This document shows, one piece after another, positions 1 through 64,000 of a stretch of DNA of 64,000 nucleotides (position 1 is the stretch's first letter; the number at the start of each line of letters is the position of its first letter). The translations under genes and the position numbers were made by a program. This stretch comes from Mesodorylaimus sp. YZB2_4 (lineage: Eukaryota; Nematoda; Enoplea; Dorylaimida; Dorylaimidae), in assembly GCA_030248295.1 (NCBI GenBank), contig JASANH010001652.1, positions 248,001 through 312,000 on the forward strand, read 5' to 3'. The notes below the pieces were generated by a model. It did not search any database, was not told the DNA's origin, and saw only the letters and a list, made by a program, of their open reading frames with translations.

Positions 1-594
1 CCAGACATGATGAATAGACGAAGAGTCATCCAACGGTTGGCCAGGTGTGTGTTGTCTGGCAAGGAGGAACAAGAATGATCACAATCTGAATCACCATGCG
101 AACCCTATCATTCACAATTACACATGTTTTGTGTGCAACGAGCGAAAAAGGCTACAAAATTTTAGGCTGAACTGTACTCGATTCTGTTAGTCGAATTCTT
201 TACATGTCGATGACTCATGCATTCTATTCGGTGAGTCATCGGAGACGTGCGTTATCAGAAACCAAAATCTGAAACCTAATTTTACACACCCTGTGCAATA
301 CTGTTTCTAACCAAATATTCGAGCAGAAGCTCAATTGTCGTCAGTCCCTCCTCCAGGCTGTTTCGGTTTGAAGGAGGCCCGCCCTCAATTAGGCTCCGCG
401 CCAGTATGGCCGCCTATGGCTATGGAATTGGGTCCTCACTTACGCATCCCCATCGAAAACGTTTCTGATATTATTAGCGACTGTGTACCTTTTTGAGAAA
501 GGGTGCAGAAAAAGGAGGGTAAAGAAGAGAGAAACAATGTAATTGACTGGTCGTGAATGTGCACATAGTACTGTACTATCCATCGGTTGCTAAA

Positions 595-690
595 GCCCAA
601 GGTTGATGCGATGCGATACTTTTCGGTGAACTGACGATGTGAAAAGGTGCCTTAAACGTCGCATCGCATCAAACTATGTATGCTTCCAGC
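595..690. repeat. MITE-like palindromic repeat, copy 1
   Basis: This is the reverse complement of a repeat at 38127-38275. Both carry short tandem GATGCG/GCATCG blocks at the ends and share a core that reads AACTGAC-atgt-AAAAGGTGCCT in this orientation. The ends are inverted copies of each other, so the unit can fold back on itself. No coding capacity. This copy is shorter at its left end. Confidence 0.7.
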
Positions 691-711
691 TTAAAACTCG
701 AAAACCGCTGA

Positions 712-992
712 CAGTTTTGAATTCCCGCCAATTTTTGTACTAGAAAACGATATACAGGATATCAACGAAATGTGCGCTCGGACCGATTTCGTTCGATAAA
801 ACTGGAGACCACGGATTTTGTAAATACAGCCAGTAAATCTGTGCTGGAGACAGGGGGAAGTTTTTCGGAAAACCATTGTTTGCATCCATGTTCTTTCCCT
901 TATCGGTAGGTCGGTGCGCACACTACGTTACCCTGATCCTCAAACACTTTGTAGCACAAAAATTGATCAGGATTGGCGGGAATTCAAAACTT
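712..992. mobile_element. MITE-like element with terminal inverted repeats
   Basis: The left end (712 onward) reads AGTTTTGAATTCCCGCCAAT and the right end (to 992) is its reverse complement, so a block of about 280 bp is bounded by inverted repeats of about 20 bp. The right copy carries roughly 10 extra bases before the next shared block (ATTTTTGT). There is no transposase frame inside, so this is a non-autonomous DNA element. A related GCGGGAAATTCAAAAC half-site recurs near 1679. Confidence 0.65.
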
Positions 993-2126
993 GTGCGCGG
1001 TCTATGTTGGATAATGGATTTGAGTGCCTGATTTAGGAAATGGAAACACCAGGTCACTGGCAGAACTCCCATCGCGGATCTGGACAGCTCGCTTGAAGTT
1101 TCTGTCCTGGTAGAAGCCATCTGTGTTTCAAAGGGACCCTTCTCATCATCAGCTGAAGACACGTCGCTTACGCCGAAGAATGATTGGGCAATAAATTACC
1201 AGCACCAAGATATTGCTGGACCACGCATCCTTGCTTCTGTTACCACATACAGTATACTTAAATAATGCCCGCGGGGGGGGGGGGGACCAGCACGGATACC
1301 CTTGCAGAGCATAAAATTCGCTCAGCAGAGTGTCTTCCATTCTGTACTACTTTTCTATGACACATACAGCAGATCAACCCCATGGAGGCTGGGTCACGGC
1401 AAGCACATTAATACTGTCACAGCGCACAGTGTTACACACCCCAACGCAAACTGTTTGAGGGTAAAAAATTATACAGTAAACCGAATGGGTCCTAGCAGGG
1501 GAAGCTAAGGGGGCTAAACGAGGAGGTGGTTGCAAGCGAGGTTGAAGTCGACGACAAGCCTGATTGGAGGCAACATCGACGCCTGCTTGGCCGAACAGGA
1601 AATGGTAGAGCTCGACGTTGCACTGTTACGTGCTTTGTTGTGTTCTCATTGTAAAGTGACCTACTTATAGCATATGAAGCGGGAAATTCAAAACTTATCA
1701 CCCTGGATCACGTATAACTTGCTAGAAGATAATATTAAAGAACTTTCTCAGCCAATTTTCTTCAAAGAACCCGTTTACAATTCATATCTGCATGTATTTC
1801 TAATTCTAGCGCATTTTATGCCGAATAAATTCAATTTCTAGGCGCGTTGGTCATAACTGTATTTATTGAATTACTCAACGGATCTAAATAAAATTTTATC
1901 TATTAGGCCTTACATTCACAGTAGAACACTTTAAATTTTGTAAAAAATGCTTGATTGTTGAGAAGTAAAGTCAATTAGAAAATAAACACTTTCACTGTTA
2001 TTTATGCCGCCATTCAGTTTTTGAAAGTGAAAGTAATAAAACCTGTGCAGTTCTTCACGCTCGTTCAATTGAGCCTATTGCAATTTAAAAAGGATGCACA
2101 GTTATCGCTAGACACCGGATCAGGTC

Positions 2127-2152
2127 GGGTTCAACCCGATCGGGTTGAACCC
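2127..2152. repeat. 26-bp perfect palindrome in a dispersed repeat
   Basis: The arm GGGTTCAACCCGA is followed directly by its reverse complement. The flank before it (GACACCGGATCAGGTCGG) recurs inverted near 52670-52700, so this is the tip of a dispersed repeat family. A C-run follows at about 2151-2176. Confidence 0.7.
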
Positions 2153-4763
2153 CCCCCACCCCGAACCCCCCCCCCCCAAAATCCCGCGGGGTTCCCCCCA
2201 CACTCTATAAAAGTTGAAGTTTCTCGCGATAAAAAAACAGTCACAAATGATCAGAACGTGGTGGCCTTGGTCTAAAGGTGACTGTGAGAAAATATGAGAT
2301 GGAGACATCAAAAGCACGCGAATCTCAATCTTTTGTTATTCCCCAGTTATCCTTAGTAAATGCAATAACGTTCTTTCATATTTCCCACAATAGTGGCCAA
2401 ATAATTTTTTAAAAACCTTACATATAAAAGCGAGTAGGGTCTGTCCACTGGAGACAAGATTTAACCAATCCGAATAATAGGCGTGAAAAATAGAGACAAC
2501 TCTGTCATAACGTCCGGAGTCTGAGACAGCTTATCCTTGGCTAAACAAAGAAATACCTAAATATATATGAGCCCCAGGCTAGAGTTGCATCTAGTCTTCA
2601 CAAAAGATATTGCTTACAAAGTCATATTGTGCTGGACATTAGCTCCTGTCAGAACCTCCACTACTGATGGAGGGGTGTGAGGGTACCTATCACTTTTGGA
2701 CACAGTAAGCTGTTCTGCAATACTAACATGGATAGTGGTCAAGGGGGCTATTATTGGTACATATTTGGTGTTTGGGTACAGAAATATACTGCTCTTCCAG
2801 CCAAGCATACCCAGGGAGTTATGTCATATTCAGGAATCAAATGTGATTGTAGATACTCCTAGGACCTGCTAAAAGCTATCAATTCCTTCTTATGTTAGAG
2901 TATGGCTCGTCCCACCCATTCATCAGAGTTGACAATAATCTTTATGAGAACTCTCACATTTGGACCTCCCTTTGCAGAAATTACTCAGAAAAATTTGTCA
3001 TTCTCACAGCTTACAATTCGTCTCACATTCTTGGAAATTACGCAGAATGAGAACGCGGAATGAAAGACTTTGTGCATGCACTCATGAAGCATATACTGCA
3101 AATCCTGGAGTCGAACAACTATGAAAAGGTTTCTGTGCTTGCTAATAGAAGTAACTTGCAAAATTTCTGCATTTTTGACCCGTTTGACACGATCTTTAAA
3201 AAAAGTGACCCGACCCGATTTTGACCCGACCCGACCCAACCCGACCCGACCCGAGAGTACCTGACCCGATCCGAGGTTAGTTATCGCGAATTGACGATCT
3301 GTCTGACGAAGAATACTGCATTCTCGACACTTGACACTGCTCTGGCAGCCAATACATATAAACGTGCTGCTGGCCGTGCCTCGTCATTCCGACTGACTGC
3401 TCGTTCACGAGTGATGGCCTTGGCTGCACAAATGTGGGTCTTGTTGCCCACGCCTGCTGGTCTCGTTGCTGGCCACTTTCCAGCTGCACCACGGGGAGGT
3501 CGTGGTGCAGCTGGAGACTGGTCTCCGGATCAGGCCAACGTCGCACAAGAAAGAAGAGCGGCTGTTGTGGCAGACAAGGCGAGAGGCAAGCTCATTCTAT
3601 GCCAGACCGACCCACAATGATTACCGTTTCAGATACCATATTTAAGGCACAAACTGCTATGGCCATGAACCAGCGGCAACTACATACGTCGAACCGATTG
3701 GTCAGACACGAGGTGAGTAATCTCTGTCTGATCGCACTCTTTCCCGCATTCTGAACAAGCATTGGTTTTCAGAAACGAAATCGAAGAGGATGAACTGTTG
3801 CTAAACGACTACTGCCTCTCATCGGTTATGCGTCGACCAGCACAAACTGACAATGAAACGTGCGAATGAATCTCAATGGCCAGGCCGCAAACAATAAATC
3901 CAGCTCCAACCCTCCTGTCGATCGATGGACATCTTGGGGGACTGCGATCGCCAGGTGACAGCCAGTGATCTCGATCGTGATAACTTGTGTGCTGAGTATC
4001 TGATGATACTGGTCACCTTCATGCTGTGCCCGTGCACGTGTCCGTTGGGCTCCTACGAGAATGTTGGGTCACAGGGGCGATGGGGAGAGTGGGAGCCGCC
4101 TTGAGTGAGATGCGCGTCACCTTGCGAGGTAAAGGCGATCACGCTGCCATGAGGTCATAAATTTGGGCATAATTGCAAAATGCTCAAATAAAAGAGCGTG
4201 GAAACCTGCACGAGTCGCTTCAGTTTGACTTTTGAAAACTGTATAGCGGCACAAATAAGTGTAAGTGCTTATTTTCTAATTGACCTTACTTCTAAAAAAT
4301 CAGGCATTTCTGACCTACTGTGAGTGTAAGGCGGAGTGGATGTGCACATAAAATTTTTTGTGGATTTCTTTATTATTAGTGGAAATGAATCAGTGAATAC
4401 ATTTTGGACTACGCGCCGGCATTCAGAGCTTATTCGGTAGAAAATGAACCATCAGAAATACACAGTACACATGAATTGTATTTGGGTACTTTGCGATAAA
4501 TTTGTGGATAAAATATTTAAATATTATTCCAAGGCCAGGAATGCATGACTACAACAATCAGGGTGTCACAATTTAAATTTCCCGCCTCCTCCCCGACATT
4601 CTAGCCACTTTACACTGAAGGAAACCAATAGGCGTTGTGAATGGCGGTGGGCAGCCGGTTTTGCATAGAGTTCGGGAGCCAATTACGTAGAAAATGACTT
4701 TGCTGCCAGTGATATCTGGACCTCACCATGATCGTCATGATCAAGATTACCGATACGATTTCT

Positions 4764-4845
4764 TGCGAGGACCAGCACACACAGCACCTTCCGCCTGCGT
4801 GTCTCCACTAGGAGCACCTGCACTCGAGGGCACCGGCACGGGCTA
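4764..4845 (-). repeat. Fragment of a tRNA-derived SINE (family 2)
   Basis: The stretch GGACCAGCACACACAGCA through the CTCCACTAGGAGCACCTGCA block matches the left, tRNA-distal part of the longer copies at 25486-25865 and 52105-52512. The tRNA-like head is absent here. Orientation follows the full copies, where the polymerase III promoter lies on the minus strand. Confidence 0.7.
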
Positions 4846-5281
4846 CCTCATACCTTTTTATGCAATGGCGAGTGGGCTCTGAACTTACGATCAGTCAATG
4901 GTTGGACAGCCTAGACCGTCAACTTGTCTGGCTCCATTTGGAGCGCGCTTCGACAGCACCAAACCGTCGATGCACACACCAATGCACACAAGAATAAAGG
5001 CCTTCTTTCAATCTCACGTCCCTCTCTCTTCTGCCTTCTTCTCTTCCCCTTTGTCCTTTCTGCAACGATAGGTACTCTGCTGTCACGGGTTGGTGATCCA
5101 CATCAACACGCTGTAGCGATAAACCTATATTCCCGAAACTTAACTTTACCCAACGCCTTTCCTGTGCGCGAAATTTCAGCGCAATATTTTCGCATCGATT
5201 GTTATCTTGTCTTGCTGTCTCCGTGAATTTTTCCGTCGAAATGGAAATCTAAAGTTGTTGATACGCCCGTTATTTTGTGTT

Positions 5282-5596
5282 ATGACCTCAGCAATATCTC
5301 GATCTTCGTGGCTTCGTCTTTATAAAAATCTGTTTTCCGAAGCCGTTAAATTAACCAACTACAATTATCGAGAATACGCTAAACGTCGAATTCGTGATCA
5401 TTTTCGCGCTAATTCGGGCGAAAAAGATCAAGCCAAATTACGATCTCTTTACGAATTCGGCAATCGCGAATTGGTTTCGTTAAAAAGGCAAGCGACTTTG
5501 ATTCAATTGTACGCCGCTCCCAAACTGATTATCGAAAATCTGGCGTTGGGCGAAAAAGTATCGATCGAATTAGGAAAAATTGGTAAAACCGCCTAA
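5282..5596 (+). CDS. LYRM4: LYR-motif protein LYRM4/ISD11, iron-sulfur cluster assembly subunit
   Basis: The 104-residue protein matches LYRM4 (ISD11), the small mitochondrial partner that stabilises cysteine desulfurase NFS1 and binds acyl-carrier protein. The LYR tripeptide sits in LRLYKNLF (residues 11-18). It is followed by the family block NYNYREYAKRRIRDHFR (about 26-42), and QLYAAPKLIIEN (about 75-86) matches the conserved QLY..KLIIEN of the family. I chose the ATG at 5282 because homology begins there; an in-frame ATG at 5207 adds 25 unrelated residues. Human ISD11 is about 91 residues, and the extra length here is a C-terminal tail. No intron. MNAT1 starts 32 bp after the stop on the same strand, so the two may be co-transcribed. 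Wobble positions are A/T-rich compared with the neighbouring oxidase gene. Confidence 0.93.
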   Translation: MTSAISRSSWLRLYKNLFSEAVKLTNYNYREYAKRRIRDHFRANSGEKDQAKLRSLYEFGNRELVSLKRQATLIQLYAAPKLIIENLALGEKVSIELGKIGKTA

Positions 5597-5628
5597 TTTT
5601 TCGAGGGATTTAAAAAACTACGTCAAAA

Positions 5629-6552
5629 ATGCGTGCATGTCCGAAATGTAAATCGAACGATTATAATAACAAGACTTTCGTTTTGATGATCAACGAATGC
5701 GGTCATTCGTTATGTAAGAAATGCGTAGAAAATCTATTCGTTCGCCAATCAGCCCCTTGTCCGACTTGCGGTCGTACTTTGAAGAAATCATCGTTTTGGG
5801 AACAAACATTCGATGATCCAATGGTAGCTAAGGAAGTTTATATTCGAAAAAAATTAGGAAAAATTTTCAATTTGAAGGAAGATGATTTTCCGAATTTACG
5901 TTCTTATAACGATTATTTAGAGCAAATTGAATCTTACGTTTTCAATTTAACGAACGAAATCAACGTGGATGATACTAAACGTCAAATCGATGAATTTCAA
6001 CGTCAAAACGAAGATCAAATAGCAAAAAATCGAAATCGAAAAAGTAAAGATGACGAATGGATTCAGCGAATGTTAAACGAAGAAGAAAAGCGACGAGCTC
6101 ATCTTCAGTCCACGGATTTCTTATCAATTCCCGAAAATAAACCGGAGAAGAAAGGCGTAGAAGAAATGCGCGCTTTAATGGCCGAATTCATGTCGTCCGA
6201 TGTTCCAGCCGAATTTATAGTCAATGATAAAAAACGGCAACAATATTTAGCCAAAAAGGAAGCTGAAGAACAAGAAAAACAACAAAAAGAAAATTTGGGA
6301 CGATTGAAAGGTCGTAAGCACGAACAACAACAAATCGTGCCGTTATCGGCCATCAGCGAAGGCGAGCAGTACTCGTATCAACAATTTGTATTCGACTCGA
6401 ACGGGCCTCCAGTACCGTCTATTCCCGAATTGGCATCGTTGGGTTACCTGAAACACATCCGCGCCGCCTCCATCTGGCAACTGGCTGGCGGATACCACGA
6501 ATCGTTGGGTTGTTATAAGGCCTTGTGTGAAGCGCATTGCGATTTATTTTGA
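5629..6552 (+). CDS. MNAT1: CDK-activating kinase assembly factor MAT1 (TFIIH subunit)
   Basis: The 307-residue protein has the full MAT1 layout, close to human length (309). An N-terminal C3HC4 RING finger has zinc ligands C4, C7, C24, H26, C29, C32, C44 and C47. The conserved RTLKKSSFWEQTFDDP block follows, then a long charged helical region with DDEWIQRMLNEEEKRR (about 140-156), and a hydrophobic C-terminal part ending in AGGYHESLGCYKALCEAHC. In the family, MAT1 joins CDK7 to cyclin H and anchors this kinase to TFIIH in the nucleus; the C-terminal part is the activating segment. The gene is intronless, unusual for an animal MNAT1. It lies 32 bp downstream of LYRM4 and converges on the oxidase gene, whose stop is only about 230 bp away. 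Codon use is A/T-rich at third positions. Confidence 0.95.
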   Translation: MRACPKCKSNDYNNKTFVLMINECGHSLCKKCVENLFVRQSAPCPTCGRTLKKSSFWEQTFDDPMVAKEVYIRKKLGKIFNLKEDDFPNLRSYNDYLEQIESYVFNLTNEINVDDTKRQIDEFQRQNEDQIAKNRNRKSKDDEWIQRMLNEEEKRRAHLQSTDFLSIPENKPEKKGVEEMRALMAEFMSSDVPAEFIVNDKKRQQYLAKKEAEEQEKQQKENLGRLKGRKHEQQQIVPLSAISEGEQYSYQQFVFDSNGPPVPSIPELASLGYLKHIRAASIWQLAGGYHESLGCYKALCEAHCDLF

Positions 6553-6657
6553 GCATGCTAATACGGGAGGAAAAGAGGAAATGCAATGTTCTATAATTAT
6601 TCTGACCATTTTGTGCTTTGATTAGGTTTAACTAATTTTGAAGTTGTCTTTAAGTGA

Positions 6658-6663
6658 TTTATT
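6658..6663 (-). terminator. Poly(A) signal of the D-amino-acid oxidase gene
   Basis: AATAAA on the minus strand, about 120 bp beyond the oxidase stop codon and close to the end of the convergent MNAT1 gene. Position and spacing fit a normal cleavage signal; no cleavage site can be shown. Confidence 0.6.
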
Positions 6664-6782
6664 GAGGGAGTGCATAGAAATTCATCGAATCTGGTAACTT
6701 AAGTAATCAATCGTCGGCAATCACACCCAAGTAGGTACAGTAGCTTGACTAGTAATCAACACTAGGGTCAAGGATGAAGCGA

Positions 6783-9106
6783 TCACAATCTGGATTTCAT
6801 TCGCAGTTGTTCATTGAGCAATCGATTGACGTGGATTGCACTGCCCCAGCTCAACGTGACGCCGTTACCACCGTGACCGTAATTGTGGATTATCTAAATT
6901 AGGAACCTGCATTGCCGCATTCGTAGTGATCGAAATAGGCTTACTGGAGTCGATCCATTTCCTGTTTTTAAAACTTCAATTTCCAGTCGTGGCTGTGGTC
7001 GATGCGGTCGAAGGCCGACCCAGGTTTCCTTGAAGGCGGCCCTCTGAAATGAGTGTTTAGAGGTGAGGGACGGGGGGGGGGCGGGGCGATGGCGTACTTT
7101 GAGCGATGGCATGATTTGGTAACAACGATCCAGGATTTCCTGGCGTTCACTCTGGTCCACTTCCATTTTCCAAGAACTCTCTTGGCGGACTGTGCCGAGG
7201 AAGATGCCATCCAGGCTGCAATAGGAATGGATGACGTGGGGTGTGTCTGGGCAAGAAGATCGAGACTGACTGCAGTTTTGACCTCAAGCAGATCTCTCAT
7301 GAAAGGGTTGGTAATGCGTGCATGTTCACCAGACAGCACGAAGGAGTTCGACCCCACCTCACCTGGACATAAAGCAGTGCGCGTGTGGAATATGGAGCCA
7401 GCTGATCCATGGGATGCAGTGATCCCATGCAGACGCAGGAGGGAATACGGCTGACAAAACCTCCGACTGGAGCAAGGCGGCTTGGTTGATGTTTCCCAGC
7501 CAGAGGAGATCGATTACTTTCTCACACTCGCCATGGCCTTCCAGGCACGTGGGCTACTCAGCGCGCATCCCCCAGTGGCAAGTGGGTATCGTACGTCAAC
7601 AGGCGACTTACCCAGGTATCATAAACGTCATGCTGTCGTGGCAAAGGAGGAAATGTTTGATCCAGGACGCCGAGACCTGAAGCAGTGGATACAGCACGGT
7701 CACCTGATGCACGGGACAGGATAAACTTACGTTGACAGTGATGCCCCTGACTGGCACGACACTCTCATCCGGCACCAGGCGTCGGGCACCGAGCCCAGTG
7801 CAGTTGATCAGTAGATCGAATCGATCCGACAGCTAGTACAGAATATTGGTCAAGGGAGCGAGACTGGGATTGTAGGTGCTTACATCAGTCAAATTGTTGA
7901 CCTGCTGTCTCTCGAATTTGCACCCGGCCAGTCGTGCACTGCAGATACACGTGTGCTGGCTCAAGCCAGAATCTGATCAGGGTCTAACTTACTGTTGGGC
8001 CAGCCAGGGCATGTAGTAATGGGTCTGAGTGATGGTAGCAGTGTAGAAGAACCCGTGCCTAGAGCACGGACTACCATGCAATGAGAGCAAGTGGAACTGG
8101 GCATCCCTACTTGAATGGGACAGTAAATATGTCCATTTCCGACTCGTCCAGCCATCTAAAATTGGCCACGATGTCACCGTAGTCCCGTTCCTATAAGACA
8201 GGTGCACATTCCTTGAACATGTGAGGGTGGCTATGCTCACCTGATCTTTGAGCCATGATATGTTATCACCCAGGCAATAGCCAGACACGAATTGAACGCC
8301 AGCCAACGGGCCGTCGGAGCTCTTGCATAGGCTCGTATAGTGCTCCCAACTGTCACGTGCCCATTGCCTAAAACCGGGTAGGCACTGGAGGCAAACGCAA
8401 GGCGAGGACACTGCAGATATTATCGATGGGGAACTAAACAACCTGCACCCTGAAACCGACAGACCGACCGACCGCCTAACCCACGTGGGTTTGGCGGTCG
8501 GTCGGTCTGTCAGCGGCCGGTGGGCGAGTGTTCGACTCGCGGGCTGGTAAATCATTTCGTGTAAAATGTGTCCCTTCACCCTCGAGTGCGCATAAGCGTT
8601 TGGATGTGGTAAAACATGAACATGAACATGACCTCTCGGAGGTTTCGTACGGGCCCCAACCCCATAATGCATGCTCCAACACCACGCCATCCAAACCGAA
8701 CCAATCCGCCTGCTTGGCAGGCACTTAAAAGTCGCTTCAGCCACGCACCAACAAGTCACACTTTATCACAGGCTCAGGTAAGCTCGGGCTATAATACAGG
8801 GCTTGGCGCAGAATTCGGAACATTTTTAATGCTCGAGGTCACCATTACCCAAACTTTAGCAATACTTATCGGTAGATCTCACATCCACGCTTCCTGAATC
8901 TCAACATGGTCATACTTGGTCACTGCACTGGGGACTTTCAGCGACGGCCTAAATAAGCCACCGGGCCCGTAACTAGTCGTCAGGGTAGTGTCCCGATCCG
9001 ATATGACAGTAATGTCCACATTCGGATGCTGCGTGGCCACGTGCAATGCGGATGACAATCCAACCACACCTCCACCAATCACACCTATGCGGTAATTCGA
9101 GGGCAT
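6783..9106 (-). CDS. DDO: D-aspartate oxidase / D-amino-acid oxidase, peroxisomal
   Basis: Ten exons join into 348 residues, the family's length: 9106-8883, 8367-8241, 8190-8111, 8058-7993, 7938-7884, 7832-7731, 7676-7612, 7215-7098, 7043-6945, 6893-6783. Nine introns are GT-AG and phases agree throughout. The FAD-binding GGGVVGLSSA lies near residues 9-18, NCTGLG and PVRG mark the mid region, and LGTVRQ matches the DDO block whose Arg helps bind the acidic substrate (DAO lacks it). VGLRPHRP carries the substrate-carboxylate Arg and YGHGGNG is the C-terminal dinucleotide motif. The last residues, SRL, form a type-1 peroxisomal signal. The enzyme oxidises D-amino acids to 2-oxo acids with ammonia and H2O2. 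The Arg in LGTVRQ favours D-aspartate, which is inference. An upstream in-frame ATG at 9163 would add 19 residues and is less likely. A MITE remnant lies in intron 7 and a long palindrome plus SINE in intron 2. Confidence 0.92.
7448..7580 (-). repeat. Remnant of TGTAACCAGC MITE in oxidase intron 7
   Basis: CTCCGACTGGAGCAAGGCG and GGTTGATGTTTCCCAGCC match the internal blocks of the MITE defined at 16530-16710, in reverse orientation. The termini are not clear. It fills much of the 396-bp intron between exons 7612-7676 and 7098-7215. Confidence 0.55.
8458..8511. repeat. 54-bp near-perfect palindrome
   Basis: The centre is CACGTG at 8482-8487. The left arm runs outward as ACCGACCGACCGCC blocks and the right arm as GGCGGTCGGTCGGT blocks, with 27 bp on each side and hardly any mismatch. 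It lies in intron 2 of the oxidase gene and abuts a tRNA-like SINE copy. It could extrude a cruciform or form a stable hairpin in pre-mRNA. Confidence 0.85.
8512..8625 (+). repeat. tRNA-derived SINE, family 1, partial copy
   Basis: A box-B-like GTTCGACTCGCGGGC is followed by AAATCATTT, a GTGTCCCTTCACCCTCGAGTG-like tail block, and repeated catgaa units. The same order is seen at 24295-24478 (reverse) and 38528-38660. Located in intron 2 of the oxidase gene. Confidence 0.65.
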
Positions 9107-9163
9107 CTTGAATTTTTCAAGGCTGAAGAGTCGTTGGGAAACGATCGGAAGAAATGCAAACAA

Positions 9164-10715
9164 TACGAGAAGCTTATAGTAAAGAAGCGGGGGTAAAAGT
9201 ATGATTCAGATATGAAGCGCGAGCCTGGCCAAGATATTATCTGCTCCATTATCAGACCAGCAGGCAGCTCGTGCTCGTGCTGGTGCATCAGGATGCATTA
9301 CCCCTGTTTACACTCGTCCAACAAGGGAAGCTAGTTATAGGCACATTTTGACAGCTGAAAAATACTAATTTTACGTATTAGTGCTGTCCTAAATCACAAC
9401 CTCGCCCTACATTGGGGTAAGTCTTCGATTAGCCTATATGGCAGAAGCTGTGAAACTGTTCTTGGCCGTTCTATTTGTTGCGATGCACTGCTACGAGTCT
9501 CTGGTTAGGACCTAACCCCATCCTCATGCTTTGCATACCAGTTGACTAGGCCTGCACTGGTCCCGCACTACTCTTGAAACAGTTTCTGTCGCTGACTAGA
9601 TAAAGTACAGCACCTATTTGGCTAATTTGGCTTTCCTAAAATCGCTCAGTGGGGCCCTTACAGAATTGTGCACAGTTTTGACTTTTGCCTCTGAAGGGCA
9701 TCTGGAATTCATGGAGTAGGGCAGTTGGTTCCGTGGGGAGGAGACATGGCAGCATAAGAATAGCTCCTGGGTGAGATGCGCTTCCTTCGCTATTGTTCGT
9801 CCCATCTGACATGGGCATGGGATGGTGGTGTGTAACCCACATCTATTGATGAAGGCCCGTGTTCACGTGTTGCAAGAGCACCCCCCTGGCGGGTTCCTGC
9901 ATCTGGCAACTGTAACCAGCATTCCTGCCAGTTGGAAGATCGATACTCCCGTGGCTGGGAGACGTCAACCGTGTCATTTGATGTTTCAGCTGGAGGCACG
10001 TACTTAGACATAGTCGAGAGACTTACCTTTCTCCAGTCGGACTTTTGTCCCACAGGCTTCGGTCTCTCATATCTCCCTCCGCCTGGGTGGGCTGATTACA
10101 CAACACATATATACGGCCGTTCAGGCCTGAGTGTCCGTCCAGCCGTGGTTCAACTCTCCTGTTGACTGTAGAATCCTCTCAATCCTGTTCGGACATTCAA
10201 GCCAGCCTCGAAGACTCCTCACGCGAATGTTCCATGATTGCAGTTTTGATGAGGAGTTAAACAGCAATAGAACCTCTGTCTCAGACCTCCATGACCCTCC
10301 CCTGCATACGAGAATTCGTAAGTGATGACTTACGGCATGCTCCGCTGGGTGTGTTCACAACTCCAGACCATCCGCTGAGGATTGGCATGGCAGCACTGCC
10401 ACTTGTTCTCGCCAACGTCTTTAGGCCCGCACAGCATTCTCTCTGCATTGCTACTGAACTCATATCCGCTCGTCCCCAGGTAGCAAAGGTCCATTACTTT
10501 ATTAAATGCATCTTCATTTACATTCGTCGCCCGTGGACATTTCTTGTTGAACCAAGATACCATTTCCAGCCAGTCTCATCCACCGTCGTAGAAAATAAAA
10601 GTCGAACGTAATAAAAAATGTTTCTGCTAAAGTGAGTGACAAAGGCTGCTGCATTCCTTCATGTACGGCTGTCTCTGATTCTGCCCCCCCCCCCCCCCAA
10701 CTGCGTCTGTTAATC
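9164..10715. other. Intergenic stretch with one intact MITE
   Basis: Apart from the MITE at 9911-10100 I see no supported gene. Cysteine-rich minus-strand frames near 10285-10560 could be an exon of an unrecognised gene, but no start, splice partner or domain can be shown. A pure C-run (about 10685-10698) lies just upstream of the receptor start at 10716. Confidence 0.5.
9911..10100 (+). mobile_element. TGTAACCAGC MITE, intact copy
   Basis: The element begins TGTAACCAGC and ends GCTGATTACA, an imperfect inverted repeat of 10 bp. CAAC occurs on both flanks (9907-9910 and 10101-10104), consistent with a 4-bp target duplication. The interior has the family's GACGTCAACC / TTTGATGTTTC hairpin and the CTCCAGTCGGA block. 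About 190 bp, no coding capacity. Confidence 0.75.
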
Positions 10716-12232
10716 ATGCAGAACAGCACCATCTCCAATTTTGATCAGCGTGATTCAAATTTTTCTGGATCGATAATTCCAGAACATATTGTAGAATTTA
10801 AACGATTCGTGGGTATTTTGACTGACATTGACTCAGCGATGGGTATGATATGCGGTGCGTTGGGACTGGTCAGCTCGGTGATGACATGGGCGACTATGCG
10901 AAAGAACGAGGACTTTTCCGCCCCATCATTCCTCTGCTATAAAGCAATCGCGCTATTGGAATTTGTTTACATATCGTTATTTCTGTTGAACAGAATCTAT
11001 TTTCTGGCGGAAAATAAATTAGGTACTGAATTGTTCGTGTTGGTCTCGACCAAGATCGTTCGCCCAATAAGTAATGTTGTGGCCACTTGTATTATTCAAA
11101 TACTCATATTCTTGTCCATCGAACGAGCAGTGGCCTGTTTGCTGCCTAGTCATTTCCAATTCTTCGATCGGTACAGTGTGAACGCGGCTGCAGTAAGCTC
11201 GGCCTTGGTGATCGGCCTGATGGTGGATGTTCCCGAGGCAGTAATTGAATATGTTCAAATTAGAGATGCTCGAGAGCGGTACATTCTAGACGGTTGGACG
11301 AAAGTAATCCGAGTGTATCACATGATTCAGCCGGTCGAAGTCTTGGTGACAACAGTGCTGGCCATTGTGGGTATGCTCAGAGCCATCTATTGCAGGTAGG
11401 AGGCTTCGAACGATTCAACACACAAGCATAGCCCATCATGCGTACAAAACGTTAGATCTATTGTATAACCTGTTTTCTTCGGGAATATACACGCTCTTCA
11501 GGTTGCCGCATAGGCCGCGTGTACATTCCCAAAGAAAACAGATAGTAGGAACACAACATAAGGTGTCTTACCACAAACGGTATTGCGGTATGCCATGCCG
11601 ACAGCGCAGCCGTACAGTTGGTATATCGAATGGTGCACGCCTGGCCATGGACTACTCACACGCAATGCTGAGGTGCCCCAAGGAAGCCAAACCCGCGAGC
11701 AGCCGTTGGGTCCAGCGTAAAAGGAGTCAGTTACTGCAGGATGCTGGTATATTCGCTGACCGGCTGTGAGCAGAGCGGGCTTGGATCAACTGGACAATGT
11801 CTACAAGAATTCAAAAAGAAGAAACAGTCACTCACTTGCTCACTACGATTGCTCATAGCAGAGTTATTGCCTAACATTTTAAAGCCAAACAGGGTTTTCT
11901 CTTTTAGGCTACGTCTCCTCCGACAGATAAATGATATTCACCAGAACAATCAACGAGACCAATCGCACTGGACCAGACAAAAGATCCAAATGTGTTTGCT
12001 GCAGCTGAGCCAAGCTATTCCAACGGCCATCAATGAAATGCTGTGGATCGCGGCCGTGCTTATAATTTCCCCAGACTCGCAACAAAGCGGCAAAGCAGAC
12101 TATCGGCGAGTTTGCTTCAATTTTTTCATTTCGCTCACCGACTACTTGGCTCATTGCTTTCATTTTTATCTTTACATGATATTCAGTCAAAGTTTTCTAG
12201 TGAGTTTTAAAAGAAGATTTGGAATTTGTTGA
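10716..12232 (+). CDS. Orphan seven-transmembrane receptor (rhodopsin-like GPCR)
   Basis: Two exons, 10716-11395 and 11908-12232, join in phase 2 (AG|gtagga ... ttttag|G) to give 334 residues. The start MQNSTISNF puts potential N-glycosylation sites (NST, NFS) in a short extracellular N-terminus; an in-frame ATG at 10632 would place a proline run before it and is less likely. Hydrophobic segments are visible at about 45-65, 77-97, 115-140, 155-178 and 215-233 in exon 1, with two more in exon 2 (AINEMLWIAAVLII and the segment near HFYLYMIFSQSFL). A DRY-like SIERAVACLLP follows the third segment. I cannot assign a ligand or subfamily. It may be a chemosensory or neuropeptide-type receptor. It sits between the oxidase gene and the minus-strand STRA6-like gene. 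Confidence 0.75.
11466..11545. repeat. Fold-back repeat, copy 1
   Basis: CTGTTTTCTTCGGGAATATA (from 11470) pairs with TACATTCCCAAAGAAAACAG (to 11541), with an AC(G)C/GCGTG continuation, making a stem of about 24 bp around a short loop. A second copy is at 44920-44995, preceded by the same TATAAC flank, so this is a dispersed fold-back MITE. It lies in the intron of the 7TM receptor gene. Confidence 0.75.
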
Positions 12233-12288
12233 ATGGGAGCCATGAAATGGAAAATTTTTGTGAATATCTAGCATTATTGATGGCTGTA

Positions 12289-12294
12289 AATAAA
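12289..12294 (+). terminator. Poly(A) signal of the 7TM receptor gene
   Basis: AATAAA lies 57 bp after the receptor stop codon at 12232, at a normal distance for a short 3' UTR. Confidence 0.6.
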
Positions 12295-12985
12295 GATAAT
12301 CAAAAATAAGAAATAATATAGCAATAAGAACATTGTGGTTAGTCTTAGGATTGGACTTCACCAGGGTATAGCCGATATTGACCTCCCTTGATACACCTTC
12401 TCCACCAATCTCGCAGGCAACTCGCCTGCAATGCTGAGGTGCTCAAAGGTGAGAAAAGGGAGTCAAAGCCGCCAGCGAGGCTCAGGTCTCGGACCCCGTG
12501 TGAAAGGAGTCTTGCATGTAACTAGATTCCATCAGGATTTGGTTTTTACTTGGCGGGCTGGAGGCAGGTTTTGTCGTTGGTGTTAGCGGTGCTAAGTAGC
12601 AAAAAAGACCCCACATAATAAAAAATGCCCCCGAAAGGTCAGTTTGAGGGTTTGGTCCATCCATGACGTTTTGACCAAATAATGCATGTCCTGGTCTTAT
12701 CAACACTGCATTATGATATAACACAAATAACATCCACACTTTACAGTACCTCTAAAAAGAAAGGCTACTCTAACGTAAGCTACATGTATTATTTTGCAGC
12801 ATTTCCTGTGTCTCCCAGGAATACAGTAGTCCTGTCGACGTCAGAGTGACCCTGCAAGGTTTCTGTCGCCTCCTGGGATTGGAAGTGTTTCCTCTTCTCA
12901 AACTGAGGGTGAATAGAAACACTTTTCCGGAGACAAGACTTCCGCAGCTTTTAGTCCTGCACGCGATTACAACAATGCCATCTGC
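12295..12985. other. Spacer between convergent genes
   Basis: Lies between the plus-strand 7TM receptor and the 3' end of the minus-strand STRA6-like gene. I see no exon, RNA gene or repeat that matches anything else in the window. No AATAAA for the minus-strand gene was found here. Confidence 0.5.
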
Positions 12986-15900
12986 TCAGTTGATCAATAC
13001 CCTCGCAAATGACGGATTGAGTTTTCTCTGTTCAAGCAATATCATTTCGAATTTGGCCAACTGAGCTGCCATTGCAAATGCAAGTGCGGGGTCGAGTGTG
13101 TTGTCAGAGTTCTGTTTTCGGTAATGCCTCAAGTAGGGATTGTTGATCAGTGTCACCAGGATTAGCCATCGATTTCGGACAATATTTCTGCGCCTGGTCG
13201 AAGAGACATGCTCACACTGACCACTCGCACTAGCCTCTGAAAACGGCGCAAACATGCCTTCCCGAGTTTCTTGATTTGAAAAAGGTATACCCAGTGCTCA
13301 CCTGACACGGGTGGTTCTCCAAAAAACATTACCGAGCCATTCTGCTGATTCTGAAATCTTGCTGCAATAAAAGCTCTGGACTGCTTCTTGAAGAGTGCTT
13401 CTCGAAGTAAGTCGAGAAAAGTTAGAAGAATTGGATTCGTTTGAGTATTTTCCATAACCAACAAAGAAACATAGGCGTTAAAACCTGGAACATTAAAATT
13501 TTTAGAGTTTTAATTCCTATGCGTAAAAAATGCATTCAATGCTAACCGTTGTCCATGCTTTCAAAAGTTCGACTCAGACTGCAAATGTCCAAACGTGGTA
13601 ATGTGCATATGCCAAAAAGCAAGGACTTTAGAATTCGAACCAGGCAAATAAATAAACCTAAACTTGAGTTGATGAAGACCATAAAATATTGAAAGTTCAA
13701 GAATGCCAACCTGGAAGCAAATGATGAGCGATTTTTACGCGCTGAAGGATGCAAAAGGCTTACAAATTCTTGACGGCCAGAATTCGTCTGCCGTGCTCAT
13801 CTTTTTGCAGGAAAAATAGAAATACTACAAGCTTCTGAAGAAGTAAAAATCCATAAATATATGCCAGGATTGGCCTGAAAAGCGGGAAGTTCATTCAAGA
13901 TGTTGATAGAAAATGATCTTTACTGTCCTACCCAAGGTTTTCCAGAGCCCATAGAAATACTCCTTTAAAGTCATTTATAATTATTAAGACTGCTATAACG
14001 ACTCCCAAAATGACACCAGAAAATAAAAGAGCGCCAGTATGGACAATAAATCCTGCAACAAAAATAGCGTATTGCCATAATGTTTTAGGGAATTTGAAAT
14101 TGAGATGTTTGGAACTGGATTTCAGATTTTTAGCTTTCCAGTGGTTAGAAAAGCGTTCGATAATATTTGGCAATTGAAGGAAGTAAGATACGTTCTATTT
14201 TCAGGGACAATAGAAAAATTTCAAAGTGGTTGTCATTAAAATGTGAGCAGAATTTGAATTTCCGCCAAAACGTTTAGGCTGTTGTACGGTTATGGTGGCC
14301 TTCATCGATTACCCCATAATGAATAGGCAAATTGATAACCAACATATTTTGAACCAGCTACCTAAAAAATAATATTCTACATAAAAAAGGAAAAAGGCAA
14401 CACATGTCAGAGCTTACAGCAATATTCCATGGAGCTCTGTTTTTCAGAGAAGGTACATCAATCACCTGTCCTTTATAAAATTGGAAAATATGTCTTCGAT
14501 AATTTCGTAAGGTCAACAGCATGGAAATTATTGTAAAGAATACAGACAGTCCAAACGTGGCGTACAAAGCGTCTAAATGAGATAAGCTGGATTAAATAAT
14601 CAATTATATCCATGACACCCTTACACAATACGCTGCTCCAAACAAGCGCTGGATAAGAGAAATAAGACGACACCATGGACACAACCTCGGTTGCATTTTT
14701 AATATGGGTTATGTTGGCAGCAAGGATCAAGTTCTGGATGGATTGGTCGAAAGCAAACAATATTTCAGCATAAACGGCGATTGACATATTTTGAAAAGCG
14801 GCTAGGATTTTTAGAGCAACCTGAAAAATCCTTTCGTACATTCTCAGTTGTAACGGACTTCATAGCACAAAGATTTCGATAACAGGTGATAATTTGGTTG
14901 TGTTTCGTTTAGCCTTGCAATGCCTGATTTTTAGTGCTGCAGTTCTCCAAATGACACCCCACTGCAGAGGGTGCATCAGACTATTATACAGTTTTCCTTT
15001 TGACTATCCTCGGTCATCTCCAGCAGATAACATAGTCTTCTTCAGAGCCACACGGCTAACAGGAAGAACAACTAGAGTCATTTGAGGAAACCCCTATTTC
15101 ACGCACTATGAGCAGAACTGTGGCGCTGACGGACAACAAAGACGACGAAAGGCTCGGAATATATTTGATTGGGAACTACTCTAATGTCATGGAAGGCCAG
15201 AAAGCTTAGATAACAAACCACTCAAAGACATGCGGCAGCGTCACATTCTTTACCGAATGCGTAAAATACGGTTTCAGTTAGGGTCAGACTACTTACTAAC
15301 CAGACCAATAAAGAAGAAACGGAAGTAGCAGTGAGTATGCTGAGCGGGTATCGATATCCTTCGATCGGGGTGTAAGTATACTTGAGGACCACCCTTGTGA
15401 CTTTTTCGATCCATGTTCCTTTCTTGCCGTAAGATAAGCGATAGGGCACTGGTGATTCGTTCTTGAGGTTGACCAATCGGCGAACATACTCGTATTCGAA
15501 TGTCCTTTGTTTACATGTCTAAACCAACCATAGGGGGTCACGAGAAGATTCACAGCTGTAAGCCAGAAACAAACATGAGATTTATTCTTTTGGTGCAATG
15601 GTAGCCGCTTGAAGATTTGATACGGGAAATAGACGCACAAGTATAACATCCAGGCAATGCATGGAGCGAAGCGAAGTGACATGTAGATTTTCCTTTCCTA
15701 AAAAAGACATTATCATTCAGGACTAGAAACAGAAACGTGACCCCTGGAAAAACTGCTCGCCTGAATGTACAGTGTGGTCTTGTCTGCCGACTAGTCTCTC
15801 CAGCACCCGTCTCCCAAAAAGTCATAAGTAAAGATTGCGATGACCACACCCTCCTTGACAGGCACGTTTCTTGAGCGAGAGTTAACAGGCTGAGGAGGAA

Positions 15901-18102
15901 GCTACAGTATGTGGCCTGAGAGAGAAGGAACAGATCTTTGGCTAGTGCTTAAAGACGTATCTAATCCCTTTTTAGCATCATCATCACTGATTAGTTTTTA
16001 CGAAAGTCAGCGCAGACTGGCCCGCCGAATTTCAATGAGCATAGTTTCCACCTTTTCATCTTTCGTGTCCATCAGAAAACATCATGATAGGGCGTCCATA
16101 GGCTGGGCTATGCCACATGTACATATTGTCGCAGCAAAATATTGTAGGTACCTCACACCACCCCGGGGAAACTGAATAGTATTTACGGTATAGTCTCCTG
16201 CTGTGACCATTACCACTTGGGGGGGGGGGGGCGCCTGGAGTTTTTGGGGGGTGTGCCTTGGGCAGTTAGCTCGGTGAGGAGGAGCCAGGGCGGTATAAGA
16301 GCAGGCCGCCTGGAGAGATCGGGGCTCTCCCTTGCTTGCTTTTACTCGACTCGTTTCCATCTGTGTTCAGAATTTGTGTGGAGCCACCCCCTTGTGTTGT
16401 CCACCCAGAAGCAGAACTGTGGAGCAGGCCAGGCGCCAGCCAGGGACTTCGATTAGCATACCCTCAAGGGTGTTGACAGAAGTCTTTACTGCGCCATCGA
16501 CAGTGGAACTGTTCGCCAGCGTAGGCAGCTGTGACCAGCACGCCTGGCGGTCGGGAGTAATCGATACGCTCCCCTGGTTGGGACGTCAACCTCTTCGGTT
16601 GATGTTTCTAGAGCAGGTATAGTCGCGAGACTTGCCTACCTCCAGTCGGATATTTTTGCTTGGAGACTTCGGTCTCGACTATCTCCCGCCGCCTGGGTGC
16701 GCTGGTTACACAGCTTAGGACCGGGTGCATTCGACCAGCAGCCAGGCTAGTATCTTATTGCACAGAGCAGTTGCAGGCACCTTTGGGAGGCGCGGCAAAC
16801 ACGCCTGAGGGTTTCGTTGAGGAATCGGGGTCTTAGTGATCGATGCTCTGCAGGAATAAGCCTTTATACCATACTTGGGCTATTAAAGACCTTGGACCGC
16901 TCACTTATAAGATCAGCCCGAACCCACCGGCACGAGAGCGAGGAAGATCTGTCGCACACTCGAAAACAACACATTATAACACTCCTATTGATGAGAAGGC
17001 TTCAGAAGCCTACCCATTTGCGGTTTGAATTTGATCTAGGCTTTCAAGATTCGCGATAGCATTGGTGCTGGCTGGGGAAAATACCGAATCGATTTGAGAC
17101 TTACTCGATTCCCATTTTCGCATGGATAATTTGAGAAGACGTAAATAAAAGTCAGGAGCCACACGTAAGCTCCTCCAATAGCATATCCAATAATATGCTC
17201 GGACGTTATTGCGGCAAAAACAGGATAGAATATAGTTGCCAGCAGAAAGCACGTAGTCATGTGCACGAAACCTGAGAATACAGCAGAACAGAAGTCTGCA
17301 ATCTTCTGTGACTCCTTCCAAATCTTACCACTCAAAGCGGGCGATGAATGAGAGTGGGTCAACATTTGACTGTCGCCCAAAAACATTGTGAAAAGTGACC
17401 ATGCAGATATGGTGAAAGCGGCGATAAAAGGCGAGCGATGAGTTCTCTGACAAATAAGGTCCACTGGCCTACAAGGAATGATGACATAAGATAGATTGAC
17501 TTAGGGGGATACGTTAGTGCAACCATTACTCTCGTTTGCCAGCTAGGCACACAGTAAGCGCATGTACTCATCAAGGACAGGACAGGGGATAATTATGCAG
17601 CAGAGCCATAAGAGCATCGTAATGCAGCCTGCAAGGGCACATCTTATCTAATGAGGCAGCGCACTTCAATGACCACATTGATGCTACCAGATCAGGCAAA
17701 AACCAATAGCATACCAAATGACGGACCATTTCGTGCGGTACCCTCTCTTGAACTGTTTGTTGGTTTTCCACTGTTTCAGCAAAACTAAAGCCCCTATTAG
17801 AACAGCCTAAAATAAAAATATGTTTGAAAACCACGTGTCTCTGCGTGAAACCATCAAAAAATTCTGAAGCCTTACCGCTACAATAACTACATATCTTTGG
17901 AAATTATCATGGTCAACGTAGATGCTCTTTTTACAAATGAACCTAAAAAAAGCACCTTCATATTTCAAAGACTGAATAAGAAATTAATCGATAAAAGGTC
18001 TGGGACGATTAGAACATACTGATTTTGCTGTTCATCTACAAATTCGATCACTTGGACAGAAAAAGTTGAAATTATTTTAAGCGCTGAATAAATGACACTC
18101 AT
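12986..18102 (-). CDS. STRA6-like multi-pass retinol/retinoid transporter receptor (copy F, minus strand)
   Basis: Fourteen exons join to about 738 residues: 18102-18020, 17942-17876, 17806-17715, 17468-17329, 17271-17105, 15697-15575, 15518-15297, 14820-14625, 14572-14418, 14194-13932, 13874-13764, 13710-13547, 13484-13302, 13236-12986. Family landmarks are PVDLICQRTHRSPF, FYPVFAA, EGYRYPLSILTATS (where copies B, C and D read YRYPVSMLTATS or a near variant), LDICSLSRTFE and the tail RRRNIVRNRW...LRHYRK. In vertebrates the family takes retinol from plasma retinol-binding protein across the membrane. Most exon sizes equal those of the plus-strand copies, but two are odd: exon 8 is longer (196 bp), and the exons that are 10 and 11 elsewhere are fused into one 263-bp exon whose left boundary is my weakest call. 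Sequons NITH and NATE lie in exon 8. It is the most diverged copy. The largest intron carries an LTR-like repeat with a nested MITE. Confidence 0.88.
16281..16960 (+). mobile_element. LTR-like dispersed repeat, copy 1
   Basis: Closely matches 54636-55660: a TATAAGAGCAGGCCGC promoter-like start, a GATCGGGGCTCTCC block, then GTTGACAGAAGTCTTTACTG and, after an inserted MITE, GGTGCATTCGACCAGCAGCC through to CACGAGAGCGA. The TATA-like box followed by a GC-rich start region suggests a solo long terminal repeat, but no gag/pol remnant or clear TG...CA ends are visible, so the class is uncertain. It lies in an intron of STRA6-like copy F. Confidence 0.6.
16530..16710 (+). mobile_element. TGTAACCAGC MITE nested in LTR-like repeat (reference copy)
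   Basis: The borders are set by comparison with the MITE-free copy of the host repeat at about 55441-55490. The sequence from TGTGACCAGC to GCTGGTTACA is extra here, and CAGC flanks it on both sides (16526-16529 and 16711-16714). The ends are inverted repeats of about 10 bp. The interior has a GACGTCAACC ... GGTTGATGTT hairpin and CTCCAGTCGGA. About 180 bp, non-coding. Confidence 0.85.
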
Positions 18103-18573
18103 GGTTGTGATAATAACATATTCTTCTTGTGTGGACTTGAGGGCAGCACTTGATTAGATTTTGTAACAAAACACTCCAAATATGGCGCGCGTAGTCAAGG
18201 TTTAAAAAAGCAATCTAAACGATCGGTCGACATGTGGACTGAAGTCAGTGGAAAAGTGATCCTGTTTTCCTTTTTGTGTCAGAATCTGCCGCAACGTCTT
18301 CAGGTGGATCAGAAGGAAATAAAACTGGTTTATTAAAACGCGTTCTACAAGTTGGTATAAAGACTGGTAGGTACTGGCGAAACAACATAAAAAACATGCG
18401 CACACATTGGTAAATTTAAAAGCTGGTATAAGGCAGGAATTCAGGCCAAGCACATGCCGTAGAAGGCTGCATGCATGCGTAAAACAAGGGTTTTTCGATG
18501 AGACGACTTCGTCAGTAAGTGTCTTTAGATTGTCCTGGTCATGGCCTAGACAGTCTTAAGACTTTGCGGAAAA

Positions 18574-19194
18574 GTCGCCCCCCACAACTCGCCCCATGCA
18601 ATTCGCCCCTGACTCATTCAATATAACATTTCTGTTGTCATGAAACAATTAAAGAGTGGGTTACTGAGAGACCCAACCGAGGGCTAGTAGTTTTGTAGTT
18701 TTGGAACACGAGTGCCCTCTATTACCTTGAACTTACTAGGGAAACAGTTAGGACTTGTGCAGTAGGTTGCATGTCGTGACAGCACGAGTACTGAATGTGT
18801 AGCACCTACCCAGTGACACTATAACAGGAAGTTTGTGGAGCCAGCATGCTAATAGTTTTAGGCGTACAACCTATTGCAATAGAACTAACGACCAGCGGCC
18901 CATTGCCTGAATGAAGTGGCTGAGATAGGGGACGCCCTGCTACACTTTTCATTAGTGACTGTGTAGCAATTCTGTTTGATTACAATTTTTCTACAAAAGT
19001 TTTTAGAGAAACAGCCTACTGATTCGAAACCAAAATTGGCAGTTGCCAAAATCTTCCATAGCCTCTTTGATACTCGACACAAATGCTGACCTCAGGTCAT
19101 CTGTTGGTCCAAAGTGATTTGGCTCAGGGGCGAGATGTGTGGGGGCGAGCTGTGGCGGGGGCGAATTGCATGGGGGCGAGTTGTGAGGGGCGAC
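18574..19194. mobile_element. DNA-transposon-like element with about 37-bp terminal inverted repeats
   Basis: The left arm at 18574-18610 (GTCGCCCCCCACAACTCGCC ...) is the reverse complement of the right arm at 19157-19194 (... GGCGAGTTGTGAGGGGCGAC) with few mismatches. Both arms contain iterated GGGGCGA units. There is no transposase inside, so this is a non-autonomous element of about 620 bp. Confidence 0.75.
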
Positions 19195-20416
19195 TTGTGG
19201 GGGACGGCGACATTTCCTCATGCCGATGTATAAGAGTCAATCGTATGCACGGGCACATTTACCTGAAAGCATTCGACTCGCAGTTGGGTAAAAACATTTC
19301 ATGTCCTGAGTGATTTTGCTACATACGGAGAACTTTGAGACTTATTTGAGAACCCCCCAAAGTAAAATATTGTATAAACATTCTCATCATCATCATGTTT
19401 TATTCATTGGACAAACGTTGAAGCGCACTCAAGGTCTAAGAAGCATACGAGACAAATCACAAAGAAGATGCAAAAACACGATTTCGAAAGAGCGAATATG
19501 ACGACGATGCAGTCTCCCAACACAACTGATTCCCAGGGTCGAACGCACCGACTTTTTTGCCCGTACCCGTACCAGGGGCCTGGTACGGCCGTACCGCACC
19601 CTACCTTACCGTACCGTACCGGCCTGTACGAATAAAAAACTCCATCTTGGCAGCCAAAAAAATCAAAAATTTTTTTCAAAAGATTTCATAGATATTTTAA
19701 GTAGAGGCTTTTTAACACTGGTGTACATCTCGAAAATTGTCATGCCTATTATATTCATCATCCTTCGCTGTGAACAGTTTGATCATCGTTGGGTTTTAAG
19801 ATATTGTAACCAAGAACAACAATTAAGTATGGATAAGAGCTCAAAATTCTTGACTTCAAAGCGGCCTCTTCTCCTCTGATATCGCATATTACCAAAAATC
19901 CTTTGACTCTACCATGCTACTGTACGTATAGGCTCAAAGACCCTTCCGGTGTCTTTGAACATGATCTACAACTCAATTGATATGAGACCCTGGTAAAAAT
20001 CTGTTCCGCGAGCATGCTCATACTGTAGTAGATCCTCAAGCCTCCTGTTTCGATGTCTTCCGCAAAGATGCCGACAAAATCTTTAAATTAAGATGGATGA
20101 GAGAGCATTGCGGAATACACCTGTTGAAATTTTATCAAGATTGGGTTCAACAACCAACGCTTCGAAAAATTGAAGGCAAGGAATAAGTCTTTTATGTACA
20201 AAATCATAGCATGGCAGGCGCCTTAAATGCAGCAACAGCGACTCCACGAATGACCACATTTCACTTGAAGAAAGCAGCATTTTTAGCACGCCAAATTTAC
20301 ATAATCTGCTTATCACTCCACTAATCTGTCAGCAAACGCGTTGATTAAACGCCAGCTTTCAGTTTGTGTCAATTTGCTGCCAGTTATTATCCGCTATCAA
20401 ACTGTCTCTTATCACT

Positions 20417-21376
20417 ATGTCGAATATGACAAATCTGACCACCACTCAAGAGCCTGCAGTATCCGCTTCTAACAAGGTTGCATACGTGTATTCCGCCGTT
20501 GGCACTGGCGGTATGATTAGCAACGCACTCATCATGCTGGTTCTGTTATCCGACAAAAAGTACTTGAAAAAGTCAGCAATTATGGCTGGCATCACAACTA
20601 GCCATTTCTTGTGCGCGTTTGCCATCGGAGCCAGTGGCTGGTTTCGCGTGATCAACGCAGCTACTCTCAGCACTCCAATATCGACCTGGTCGTGCATCAC
20701 CAAGATTTACCCAGCGGCATTACCATTCGCATTTCAAAGTATGGGTGCTATGCTGGTACTGACCGGCCTAGAACGATTTGTGGTCTTTCAGTTTCCAAAT
20801 TGGTATCGTGTAAATTTCAATGACGCTCTAAGCTGGCGCTTGGTAGGTATATGCTACGCCTGTGTGATTGTCAGCTTTAGCGTAGGACTGTACTCTGTGT
20901 CGGGCCAGCCGCACACGGTCAGTTCGTTTTGTGCCTACCAAGCCATATTTGGCAAAAGGTACTACGCCTACTGCAGTGTCATATCTGCCCTGGGTGGCAC
21001 TATTGCTGTTTCTCTGACAGTACTGGGCTTCGTAAAAGGCGTACGTCGAGCTCAAACTCTACCACTGCTGAGTGGCGAGGCTGGGAGGCACAAAAGACAA
21101 CTGAAATTGACAAAATCTATGTTATCAGTAGCAGCACTAGATGTCTGTCTGGTAGTTATACCCAATGTACTCTATGTGCTTCACTCAATTGACTCCATCC
21201 TCTTTCCAACTTTAGGTAACACGTCTTTTTCCAACTATACCAACATCACTTACTGCGTCAACACAATGATGACCTTGTACCCTCATTTAGCATTTAATAG
21301 GAGCTTCAGGACCAAAGTAGTTAACATGTTTTGTCGTAAGAAGCCAACAGCTGTGGTGGCAATTACTGCTAACTAA
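20417..21376 (+). CDS. Orphan rhodopsin-like GPCR, single exon
   Basis: An intronless frame of 319 residues from MSNMTNLTTTQ; an in-frame ATG at 20366 would add 17 hydrophobic residues and seems less suitable. NMT and NLT sequons precede the first membrane segment. Seven hydrophobic segments can be followed: YVYSAVGTGGMISNALIMLV, SHFLCAFAIGASGW, FQSMGAMLVLTGLE, VGICYACVIVSFSVGLY, YAYCSVISALGGTIAVSL, MLSVAALDVCLVVIPNVLYVL and the segment near YCVNTMMTLYPHLAF. LERF takes the place of DRY after TM3, and TM7 lacks a plain NPxxY. The style (ERF/DRF, short third loop, single exon) resembles nematode Srsx-type chemoreceptors, but I cannot assign a family or ligand. AATAAA lies 52 bp after the stop. 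It sits between the minus-strand and plus-strand STRA6-like genes. Confidence 0.85.
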   Translation: MSNMTNLTTTQEPAVSASNKVAYVYSAVGTGGMISNALIMLVLLSDKKYLKKSAIMAGITTSHFLCAFAIGASGWFRVINAATLSTPISTWSCITKIYPAALPFAFQSMGAMLVLTGLERFVVFQFPNWYRVNFNDALSWRLVGICYACVIVSFSVGLYSVSGQPHTVSSFCAYQAIFGKRYYAYCSVISALGGTIAVSLTVLGFVKGVRRAQTLPLLSGEAGRHKRQLKLTKSMLSVAALDVCLVVIPNVLYVLHSIDSILFPTLGNTSFSNYTNITYCVNTMMTLYPHLAFNRSFRTKVVNMFCRKKPTAVVAITAN

Positions 21377-21427
21377 TCATGCTAGTCCGTGTCTCACGAC
21401 CAGTGCGCCATGACTGTACGCGTCGAT

Positions 21428-21433
21428 AATAAA
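21428..21433 (+). terminator. Poly(A) signal of the single-exon GPCR
   Basis: AATAAA about 50 bp after the stop at 21376, a normal position. Confidence 0.65.
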
Positions 21434-23586
21434 GCTTTTCTGAGAATATCTGACTTCGTGTGCGACTAATCAACATGCCACAAAAGCCTTTTGCGCCTTT
21501 TTTAAATATATTATCCAAGTGCTCTTTCATGCAGGGATTAATTTGCCTCCATTCAACAAGCCTAATAAGCTCTTTCACTTAGTCCTCTAGATAAAACCTC
21601 CTTTTGTATCAACATGAGCTCTGACAATGCTATTGTCAGTTTGACACCAATTGAAATATAAAGTCAATCAGCCATCAGCTTCAGCCATTTAAAGGAGCGT
21701 GGCAAGGTTATTAACGGTAAGCTAATCGGGACATGCGAGGATTTGCAGATTATTTATGAGTGGATTCCGCATTTCGCGAGTACATGCTACATTGGAATGT
21801 GAATTAAGCGTGCTCACACGCCTTCAAGTCGCAAGCTAAGAGAGCAAGCCATCTTGCTGATAAATGGCAGGCTACAGTTTAGGTGACTTAGGTGAGTCCT
21901 GGAAAGAGCAGCCCATGGTGTTGTACTGTAGACAAAAAGAGGTAAACGGTTTTAATAAATGAGTTTAGCCTGAAATGCTAAAGTGATACCAGCAATGCAC
22001 TGGTAGGTTCGCACAAGTCAGTCGCACAATCCTTAAAAAGGGTGTGCACATAATATTGGCAGCTTTGTAAATAAAATTTTCGCTCACACACGAGAAAGTA
22101 TTGACGTTTTCGTAGCAGAAGCATGGACAGGTCGACTGAACGCACACAGTACGTATACTGCTTGCGTTGCTGCATTGACACGTTCGCTCTAGGCTGAATG
22201 CTGGTGGAACAGCTGGCTTTTTGAGAGATATCTGTTTACGCGTGATCTGATGCTTAATAAGTTCCGCGTTTTCCAATAAAGTTTAGTCATTGTAGTCTAA
22301 CAAATTTTTCTACATTCCTTAGTTAGAAATTGCTAGTACCCTCCCCTCCCTGTCGCGAACAATCGTTTTTAGACTGACCCATGTCAAACGACGTCGTATG
22401 GACATCCCCCCACCCCACACGGATTCTCTTGTGGTAAAGGCTACAGGTTTTGCTCATTCGCCAGGCCGAGATAAAATCTCTGATTTTACGCATGCCGAAT
22501 AATTTCCTTCCCGCTTGGTTGTAAGTTTCCGGTATAAGTGCTTTGTTTAGCATTATCAGCCAATTCCTTGACGGCTCCTAGCCTGTCCCCCGAAACAATA
22601 AGCACACTCGTATGTACAGTATACTCAGGTACCATGTTCCCTCGAAATTCTCCTGGGAAAAATTGTTTCAAATAGGTCCCAGACGGGGGTAATAAAACTA
22701 AAACACTTTCCAGATGCCAGAAGGAACCTATCCTAAACATAGATATCAGCTGTTGAACGATAGACAGTCTGAAGCTTCCCAACAAGTACCGCTAACCATG
22801 TTTATTTCACTACTTCTGTTCCCGTATTCATGCTGGTCATAACCGAATTCAATCAATATGCACGATATCTTCGTCTTCATCATCTGACTCCTCAAGGAAA
22901 ACATTTTCTATCACGCTAACACTCATATCCAACACATTTTCCACACCTGATGATTTTGTGCGGTAATTCAAATTCATCCCCGGGGGGGGGGGGATTTCCA
23001 GAGGGGGAGAATAAAGTTTAATCGGGGTCTAGACAAGGGAGAATAACCAGCGGGAGGAGAATTTCGGGGGGGGGGGGGGGGGGGGAGAATTCCGAGGAAA
23101 TACGGTATGTGGCTGGTCGAAGCTGAGGCGGGACAATATCAAAATATTGCTGTAAGGACGTCAGACTAGGGCGCACACACACCAGGATATCACTGCAGCT
23201 TGCATTGTATCAAGCTACTCACGACGCTCCCTGACTGGGTAGTTGCCAATCCCCATCTCTTAACGTGACTGCTGCTGCGCTGTCTGTGACGTCTAATAAC
23301 CAACCTGTGAAAGCGACAATCGTTCGGCCCGCCTGGAATTGATTGATTTTCAGGCAGGGAGGGGGCGTGTAGTGTCGTAAGCACACAGTGGTTGTGTAGC
23401 GGCTTCGCGCTTGCGCATAGGCTGTGAATAGACGTTTTGAGCGAACCAGATGGTTTTTATTCTCGCTTGCACAGGACTAGAAGCATTGAGAATGGGTAGA
23501 ATGCGACTGGAGGAGAGTAGTACCGTGTTTGCTTGCTTCTTCCAGCCTGAAAAAAGTTAGCTTACGATAAGCAGAAAACTCAAAAA
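21434..23586. other. Intergenic stretch upstream of STRA6-like copy A
   Basis: No gene recognised. Two long G-runs occur (about 22981-22993 and 23066-23085), close enough together to form G-quadruplex-type structure or to be a sequencing-prone patch. The promoter of copy A should lie in the last few hundred bases, but no TATA box stands out. Confidence 0.5.
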
Positions 23587-26500
23587 ATGGAGAACGGACA
23601 AAATGGAAGTGGCGCTGATAAGTAAGCTATTATGAATGATATTGTTAGCATTGGCGAAAGGGCATTGATTTTCAGAGAACATGGTTGCAAAAAATTGGTA
23701 GATCTAAATGAAGAAGCATTTTTTCGATATACTGTCATTCCTGCAGTAAGATTACAAAGCCTTGAACTTGCAAGTCAACGTCAAGTCCAAATTTTTGTAG
23801 GTTTTTCTTATCTTTGCATTGCAATTTCTAAAACAATGGAAAATGAATGGACCAAAGACGCTCTGTCATCCATTTAATGTCATATGGTATCGAATTTTCT
23901 TTTAAATAGGACATAAAATGGAGGCTTATTTTTCGACATCGTACAGTACCCTGGAAGGGGCCTTTCTAAATAGGCTATTTGAATAAATGTATACCAATAC
24001 GTGGGCCCCAGCAGAAACCTTGCAAATTGTCTCTGGGCGCCAGTTGAACAGCTCCACAAAACTTTTATCCTTCCGTAGTTCCATTCTAATTTGATAAATA
24101 TGTTCACGACAAAGTCTGGAGTCGATCCCAATACCTATACAATGTCTCCGTAGCCAGACGGTGGTGTCGACGCACCATACCAATAGTGCCGTAAGAGTCG
24201 AAGGGTCCGGGGTCACCAATCGATCTACGCCGCCTGCAATGCACCATCACACATATGCAAACTTTAACATCCCCAATGGACTGCAGCCCCAATCTCATGT
24301 CGTGTCATACATTATTCATAGCCACACATTGTACAGACAGAGTGTGTGTGACTCGAGGGCTGAGGAACACATACTGTATTTGACAATCATTTTACCTAGG
24401 CGGGAGTCGAACCCTCTCTTGTAAGTGCGCACCTGGCGTGAGCGCATCTGCCCTAAGCCGCTAAGCCACGACCTGGGCAAATTTGCACTTGTATGAGCTT
24501 AAGTTTACCTGTACTGCGGCAAAGAACTCTAAAGCAACTCAAAAAATTTTTTTTTGATGCAATAAGCAACAAACTAGTAATTTATGCAATGTCCTAGGCC
24601 GGTGGATCTCCTTGGTCAACGCCGACATCGTTTTCCATACGTAGCGGCATTCAATGTTTCAGCTTGGTCAATTTTAGATGCGATCACAGGCAATAGCTCG
24701 TTGCATTTGACGACCGACATCAAGCCGCTTAAAAGTTAGCCTTAATATTTTTTTCGCAGAGAAACTTTTGCACGTTCGCTTTGTAAATTGCAGGTCTTTT
24801 GAAACTGGCCACAATGATGATCCTAGCCGTTATATTTTATCCCATTTTTGCAGCAATTTCTTCTGATGACGTTATCGGGTACGGACTAGGCATGGCTTAT
24901 ATTTGGATGCTGACTGTGATCTATTTCATCGCGAAATTGCCATGCGGAGATACGAGCCTGGTTAGTTTTGAATGGCCGCTGATAGACGTACCTACACATG
25001 TGTGATAGATAAAACTACAGTTCAGACTTCAGACTGAGGCTTAATTTTAATCAGCTGGAATTAAACCTTGGCACCTTTAGATCACAAGTTTAGGGGCCGT
25101 TCAAAAAAGATGTCGTACGCAAATCAGCAATTTTCGACCCCCCTCTCCCTATCGTATTTTGGCGTTTTGCGCCTGACCCCCTTTTCGGCGTCGTACAAGC
25201 CAATACCCGGCCCTCCCGCAAAACTGCAAAGGGGAGACCAAAGACACATTTAAAAAGAAAAATTTCATGAGTCGCACCGGCGCACTTCACCCCGCCGCTG
25301 CTCATGTCCATACATCTCGTACGCCTCCGTATGTTCCCATCCTCATATCGGTGTTCATGCCAACAATCTTTATCGGAAGATTATTATTATTATACTCATT
25401 ATGATACTTATTAATTTGATTAACTTGATTTGATTTCTTTGATTTGATTTTGATTTGAACTTTTACCTTTCTGCTTTAAAAAGTTTTTTGGGCTGAAGCC
25501 CGTTTTTGCCTATAACTGGCCATCAGTCAAACCTTCTAAGCGAGGCTCTGCGGGGACCAGCACACACAGCAGCTTCCCTCTGCGTGACTCCACCAGGAGG
25601 ACTCACACAGTAACCTAGCGATGCTTCGAGTAGAGAGACGGAAGCCAAACGAGGAGACAGTCTAAGCTGCTGGACAATGGCGGGCGGGCTACCTCTAGGT
25701 TACTGGGTGAGTAACCCACGGCTTGGCGCGAAAAGTCAGCGAGGGTTTATGATTCGCAAACCGACCTCCATCACCAGGGATTGAACCCAGGCCAGCCACT
25801 GGCTACTGACCAATATGGAGAGACAAATGCCTGGCCGCGCTGCACCAACGCGGCCCCTTCCTATAACAAACTGAGTCTGGCCAATCCGCATTCTTATAAC
25901 CAAAAATATCATGAATAGGTAATTCAAAAGTGGCGGACCTGTGCTCGGCTGACTGTAATAGTCTCTGGCAGAAGAGTTCGGAAGGAAGGAAAAACGCTGC
26001 AATACCTAGCGTAAAAACGACGTCGTTTTCCCTTTGACCCCCCTCTGTCGTTTTTCTCATTTTAGTGCTGACCCCTTCCCCCCCCCCCCCCTGGCGTACG
26101 ACGCCGTATTTGAAAGGCCCCTTACGTGTTTGATTTAATTCTTCCTAACTTCTAGTGAACATTTTTTTGCTGGAAAGTCGAAAAATATCCAGCGATTAGC
26201 TTATATTCTCAGAATGACAAAGGCCTACCAGAAGGGTCAGACGGAGTGCAAAAAACTGGAAATGCACCTGTGTGTGACTAGAAAATTAGAAAGGCTCATC
26301 TTTCGAAACATGTTTTTTAGACTGTGTAAATTGTAACAGCGAAGTCCAAAACTACAAATGAACAGTACATAAAATTTACACCCCTGAAACAATTTCCGCC
26401 ATTATTCTCCTGTTACAGAATGTGGCAAGTTATACCACAACAATTGATGCAATTTATGGCGTCATCGAATTTCTACCCTGCCTGTTGTGGATGTTGTACC

Positions 26501-29432
26501 TTTGCATATATTTCCCAACCCGTCTCTTCAATCGAGTTAGAAAAACAGAGCGTCGAATATTGGAGGTGCCGTCCATTTCTGGCTTTAGTGTTCTCAAAGA
26601 AGATCTATGCACATACTTTTCAGACTCGTAACAAGCATGCATTCGAGCACGAGTATGTCCGCCGTCTGATTAATTTTAGGGATCAGCCCAGAGTAGCTTA
26701 CAGAGAATCTTGTGGCACAAAAGGTGGTTTTTTGGACAAAATCACAAGGTTTATTTTCAAGAAGATTTACGCGCCTATCAAAGGCTTCCGATATCCAGTC
26801 AGTATGCTGACTGCAACTTCCGTTTCCTTGCTTCTCGTCTGGTCTGTAAGTAAATTACTGCCGAAGTCTCGGCTGCGCCCGAATGACATTTTTCAGGTTG
26901 CTATCGATATTTTAAACAGTTATCATTTTATTATTTCTCTCACTCGATCGAGTATGCTTGTTTTTTTTGGATCAAAAGTGAGAGAATTTGTGGCCAATAA
27001 TACAAGGGCAGTTGAGAAGATTATAACATCGCCTGCTTATGATGAAGCCATTAAATGGTGGAAAGGCTTGGAATGTAGGTGTTCGTCGAATGCACTCTGA
27101 CAGATGAATTAAATATAAGCACAGATATGCGCACGTTATTAGAAAAACATGCATATTTATGTACTTGAGCCTTCTAGAACGGCATGCATATTTAGAAATA
27201 CAGTACACGTGATACATGTATATGCGGATAACATGAACGGTACTACGCTAATTTCATATTGCTATTGTGTATGAACAATATATGAACCATACGATCTATG
27301 ATATAATAGCCCTGCACTATAGATGGTATGGTTAAAAGCACTAAACGTGTGCAAATCAAGTATTAAAGGTACATCAATTTAGTATTAAGGCCCATTAATG
27401 GCACTGATTAAAAAATTTAAGTCGCTCTGTTCTGACTCGCGCATGTACGCCTTATGCTACGATATGCCAGCATATCCCCCTTCTATCAATATTTTATCTT
27501 TTTTAGATGCCATGTACATCTCGTTTATCATTGCATTTTTGCTGACTGTCCTTTCCATGTCGCTGGTACTGAGAAATTATCGAAACCACATTTTGCAATA
27601 TTACAAAGGAGTCGTCGTAGATTTGCCTCGTTCAAAGCATAAAACTCCTCGAAATATTGTGGTAAGTAGTCTTGCATTGAATGGAATATCTGAAGAAACT
27701 GATGTACATAAATCTGACCAAAGAAACAGCTCTCAAGGGTCAGTTAGTGCCAAACATTATTACGTAACTCAACACTCTTCATTACTGTACTGTACAGTAC
27801 AGTAAATCGTACAAAGTTTTGAATGAGTGAGTGAAAGCCAGGATTCCACGTCGAAACGTTATGTTTGAGTGAGTCGCATCTGGAGACTAATAATGCAGAT
27901 GTGGTGGGGGCGAGATACTTGCCAAACCCAACTTCGGTTATTTCAAACCCTGACGATGATGTGCAAATGAAGAGCATGTGCCCCTCCAAATTAGGTCCCT
28001 CAGTATCACACTCGGACAGGACTGCGTTTCAGGTATCTGGCTCGAAATATATTGGCTATCAATTTGGATACGCCTTTTGGGGTATGTCGAGTTTTGCTTG
28101 CCCACAGTATATACAGTATATTTCCGAATCTCGATTTCTACTGTAGGTTTTGTGATTCAAGCCCTATTTCTATTGGTAATTAGTGCAATTGTCATCCTTA
28201 TAGCAGTCTCCATCATCGTTTTCAAAAACTATCAGCTATTTATTGATATAATCCTTTGGGTTGGGTAAGTGACTCATCATGAGTCATCTATCACAATATC
28301 GTGCCTGTTTTGTTTCAGACCTTTATTTGGCTACATGTATGGTATTATGATAACTCAGCAATTATTGGTACATTTTCTCTTTCTGCAAAAAGATGGACAC
28401 GGAAAACGAGTATTAGCCATAAGTCGCCTGTAAGGGCTTGCGTTGCGTCGCTGGACATTTTTTTGCTGAAGTGGAGCCATGACGTACTTGTGCGAAAGCG
28501 TTTCTCACTGGAGGCAGGAGGGATTGATAAATTAATATAGAAAGCATTTCAGACATATATAGCGTGTCCAGCAAGAACTGACCAGAGCATTTCAGTTACT
28601 GGCTCCAAAGATTGTGATAATATAGCGGTTTTTTTAAATCCCTAATTTCAGGTTCGCTTTCTTCAACTTTCAATACGTTATGGTTTTCCTCAACTCTGCC
28701 ATTGGTCTAGCATCTTGCTTATTACGAGTTCTAAAGGGGGCTTTGATCGGAGCTTTCACCGTGTCCCGACTAGACATTAGTTGTATGAGCCGGACTTTTG
28801 AAGGAAAAGATAGTGGTAAGAATATTCCTAAGAAGTACCTAGGTCAAACCAAATCCGGAACTTTTTTCGTCGGCTAGGATTTAACGCCTACGTTAGCTTG
28901 TTGGAATTCGAAAATATGCAGACAAATCCAATTCTAGTGATTTTTGTCGAATTATTGAAAGAAGCTGTTCAGAAAGCAAAGAAATCTAATGACAAGGGGA
29001 TTATGTATATTAAAGCAGAAAACGATGTGGTTATCTCCACGGCTACAGATGGTATGCTCTATGCCTGCTCTCTGGCGATTACCATTGCACGATTTCCAGT
29101 TGTTCTTGTTAGATAATATTTCCGATTGCGTAGCAATTCGACACCGGAAAAACGTTGTCAGAAATCGATGGCGGGTGGCCATGACAATGGTCAGCAGCAC
29201 GTACCTGCGGTATTATAGGAAAAAGGAGTTGGGACGTTTGAGTGGGGAAGGAGCATTCGTCGCTGCAGATCAGCTGGCCAATTTTGATTTGGTATTAGCC
29301 CGTCGTAGACGCACTTTGGCAGATATTGCATTAGAAGGCGATGCTAACACAACTGATGTTCAGGTTAAATCGCTTAAAGACATTGTCCTGGAAGGTAGCA
29401 AACAAAAAACTCAAGACCTATACAGACTCTAG
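23587..29432 (+). CDS. STRA6-like multi-pass retinol/retinoid transporter receptor (copy A)
   Basis: Fifteen exons give 710 residues with no stop or frameshift: 23587-23621, 23676-23745, 23801-23886, 24598-24734, 24794-24960, 26419-26565, 26624-26845, 26897-27074, 27507-27661, 28033-28081, 28147-28264, 28319-28429, 28652-28815, 28878-29051, 29113-29432. Start MENGQNGSG. Landmarks are PVDLLGQRRHRFPYVAAFN, FYPIFAAISSDDVIGYGLG, FRYPVSMLTATS, LLRVLKGAL...LDISCMSRTFE and the tail RKNVVRNRWRVAMT...LRYYRKKEL, which align with the last third of vertebrate STRA6 (LLRVLLSAL...MDLSLL and RW...TLL...FRK). Nine or more membrane segments are evident. The exon 8 loop carries sequon NNT. Exon 6 has 24 extra bases at its 5' end compared with all sister copies, and its donor (GTGCCG) is weak. 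Intron 4 holds a SINE; intron 5 holds a TIR element with a nested SINE. Confidence 0.92.
24295..24478 (-). repeat. tRNA-derived SINE, family 1, fullest copy
   Basis: Read on the minus strand it begins with a tRNA-like head: box-A-like GTCGTGGCTTAGCGGC, then an arm GCAGATGCGCTCACGCCAGG, then box-B GGGTTCGACTCC. A shared body follows (AAAATGATTGTCAAATACAG, then CAGCCCTCGAGTC). Copies at 38528-38660, 8512-8625 and a head fragment at 55945-56012 share this order. It lies in intron 4 of STRA6-like copy A, antisense to the gene. Confidence 0.75.
25091..26123. mobile_element. DNA transposon relic with GGGGCCGTTC-type inverted ends and a nested SINE
   Basis: The left end TAGGGGCCGTTCAAAAAAGA...GTCGTACGC mirrors the right end GCGTACGACGCCGTATTTGA..GGCCCCTTA, giving inverted termini of about 28 bp. 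Ends of this GGGGCCGTTCAAAAA type are common in invertebrate non-autonomous elements. The interior has no transposase frame and contains a SINE (25486-25865). A C-run lies near the right end (about 26079-26091). It lies in intron 5 of copy A. Confidence 0.75.
25486..25865 (-). repeat. tRNA-derived SINE, family 2
   Basis: On the minus strand the head reads GCGTTGGTGCAGCGCGGCCA (box-A-like) and GGGTTCAATCCCTGGTGATG (box-B-like), followed by a body shared with 52105-52512 over most of its length and ending in GGGCTTCAGCCC. It is inserted inside the TIR element at 25091-26123, so it is younger than that element. Confidence 0.75.
27782..27805. repeat. 24-bp perfect TACTGTAC palindrome
   Basis: The arm TTACTGTACTGT is followed directly by its reverse complement. 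It lies in intron 9 of STRA6-like copy A. Short TACAGTA/TACTGTA words recur widely in the non-coding parts of the window. Confidence 0.7.
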
Positions 29433-30187
29433 GTTTCAAGCGACACAAGGACAAACTATCGGTGGACGGATAAAAAAGTTTTTGCCTCAAGCTTTTTGAC
29501 CTTTTTATCATCATCAGTTTTGTTGTGCTTTTATATGAAAAATTTTTAGGCTTTTTGTAGCGCTATTACTTGCTAGTTAGCAAAGAGCTATTTAGATTAC
29601 GAAGATTGAAACTTGCTAGGCGTAACAGGTTTTTCAGACGTGTTTTTTAAAGTGCTTGATGATATATCAACTTTTTGACCAGTCATCAGTGCCTTTTTCG
29701 CTCCGCCCGGTTTTGGGTATACGATCGGTTACTGAACAAATACTTATGTAGTCAGGATAGAATCGTTTTCAATGCGCCTGTGAGCTGTCGTGTGACACAT
29801 GATCACATTTCTAAATTACATTTTTAACTTGTTATTTATGATTATGATTTAATATTTGCAGAGCTTACGCATGAAATATCGAAAATTCTTCGCTCAGTCC
29901 GCTCGCACCTACCTGTACAGGAGTGTTGTGTATACAGAACGGGAGAGCTCTCAAACTACGTGATAGCATGAACATAACATAGCCAGACAGCCTTTCCCTA
30001 TGACTAGCAATCGCATTCTTGTGCGACTAACTAGCATGAGCATTATCTGCTTACTTCAGGGGTTCCAGAAGGACTATTGGTTTTTTGGCGGCGTTATTGC
30101 AAATAATCAGATTCTCTCACCAATCGCGAGTCACTTGGTAAGATCGAAGTCGCTATTACTCTAAAGAACAGGTCGGTATTCAAAAAC
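29433..30187. other. Spacer between STRA6-like copies A and B
   Basis: 755 bp with no open gene. It must hold the 3' UTR of copy A and the promoter of copy B, but I see no AATAAA near the copy A stop and no clear TATA box. Confidence 0.5.
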
Positions 30188-33100
30188 ATGGAAAACGGGA
30201 CAGATGAGGCGGAACCTGACTTTTCTGATAGTGCTGGTGATAAGTAAGTCCAGACTCAAGAGTATCGTAAAAGCTAACTAAATAATAACATTTTAGAGAA
30301 GGCACTTGCACGAAATTGGTTGATTTGGATGAAGTAGCATTCTTCAGATATGTCGCCATACCAGCTGTAAGAATATCTTTTTACCAAACAGGAAATGTGC
30401 CCAATCGTGTCTTCCAGGTGCTTTCGATCATTGCATTGCAAGTGCTGAAACAATGGACTGCAAATGGACCACACGCATTATGCAGGACATTTGACGTAAT
30501 CTGGTAAGATGAACACTGCGACAAGAAGTTCCGGCTAACGTTGCATTGAATTCTTCTGAATTAAAACACACCAAACCAAATATACTGCTGTTGCAAAATG
30601 AAATAGTTACCTGAAACCCTATTTTACGCAGCCCATCGCACTATAACAGGAAATTCGTACATACATAGCCATGCTCAAAGTTATGAGTTAGAAATTTTTT
30701 TATGAAGTGCACGTAAACGTGTCCAACTCCATCAATGTACCTAGTTTCTATCAATTAAGGCTGTCTGAATAGAATAGTAGATGCTCGCAAATTTGTTTTG
30801 GAGGAGGAGATATTGTAAGTGTAAAGTGTGCAGTTCTAAAGCCGCAGTGGATCAGTTGGTCCTGCTGCTTGGGGGCAACCCTGGCTGGCCAGGAGGCAGC
30901 AGTACTTATTCCAGCTGGGAATGGCTGATTATTAAGCCCGTTCTCAGAGAAAAGAAAAGTTCTTTGATGACGATTCAGTAAGTCCGCCGCTGGCCTTGCA
31001 CGCCTGGCTCTGGGCGACTCACCTGGTACCGTGCCTCCAAGATGCGAGCGAGTAGAAGCAGGAAGTCGATTCTCGAACACGTCGGGAAGGACCCTCCCGT
31101 CTCACCCAGCCATTCTGGGATGCTAATTTCGGCACAGGTTGCCCTCAGCTAAGGTGCTTTTATCACCTTACATAGGAACATAGCATAGTTGGGAGACGTC
31201 AGAGTTGGTCGCCTCACGGCTTCGCTTATCATATCACGACTGCTGGACGGATAGACAAGAATGGGTTGCGAGTCCCGTGAGGGAACTGTGACGGCACAGG
31301 GCCCAACACATAAAAATTTGAAAATTTGCTAGATGCAAATAAAGTACAAACTTTTCAACCATTAATGAAAGGTATGCTAAAATTCTAGGCCAGTTGATCT
31401 TCTTGGCCAACGTCGCCATCGGTTTCCTTATGTGGCTGCGTTTAACGTATCATCTTGGACGATTCTTGATGCAATACTCGACGGTGATGTTTTGAAATTT
31501 CAAACCGATATTGCGCCCCTTAAAAGTCAGTTAAAACTATTTTGTTTGTAGAATTGATAAACCTTTACCCTTATACACAGCTCTCTTGAAATTGGTAACG
31601 ATGATGATCCTGGCCGTTATATTTTATCCTTTATTCGCTGCAATTTCGTCCGATAACGTGGTCGGATACGGGTTAGGGACGGCTTATATTTGGATGCTGA
31701 CCGTCATTTCTATTGTTTCAAAATTGCCATGTGCTCAGGATGAGAACACGGTTGGTAAGGTGTGTTCATGACAAGGATATTTGGCTTCATACTACAGTAT
31801 TGGTTTTGCTCCTTTACCTATACTATAAGGAAAAGTCTCGACAGCTACTTTCAAGTGAGCACGCTCAGCGGATCTGTGCTTGCTTTTATTGACGGAATTA
31901 CAGAAAAACGCGGCGTTACCGTTAGAAGGAGGAGCGGATTAGGGAATGGGGCATTATGGAACGGGTTAGGTGGCAGTGCAGTATTCATTCGACGGGTACC
32001 TACCTCTTTCGGAGAGCAACGATCACAAGCCGACACTGCTCCGTACTGTGTGTAGTAGCTTCAGTAGTGCGGTATTCCAAACAATGGTCTGACAGCAAGC
32101 ACATGAACTGACTCGTGTCCCGCGGGATAGTGCAGCGCCTGCTCGTGCTTCCTGGTTGCGGCCAACATTCCGATCCGTACTGGGCAGCTTGGCTCGACCA
32201 CTTCTTTTTGTACCTTTAGTTTCAGATATGCTGGCACTCGACGGTCGCGCAGTACACCTGCAACCTGCCACCACTTCTGCCATGCGCTGTGGGTTCAGTC
32301 TCACATCAGCCAAGGCGTCCATGTCGGCCGCCACGTGGGATCCCAACTATTTTAAGTGTAGCGTCTTGTTGATGACGATCCCATCCACTGTTACAGAGCC
32401 GTCGGTCTGGGCGTCGCATTCCGAGTATTCCGTTTTCTTTAGGTTGAGTTTCTTGCCGTACAGTATTCCTGCAGGCGATCTTTCCATTTATGTAGAACTT
32501 CTCGAAGGCCGCTGAGGGCCAGCATCACATCGTCAGAGAAGAGAAGGGTCCATGGGGTATTAGTTGTATATCAGCCGTGATATAGTATCTGCACAGTATA
32601 GAGCGGTGGGGAAAGCGCAGCCTTGGTTGACGCCCGCCTTGATAATGAATGCATCAGACACTAGCTGCACTTTGAGCGAGCTTTTCGAGCCTTTGTTAAC
32701 AGCTCGCACGTAAGTCGTTCGGCGGTACGCCGTTCGGCCTGAGGGCGTACCACCTAAGGACGTGAGGCATCCTGCCAAATGCTTTTCCGGGTCGAAGAAG
32801 GCCACGTGCACTGTTATTGGCAGTCCGATACTCTCCCCAGGCTGGGAGACTTCGATCCCGCGGGTCAGTTTCAGCCGTCGGATAGTCACGAGACTTACCT
32901 TGCTCCAATCAGAGTTTTTGTTTCAGAGATTTTGGTCTCTCACATCTCCCGCCGCCTGAATGCGCTGCTCACACACAACTGGTCCTTTTTCGCAAAGTAC
33001 CTTCCATTAGCAGGTGTGAAATGTGCGGTACACAGACTTGACAAATCCACTTTGGTTTGGGGAGATTAATGCTATGCTGCGTGCGGGCGTCCAGCAGCTT

Positions 33101-36100
33101 GCTCAAAGGTTTTCGTGCCAGCACAGAAGACACATTGGACAGTACTTGGCACATTTCAGTCATCGCCATTGCCTTTATAGATCAGAGCAATTGTAATGCC
33201 CAGCCCAGTCTTTGGTCTTCCATGATGGTTTGCGAAGCCAGGAACTGCTTCCTTCATGCCCCAGTATCTTACACACATCATCCAAGAGACATCGCCCGGC
33301 CCAGTCGCTTTCTGATTCTCATATTGCGAATTGCCTCGGTGACTTTTTCGACTCGCTCCTCGTGAAGCATGACACGGTAGAATGCGGAGAGTCTTGTTCC
33401 TAGCCTGGATTTTTGCAGACATCAGCGATCTGTTACCCGAATGACCTCCAGCACATCGACCTGTAGTTGATGACTGACGATCCATTTCATTTTGTTTCCT
33501 TAATGCGGCCGTTATCAACACATTTCCTTGTGAGTTCAGCATCCACTAACACTAAGCTACGAAGGCAAACTTTTAGACGAAACTGGTTATGATATTCCGG
33601 CAAAGGACCAAGTTATTAAAAGTACTTCTCTACCAAGCATATCTGTTAGAAAATTCAGCCTGAGGATATAAAATATCCGCAGGACATTATGCTGTAGCTG
33701 CTTACGCGAAAAACTTTTTTCAGATATACGCAATTTATGACATCATTGAATTTCTCCCATGCATGCTTTGGATGATATATCTTTGCATTTATTTCCCGCT
33801 TCGTCTGATGAATCGAATTCGAAAAAAAGAAAGTCGCATTCTGGAAGTGAGTTGTATTTATACGCGTCTAATCAATATTTTCAACATATTTGGTAGTTTT
33901 AGACTCGGAACAAGTATGGTTTCGAGTACGAATATGTTCGCCGTTTGATTAACCTCAAGGACAAACCGAGAGCGTGCTATAAAGAATCCTACGGAAAGAC
34001 GGGTAGTTTGTTGCGGAAGATTACAAATTTTTTTTTAAAGAAGTTCTACGCGCCCATCGAAGGCTATCGTTACCCTGTCAGCATGCTAACCGCCACTTCC
34101 GTTTCCATGCTACTGGTCTGGGTTGTAAGCAAATAAGTTGCGCTAAAAATCTTGCAAGGAATTATTGAAATAAGTGTCTTTAGGCCGTCATCAAACTGAT
34201 GAGATTTTATCATTTAATCATTTTCCGAGCCCGCAATTTTATCGAGAATTCTTTTGTGCTACTATTTAAATTTCTGGGCAATAATACCAGAGTGGGAATG
34301 GAAGAAACACCGCCTCCTTTTTACGATGAAGCAATGAAGTGGTGGCGAGGCGTTGAATGTAAGTAGTGTGTGATTCGATGAGTGAGTAGGGCAGAAGACC
34401 ACACTAGTCACAGCTCAGTATTTCTCGCGTACATCCAAGAGCTATTCACTGTAAATCCTTGATTGCTACCCCTCGTGCTTTTATCCCGTCCTCGCGCCCT
34501 TCGCCATGTTTGTAGGGTCAAGTAAGCATCTATGAAATGTCTGTGCTAGAAAATACTGTACAGTATAGCAGGAAGATTTCAAAAAAATTCGCAAGACTCT
34601 AAGCGCGGACCACTGCTGACCAGTTGGCCCAATATCTTGCGTTGAGATTTCTTATGACGTTACGCCTTTCTTTCGGCCCAAGTGAAGGTTTGCAAGGTTC
34701 CTTGGTGAGCTGTTGCAGTCTTATATGCAAAAGTCTGGTATTTGAATGAAGAAAAAGCGGAGACTTTTGATCACCAAGCGATCATATATAGATACGAAAA
34801 TTTTTTGAACGAAAAAAGAATTAGGCAAGTTAACTTAACTGATTCTTCTTCGTTAAGTTAAGCTAGGTTAACTAAATCTTTTGAGATTAAGTCAATTGTA
34901 ACTTGAACTGAATCTTTTTCCAACGTTGTAGCAACGCTAAAGCCTAATTATTGTAAGGAACGGCCTGAGAAAACGGGAAAAGGCACTTCTTGCTTGGTAA
35001 TGCCCTACCAGAAGGATAATTCATGCAGGCAAATGCTATATGAGCGGTAACTGTTGCTCAATCAGTTGTTGGTGCGTTGCGCGCTCTTTGAGCTCTCTTG
35101 CTCAGTAGCCCCATCGTTTGGACATAGCCGCCATGTCCAAACGAAATGCAGGTATCGTCAGCTGGTACAGGAAGTGCGGGCAACTGCTGCTCGATTACTC
35201 GTTATTCCACTGGACCAGAGTAGCTTCGATAGCTGAATTCTATCAGGCACAGCAATACCAATTACCATCGAGTGTCGAAGGTAATGGATGCACTTAGACG
35301 TAGTTCCTTGCAGTCCTAGTTGCCCTGCCGCGAATCGGCCACACTCTCGACAGAACTGTCCTTTTAGGGAGCACCTGCGTTGGAAATACAACACCAGGAA
35401 GCTTGCTATTACAACAATAAAGTCCCGACCTCTTACAGCCCTGGTTAGTCATAAAAGCACTATATCTCACCCGTTGAAACTAAAAAAACTTGAAAAAATC
35501 AAGATTTTGAAAAGTTGATTTTTCAAAGCTCAGTTTTTTGATCTTGATAAAATCACCTAGAAGGTGTTTCAAAAATTTTTTCAAGTCTATCAATGTGCTT
35601 CAAATTAAAAAATCAAGACCGAAAAAAATCTTGATTTTGTCACCTGTCGTACACCGTATTTATGTATATTTTAATAAGCAGTACTGGCATGCTGTCTAAA
35701 ATACAGCTTTCGGGAGGAAACAAATATCACAATTGACAATTTGAACATGTTTCAGACTCGATATACCTGTCGCTTACCATTGCCGTCCTGCTGACCATTG
35801 TTAGTATGTTGCTAGTAATGAAAAACTATCGGAATCATATTTTGCAGTATTACAAAGGCGTCGTTGTGGATTTACCCCGCCTTACACACAAGACTCCTCG
35901 AGCCATTGTGGTAAGTTCACATAGTGTACCCACAATCTATTGCAGATACTGATCTGCAATGATTGAAAGACATTTTGATCTGAAAATTTGCTGCATTGCA
36001 GTGCACAAAAAATTGTTTGGAAGTACAGTGAATACTGACACAGCGGCAAGGTATCTTTACTTGCTTTTAAGAAAGCTAAGCAGTTGACCTGCAGTAGAAT

Positions 36101-39100
36101 TCTTCAGAGATCGGAGAAGGTAGGCCCATAAGTCAGTGCTTATTGCCAAGTACTACCCAATATCGACAGTTTCTTCCATGCGACCAGCAGATAGGATCGG
36201 ATCAAAGTCAGCTTTTTCACGCAGGCATTGAAAATGTGCCCGCGGGGTCATCTCACAGGTCTTTTAGAATGAAGAAGCAGACTCTTACGCGAGATACAAT
36301 CTACCGTTCCGAGCTTGAACGATTTTAAAAGTTCAGGCACTAATCATAAGCCAGTGCGGGTAAGGCTTAATTTAAGTGCACATGCCCAGATAAACATAAT
36401 GTATTTTTTTTTATTACTTCTATTCTGAGGGTATTTCTATTGCAAATCAAAATGTCAGACCAGAAACAGCAAATTTAAATGCCTCTGGTAAAAAATTCTC
36501 AACGATGACTAGCTTGAACCATTTTATCTCCAATACTTGAACGTGCAACAGTACGGCACAGCTTACTGTACGTGAAAGTAAATAACTGCTCAAATACTTT
36601 TTCCATGGCAAAACTGTCCGCCAACGAAAACAAGCCAAAAGAAATAGGTGCATATGAGTGGGAGAAAAAATGTTTGCTGAAATTTTTGCCAAAGAGAGAA
36701 AGAGAACTCTATCCCTCAATTCTTTTAGTCTTCATGAGGGTTGACCCTGGCTTCCAGCAGTCCCTCAAGCTTTGTATTGCGAGATCTAAAATACGGTTCC
36801 TCTTTCACTGGCGATAAACCAGTTACTCCCTTACGTTGTACTGACCTCAAGCATATCAATAGGTGCTGCGAGTGTACACCAATATGTAGTATATTTGTCA
36901 TCTGATGCTGAATGCAATCACGATTAGCAAAACGCGTCGGATTAAACCCATATACTAGTATGCAACTGATCCGAAATTTTAGTTGGAGACTTTCGAATTG
37001 GATCAGATGATGGATCCATTTCAGTGGTGACTGCAGTGACATATAAGATCCGACATGCACTGCTTCTTGATCACAGCCAGCCGAATCTCGGAGTGAGAGC
37101 AGAAACCTGGCAGGATGAGCTAGCAAGGAAAAGGCAGACCTGACGATGAATAAAAAGTCGGTATTGAGGGCCACCATACAACTTACTGGAGCGGTCCACC
37201 ATTTTATATGCACTGATCGTGAGACCTGTGTAACTAGAATGTGCGTATGCTAAAAGCCACAATCAGTCGAGGCAAAGCCCACTGAACCTGAACCCATGTC
37301 AGCAGGTACAGTACAGTATTTACTTTTCAGGTTGCCGGCTCCAAATATATTGGATATCAGTTTGGCTATGCTTTTTGGGGCACGTTGAAGCGTTAGTATT
37401 AACATTGTAATTTAAAATCTTAAAAATATTTCTATGCAGGCTTTCTCACTCAAGCGGTCTTCTTGTTATTAATCAGCCTTGCTATCATCTTGACCACTGT
37501 GAGCATAGTTGTTTTCAAAAACTATCAACTATTTACTAAAATACTTCTTTGGGTCGGGTAAGTACACCATCACCCTATGGCCAAGGATCAGCTATTCTAA
37601 CTTTAGATCTTTCCTTGCCTACTTGTATGGTATTATGATTGTTCAACAGTTACTGGTCCATTTCGTCTTTCTGCAAAAAGATGAACATGGGAAGCGCGTA
37701 TTAGCTATTAATCGCTTGTAAGTCTTCGAGGACTAAAGATTTCTGTGCGTTGTAGGTTTATCCAGCAAGTGTGTAGCATTTTGTCACTATGCATGCGACA
37801 CATATTAGCACTAGAGCCTTTATATAGATGCAGTACATAATAGCACGCACTTTATGCTTCCAGCAATCCTGCTAGAATACGAGTATGAACCAGATTATAT
37901 TTTGTAGATTCGGCTTCTTCAATTTCCAATACATTATGGTTTTTCTCAATTCTGCCGTTGGGCTGGTCTCGTGCCTACTACGAGTGGTTAAGGCAGCCAT
38001 AATCGGAGCTTTCACTGTGTCCCGACTGGACATGAGTTGCATGAGTCGGACATTTGAAGGAAAAGATGTCGGTAAATAACATTGAAATATGTAACTCACA
38101 CAAAACCACGGCGAACATAGAATTACAAAGCTGAAAGTATAGTTCGATGCGATGCGTCAAATAAGCTTGCGATGCGACGTTTTAGGCACCTTTTTACATT
38201 GTCAGTTGACCCAAAAGTGTCGCATCGCACGCTTATTTGACGCATCGCATCGAACTATACTTTGGGCTTAAGTCTCGTAGCAATGCTTCTATGAGGTTAA
38301 ACAAGTTGGTTATTCAAACCTTCCCTAAAAACCTGCCATGCTGGGCTTGTGTAAGTTTTTAAGTGGTGGAAGCTTCGGAGTATGCACCACTTACGGGCGA
38401 TCCAATCCAATTTTTTTGCCAAAACAAGTTGTTGAAGAAAGGACAGTGCTAGAGGAGTTTAGAGCATGTGTTGAAACAACAACAAGCAGGAAGACCCGGA
38501 TGAGAATACAATATGGTAAAAGCATACCGGGGTCGTGGCCTAGCGGGAGGGCTCGACTCCCGCCTCGGCACAAAATGATTGTCAATTATGTGTTCCTTAG
38601 CCCTCGAGTGCGCCGTATGGTGCTTGGCCATGGATAAAGTATGACATGACGTGACATGGAATCAAAATAGGCTCGAACGGAAAAAAACCATCATTGCTCG
38701 AGTTCCCTGACCTTTGGTTCTGAAACGACTCGGGTGAGGATTGGGGAAAACCGCAGTCCCGCTAATATAGCCGAATAAAGAAAATAGGAATGAGCAAATT
38801 TTAAATTTCTACTTTAGGATTCAACGCCTATGTTAGCTTGTTGGAATTGGAGAATATCCAAACAAATCCAATTCTGGTCATCTTTGTGGATTTGTTGCGA
38901 GAAGCTGCATTTGGACGGACAATAAAGTCAAACAAAGAGAGCATTCGCTTTTTCAACCAAGAGAGCGACAATAATGTTTCAATTTTGGACGGTAATCACT
39001 AAGCTCTACTTTTATTCGGTTTGTGTTTTCGTTGGCCGTGTATTTTCAGAGTAGAGTTCTGGACAGGATGTTTCAGCTGCAATCAAACATCGAAATCTTG

Positions 39101-39548
39101 TCGTACTTATCCATAAATGTGGCCCAAATTTGACTGCCATCCACGGGGGACTTTATACTTCGTATGTGCCTGTAGTTTGCCGCTGACAGCGGCAACACAG
39201 CCATATTTGAAATGCACGGCTAATAGGAAAACACAGGTACGTGTGCAAGGAAGTCAGCTTAACTTACTGCATATTTCTTCTTTTAAAGATCAATATTCTA
39301 AACGTTTGGCTGTTCAACGACGAAAAAATGTTGTCCGCAATCGCTGGCGAGTGGCAATGACATTAATCAGCAGTTCATACCTGAGATATTACAGGAAGAA
39401 GGAATTGGAATGCATGGGCCAAGAGGGCACTTTCGCTGTTGCAGGACTATTGTCTAATTTCAACCTTGCAGCGGCGCGTCGGAGGAACATGCTGTCTTTT
39501 GCTGTGCGCGAAGTCGATATAAACAAAAAATACAGTGATGTCATTTGA
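30188..39548 (+). CDS. STRA6-like multi-pass retinol/retinoid transporter receptor (copy B)
   Basis: Fifteen exons give 689 residues without a stop: 30188-30243, 30297-30366, 30418-30503, 31389-31525, 31581-31750, 33724-33846, 33903-34124, 34184-34358, 35756-35910, 37331-37379, 37440-37557, 37607-37717, 37908-38071, 38818-38991, 39289-39548. Start MENGTDEAEPD, similar to copy A. Landmarks are KLVDLDEVAFFRYVAIPA, PVDLLGQRRHRFPYVAAFN, EGYRYPVSMLTATS, LDMSCMSRTFEGKD and RKNVVRNRWRVAMT. Exon sizes equal copy A for nearly all internal exons. The sequon in exon 8 is NNT. Intron 10 starts GC (TGGG|GCACGT), not GT, so its splicing may be inefficient. Intron 5 uses a GTTGGT donor and is swollen by an RTE-like LINE with a nested MITE; intron 13 holds a palindromic MITE and a SINE. 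It is the longest gene of the set because of these insertions. Confidence 0.9.
32040..33545 (-). mobile_element. RTE-like LINE fragment, decayed reverse transcriptase
   Basis: Minus-strand pieces match a non-LTR reverse transcriptase in order: RKATGPGDVSW (the KATGPD block) near 33280-33370, FDPEKAF near 32810-32980 (split by a MITE), AGVNQGCAFPTALY near 32600-32660, the catalytic LLFSDDVMLA at about 32517-32546, and TDGSVTVDGI...LGSHVAADMD near 32330-32420. Frames are broken by stops and shifts, so it is dead. A sister fragment is at 40147-40780. It is inserted antisense in intron 5 of STRA6-like copy B. Confidence 0.85.
32810..32976 (+). mobile_element. TGTAACCAGC MITE nested in the LINE
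   Basis: Shares the family blocks GGCTGGGAGACTTCGATCCC, CGAGACTTACCTTGCTCCA and CATCTCCCGCCGCCTGAATG in the same order as the reference copy at 16530-16710. It interrupts the reverse-transcriptase frame of the LINE, so it arrived later. Ends are diverged and the limits approximate. Confidence 0.7.
38127..38275. repeat. MITE-like palindromic repeat, copy 2
   Basis: The left end GTATAGTTCGATGCGATGCG is the reverse complement of the right end (... CGCATCGCATCGAACTATAC), around a core that matches 595-690 in reverse. About 145 bp, non-coding, in intron 13 of STRA6-like copy B. Confidence 0.8.
38528..38660 (+). repeat. tRNA-derived SINE, family 1, shortened head
   Basis: GGTCGTGGCCTAGCGGGAGG leads straight into CTCGACTCCCGCCTC; the middle of the tRNA-like head is missing compared with 24295-24478. 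Then come AAAATGATTGTCAATTATGT, the CCTCGAGTG block and a CATGACATGACGTGACATGG end. It lies in intron 13 of copy B. Confidence 0.7.
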
Positions 39549-39860
39549 GCGCGCGTAAATTTAATTTTTGCACTGTATATACTGTACATTTGTTGCAATC
39601 AAAAGTTTTCCATTGATATTCTTTGCAATGCTGATAAAGTACAAATATATTATGGTTTTTACTTGACTTAAAAATTCTAGCTCGCCACGACCGAGCTTTG
39701 CGGAAAAGGGATGTGCGATAAGAATTCAACGCTCCATCCTTATTCGGCTTTATTTTACAGTAAAGGCATACTGTACTTAGCTATTACGGGTATGCTACTG
39801 TAAGGCCAGGCGCGATATCGGGGGGGGGGAAGGGGGGTGGTTAGGTAGAGTGGTTTTAGA

Positions 39861-40146
39861 ATGACGATCACCTGGAGGAATACGGCATGACGATCACCTG
39901 GAGGAATACGGCATGACGATCACCTGGAGGAATACGGCATGACGATCACCTGGAGGAATACGGCATGACGATCACCTGGAGGAATACGGCATGACGATCA
40001 CCTGGAGGAATACGGCATGACGATCACCTGGAGGAATACGGCATGACGATCACCTGGAGGAATACGGCATGACGATCACCTGGAGGAATACGGCATGACG
40101 ATCACCTGGAGGAATACGGCATGACGATCACCTGGAGGAATACGGC
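39861..40146 (+). repeat. Minisatellite, 11 copies of a 26-bp unit
   Basis: Eleven uninterrupted, seemingly identical 26-bp units, each beginning ATGACGATCACCTGGAGG and ending AATACGGC (286 bp in total). The twelfth, diverged unit at 40147 merges into the reverse-transcriptase sequence of the following LINE fragment (ATGACACTGAATCTGAGGAA...), which shows where the unit came from. As 26 is not a multiple of three, the array cannot keep a reading frame. Confidence 0.95.
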
Positions 40147-40780
40147 ATGACACTGAATCTGAGGAAAACGGAGTATTTTGAGTGTAGCACCAAGACCGAT
40201 AGCTCTGTAACAGTGGATGGGATCGTCGTCAAGAAGATGCTACACTTCATATACTTGGGATCCCACGTGGCGACCGATATGAACACCTTGGCGTATGTGA
40301 GACTGAAAACCACAGCGCCTGGCAGTGGCCGCAGGTGACAAGTGTACTGTGCGACCTGCTGCGACATGCCACATATCAAGGGTGAACAAATCAGTGGTTA
40401 CACCGGTTCCTCCTTGGATCGGAATGTTGGCCCGCCTACAAACAGGAAGCGTAGGCTTGCTACGACGCGCTCGGTTTGACAAGGATGGACCATGCTGTGA
40501 TCACGAATACCGCAAGGTACTGAGAATCGCACTCGCAAAATGGTGATTAAGTCGCGACTGAGCTGGTACTGTATGGGCATGCGATGCGGAGAGAGCCAAT
40601 TCAGTAACGGGTGAGTCCCAGAGAAAAACGGCGATTCTTCAGGCCAAAAAAACCATGGCTGGACACTCTCATCGCCAGAGAAGATGAGAAAAGTAAATGT
40701 GAATCCACGAGATGCGACAGCCCAGGAAAAGCGGACCGTGCTCAAAGGCGGGACTAAACGCTCGGTAAATGATGACTAGT
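40147..40780 (+). mobile_element. RTE-like LINE fragment, 3' part of reverse transcriptase
   Basis: MTLNLRKTEYFEC followed by TDSSVTVDGIVVKK and YLGSHVATDMNTLAYVRLK is the post-catalytic region of an RTE-type reverse transcriptase, and it closely matches the fragment at 32040-33545 on the other strand. Further on, frames shift and only scraps such as CMGMRCGES remain. The 5' part is replaced by the minisatellite. Confidence 0.8.
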
Positions 40781-41191
40781 GTATTTCTATCCCTCAAATA
40801 TGACAGGAAAGGTCACAAAGAAAAGAAGGAAGATAAACAAGCGATAAAAAAGTGTGATAAATTGATCAAATTTGAATTTGGCGGTTTTTGTGCTTAAAAT
40901 TAATGGTACTAAAAAATGCCTGGAAAAGCCATACATACGCACAGTATTTACGAGTATGTAGATGCGCATGCAACTGCCGACAAATTGGGTCTTCATACTT
41001 CAGCCAACTATGTCATGCGTGTAGTGGCCCTGCAGTCTTGTACAGAGGGGCAATGTTAAGGTTGCTTTACATTGACTCCAAGACAGGGGCCGAATATTGC
41101 TGCGATGTCATTGTGCGTACCAAGCTGCTCTGTACACCTGAATAACTGATACAATTAGCCGCTGACCAAAAAGTTAGTTCAGCCCCAGAAA

Positions 41192-44100
41192 ATGCGGGCG
41201 AATAAAACGAATACCAATGATACAAGCGATGAGTAAGTCTAGATTTCCTGGAAGTAAATTGAAACCGAAAATTTTTTTAAATTTTAGAGGAAAAGTTTGC
41301 TTGAGTTTGGTTGATTTGGACGACGTAGCGTTTTTTAGATATGTTGCTATCCCCGCAGTAAGGATGCTTTTTTCTTTACCGAGTAAGAAAATTCGAATCC
41401 TGTATTGTTTGACAGGCTCTTCTGCTCGTTGTTTTCCAGTTGCTGAAACAATGGAATGTAAATGGACCGAATGGATTTTGCAATAAATTTAGCATCATTT
41501 GGTAAGACGACCCCTAGAAAGCCATAAGAAAATATTTTAGTAGAACACACAAAAATATTCCGCATTTTCCTGTTTTTTTTCGCGGAATGTTAAGAGCGTA
41601 TTTTCACTAGTCGCCATAGAAGAGCTCAAATTTTTTCCGTCCTGGCGGCCCAGATACCTAACATCCACGGTTTAATAGGCATTAGGTTTGCGGGCAAATA
41701 TTTTCAGTATATCATAAACATTAAGTATGCACAGCACCTTCGTACGGAATGACGATCTTCCATGCTGTGACTGTGACTTTTTTCTCGGCTTTGCATGCGT
41801 GAAGCAAGCAAGCAAGCTAGTATTTTGGCTGAGCGTACAAGAGTTGGAACTTTGGGGAAAATTGCATTACCAGTATGGGAAAAGCTCGTTTAGAAGCTCT
41901 TGTATTCTCCAAACCCCCGTCCTTGTACTGAATACACGCGTATCCCGTCCTGTGGCCCTAAGGCCAACACCGTTCCAGATGGAAGCTCAAATAGCTCAAA
42001 GCTCAAAAACAAAGTACAGTCCATGTCTTGAAGGAAAAATGCAAAATGTTCATGGCCAGTTTGCGGAACCGAATCTGGGCGAGGGAGCTCATATCAGCAG
42101 ATCTAGATATTTATTTTTGAACAATGTAAAAGCAAGTTTCTCAACCCTTTCTAGGTTAACTAACCGCATGTATAAGCAGTTGAAAAAAAACTCTTTCAGC
42201 TTTGTTTTGCACAAAGGTCGTGAAATTCGTAGCCCTTCCGGAAACAGAATAAGGAATTCAGAATGGAACGCCTTCCATGGCATATAGCTATTCATGGTGA
42301 GTGGTGGGTCCTCACTGTAGATGACATTTTTGATCAGTATCTCCTGAGTCGATCAAAGTTTTGCGAAATACCGCAGGGTTCTCAGGTACCATGTTCCGCA
42401 TGATAGGGTAAAAAAACATCGAAATCCATCGCACAGTTCGGCCATCAAATTGCGCCGAAAAAACCATCCCGAAAGTAAGAATATTGAGTTCGTTCGAAAC
42501 GTAAGGCTGTATTTGTACATAGAACGATAAGAATTATCTTTTTAGCACAAGCATAGTACATTAGCTACTGATGTCACTAACAGTATGACCAGGGAAGGTA
42601 GAAATGAGCCAGTAGTGCTCGGCATTCATTCGATCATCCATGAACTCTGGGGTCGACAAACAGTTTTTGGGCGCAATAAAAATTTTCCCGGACCACTTGG
42701 ACCGCCGACATCCGTCGATTAGCCTTGACCTTGAGCACTATTTTGCGATCGATTCTGGGTGATGTTCCGCGTTTTCGACCACGAACAGGCAAATCCTTGA
42801 CTGTTTTGGAGATTTTAGATTTTTTGATGATCGAGAAGATGGTGGAGCGCGAAGCTGAAGTCTTGACAAGTTGTTTATCCGATAGACCTTGCTTCTTGAG
42901 ATCAATCGCCAATGACTGTTGTCCAATAGGCTGATGAGATTTCCGAGTGCCATTTCGATAGTAGAAAAGGAACACATATAAATCCTATGTCAGAGGCATC
43001 TCTATTTGTGCTCTAAAACCAAAACGAAACTTGGACATACAGTAACTGGCTTTGGACGACAAAGGAAAACCAGAAAATTTGCATCTGTGCGCTTATTTTT
43101 GTCCTATAAATAATTGTGGGAACACCTCTTTTCTCTCGTTTAACAAAATAATTTTTCGGCAAAAAATTATTGAATTCCGACTGATAGACTTTGCTAAACA
43201 AACATCTCCATCCATCCATGTCCTACTCACAGTACTGCTTTTTGTTGCGCAAATGAAAAAAAAATTCGCAGAAAGACGCAGATACACAACTTTTTGGTGG
43301 TCGATTATTTTAGTCCCACCCTATGTATAATACACACGCAAGGAATCAACTATTTACCATTTGTGTTCATTTAGGCCAGTTGATCTTGTAAGCCAGCGGC
43401 GGCACCGGTTTCCCTATGTAGCCGCATTCAATATATCATCTTGGACAATTATCAATTCAATAATCGAGCATAACATCCTTCAACTTGAAACAAATATTGC
43501 GCCTCTGCACAGTCAGTTGAAGACCATTCTTTTTGCACAGACATTTTAGTTTTGTTTGTGAACTACAGCTCTGCTGAAATTGGTCTCGATGATCATCCTA
43601 GCCATCATATTCTATCCTGTATTCGCCGCAATTTCGTCCGATAACGTGATCGGATACGTGCTAGGCATGGCCTATACTTGGATGCTGACTATAGTCTACT
43701 TCGTCACAAGGTTTCCCTGCGCCTATAAAGCCAAGTTGACCGCGGACGACGAAGTAAGTCAGACAGCCTCGATATTCTCCATTCTCCGGTTTTATACTAG
43801 GCAAAATCTAGATGCGGGTTTTGAGTGGACAGTGTCTCGAAGGTAAACAGCATCTGGGCTATATCTTGCCTGGCCCTCCAGCAGACCCCTTGAGCTTGTG
43901 TGTAGCATAAGTAACTTACTACCATCCTATCGATTTTGACTTTTCAAAGTTGCACTGGCTTGTCTATTCATTCAAAAACTCCTCTGGCTTTCTCTCAGAT
44001 ACGTACAGTTTATGACGTCGTTGTGTTTCTACCGTGCATGATTTGGTTAATATATCTCTGCGTGTATTTCCCAGTTCGTGTGATCAATCGACTCAGGAAG

Positions 44101-47100
44101 AAAGAAAGTCGCATACTCGAAGTGAGTCTCATCATTATCAGTCTAACCAATATTTTCAATATGTTTGCTGGTTTTAGACTCGGAACAAGTATGGTTTCGA
44201 ATACGAATATGTTCGCCGTCTGATTAATCTCAAGGACGAACCGAGAGCGTGCTATAAAGAATCCTACGGAAAGAGGGGTAGTTTGTTGGAGAAGATTACA
44301 AAATTTATTTTGAAGAAGATTTACGCGCCCATAAAAGGCTATCGTTACCCAATCAGCATGCTAACCGCCACTTCCGTTTCCATGCTGCTTGTCTGGTTTG
44401 TAAGCAAAACTTTTATCGCCAAATGTTTTGCAAGGATCGCAGATCTTGTTTTTAGGCCGCAGTCAGAATAGTCCAATTTTATCATTTTATTCTTCTAAAA
44501 TCTGAGTGGCTCATCACTTTCTTATTTGGAGAAAAAGCCGTTGAAGTTATGAGGAACCATACAGCTGCGATAGAAGTAATAGAAGAGTCGCCAATTTATG
44601 TAAAGTTATTAGAATGGTACAGAGGTGTCGAATGTAAGTAGCGTGTTTGGGTTTGCTTATTCACACAACCTAATTTTTAGGCACTATGAGTACCCATTTA
44701 ATTCCCTTTAGAAAAGATTTTGCTTGCATTTTTCTAGTAACAACTCTGGTTTTATGAGGTACCTGTTCTCTGCGACGGCATATGGCATAACCCACCCAAG
44801 GACATTCTTCCATGACTTTTTAAATGAATAAGATTGGGAAAAATGGTGGAGAACTATGCATATTGAGTTAATGATCCATATATCCCGCTGCTGTAGGGAG
44901 CGAAATAATTTATTCTGATGTATAACTTGTTTTCTTTGAGAATATACAGGCCCTTCGCGTGCCGCATGTACATTCCCATAGACAACGGATAGTACAGTAG
45001 AAGCTGCATACTAAAATCGGTTTGGATTCTATTACCATCCATTTCGAATCCTAACTTAGACCTATTGAAAAAATAGCCCTGGATATTTTGAGTACGGTAT
45101 ATATTTCTTACATGCTACAGTATAGACAGTGTCTTCTACTATTTACGGGTCATCTACTGTATATGTGTTAAGTACACAGTGTTAAGATAACTTCAGGTTA
45201 TTGGCAAATGAAGCTATAAGAAATGCAAATTTGCATCATTTAATACAGTAGGTACACATAATATACAGTATATATTACATATTGTTACAGTTTGATATAT
45301 CGGTATAATTAGGCGTCAAATGTGTTTCAAGATTTTAGTATATCGTTAGAATATCCCGACGTTGTGTTTTCCTTTTTAGATGCCTTCTACCTCTCGTTAG
45401 CAATCGCATTTTTATTTACTCTGATCACCATGTTGCTGATGCTAAGGAATTATCGGAAACATATTCTTCAGTTCTACAGGGGCGTCGTCGTAGATGTACC
45501 TCGTTTCAAGCACAAGGCTCCTCGATCTATCGTGGTAAGTTTGCCCCTTTCCCTAAAGTGGTAAAATATCAGGTTTGTTCACGAGTATCTTCTCTTGATA
45601 AAAATGACAAATCTGTATCAACCTTTAAAAACTGCTGTCCTTTCCCAGGTTTCCGGTTCGAAATATGTCGGTTATCAATTGAGCTATACTGTTTGGGGTA
45701 AGTCGACTTCCTTTTTTTTAACAAGTCAGTATAAAATCGTTTTTTTAGGCTTTGTCATTCAAGCCTTCTTCTTCTTAGCGCTCTGCATAGTTGTCATCTT
45801 AATCGCTACGGCGGTATTTATTTTCAAGAATAACAAATTGTTTTTCTCAATTCTTCTGTGGGTGGGGTAAGTGTTTTTGCTTTTCCATGGTAAGCAGACT
45901 CTGGGTATGCCACTAGACGCTTTCTCTTCCTGGCAATCTGGGATGCTGTGCCCTCCCACTCGGAGTCAATTAAGAAACTTTTTTTAGACCTCTGATTGGC
46001 TATGTCTATGGTATTATGATAATTCAGCAATTGGTAATCCATTTCGTGTTCCTGCAAAAAAATGAACGCGGAAAGCGAGTTCTGGCAATTCGCTACCTGT
46101 AAGTTATTTTAAAAATCTATTTGTCATCTTGGCTACGAACTGCTGTGTGCTTCAAAAACAAAACTTGTAAAGCCAAAGTACCCGTATGATCCAGCATTCT
46201 GTGTATGTTGTATGACCAGCGGTTTGATTGTATCATACTTCTTACTTTGCAGATTTGGCTTTTTCAATTTCCAATATATTATGGTTTTTCTCAACGCTGC
46301 CGTTGGTCTGGTCTCGTGTTTACTGCGGTTGATAATAGCTACGGTGATTGGTCTTATCACCTTGTCCCGGCTGGACATGAGTTGTATGAGCCGAACTTTT
46401 GAAACAAAAGATAGTGGTACGGATGGTTATTATCCTGTTAGCCGTGCTTTGTCATAGGGACATGCTAGAGGACAATACTGTAGGCAAACCTGACAATGTC
46501 CAGATTTAGTCGGATACTATAACATCGTTATAAAGCTTCCAACACTGCAGACCGTTTCCTAGGAAATCAATCATTACCAAAAACACGGCTAACAGAAGAC
46601 AGCTAGCCAAATAAGCTCCTGCTTCATACTCTTGTACAACTAGACTATTTTAGGATTCTCCGCCTACGTCAACTTGTTGGAATTCGAAAATGTCCAAACC
46701 AATCCAATTTTAGTCGTCTTTGCGGATTTATTGCAAAAATATGCTTTCGGAGCTAAAGTAGATATGCAGCCAATTGAAGAACACACTGGCAAGGAAAGCG
46801 ATGCCGTTCCGTCAGTGTCAGTTACTTCTTCAGATGGTATGTCTTTTGATTTGCCAATGTCGCCCTGTAGCTGCCATACTGTATGTTCGATTTCCGCAGC
46901 TGGGTGCGGTCTGTCTCTATTCAGAATTAGCATAACTAATAACATGACTGGGCTGCAAGATATTCACAGCTTTTTCGACATTGTTGAGCATTACACCTGC
47001 GTGTACCTTCGATGAGAACAGTCAGTAGGAGTACATGTGCTTATGTACAGGATTACGTATTGCAGATTTCAGAGCGCAGTTCCTTCCTTTCCGATAAATG

Positions 47101-47359
47101 TTTCTGCTGTTTAGCTCCTCACCAACGCAAAATTCGCAATCTCTGGTGGATGGCCGTAACTTTAATCCGTAATCCATTTCTGCGATATTACAGGAAGAAG
47201 GAACTACAAAGTCTGGGCGAGGAGCGTGCCGCTGTCGTAGCGGAACTGTGGACCAATTTTGACCTCGCAGTAGCACGCCGAAAGAAAATTTTGGCTAAAA
47301 GGAATTTAAAAGAAACAAATGAAGAGAAAAAACTGCAGAAATACAATAATATTGTGTGA
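41192..47359 (+). CDS. STRA6-like multi-pass retinol/retinoid transporter receptor (copy C)
   Basis: Fifteen exons: 41192-41232, 41288-41357, 41416-41501, 43375-43511, 43569-43753, 43999-44121, 44178-44399, 44456-44633, 45380-45534, 45649-45697, 45749-45866, 45988-46098, 46253-46416, 46654-46836, 47115-47359, giving 688 residues. The last exon could instead start at 47073 (14 more residues, same frame); both acceptors are plausible. Landmarks are SLVDLDDVAFFRYVAIPA, PVDLVSQRRHRFPYVAAFN, KGYRYPISMLTATS, LDMSCMSRTFETKD and RKIRNLWWMAVTLI...LRYYRKKEL. Exon 5 is extended at its 3' end by 18 bp against the usual 167. The exon 8 loop keeps a sequon (NHT). Exons 6-7 are very close to copy B (for example RTRNKYGFEYEYVRRL in both), which suggests recent duplication or gene conversion. 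Intron 3 (1.9 kb) carries a Tc1/mariner relic. Confidence 0.9.
42630..43333 (-). mobile_element. Tc1/mariner-type transposon relic
   Basis: On the minus strand (42975 to about 42634) there is an N-terminal transposase segment with a helix-turn-helix: LKKQGLSDKQLVKT, SRSTIFSIIKKSK, then RGRKRGTSPRIDRKIVLKVK, the bipartite HTH and GRPR-like motif of Tc1/mariner transposases. Upstream, near 43296-43333, GGGTGGGACTAAAATAATCG looks like its terminal inverted repeat next to a TA. The catalytic DDE part and the other end are missing or decayed. It sits in intron 3 of STRA6-like copy C. Confidence 0.8.
44920..44995. repeat. Fold-back repeat, copy 2
   Basis: CTTGTTTTCTTTGAGAATAT pairs imperfectly with ATGTACATTCCCATAGACAA across a short loop. 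The whole unit, with its TATAAC flank, matches 11466-11545. In intron 8 of STRA6-like copy C. Confidence 0.7.
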
Positions 47360-48992
47360 GTGCTTTAACGATTTTTCATCGGGTATACTAGTTACGCAGT
47401 TAAGAGAAGTCGAAATATTTTCTTTTGTGCTCTTTTGTATAACGTACATAGTAAGTGTGTATGCATGGTATATCTAGTTTCAGGCAAAGCCGGGTCTTGA
47501 TTAGCTGATTGCAAGAAGTTACTGCACACCATTGATGATCTTTTAATGTATTGCTGCATACATAAAGCATTTTGCACGAAACAGTGGGTGACTGATGACA
47601 ACAAGGTGGACGCCACTGAACTGTCGGAGTTTGAAGACACGGCTAACAGAAGCGAACACAGGGAAAGGGCAGTTGGGGCTAAAGTAGGCAGCGTTGTTAG
47701 ATGCAACTAGAATCCGCTAGATCTTGCGGGTTTTTTGTCCGACAGCTGGATAACCAGCGGACGGACTGTTTCAGCGGAATTTGCAGCGGATTTTGGGGTT
47801 TTTGGCGGATTCTGGCGGACTGGCGTAAATCTGGATATAGCAGCCTATATGTGACCACTTTTGAAGCAGAATGCCCTTTTTTTAAGACTTGTTGAGCCAC
47901 TTTTGTCCTCGTGTTGTGGTCTGAAGGGTCGACTGTACGAATGGGGGTAAGAAATGGGGAAATCGCTCCCAGGCCTATCTACTGTATTTGGCAACAAATT
48001 CAGCTCAGCTCAGTCGGTACTAAGTAAAGTCAGACTTCTTGATCCGCTCGTCCTTTGCTCCTCATTCTTCAGTATTGTGTGCACTAATTTGCACATTTTG
48101 CATAAGATTTAGACAGAGCAGGGTGGTCCGTTTTTGTCCTTTGATCCCCTTCCCTTCCCCGAGGTGTGCCTCGCCCCCAGCATGTCCCAAGTAGGAGCTC
48201 CGAGCTGTCACTGCTCTCTTTATGGTCCTAAACAAATGTATAGTATAATTAACGTTACTATTTGCCTTTAGCCTCACATATGAAAAATTCATCAAAGATC
48301 TGCGGCTACTCGATGGCCAACTGCTTTCAAAGCCCATTTCCAGTTTTCTGAAGTTCTGATTTTTAAGTTTTTTGACAGGGATCATCTACTGAGGAAATGC
48401 AGTCTAATTAGGGATAGTTATGGTCAAAGGCGGGAGAAGACGCCAGTAAAAGAGATATCATATGCATCAATCAAGCGAACTAAAACCAAAATGGTACTGA
48501 GTTTTTAGTGTCATGTCACATACCCAGTGGGGAAGGGCAACACACTATCTACAGTATCACTCATCAGCCGTCATCACATTCTCACCAAATTCAGTTCAGC
48601 ACTGGGTACACATTGAAGCATCAGGATACAATCCATCTAAAAGGCCTGAAATTTTGAGATCTGTACACAGACTTTGGATGAGTGTGTTAAAATAAACAAT
48701 TCCGCTCAATGTGGACCATCATAACAATGAAAATGCGCTATAGACAGTGTACATTTCGTTTTATTCCTTTGCTTAAAACTTTTTGCCCGGACGTTTTTTA
48801 ATAAATTGCAGCATAGAGATATCATTCGCGTTCCATTGTCGGCTAGTCCGCGTTCCTTTTGGCGTTCAAAACGATCATTGCTGCCTCGTAGGGGAAAAAG
48901 AGGCTGTCTTTAACTTTTGCAGATTTAGAGACTGGTTATAAGTTCGATATTCTCGAGAACTAATTTCCAGGAGAAGGAATCAAGAAGGGAAA
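47360..48992. other. Spacer between STRA6-like copies C and D
   Basis: No gene, transposon or repeat family shared with the rest of the window was recognised. Short TACAGTA-type words occur. The promoter of copy D should lie just before 48993. Confidence 0.45.
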
Positions 48993-51900
48993 ATGGATGA
49001 TGAGTAAATGGACGCTTTGGACATAAGTAGGAGGAACAGACTTTGATTTGCTCTTCAGAACCTCAATTTGTAAAAGACCTGTTGAATTGGACGAGGTGAC
49101 CTTCTTTCGGTTTGTGACCATACCTGCTGTAAATATTGGCTCCCCAAAATCATGAACGGCCTCATGTCGGACATTTTAGGTTCTACTAATTGTCGCTTTG
49201 CAAGTCTTGCAACAATGGAGAAAAAGGCGGCAAAGATTCTGTGGAAGCATTGCTGTCATATGGTGGGTACAATGTGGGATGTAGAAGTACCTAAGAAGCT
49301 GTAATCTTGCAGAGAATAAGCATCAATCTCTACTGGATCATTGAAGTGGTATTAGCACATGCATTTGAGGCATACTTTTTAGGCCAGTCGACCTCCTCGG
49401 CCAGCGTCGTAATCGCTTCCCTTACGTAGCTGCATTTAATGTAGCTAGCTGGTCCATCTTACAAGCAATCACGGGTGAAAGTCCGCTGAAATTCGAAACT
49501 TACATCGCACCCATCTCAAGTAAGTCAGAATATTTTGAGATGAAGCCAATAACTTGAACGTGTATGATTCAGGTCTTATGAAACTTTGCACCTGCATTGT
49601 TCTGGCAATAATCTTTTATCCCTTATTTGCCGCAATATCATCAAATCACGTAATTGGATATGGATTAGGCGCTGCATATATTTGGATGCTGACCGTGGTC
49701 TACATTTTGGCAAACCACCCATGCGGCGATAACACACTGGTTAGTGTATTAGGTGTGCTTGGCCTGTGAAGAAGGTGGTGTGATCACTTTAGTTCGTGAT
49801 TGCAACCCTCGTGCCTGGCAAGCCGGGCAAGGGGAGAATAATCGACCTTCCCTTGTCTGTGAAATGTCAACCCCTCGGGTTGATGTATCAGCCGAAAGGT
49901 GCAGTCGCAAGAAATGCCTTCCTCCAGTCGGAGTTTCTGCCATATTCTCACCTACTCCTGCCAGGCTCGAAAACACTTTCTTTAAAAAACACCCTGTTGT
50001 TACGAGGAACTGACGTTATTCCAGCATGATTTCCTTCCTGATGATATAATTGAAATTTATAAAGCATTTAGCTCTTAAAATTTGACTTCTCTTGTTTTCC
50101 TAAAACAGAAATCACGAATCACAAATCGCAAATACAAACCCAACAAACATTCTGATTTAAATATGTTGCTTTCGCAAAACATCTGGGAAAACTATCTTTA
50201 TTAAAATAAAATGCATCCGACTGATATGCATCAACAACATTTTTTCAGGGCGCAGCGACCTACGAGGCCATAGAATTTTTACCTTGTCTTTTATGGATGT
50301 TATATTTATGTATTTATTTCCCACTGCGAATTATTTCTCGCATTCGGAAAAAAGATCAGGATCGAAATGAGGCAAGCATTGAATAATCAGCGTACCAATT
50401 TTTTATGACAAGTCCACAACTTTAGGTGCGAAATAAACATACTTTCGAACGCAATTATGTTTATCGACTACTCCACCACAGCGACCAGCCTCGAGTAGTT
50501 CATCGAGAATCCTACGGTAAGAAAGGAAGTATCTTGGAGAAAACCACGAAATTGATATTCAAAAAAGTGTATGCACCGATCGAGGGGTACAGATACCCTG
50601 TGAGCATGCTGACTGCTTCTTCCGTCTCGATGCTGCTAATCTGGTCGGTAAGTCTCAGGAAAGCCTTCAGTTCAGTATATTCATCAGATTACTCGTTGAT
50701 TATGTGGCGATATAAAAATATTTTCAGGCCGCCGTGAGTATCATAAGACTATACTATGTCATGGCTGCTTTGGGTCATGCCACGGTGTCTTCTTTGTTTG
50801 GGCCATCAGTGAAAGAAGTAGTAGTCAACAACACAAATGTGAAAGAAACCATTCAAGCATCGCCCTTCTTCCAGACAGCTGAGGCGATGTGGACAGGAAT
50901 GGAATGTAGGTTTCTGGGAAAGGTTTTTTACTCACTCGCGAATCTTTGTATTTATATTGATTAATTTTTTTCCCTTTGGAGTCACTTTGGCATTCTGTTA
51001 CAAAGTGAGATTCGATGCAACTCTCTCTCTCACACTCTTTTCAGATGCCATGTACATATCGTTCGGGCTCGCCTTTCTGCTGACTGTCATTTCTATGCTA
51101 CTGGTGTTAAGAAATTATCGAAATCACATTCTCCAATATTACAAAGGCCAAGTTGTGGACTTACCGCGTGTGAATCACAACTCACCTCGAAATATTGTGG
51201 TAAGCTGCGGAAACATGCTGTTTCGTTCAGCTGTGTCAATTAGCTCAACGAAACAGCACCAGCCACTAGCCACCATAGTCGGAGAACTACTGTCTTGCAG
51301 GAGAATTTAAGCAACCAAACGGGTCCTACGACAGAAATGGGGTTTTTATGGCAAAACCTCAATCTAAAACTGTATTTTATCCGTTGGAGCAAGAAGCTTC
51401 ATGAAACTGAACTACTGCAAGCTGACTGCTTTTGGTCAGTAGGGCCAGGCCCGACAATTCGACCCAAATCCAAACCGAAAATTTTCAAGTCAAACCCAAT
51501 CCGTTCGCTAGTGAACCCAAACCCAAACCATAAAAACCCATATTTTTTGAAAAAATTGACTAAAACCCCAAACCACCTTTGTTCGGTGAAGTAGGTATAT
51601 CATCAGTATCACGCACATTTTTGTGAAAATGCTATCATTCTTTGCTAATCGACCTGAGGGAAAGCAATCTTGTTCGCACAGAGGCTTTACTCGAAAGTCT
51701 TCCTCCAGAGAAAAGCAGTGAAAACAGTGGAAGAGTCTTCCCTGGCGTCCCGAGGGCTCCGAGTAGCACATTTTGACTGTGCCATAACTCTAAAGTTTGC
51801 CTTACGATGAACACATTTTTGAGCAGTTGATTGAGTCGTGCCCGCTCGCATCTTCATCTACCTTCAGAAAGATCACCAGGGATACCCCAGGCAACTTATC

Positions 51901-53921
51901 TAGCAGACGATTGAAACTGGCATTAGCTAATCTGACTCCACCTCCAAATTCGGTTTTTGGACTCCTCCAAAGCACAACCCGAGACCTGAGAAGTATCCTG
52001 CTCACAGAGATCAATATCATCTGCTAACAGACGATTTCTCACTTCCGTCATAGTCATACTCATGTCGAATTAGAGTAGTTAGCTAGGGGCACTTTTTTTT
52101 CAAAATTTTTGTTGGCCGAAGCCCGTTTTCGCCCATAGCCGGCCAGCAGTCATAAGCAGGGCTCTGCTGGTCCGGCACACACAGCAGCGACCCTCTGCGT
52201 GTCTCCAATAGGAGCACTTCCACGCGAGGACATCCTGGACAGGACACCGAGTTCCTCGGACGAAGGCGGGCTTTTAACCGTATGTTGGACAGCCGAAACT
52301 GTCTCCTCGTTTGGCTTCCGTCTCTCCACTCGGAGCACCTCGGCGGTATACCGGGTGAGTCATCCACGCCTGGCGTGCAAGGTCAGCGAGGATTTATGGT
52401 TCGCAAACCGACTTCCATCACCGGGGATCGAACCCGGGACGAGTCCAGCCACTCGCTCCCGAGCAATACGGAGAGACGGATGCCGAACCGCTGCACCACC
52501 GCGGCCGCGCTAGGGGCACTAGGTACGTTTTTAGAGCACCAGGATCTGTCGATTCGAAACCAGCGGACATCATATCGCATTGGCTTCAAAACGCTGTGCC
52601 GATCAACCACATACTCATGCTGACGATAAAGGCTGACCCAAAGTGGGAAAGTGGACCATTCAGGTTCAACCCGACCTGATCCGGTGTCTACTGGGGATAT
52701 TTGAAGGTTTATACTGTACGATTTCTAGCCAGTCTGGCGCATACATTATCTTATTCCTACGAAAGTATCTATCGCTTCCCGACAATTACACGTGGATTTT
52801 CTGATTTTCAGGTTGCTGGCTCAAAATACGTTGGCTACCAATTTGCGTACGCATTTTGGGGTAATAATTTGCCATCTTCTCTTTTTCTCAACCCCGAACG
52901 AAAAATTTAGGATTTGTAATCCAAGCCGCAATTCTATTGATGGTCAGTGCAATTCTTATATTTTTGGTGGTGTTCGTATTCATTCTGAAAAACTACCAAT
53001 TATTTATTAAAGTCATTCTGTGGATAGGGTGAATATAACGCGCCTATCTGACATGGTTGAACCCGCAGGGGATTTGAAGGACTTTTATGTTCAGGCCACT
53101 GTTTGCATACATGTACGGCATCATGGTCACTCAACAAGTAATGGTGCATTTCCTTTTCTTGCAAAAAGATGAACACGGGAAACGCATCTTGGCTATTAGC
53201 TGCTTGTGAGTCCTATTGGGATTATCAGTAAGGCCAAGTGCTGAACCGAAGAATTATGCTTTTTTTTCTTAGGCTTGCCTTCCTTAATTTCCAATATTTT
53301 ATGGTATTCATCAACTCAGCCATCGGTCTAATCTCGTGCCTTCTACGTGTTATCAAGGCGGCCGTAATCGGATCTTTTACTATTGGTCGCTTGGATATGA
53401 GTTGTATGAGCCGGACATTTGAGAAGATGGATAGCGGTAAAATCCAGTCACACGTTTAGATTAAAACAACCAAAAAAATTATTGCAGGTTTTAACGCCTA
53501 CATTAGTCTACTGGAGTTTGAGAACGTGCAGACAAACCCGATTCTTGTGACTTTTGTTCTTCTATTAAAGGAGGAGGCAATCAATAGAAAGCTGCTGTAC
53601 AATCAAGACGCCTTTATACTGACCAGGCGGAACGGAAAGCAAGGTGTCATACAGGAGGCAACACTGACGCACTAATACCATAATCCCTTTTTCTTATCAG
53701 ATACCACTCGCTCCGGCAGCTTGGAAGTAGATCGACGCAAAAACGTGATCCGCAATCGTTGGCGAGTGGCCATGACTTTGGTCAGCAGCTCCTATCTCAG
53801 GCACTATAGAAAGAAAGAGCTTGCTAGTTGCGGCACTGAATCTGCTTTCACTGCGGCAGAACAATTGACCAAGTTTGATTTGGTAGTCGCTTCGCACCGA
53901 AACGATGAAGCATCGTCTTAG
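48993..53921 (+). CDS. STRA6-like multi-pass retinol/retinoid transporter receptor (copy D)
   Basis: Fifteen exons give 654 residues: 48993-49003, 49059-49128, 49180-49262, 49383-49519, 49573-49739, 50249-50371, 50426-50647, 50728-50905, 51045-51199, 52812-52860, 52911-53028, 53095-53205, 53273-53436, 53488-53643, 53701-53921. The first coding exon is only ATG plus 8 bases (MDD-E), the shortest of the set; it is chosen because phase 2 and spacing match the sisters. Landmarks are FFRFVTIPA, PVDLLGQRRNRFPYVAAFN, EGYRYPVSMLTASS, LDMSCMSRTFEKMD and RKNVIRNRWRVAMT...LRHYRKKEL. Intron 6 begins with the classic GC donor (GAG|GCAAGC), and only this choice gives the family's 123-bp exon 6. The exon 8 sequon is NNT. 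The tail is the shortest of the family. Intron 9 holds a SINE and intron 5 a MITE remnant. Confidence 0.9.
49795..49985 (+). repeat. Diverged TGTAACCAGC MITE in intron 5 of copy D
   Basis: TGTCAACCCCTCGGGTTGATG is the family's internal hairpin, followed by CTTCCTCCAGTCGGAGTTTC. The order matches 16530-16710 but the ends are too diverged to fix. Confidence 0.6.
52105..52512 (-). repeat. tRNA-derived SINE, family 2, long copy
   Basis: On the minus strand the head has GCGGTGGTGCAGCGGTTCGG (box A) and CCCGGGTTCGATCCCCGGTG (box B), then a body of about 350 bp shared with 25486-25865, ending at CGGGCTTCGGCC. The tRNA-like part is better preserved here than in the other copies. It lies in intron 9 of STRA6-like copy D, antisense to the gene. 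Confidence 0.8.
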
Positions 53922-54635
53922 AATAATCATGGATAACACTTTGGAGAGCAGGAAATCTAGCGAAGAAGAGGACTATCCAGGACAGACAACTCTTTTTATC
54001 CTCACCACTAATCTAGTATTATAATTATTTGGCTGGAGCAGTAATCCTGGGGGCTCGGTTTCGATCCTCCTGCTGTACATATTTCGATTAGTACGTAGTG
54101 TTCAATGAAAGATTCCCTCCCCACCTACCATCATTCAGTTCACTGCACAGTTTTTCTTGGTTGCTTCTCTGTAACAGGTGGCTCTGGCGACAAGGCATTT
54201 GTTACTGTATCTGACAGCAATGTATTGTCTATTCTCAAATCTGTTCAGTTCAGTTGATTAGATGATCACTACCACTTCAAATATGTTACAGAGTTTTTGC
54301 TTTGTGAACGTTTTCCACAGCATACTTCGCTTTAATCGTTCATGTTTCTCTTGGCATCCCAATATCGCAGATGAGGAGAAAATGAGATTGCGAATGAATA
54401 AGGGGGGAAGGTCAGGATTTGGGAATAGGAGAAAGAGAAAAGTAAGACAGCTGCTTCTGTGCTAAAGGAATGATCGTGAGACTACTTCCACGAAGCAAAC
54501 AAGGTGCCTCTACTAGCTGGTTGCGTACAAAATACGCATACGCAAAGCTTGCGTATTACGCATTGAAATTTGGATGCGTCTACGCATCTGCATACGCATA
54601 CTTACTTGTACGCAATACATTCAATGCTTTATCCA

Positions 54636-55660
54636 GGGCGGTATAAGAGCAGGCCGCTGGGAGAGAGATCGGGGCTCTCCTTTGCTTGTTTTCACTCGAT
54701 TCGTTTCCATCCGTGTTCTGAATTTGTGGGCAGCCACCCATTTGTCCACCCCTTTGGCAGAACTGTGGGGCGAGCCAAGTGCCAGCCAGGGTTTTCGATT
54801 AGCATACTCTCAAAGGGCCTCTGCGGTCGTCGTTTCCTTTGGTTCATACTGGACTGGAAGAGTCCAGGAGTTGACTCCAGGGCAGGTACTTGGTTCGTCT
54901 GCGGATTTGTCTGTGGGTAAGATCCAGGACGGTTGAGACATCGTCGTGCATTGTTGTGCTTCGTAAAGGATCCTCTGGTATTGACAGAAGTCTTTACTGC
55001 GCTATCGACAGTGGAACTGCAGGAAGCTGACTGTAGCTTCCCCAGAGCTTTTGCGAAATACAAGGCAACGCATGCTAGAGAGCAGTCGTTTACTAGCCAC
55101 CTAGCGGAGTCACACACGGAACAACTACTCACTAGCACACACACACAGCAGTAACTTACTGACTGACGATGAGTCACGCACGCACGAGACGGCGCGGCGG
55201 CGCGGAGCTGACAGGAAACAGGAAATAGGCTAGACGGGCTAACTACGGCGCGGCCACAGGGCGGCAGACAAGAAACCTGCCAGGCAGGCCTGGCCTGGCA
55301 GGTCACGTCACTAGCATACTGCTCATCCAATAAAGATGGGGGTGTCTTCCTGACATAGAAACGAGTACTCAATGGCATAAGCTAAGGCACTCATCGACAT
55401 GGAATGATGCATTTCACAACAGTACACACATAACAGAACTGTTCGCCAGCGCAGGCATCTTGGGACTGGGTGCATTCGACCAGCAGCCAGGCTAGTGTAT
55501 CATTGCACAGAGCAGTTGCAGGCACCCTTCGGAGGCGCGACAAACACGCCTGAGGGGTTGTTGAGAAGTCGGGGTCTTAGTGATCGAAACTCTGCAGGAA
55601 TAAGCACGAGAGCGAAGAAGATCCGAGACCACCGGCACGAGAGCGAAGAAGATCTGTCGC
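54636..55660 (+). mobile_element. LTR-like dispersed repeat, copy 2
   Basis: Matches 16281-16960 in the same order: TATAAGAGCAGGCCGCTGGG, GATCGGGGCTCTCCTTTGCT, TTGACAGAAGTCTTTACTGC, CTGTTCGCCAGCGCAGGCAT, GGTGCATTCGACCAGCAGCC and CACGAGAGCGAAGAAGATC. It lacks the MITE found in copy 1 but has its own extra segments (about 54830-54970 and 55020-55440). The tail CACCGGCACGAGAGCGA is partly duplicated. Confidence 0.6.
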
Positions 55661-55944
55661 GCTTGCTCATACTACAAACATACATAACATCACGCGGGCA
55701 GGGGGTCAAATATAGTTGCAATAATTAAAACATGCACTTTAAAGATCTTAATGATCGCAACACAAAGCCAATATTTGACAGCGCTTTAGCGCGGCAACTG
55801 TTGCATCATCTGGATAGGTGGCATCAGGAGAACGAAAAAAATGCGCTGGCGATTCTGCAGACTGATTTTCTCGATTTTCCAGCTCCGCAGGCCCTATGTA
55901 TAAGAACTTGACCCCCCTCCCCCACTGCACTGGAGTTAGTCTAG

Positions 55945-56012
55945 GCATAGCGACTAAGCAGGCTTGTAAGTGCTGCGGAGATGCTTTTCAAGCGATTAAG
56001 CCACGACTTACA
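55945..56012 (-). repeat. Head fragment of SINE family 1
   Basis: On the minus strand AAGTCGTGGCTTAATCGCTT and the GCATCTCCGCAGCACTTACA arm match the tRNA-like head at 24295-24478. The body is missing. Confidence 0.5.
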
Positions 56013-56492
56013 CTTTTATGGACTGGCTGGTCGACATCTTTACGGTAAAGGTTCTTCTTTGGTCAACACACAGTGTGCGGTAGTAAGTCAAAGCAAGCCA
56101 CGAAGTAAGAAACAAAACGAGGCGCCTATAAGCCGCACTCGTCGAACTCACAATCACCCACAACACGAGGGCACGGCTGTCACTCACTGGCTTCCTACCA
56201 CTGACTCAGCACGCACCATGGTCGAAAGGGGTAAAATAGTGACGAACTGCTCACAGTGAGAGGATCAGGAGATTGCAGAGATACCCGTAAAACAGGCGGT
56301 CAGGAGAAAACAGTACCTACATCAGCATTTTTAAGCCAGCCAATTCATGTTTCTGTTCGTACCGTTTCTGAAAAGTTTTAAAAATATAAACCATGCTAAT
56401 GATTTAAGTAGAGTAGCATCGAACCTATGCCAAATGAGTCCCGATTTGCATCAACGTAGCAGGAACTCCAAAATTTCTCCCGATTTATAAGA

Positions 56493-56498
56493 TTTATT
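56493..56498 (-). terminator. Poly(A) signal overlapping the GPCR stop codon
   Basis: AATAAA on the minus strand; the TAA stop of the receptor (56494-56496) lies inside the hexamer. If used, the 3' UTR is only about 10-30 nt. Confidence 0.55.
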
Positions 56499-57615
56499 CC
56501 CTGCTGACTTGCCCGGGAATTTGTTCAGTCTGTCTCGGTGAAGATTCTTCCATTTGATGCTTCGATTTGGCGGCCGATGCGGTCGCTTTGTCAGACTTGG
56601 GTTGTAAAGGTCGAATAGGCATGACACCAGTTACAGGCTTTTTCCATTGAAATAATCGTTTTAAAAAAGCTAGTCTGAATTCAAAATTGAATATCAAATA
56701 AATAAATAAGTGTAAAGAACTTTTAATATATGTGGCAATAGCTGCACCTAGTTTCAGACGAAGGTCATTCGAAGATTGTTGAAATGAGTGATATAATCGA
56801 CTTCTTGCGACTCCGATCAATATTGAAATGGTGCCGGAAACCGCAACTGCAATGAATATATGCAACTCTGTTTTACGCCTGAACTCTGTCTTTTGACTTT
56901 GGCCTAATAAATGAAACTTCTTATATTTGTAGCATAATATTATACTGGAGGAAATATAAAAGAAACATAAAGAATACTGAATGAGTGGGCCAACCCACGA
57001 TAACCAGGCTGCTACTGGTTTGTTATAATTAACTGTTATTTCTTCACAAAATGGAAATATTTCATCCAAATTAACTCCAATCATGCCAATTGAAAAATAA
57101 AAAAATGGTGCGGTCCATGCCAAAATATTTAGAGCGGCAACATATTTTTTTACATGCAGCTTTTTGTGAAATATTGAAGCGGAAATGCAAAGAAAACGAT
57201 CGATAGCCAATAAGACGACAAAAAATGCAGTCGCATAAGCTGATACTTTCAAATTAATTGTTTGAAACAAGCATTGCAAATTTGTAGATTCAAAAGATTT
57301 AGCACAGATAAAATAAATATATTTTCGTAAATTTATTTCGAATAAAGCCAAGCAATATATTGATTCTGCAACTGAGTGACTAAGTATGACGTAGTGGCTT
57401 TTATTTTGTAAACTTTTTGTGCTGGAAATTGTAAAAACCACAAAGAAATTGAAAACCAGAGCAACTGGTGCCAGACATAATGATATCAAAATAACAGGTT
57501 GCTGTTGAGTCAGATATTGTTGGGACAATTCCGAAAATGAACTATTGTTATGCATGGCTAAAAAATTATCTCTCGCCTTTAGTCCATTGGTTGGATTTTT
57601 GGTTGGCAAAGACAT
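56494..57615 (-). CDS. Orphan rhodopsin-like GPCR, single exon
   Basis: An intronless frame of 373 residues from MSLPTKNPTNG; starts at 57735 (413 residues) and 57555 (MHNNSSFSELS) are also in frame. NNSS offers an N-glycosylation site before the first membrane segment. Segments can be followed as PVILISLCLAPVALVFNFFV, SHSVAESIYCLALFEI, AYATAFFVVLLAIDRFLCIS, YVAALNILAWTAPFFYFSIG, GPLIQYSLCFFYISSSIILC, TELHIFIAVAVSGTISILIG and SSLHLFIYLIFNFEFRLAF. DRF replaces DRY at the end of TM3, and TM7 ends FIYLIFNFEFR in place of NPxxY, a pattern known from nematode Srsx-like and related invertebrate chemoreceptors. Subfamily and ligand are not assignable. The gene is A/T-rich. It lies between STRA6-like copies D and E, on the opposite strand. 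Confidence 0.88.
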   Translation of the reverse strand: MSLPTKNPTNGLKARDNFLAMHNNSSFSELSQQYLTQQQPVILISLCLAPVALVFNFFVVFTISSTKSLQNKSHYVILSHSVAESIYCLALFEINLRKYIYFICAKSFESTNLQCLFQTINLKVSAYATAFFVVLLAIDRFLCISASIFHKKLHVKKYVAALNILAWTAPFFYFSIGMIGVNLDEIFPFCEEITVNYNKPVAAWLSWVGPLIQYSLCFFYISSSIILCYKYKKFHLLGQSQKTEFRRKTELHIFIAVAVSGTISILIGVARSRLYHSFQQSSNDLRLKLGAAIATYIKSSLHLFIYLIFNFEFRLAFLKRLFQWKKPVTGVMPIRPLQPKSDKATASAAKSKHQMEESSPRQTEQIPGQVSRE

Positions 57616-57889
57616 ACGCACTCTGGATGAGAAGTGAAAGTAACTGGGTGTAAAATATCTAAACACTCCTATTAACTGCAACTGCTCTAACCGCCGAAAA
57701 AATTGTACAGTCTGTATGTAGATCAGATAAATCATTTAACAAGCACTGTAGCTACAGAAGAGCCTGGTGAAGGCTTCACGCACTCTACTATCAGTTAAGG
57801 AAAAAGAGTTTCAAAATTATGTAAGCTCGCGACACACCCCTAACTGTGGAGACATGTGTGCAACCCCCTGGAAACACGTACATGGGCGG

Positions 57890-58030
57890 GCGTACGAGAG
57901 GATGCGACCGATCAAAGTTGGCGAGGAAAATTCCGACTGGAGCGGCAAGTCTTGCGAATACACCTGCGGACCATCAGTCCCGAGGGGTTGACGTCTTTCA
58001 GCCACGGGAGATCAATAATCCTCTCCCATT
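57890..58030 (-). repeat. Remnant of TGTAACCAGC MITE
   Basis: TTCCGACTGGAGCGGCAAGT, then GAGGGGTTGACGTCTTTCAG and CCACGGGAGATCAATA are the reverse of the family's blocks. Ends not resolved. Confidence 0.55.
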
Positions 58031-59106
58031 CGACTGACGAGGGTTAAACGGCATCCGAGTATATTACAAGCAATGATGCTCATTTCAAAACGTCCACAAA
58101 ATCGCATTCTATAGTTTCTTCCATAAACTATCGGATCATGAGCTACAGAAAACCCACAAGAAAACTTGCTGCGGTCTGGCAGCCTTATACCCCCACCCAG
58201 TCTGCATTGATATTTCTGCACAAATGACTGCCTAACAAATTCTGATTCATGTTTTGGTAGCTTAGGACTATCAGAAGGGTTCGGCTTAGCTGAAGTGGCT
58301 TGGATTAGCTGACTTGCTCGCCATACAACCTGTGATGCAATTGCAAGCTAGAGGGTAACTTCAAATTACAGCAGCCACAAATCTCTACAAATCTAGTGCA
58401 TAGGCGCCTCGACGCACACAGAGCTCCAGGTATGTACCAACGAGGAAAGGCGAGAGGGAAGAAAATGCCCCTTTTTTTAAATTTAGAATACTGTGCACCG
58501 ACGTATATGCACATTGACTTATCCGAGAATAAATGCCCTTTGGGGTTTCTCATCGATTGTATAATTCCAGAGCAGGAGAGGCATTGAAAGTCATTAGCTT
58601 GTTTTCGTGGAACTGTGAATATTGTTCCTTTTGAGAAACAGTGCCATTTGTGTGTCGTCAACTCGAAGAAAGCTGATTTGACACAGATGCTTATTTCGTC
58701 TTGATTTTTCACGGCCCACGCTGCTTCGTTTACGATTATTGTTTGAAATTCCGCCGACTTTATAAGCAAATAATGGTTTGGGCATCTTTTTTGACTGTCT
58801 AGATTCACAGACCAGCTCTAACCAACCAAGATTGGAAACAAATCGTTTGAAAGTGTCATACTGACTATTCAAAAGGTAGATCATTCCATGGTTTTCTGGC
58901 CGTTCAAAAGCCTGCGAGTATGAAGCAAGTTTTCTAGCAGGAGTTTCAAGATGGTGAGGAGCCGTTGCGCGTTCATTGCACCCACGACCAGACATGTCGG
59001 TATGAATAAGCCGTTTACGTGATGGATAGACAGTCAGCCTAGGATAAATCCAAGTAGAAATGCATTAGTTTCAGTTGACTTCTGCGATTTTTCAAACGAG
59101 ACAAAT

Positions 59107-59700
59107 TTAGGGCGTCATAGTCAACATGCCAGTGGTTCTCTTTGTAGCAAACCCAATTTTTGAACTTTTTCTAGGTCGATAATCGATTTCTTTTGTATCG
59201 GTGCCCAAACGGCGGATGCATAATCGAGATGAGGAAGAATGCATTGTGTGTAAATGGTCTTCAAAACGTGGGCGGTTAATTTTCCAAGCTTGCGGCGGGA
59301 TGCACCGATCATTCACCTACAAGACTAAGCGAGCTGACGGCGGTGCGCTTGAAATTGCTTGTTTGAGGAGAGCTGAACGCTCAAATTGTTCACAGCGTCA
59401 GTGAAAACAATCTGCTTCCCATCAAGATTGAGAATCGGTTCAAGTCGTAATAAACAGCCCTGATCAGCGTTAAATTCGAGGCCGATATTGTTGACTTTAT
59501 CCAGTCAATCGCAGCCTGGAAATCACTGCAGAGGGTATCACTTTTAACACAGGGCCGAGCAGTGCCAGATCGTCTGCTTAGGTCTAAAGGAGAAAATCTG
59601 GAAATTCTTTTGTGAAATCTTGAAGGATAGGATTGATAAATGCCATAAACAGAATTGGCGCCAGCCTCTCCTGAGGACAGGCGCCATGCCACCATGATCC
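59107..59700 (-). mobile_element. CR1/Jockey-like LINE fragment, decayed reverse transcriptase
   Basis: In minus-strand order: PQERLAPILFMAFINPIL (the PQGS-type block), the catalytic LADDLALLGPVLK, and further on LKTIYTQCILPHLDYASAVW followed by KSIIDLEKVQKLGL, the typical post-catalytic block of CR1/Jockey reverse transcriptases. Stops and frame changes separate these pieces, so it is inactive. It differs in kind from the RTE-like fragments at 32 and 40 kb. Confidence 0.8.
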
Positions 59701-60385
59701 CTGGCTCTGACTATGGTCACTCGATGCTGTAAGCCCAGAATAAGAGTGTGTCGTAATAGGTCTTACTGCTCAGCCAGCACTGCAACGCATTGTCCGAGTA
59801 ATCCCTGCAGACATTTGACCTAAAAAACATAACTCCCTGGGTCTGCACATGCCTGGCACACGAATGGGTAAACAGTGACAAAGGTCCGCATAGCGGCACT
59901 TTGGTGCGCGAAAATGCTCTCCTGACTACTGCTCCGTAGCTGACAAGTCAACACACATATCAAATTCATAAAAAACACTCGAGACGCTCTCGCCGTTCAA
60001 AGCAAAAATTCCGAACCAAGTCATCTGGAGGATTTTTTGCAACCGTAGCCAACAGGTACAGAGCTAACAGGCACAAACAATGTAGCTCTCGATTTTTGCA
60101 TCAATCAATTGTCTGTGAAGAGGCATTAACGATAATGAAAAACCAAAACCTGATCCTGATTTCTGCCACGACTATTTGTCACAGTGGACTAAAATCTATC
60201 TTTCCACAGTCAAAATGCCGCCAACCAGATTCAGTGCTGATAAAAAAAGAATTTATTGCTTTCTAAGATTATCTAAAAGCTTGTGGCAAAAATGGAAGAC
60301 ATATACCCAGCACCTCCAACCTGACTCGGCAAACACATCCTGAACAGCAATCTTCGCTTTTTCGCTGTGTGGACCGTACAGCACG

Positions 60386-63300
60386 ATGAAATATCCAAAT
60401 TTCGAAACTACTACCATTTGGTTTCAGTAAGACCAAATCCTCAGATTCGTTGACCGAAACAAAAAATTTCCTTGCAGGAAACCTGAATGCGCTAGAACTC
60501 TGGCGCTAAATGAAAAAGATTTTTTCCGATTCGTTACTATTCCAGCTGTAAGATTTTTTCGACTCGTTTTATTTTCAAGAAATTACGAGATATTTGATTC
60601 CAGGTTCTTCTCATTGTGATTTTGCAATTGATAAAGCAATGGAAAACAAAAGGAAAAAGTGGATTTTTCACGACTCTTTCTGTTATATGGTAAGCATCAT
60701 TAAAATTGAAAAAGTTGAAAACTTATTTGAAAAAGGCTTGAACCCTTTCAAAAGGATATGACAGAGTAGATCGGGGAAACGACCGAAAAAGGGTGTAAAA
60801 CAGATCAATCTTCTCGCAATTTAGTTGCTGGCGCCAGTTATCAGCATTCATTGATCTTAGATCGAGCTCGAGGATAGTTTCAAGGTCTGAGCTCTAAACG
60901 CGGGAAAAAACGGGGAGCACAGGAAAACTCCAAAGGACAGGCCAAAATCAAAACAGCAGGCAGTTAAAAGTTTTGACAGAGACGATTGAGAAAGGGATTG
61001 GCTTAGGCTCGCCTTATGTGTTCTCATTGTGTTATCAAGTGCTCATCCCGTGTTTGGTCCTGTGGTAAAAGGAGAACATGAGCACGAATCGCTGACTATC
61101 TAGATCTTCATAACGTGAATGTATGCCACAGGCAGATCCTATCCAATACTGTGTGTACATACTGCAGACTGCTACAGGAGGTGCTACCCGAAGACCGGCG
61201 GCATCTTTTTCCTGTTTTCAATCCGAGTACCCAAAATGGCGCTTTTTAGAAGCTGTTGTGCAGCTCACCAATGAATCAGACTTGAATTTGTTGATACTTC
61301 CCACGGTCAACTACGACCACCTTATCATAGAATCGGCAAGTTTTGCTTCGCCTAGGCTAAAAAAAAGGAAACCAGTCAGACCTCAAACCGCTCGTTCGAG
61401 CACAAGTGCCTCCTTTCAAAGAATAATGATAATTATACAGACAGCTTGCTGCTACAGTAATATGACATACTTTCTAAAGTGTGACAAGATAAGGAAGCAG
61501 TGAAAACTGGAGGAACAGTCCACTGAGTGGTGGACTGGTCCTCCAGTTAAATCGAAAATTGGGTAAAGTCGAAGCGCGAGCCAACAGACAACGACTCGAT
61601 GTCAGTAAAATCGACAGGGTGTTCAACATTTTTGCTCCAGATCGGCTGGAACAGGAAAATTTTTTCAAATCAAAAGCCAAAACCAAACCAAGAATCCAAA
61701 AACTTCTCCCCTAACATTTAAGTAGATGTAGAATGTTTGAGAACTGTGGCCACCTGTTTAGTGTCAAATGTCCCTCTTTCTCTTTGGTGCTCCCTCTTTT
61801 CCAAGAGGGCAATCAAAAATCTAAATCCTGGAACAAGCATATTCCTGGAACATTCGACTGCTAGCAAAGGTGTACAGCAGTACTGCACACGTGCATCGAA
61901 AGTCACAAAGCATTCTGCCGTATACTTAGTGCAGCTAAAATGTATCTCAGTTTTATCCGATCTAATTCTGTGGCATCCAGCGGTCATCGTCCACATATTT
62001 AGGCCAGTCGACCTCGTCGGCCAACGTCATCATCGTCTTCCATATGTGGCAGCCTTCAACATAGCCACCTGGTCGCTTCTGGAAGAAATTACGGCCCAAG
62101 ACCCCCTAAAGACTGACGCCACCTTTCATATTAAAAGTCTACACAGCATGGACTGTCAGCAAATTCAGATTATAATGCCTGCTTTTCAGGTCTTTCAAAA
62201 CTTGTTACCTTGCCCGTGCTGGGCGTTATATTTTACCCACTGTTCGCTGCTGTTTCTTCGGATGATGTGGCTGGATTTGGATTGGGCGCGGCTTACACGT
62301 GGATGCTGACTTTGGCATATATTATTAAAAACTCACCGTGCGAGGATCGGACAATGGTAAGCTGCCATTACCTTTCGCTAACTATAATTCTCGCAACCTT
62401 ACTCGTCGCTGATCCGACTGTCAGCCGGGAAACAGTTTGGAATTTTGGGAGGTAGAAATCCGGCGGACGGGGGGCCGATTTAATTTTATTAATGAAACAT
62501 GGCCGCACTGTTTTGTGTGTTTGAGCAAACAACCAGCCGTACCTGCCTGTGACTTCAAGCTGCGCTTTTTGCTTTTCCGCCAAGTTCGTCCAGTCATCTG
62601 ACCGCGAATGTACAGTGTGGTTATCTCTACAGTACATGTGTAATTTGGGTAAACATACTGTATATGTAGAAGAAGAGTAGATAAAGTCACAGAATCATTA
62701 TCTGGAGCACTAGATGACGAAGCCGCAAGGCAAAACTGTCTCGATTTTTGCCCTAATCAATCATCTAGTCCCGCTCCGTGAAGTAATGATCTGTGTACAC
62801 AATGTGACCATCATGCACTATGATTCTAGGGGTCAGCAACCTGCGACACCATTCAGTTCGTCCCTTGCCTTTTGTGGATGATATATCTATGTATATATTT
62901 CCCGACTCGATTAATTAATCGCATAACGAAAAAGGAAGTTGATCGAAAGACAGTAAGACCTTGCGACCATGGATGATGCTAGAATGCAGGATCTATAGTC
63001 ACTGTCCTACCTAATTTTAGGATCACAGTGACACTTTTGAGCACAACTATGTACGCCGTCTTCTAAAGGGAGAGTCCCCGCTGGTCTACACGCACTCGTA
63101 CGGAAGCAAGGGCAGTTTGCTGGAAAAGGCAACCCGGTTGATATTGAAGAACGTCTATTTCCCAATCAAAGGATATAAATACCCAGTCAGCATGCTGACT
63201 GCCACTTCCGTTTCCATGCTCCTTATCTGGTCGGTAAGTTGATCGTAGGTTGAAGAAAGGAAACAAAAATGGAAGTAGACATGCTTGGAATCATGCGTGT

Positions 63301-64000
63301 CGATAGATTGTGTATAGTCTTAGAGGAATTTAGGAAATAAGAACACAATTCCTCCTGCTACTTAGAGTACAGCATAAACTCCTTGCGAAAATTGGAGATA
63401 AAGCCTGTGAGGGGCCTATTAAATTTAAGTTGAGTGCTTCAAAATTGAAATATCCTGAATTTCGGAACATGGACGCGGGGCAACCGTTGGCTGCCCCGCG
63501 GTCAGTGGATCGATCCCGTCAGACACGGTGGGGTAATCGTCTCATTCAGGGGTACGTCACAAGACTGAACAATATAATTGCGTAGTGATCGTATGAACCG
63601 TTTCCACGAATGCACACGCGAGTAGGCACTAAAACAATGTATGTGAATTCATCCAACTGTGATTCAAGGTTTATAAATTTGTCTTTTTTAGGTATCAGTG
63701 GACATAAAATACTTTTACGGAAAGCTTATTACTCACACAAGAGAACATGATTTACAAGAGTTATTAACAAACAATGAAACACGGAATGCGAAACTTCCCA
63801 GCACTGATTTTGCCAATGGACTCGAATGTAAACTTGAAAATTTATATCACTAGCTTTTCTAACGATAAGAGATAGTTGGCTGTGTCACGCATGCCAGCTT
63901 CACATCAGCAGGACTTACACACCAGTCACTACGTTCGAATTAGCTTCCCAGTGATCTTGTTTGAATGCCGTTAGCTGACCAGCGTTAAAAAGTTTGGCAT
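60386..64000 (+). CDS. STRA6-like multi-pass retinol/retinoid transporter receptor (copy E), cut by the window end
   Basis: Eight exons are visible: 60386-60426 (start tentative, MKYPNFETT), 60478-60547, 60604-60689, 62003-62136, 62190-62356, 62830-62952, 63021-63233, 63692-63827. The rest lies beyond 64000. Landmarks are LNEKDFFRFVTIPA, PVDLVGQRHHRLPYVAAFN, GVIFYPLFAAVSSDDV, FVPCLLWMIYLCIYFP and KGYKYPVSMLTATS. Exons 4 and 7 are shorter than in the sisters by 3 and 9 bp, in frame. The exon 8 loop is short (136 bp) yet still has a sequon (NET). The first coding exon is inferred only from an ATG, phase 2 and a GTAAGA donor, and may be wrong. By sequence it is further from copies A-C than they are from each other. 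An A-rich exon 8 and long introns 3-7 are otherwise normal. Confidence 0.85.

Follow-up and report, generated by a model that had tools for sequence, protein, structure and literature searches.

A tandem array of STRA6-family genes and its wider gene family in a nematode genome

The nematode genome studied here carries 20 or 21 genes of the STRA6 type, six of which form an array in a single stretch of 64,000 nucleotides (the window). The family is probably the product of a radiation, within nematodes, of STRA6-type uptake proteins that work with several carriers or ligands. The window corresponds to C34:248001-312000 of a 145.1-Mb genome in 1067 contigs, and positions are given in window coordinates unless a contig is named.

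Organization of the array and gene models

Cross-comparison of the six regions together with splice-aware modelling resolves six related genes, one inverted (copy A) and five in tandem (copies B-F), which is the arrangement proposed in the preliminary description. Each window copy was rebuilt one exon at a time, and these models replace the first-pass drafts. Copies A-E (five of five) each comprise 15 exons with matching splice sites and a frame that is open from ATG to stop, again as previously described. Copy A, a STRA6-like gene (PF14752) on the minus strand (12986..18102), encodes 715 residues in exons 18102-18020, 17942-17852, 17806-17715, 17468-17329, 17271-17105, 15697-15575, 15518-15297, 14820-14625, 14572-14418, 14361-14313, 14052-13932, 13874-13764, 13710-13547, 13484-13302 and 13236-12986. 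The remaining copies lie on the plus strand. Copy B (23587..29432; 710 residues) has exons 23587-23621, 23676-23745, 23801-23886, 24598-24734, 24794-24960, 26419-26565, 26624-26845, 26897-27074, 27507-27661, 28033-28081, 28147-28264, 28319-28429, 28652-28815, 28878-29051 and 29113-29432. Those of copy C (30188..39548; 693 residues) are 30188-30243, 30297-30366, 30418-30503, 31389-31525, 31581-31750, 33724-33846, 33903-34124, 34184-34358, 35756-35910, 37331-37391, 37440-37557, 37607-37717, 37908-38071, 38818-38991 and 39289-39548. Copy D (41192..47359; 702 residues) is built from 41192-41232, 41288-41357, 41416-41501, 43375-43511, 43569-43753, 43999-44121, 44178-44399, 44456-44633, 45380-45534, 45649-45697, 45749-45866, 45988-46098, 46253-46416, 46654-46836 and 47073-47359, and copy E (48993..53921; 654 residues) from 48993-49003, 49059-49128, 49180-49262, 49383-49519, 49573-49739, 50249-50371, 50426-50647, 50728-50905, 51045-51199, 52812-52860, 52911-53028, 53095-53205, 53273-53436, 53488-53643 and 53701-53921.

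The modelled introns of A-E are all GT-AG, with the sole exception of intron 6 of copy E (GC-AG, 50372-50425), and four exons are constant in length across the five copies (exon 7, 222 nt; exon 9, 155 nt; exon 12, 111 nt; exon 13, 164 nt). As far as sequence can show, the 15-exon plan with five complete open genes is correct. Confidence in the models is lowest at the start codons, since exon 1 is short and little conserved; the weakest start is that of copy A at 18102, where exon 1 itself is uncertain. Copy F is cut by the end of the window (first part 60386..64000, plus strand) and its final exon ends approximately 3.0 kb beyond, on the same contig. Exons 1-7 of this copy are 60386-60426, 60478-60547, 60604-60689, 62003-62136, 62190-62356, 62830-62952 and 63021-63233. 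A candidate exon 8 at 63692-63827 is based on splice sites and phase, its similarity score (34) not reaching the value of 36 that marks the 95% point for shuffled sequence, and exon 11, outside the window, is a clearer match than this weak candidate.

The preliminary description also stated that its copy F lacks one intron. The rebuilt models do not bear this out, and it is uncertain which copy was meant. The reading frame of copy A is open across exons 4 and 5, but 17328-17272 shows strong splice ends (17272..17328 on the minus strand; 57 nt, GTAAGA...TTCTCAG). This stretch is stop-free and a multiple of three in length, and it sits where B-F have introns of 53-59 nt; reading it through would add 19 residues that are absent from the models of B-F. 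With this in-frame intron, the loss of an intron from copy A is not supported; the stretch is a possible cause of the earlier reading.

False exons were present in the first-pass drafts, some of those in copies B and E being probable pieces of a mobile element. Related repeat pieces, probably from a mobile element, were located by cross-comparison in introns of these two copies (25554-25841 and 52160-52526) and account for the false exons there; the stops in the drafts of copy C and of the window part of copy F vanished after rebuilding. A 26-nt minisatellite with several identical units lies between C and D (39783-40223). These two copies are 83% identical over 300 nt spanning an intron (33715-34014 versus 43990-44289), and the dS of their exon 7 is 0.21, compared with 0.56-2.28 in the other computable C-D exons. 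The tract around exon 7 is possibly a gene-conversion tract.

Several other genes are found in the window. A long single frame at 56494-57735 (minus strand), inside the array, encodes a rhodopsin-type or Srsx-like GPCR. Two further long single frames, at 20345-21376 (plus strand; also inside the array) and 10599-11399 (plus strand), appear by eye to be multi-pass and receptor-like and match no Pfam family at E 0.1. At 5614-6552 (plus strand) there is an open frame for MAT1, the CDK-activating kinase assembly factor (PF06391, 2.5e-43), with a C-terminal anchor, and at 8882-9205 (minus strand) the start of an FAD-dependent oxidoreductase (PF01266, 9e-9), perhaps of the D-amino-acid oxidase type.

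Family membership and extent in the genome

All five complete proteins match PF14752 (RBP_receptor; best 6.8e-79), passing the curated Pfam cut-off of 25 bits, and match no other Pfam family at E 0.01. Copy C scores 258.9 bits (1.5e-76) and covers positions 8-605 of the 605 in the profile. The draft models of A and D score 204.6 and 193.1 bits, respectively, and the window part of copy F 95.6 bits (4e-27; draft model). When a profile of A-E was compared with the PDB, the only match was zebrafish STRA6 (5sy1), which aligned colinearly over residues 42-628 of 670 (1.3e-43); one draft protein alone matched the same entry at 8.3e-17. The preliminary assignment to the STRA6 family, which had relied on the C-terminal third of the proteins, is upheld as to the family, while the match extends beyond that third to the full length. 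By these comparisons the six genes are shown to belong to the STRA6/RBPR2 membrane-protein family, the five complete ones over their whole length.

The nematode proteins thus share their Pfam family, a colinear alignment and the C-terminal segment, including R-W and R-K, with vertebrate STRA6. We take this segment to be the calmodulin-binding site of STRA6, and its counterpart aligns in the nematode copies. Identity to zebrafish STRA6 is 18-22% for the window copies and 18-28% for the whole family (aligned pieces, draft models). Proteins of the PF14752 family have nine membrane helices and one intramembrane helix; many hydrophobic segments are present in each of the five proteins, with a helix count that hydropathy does not separate.

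The array is part of a larger family. A Pfam search of the genome gave 30 exon matches (all 66 candidates scored), of which 21, on 12 contigs, are the signature exon of the family; six of these 21 loci are those of the window. The divergent gene on contig C181 as query gave 40 matches (43 of 43 candidates scored), returning the same 21 loci and none new. With 62 of 142 candidates scored, a whole-protein query gave at least 71 matches and added only one contig, C390, the end of which repeats the start of gene 598a on contig C598; C390 was excluded from both the locus count and the tree. Contigs C598 and C941 carry genes that are 98% identical, and the family therefore numbers 20 or 21 genes. 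The tandem expansion noted at the outset is accordingly larger than was claimed. Some drafts outside the window contain stops (one in 126a and three in 126b), which may be modelling faults. On contig C3, the STRA6-like gene has a transthyretin-like match (C3:1746541-1746702, minus strand) approximately 0.5 kb beyond its last modelled exon.

A tree of 22 rows was built from draft models with zebrafish STRA6 as a long-branched outgroup. Copies B-F form one clade, copy A joins the C598 and C941 genes, and five more lineages fall outside both; 15 of the 19 inner branches are well supported. The window copies are 39-63% identical (draft models), and this divergence, together with the grouping of A with the C598 genes and not with B-F, indicates that the array is not recent. 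Judged from these relationships, the array is old and the family broad.

The invertebrate origin of the DNA, as first described, is confirmed, and the host is a nematode. The genome yields 133 matches of 137 candidates for cuticle collagens (PF01484) and 27 of 40 for transthyretin-like proteins (PF01060), two families that we take to mark nematodes. Collagens are present on five of the 12 contigs with a signature exon (C3, C8, C16, C68 and C414; C34, which holds the window, is without), so that the collagens and the STRA6-type loci belong to one genome. A genome search for the arthropod cuticle family PF00379, run without a positive control, gave no match. A tardigrade host was considered and rejected: a CAHS sequence used as query found nothing, which is not decisive by itself, and the nematode families did give matches.

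Divergence of the putative docking exon

Exon 8, the putative carrier-docking segment by alignment to zebrafish STRA6, lies at 14820-14625 (minus strand) in copy A and, on the plus strand, at 26897..27074 in B, 34184-34358 in C, 44456-44633 in D and 50728-50905 in E. Among exons 2-15 it has the lowest identity in all ten pairs of A-E (mean 28%, compared with 43-76% elsewhere); exon 1, with 3-27 residues, is lower in some pairs but is too short to compare. Exon 8 aligns with the stretch of zebrafish STRA6 that contains FLLAGFN, presumably the counterpart of mammalian YLLAGFG (Y336, G340 and G342), of which zebrafish would thus keep one residue in three. Its assignment as the docking segment is by position because the alignment is weak there, as expected of a divergent stretch. 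Y336, G340 and G342 are given in a passage of PMC9992173 as the RBP4-contact residues of mammalian STRA6 that are needed for binding. The contact motif was sought in exon 8 of A-E by alignment to zebrafish STRA6 and is absent in all five, so that the nematode copies differ from vertebrate STRA6 in lacking conserved RBP4-contact residues. Uptake from RBP4 itself is therefore unlikely.

An N-glycosylation sequon lies within exon 8 of all five window copies and in the same stretch of the drafts C68, 13a, 598a, 598b, 598c and C941 (nine further models were not delimitable there). The sequon fits an extracellular loop, although some 60 residues can hold one by chance.

For 598a and 598b, where eight of the 15 exons were compared, dN/dS is 0.60 in exon 8 and 0.22 in the seven other exons pooled (Fisher P 0.031, on rounded counts); exon 9 of this pair gives 1.02, from two silent and eight replacing changes. 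In three window pairs the exon 8 ratio is 0.42, 0.45 and 0.60, none above 1, these and the other window-pair ratios being rough because dS is near saturation. The ratio is 0.07-0.28 in 24 of the 27 computable comparisons of other exons in these pairs; the exceptions all concern C and D (exon 3, 0.64; exon 11, 0.41; exon 14, 0.38), and 12 of the 42 exon comparisons were not computable. The raised exon 8 ratio can be relaxed constraint, and positive selection is not claimed. The divergence of exon 8 fits a specialised uptake of several carriers.

Candidate carriers, mechanism and alternative explanations

The genome also encodes possible partners. Eight lipocalin-profile matches were found. For six of them (L009, L011-L014 and L016) the frame is uninterrupted and 194-236 codons long; contigs C32, C15 and C63 have two each, and these six are candidate carriers. 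The comparison with the PDB covered one lipocalin, from C15: it carries a hydrophobic leader and is most similar to ApoD (2.8e-26), and none of the 19 PDB entries that it matches at E 1e-6 is named as RBP4. By eye, the second C15 frame and one C32 frame resemble this ApoD-like protein, and a further lipocalin-profile match on contig C10 looks FABP-like. There are six matches to carotenoid oxygenase (PF03055; five strong; contigs C89, C57, C455, C108, C20 and C30) and two to the LRAT domain (PF04970), a family that also spans enzymes other than LRAT. Genome searches for the nematode FAR and NPA carriers, run without a positive control, gave no match from two candidates and from none, respectively. 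FAR and NPA are secreted lipid carriers and not receptors, unlike STRA6-type proteins, and we know of no receptor for them. According to a passage in PMC4613501, retinol and fatty acids are ligands of nematode FARs, and carriers of this sort are secreted by parasitic species.

By homology, each STRA6-type protein would be a multi-pass protein of the plasma membrane. A secreted carrier would dock on its outer side and give up a small hydrophobic molecule, whether a retinoid, another lipid or a carotenoid product, which the protein would let through into the cell membrane. A retinoid ligand is suggested by the genomic context. Calmodulin, with which a STRA6 complex is named in a passage of PMC5133064, might bind the C-terminal segment on the inner side, as it does in STRA6. 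The kept core and C-terminal segment combined with a divergent docking exon suggest the same transport core with different partners, and the simplest account of an old, open-frame, divergent array is probably that its members differ in the carrier or ligand that they recognise or in the tissue that they serve. A more specific version, which we put forward only tentatively, is a multi-carrier uptake system in which about twenty receptors share one transport core and, through rapid change of one glycosylated docking exon, are each matched to their own secreted carrier, be it an ApoD-like lipocalin or another protein.

Other explanations must be weighed against a radiation of uptake proteins. The genes could encode canonical vitamin A receptors that do the same job as vertebrate STRA6 with an RBP4-like lipocalin. 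In favour of this are the full-length family match and a genome that also encodes carotenoid oxygenases and lipocalins bearing hydrophobic leaders. We consider this unlikely, as exon 8 does not conserve the residues on which RBP4 binding by mammalian STRA6 depends, the one lipocalin compared is closer to ApoD with RBP4 unnamed among its matches, and a single carrier would not call for about 20 divergent receptors. It is very improbable that most of the additional copies represent assembly haplotypes or duplicates in decay: the near-identity of the C598 and C941 genes, the repeated start of 598a on C390 and the stops in 126a and 126b (if not modelling faults) speak for it, but the window copies are 39-63% identical, and five of them retain uninterrupted 15-exon frames.

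Co-option of the family for a different function, for instance in sensing lipid signals, in the traffic of cuticle or yolk lipids or in chemosensation, with no carrier-dependent uptake of vitamin A, is rather unlikely but deserves consideration. The family is large, both dispersed and tandem, and divided into several clades, and the array encloses a GPCR gene as well as a second receptor-like single frame. Nematode lipocalins are moreover described in a passage of PMC12848578 as acting in the extracellular matrix; STRA6 is mentioned there only as the RBP4 receptor. Against co-option stands the retention of the STRA6 core and C-terminal segment along nearly the full length.

The proposed radiation of STRA6-type uptake proteins is set against a literature in which one review says that invertebrates lack STRA6, RBP and LRAT (PMC5133064). 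STRA6-named genes appear in passages on Aplysia (PMC8195618), oyster (PMC9892467) and a dung beetle transcriptome (PMC9979532), where they are named in tables or lists and the passages contain no array or family analysis. No report of a STRA6-type family in nematodes was found in the literature searched, although unpublished annotations may exist. Vertebrates have one STRA6, according to the preliminary description, compared with the 20 or 21 genes of this nematode. Vertebrate RBPR2, or STRA6-like, is a protein of the same kind, presented in PMC9992173 as a second RBP4 receptor with its own proposed docking residues, S-Y-L.

A nematode with 20 or 21 STRA6-family genes runs counter to the invertebrate absence stated in that review (PMC5133064). 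The family supplies concrete candidate receptors for the release of lipids from the secreted carriers of nematodes, and the divergence seen in a single putative docking exon makes the matching of receptor and carrier testable. If the multi-carrier reading is true, these proteins would be the missing receptors for the extracellular lipid carriers of worms.
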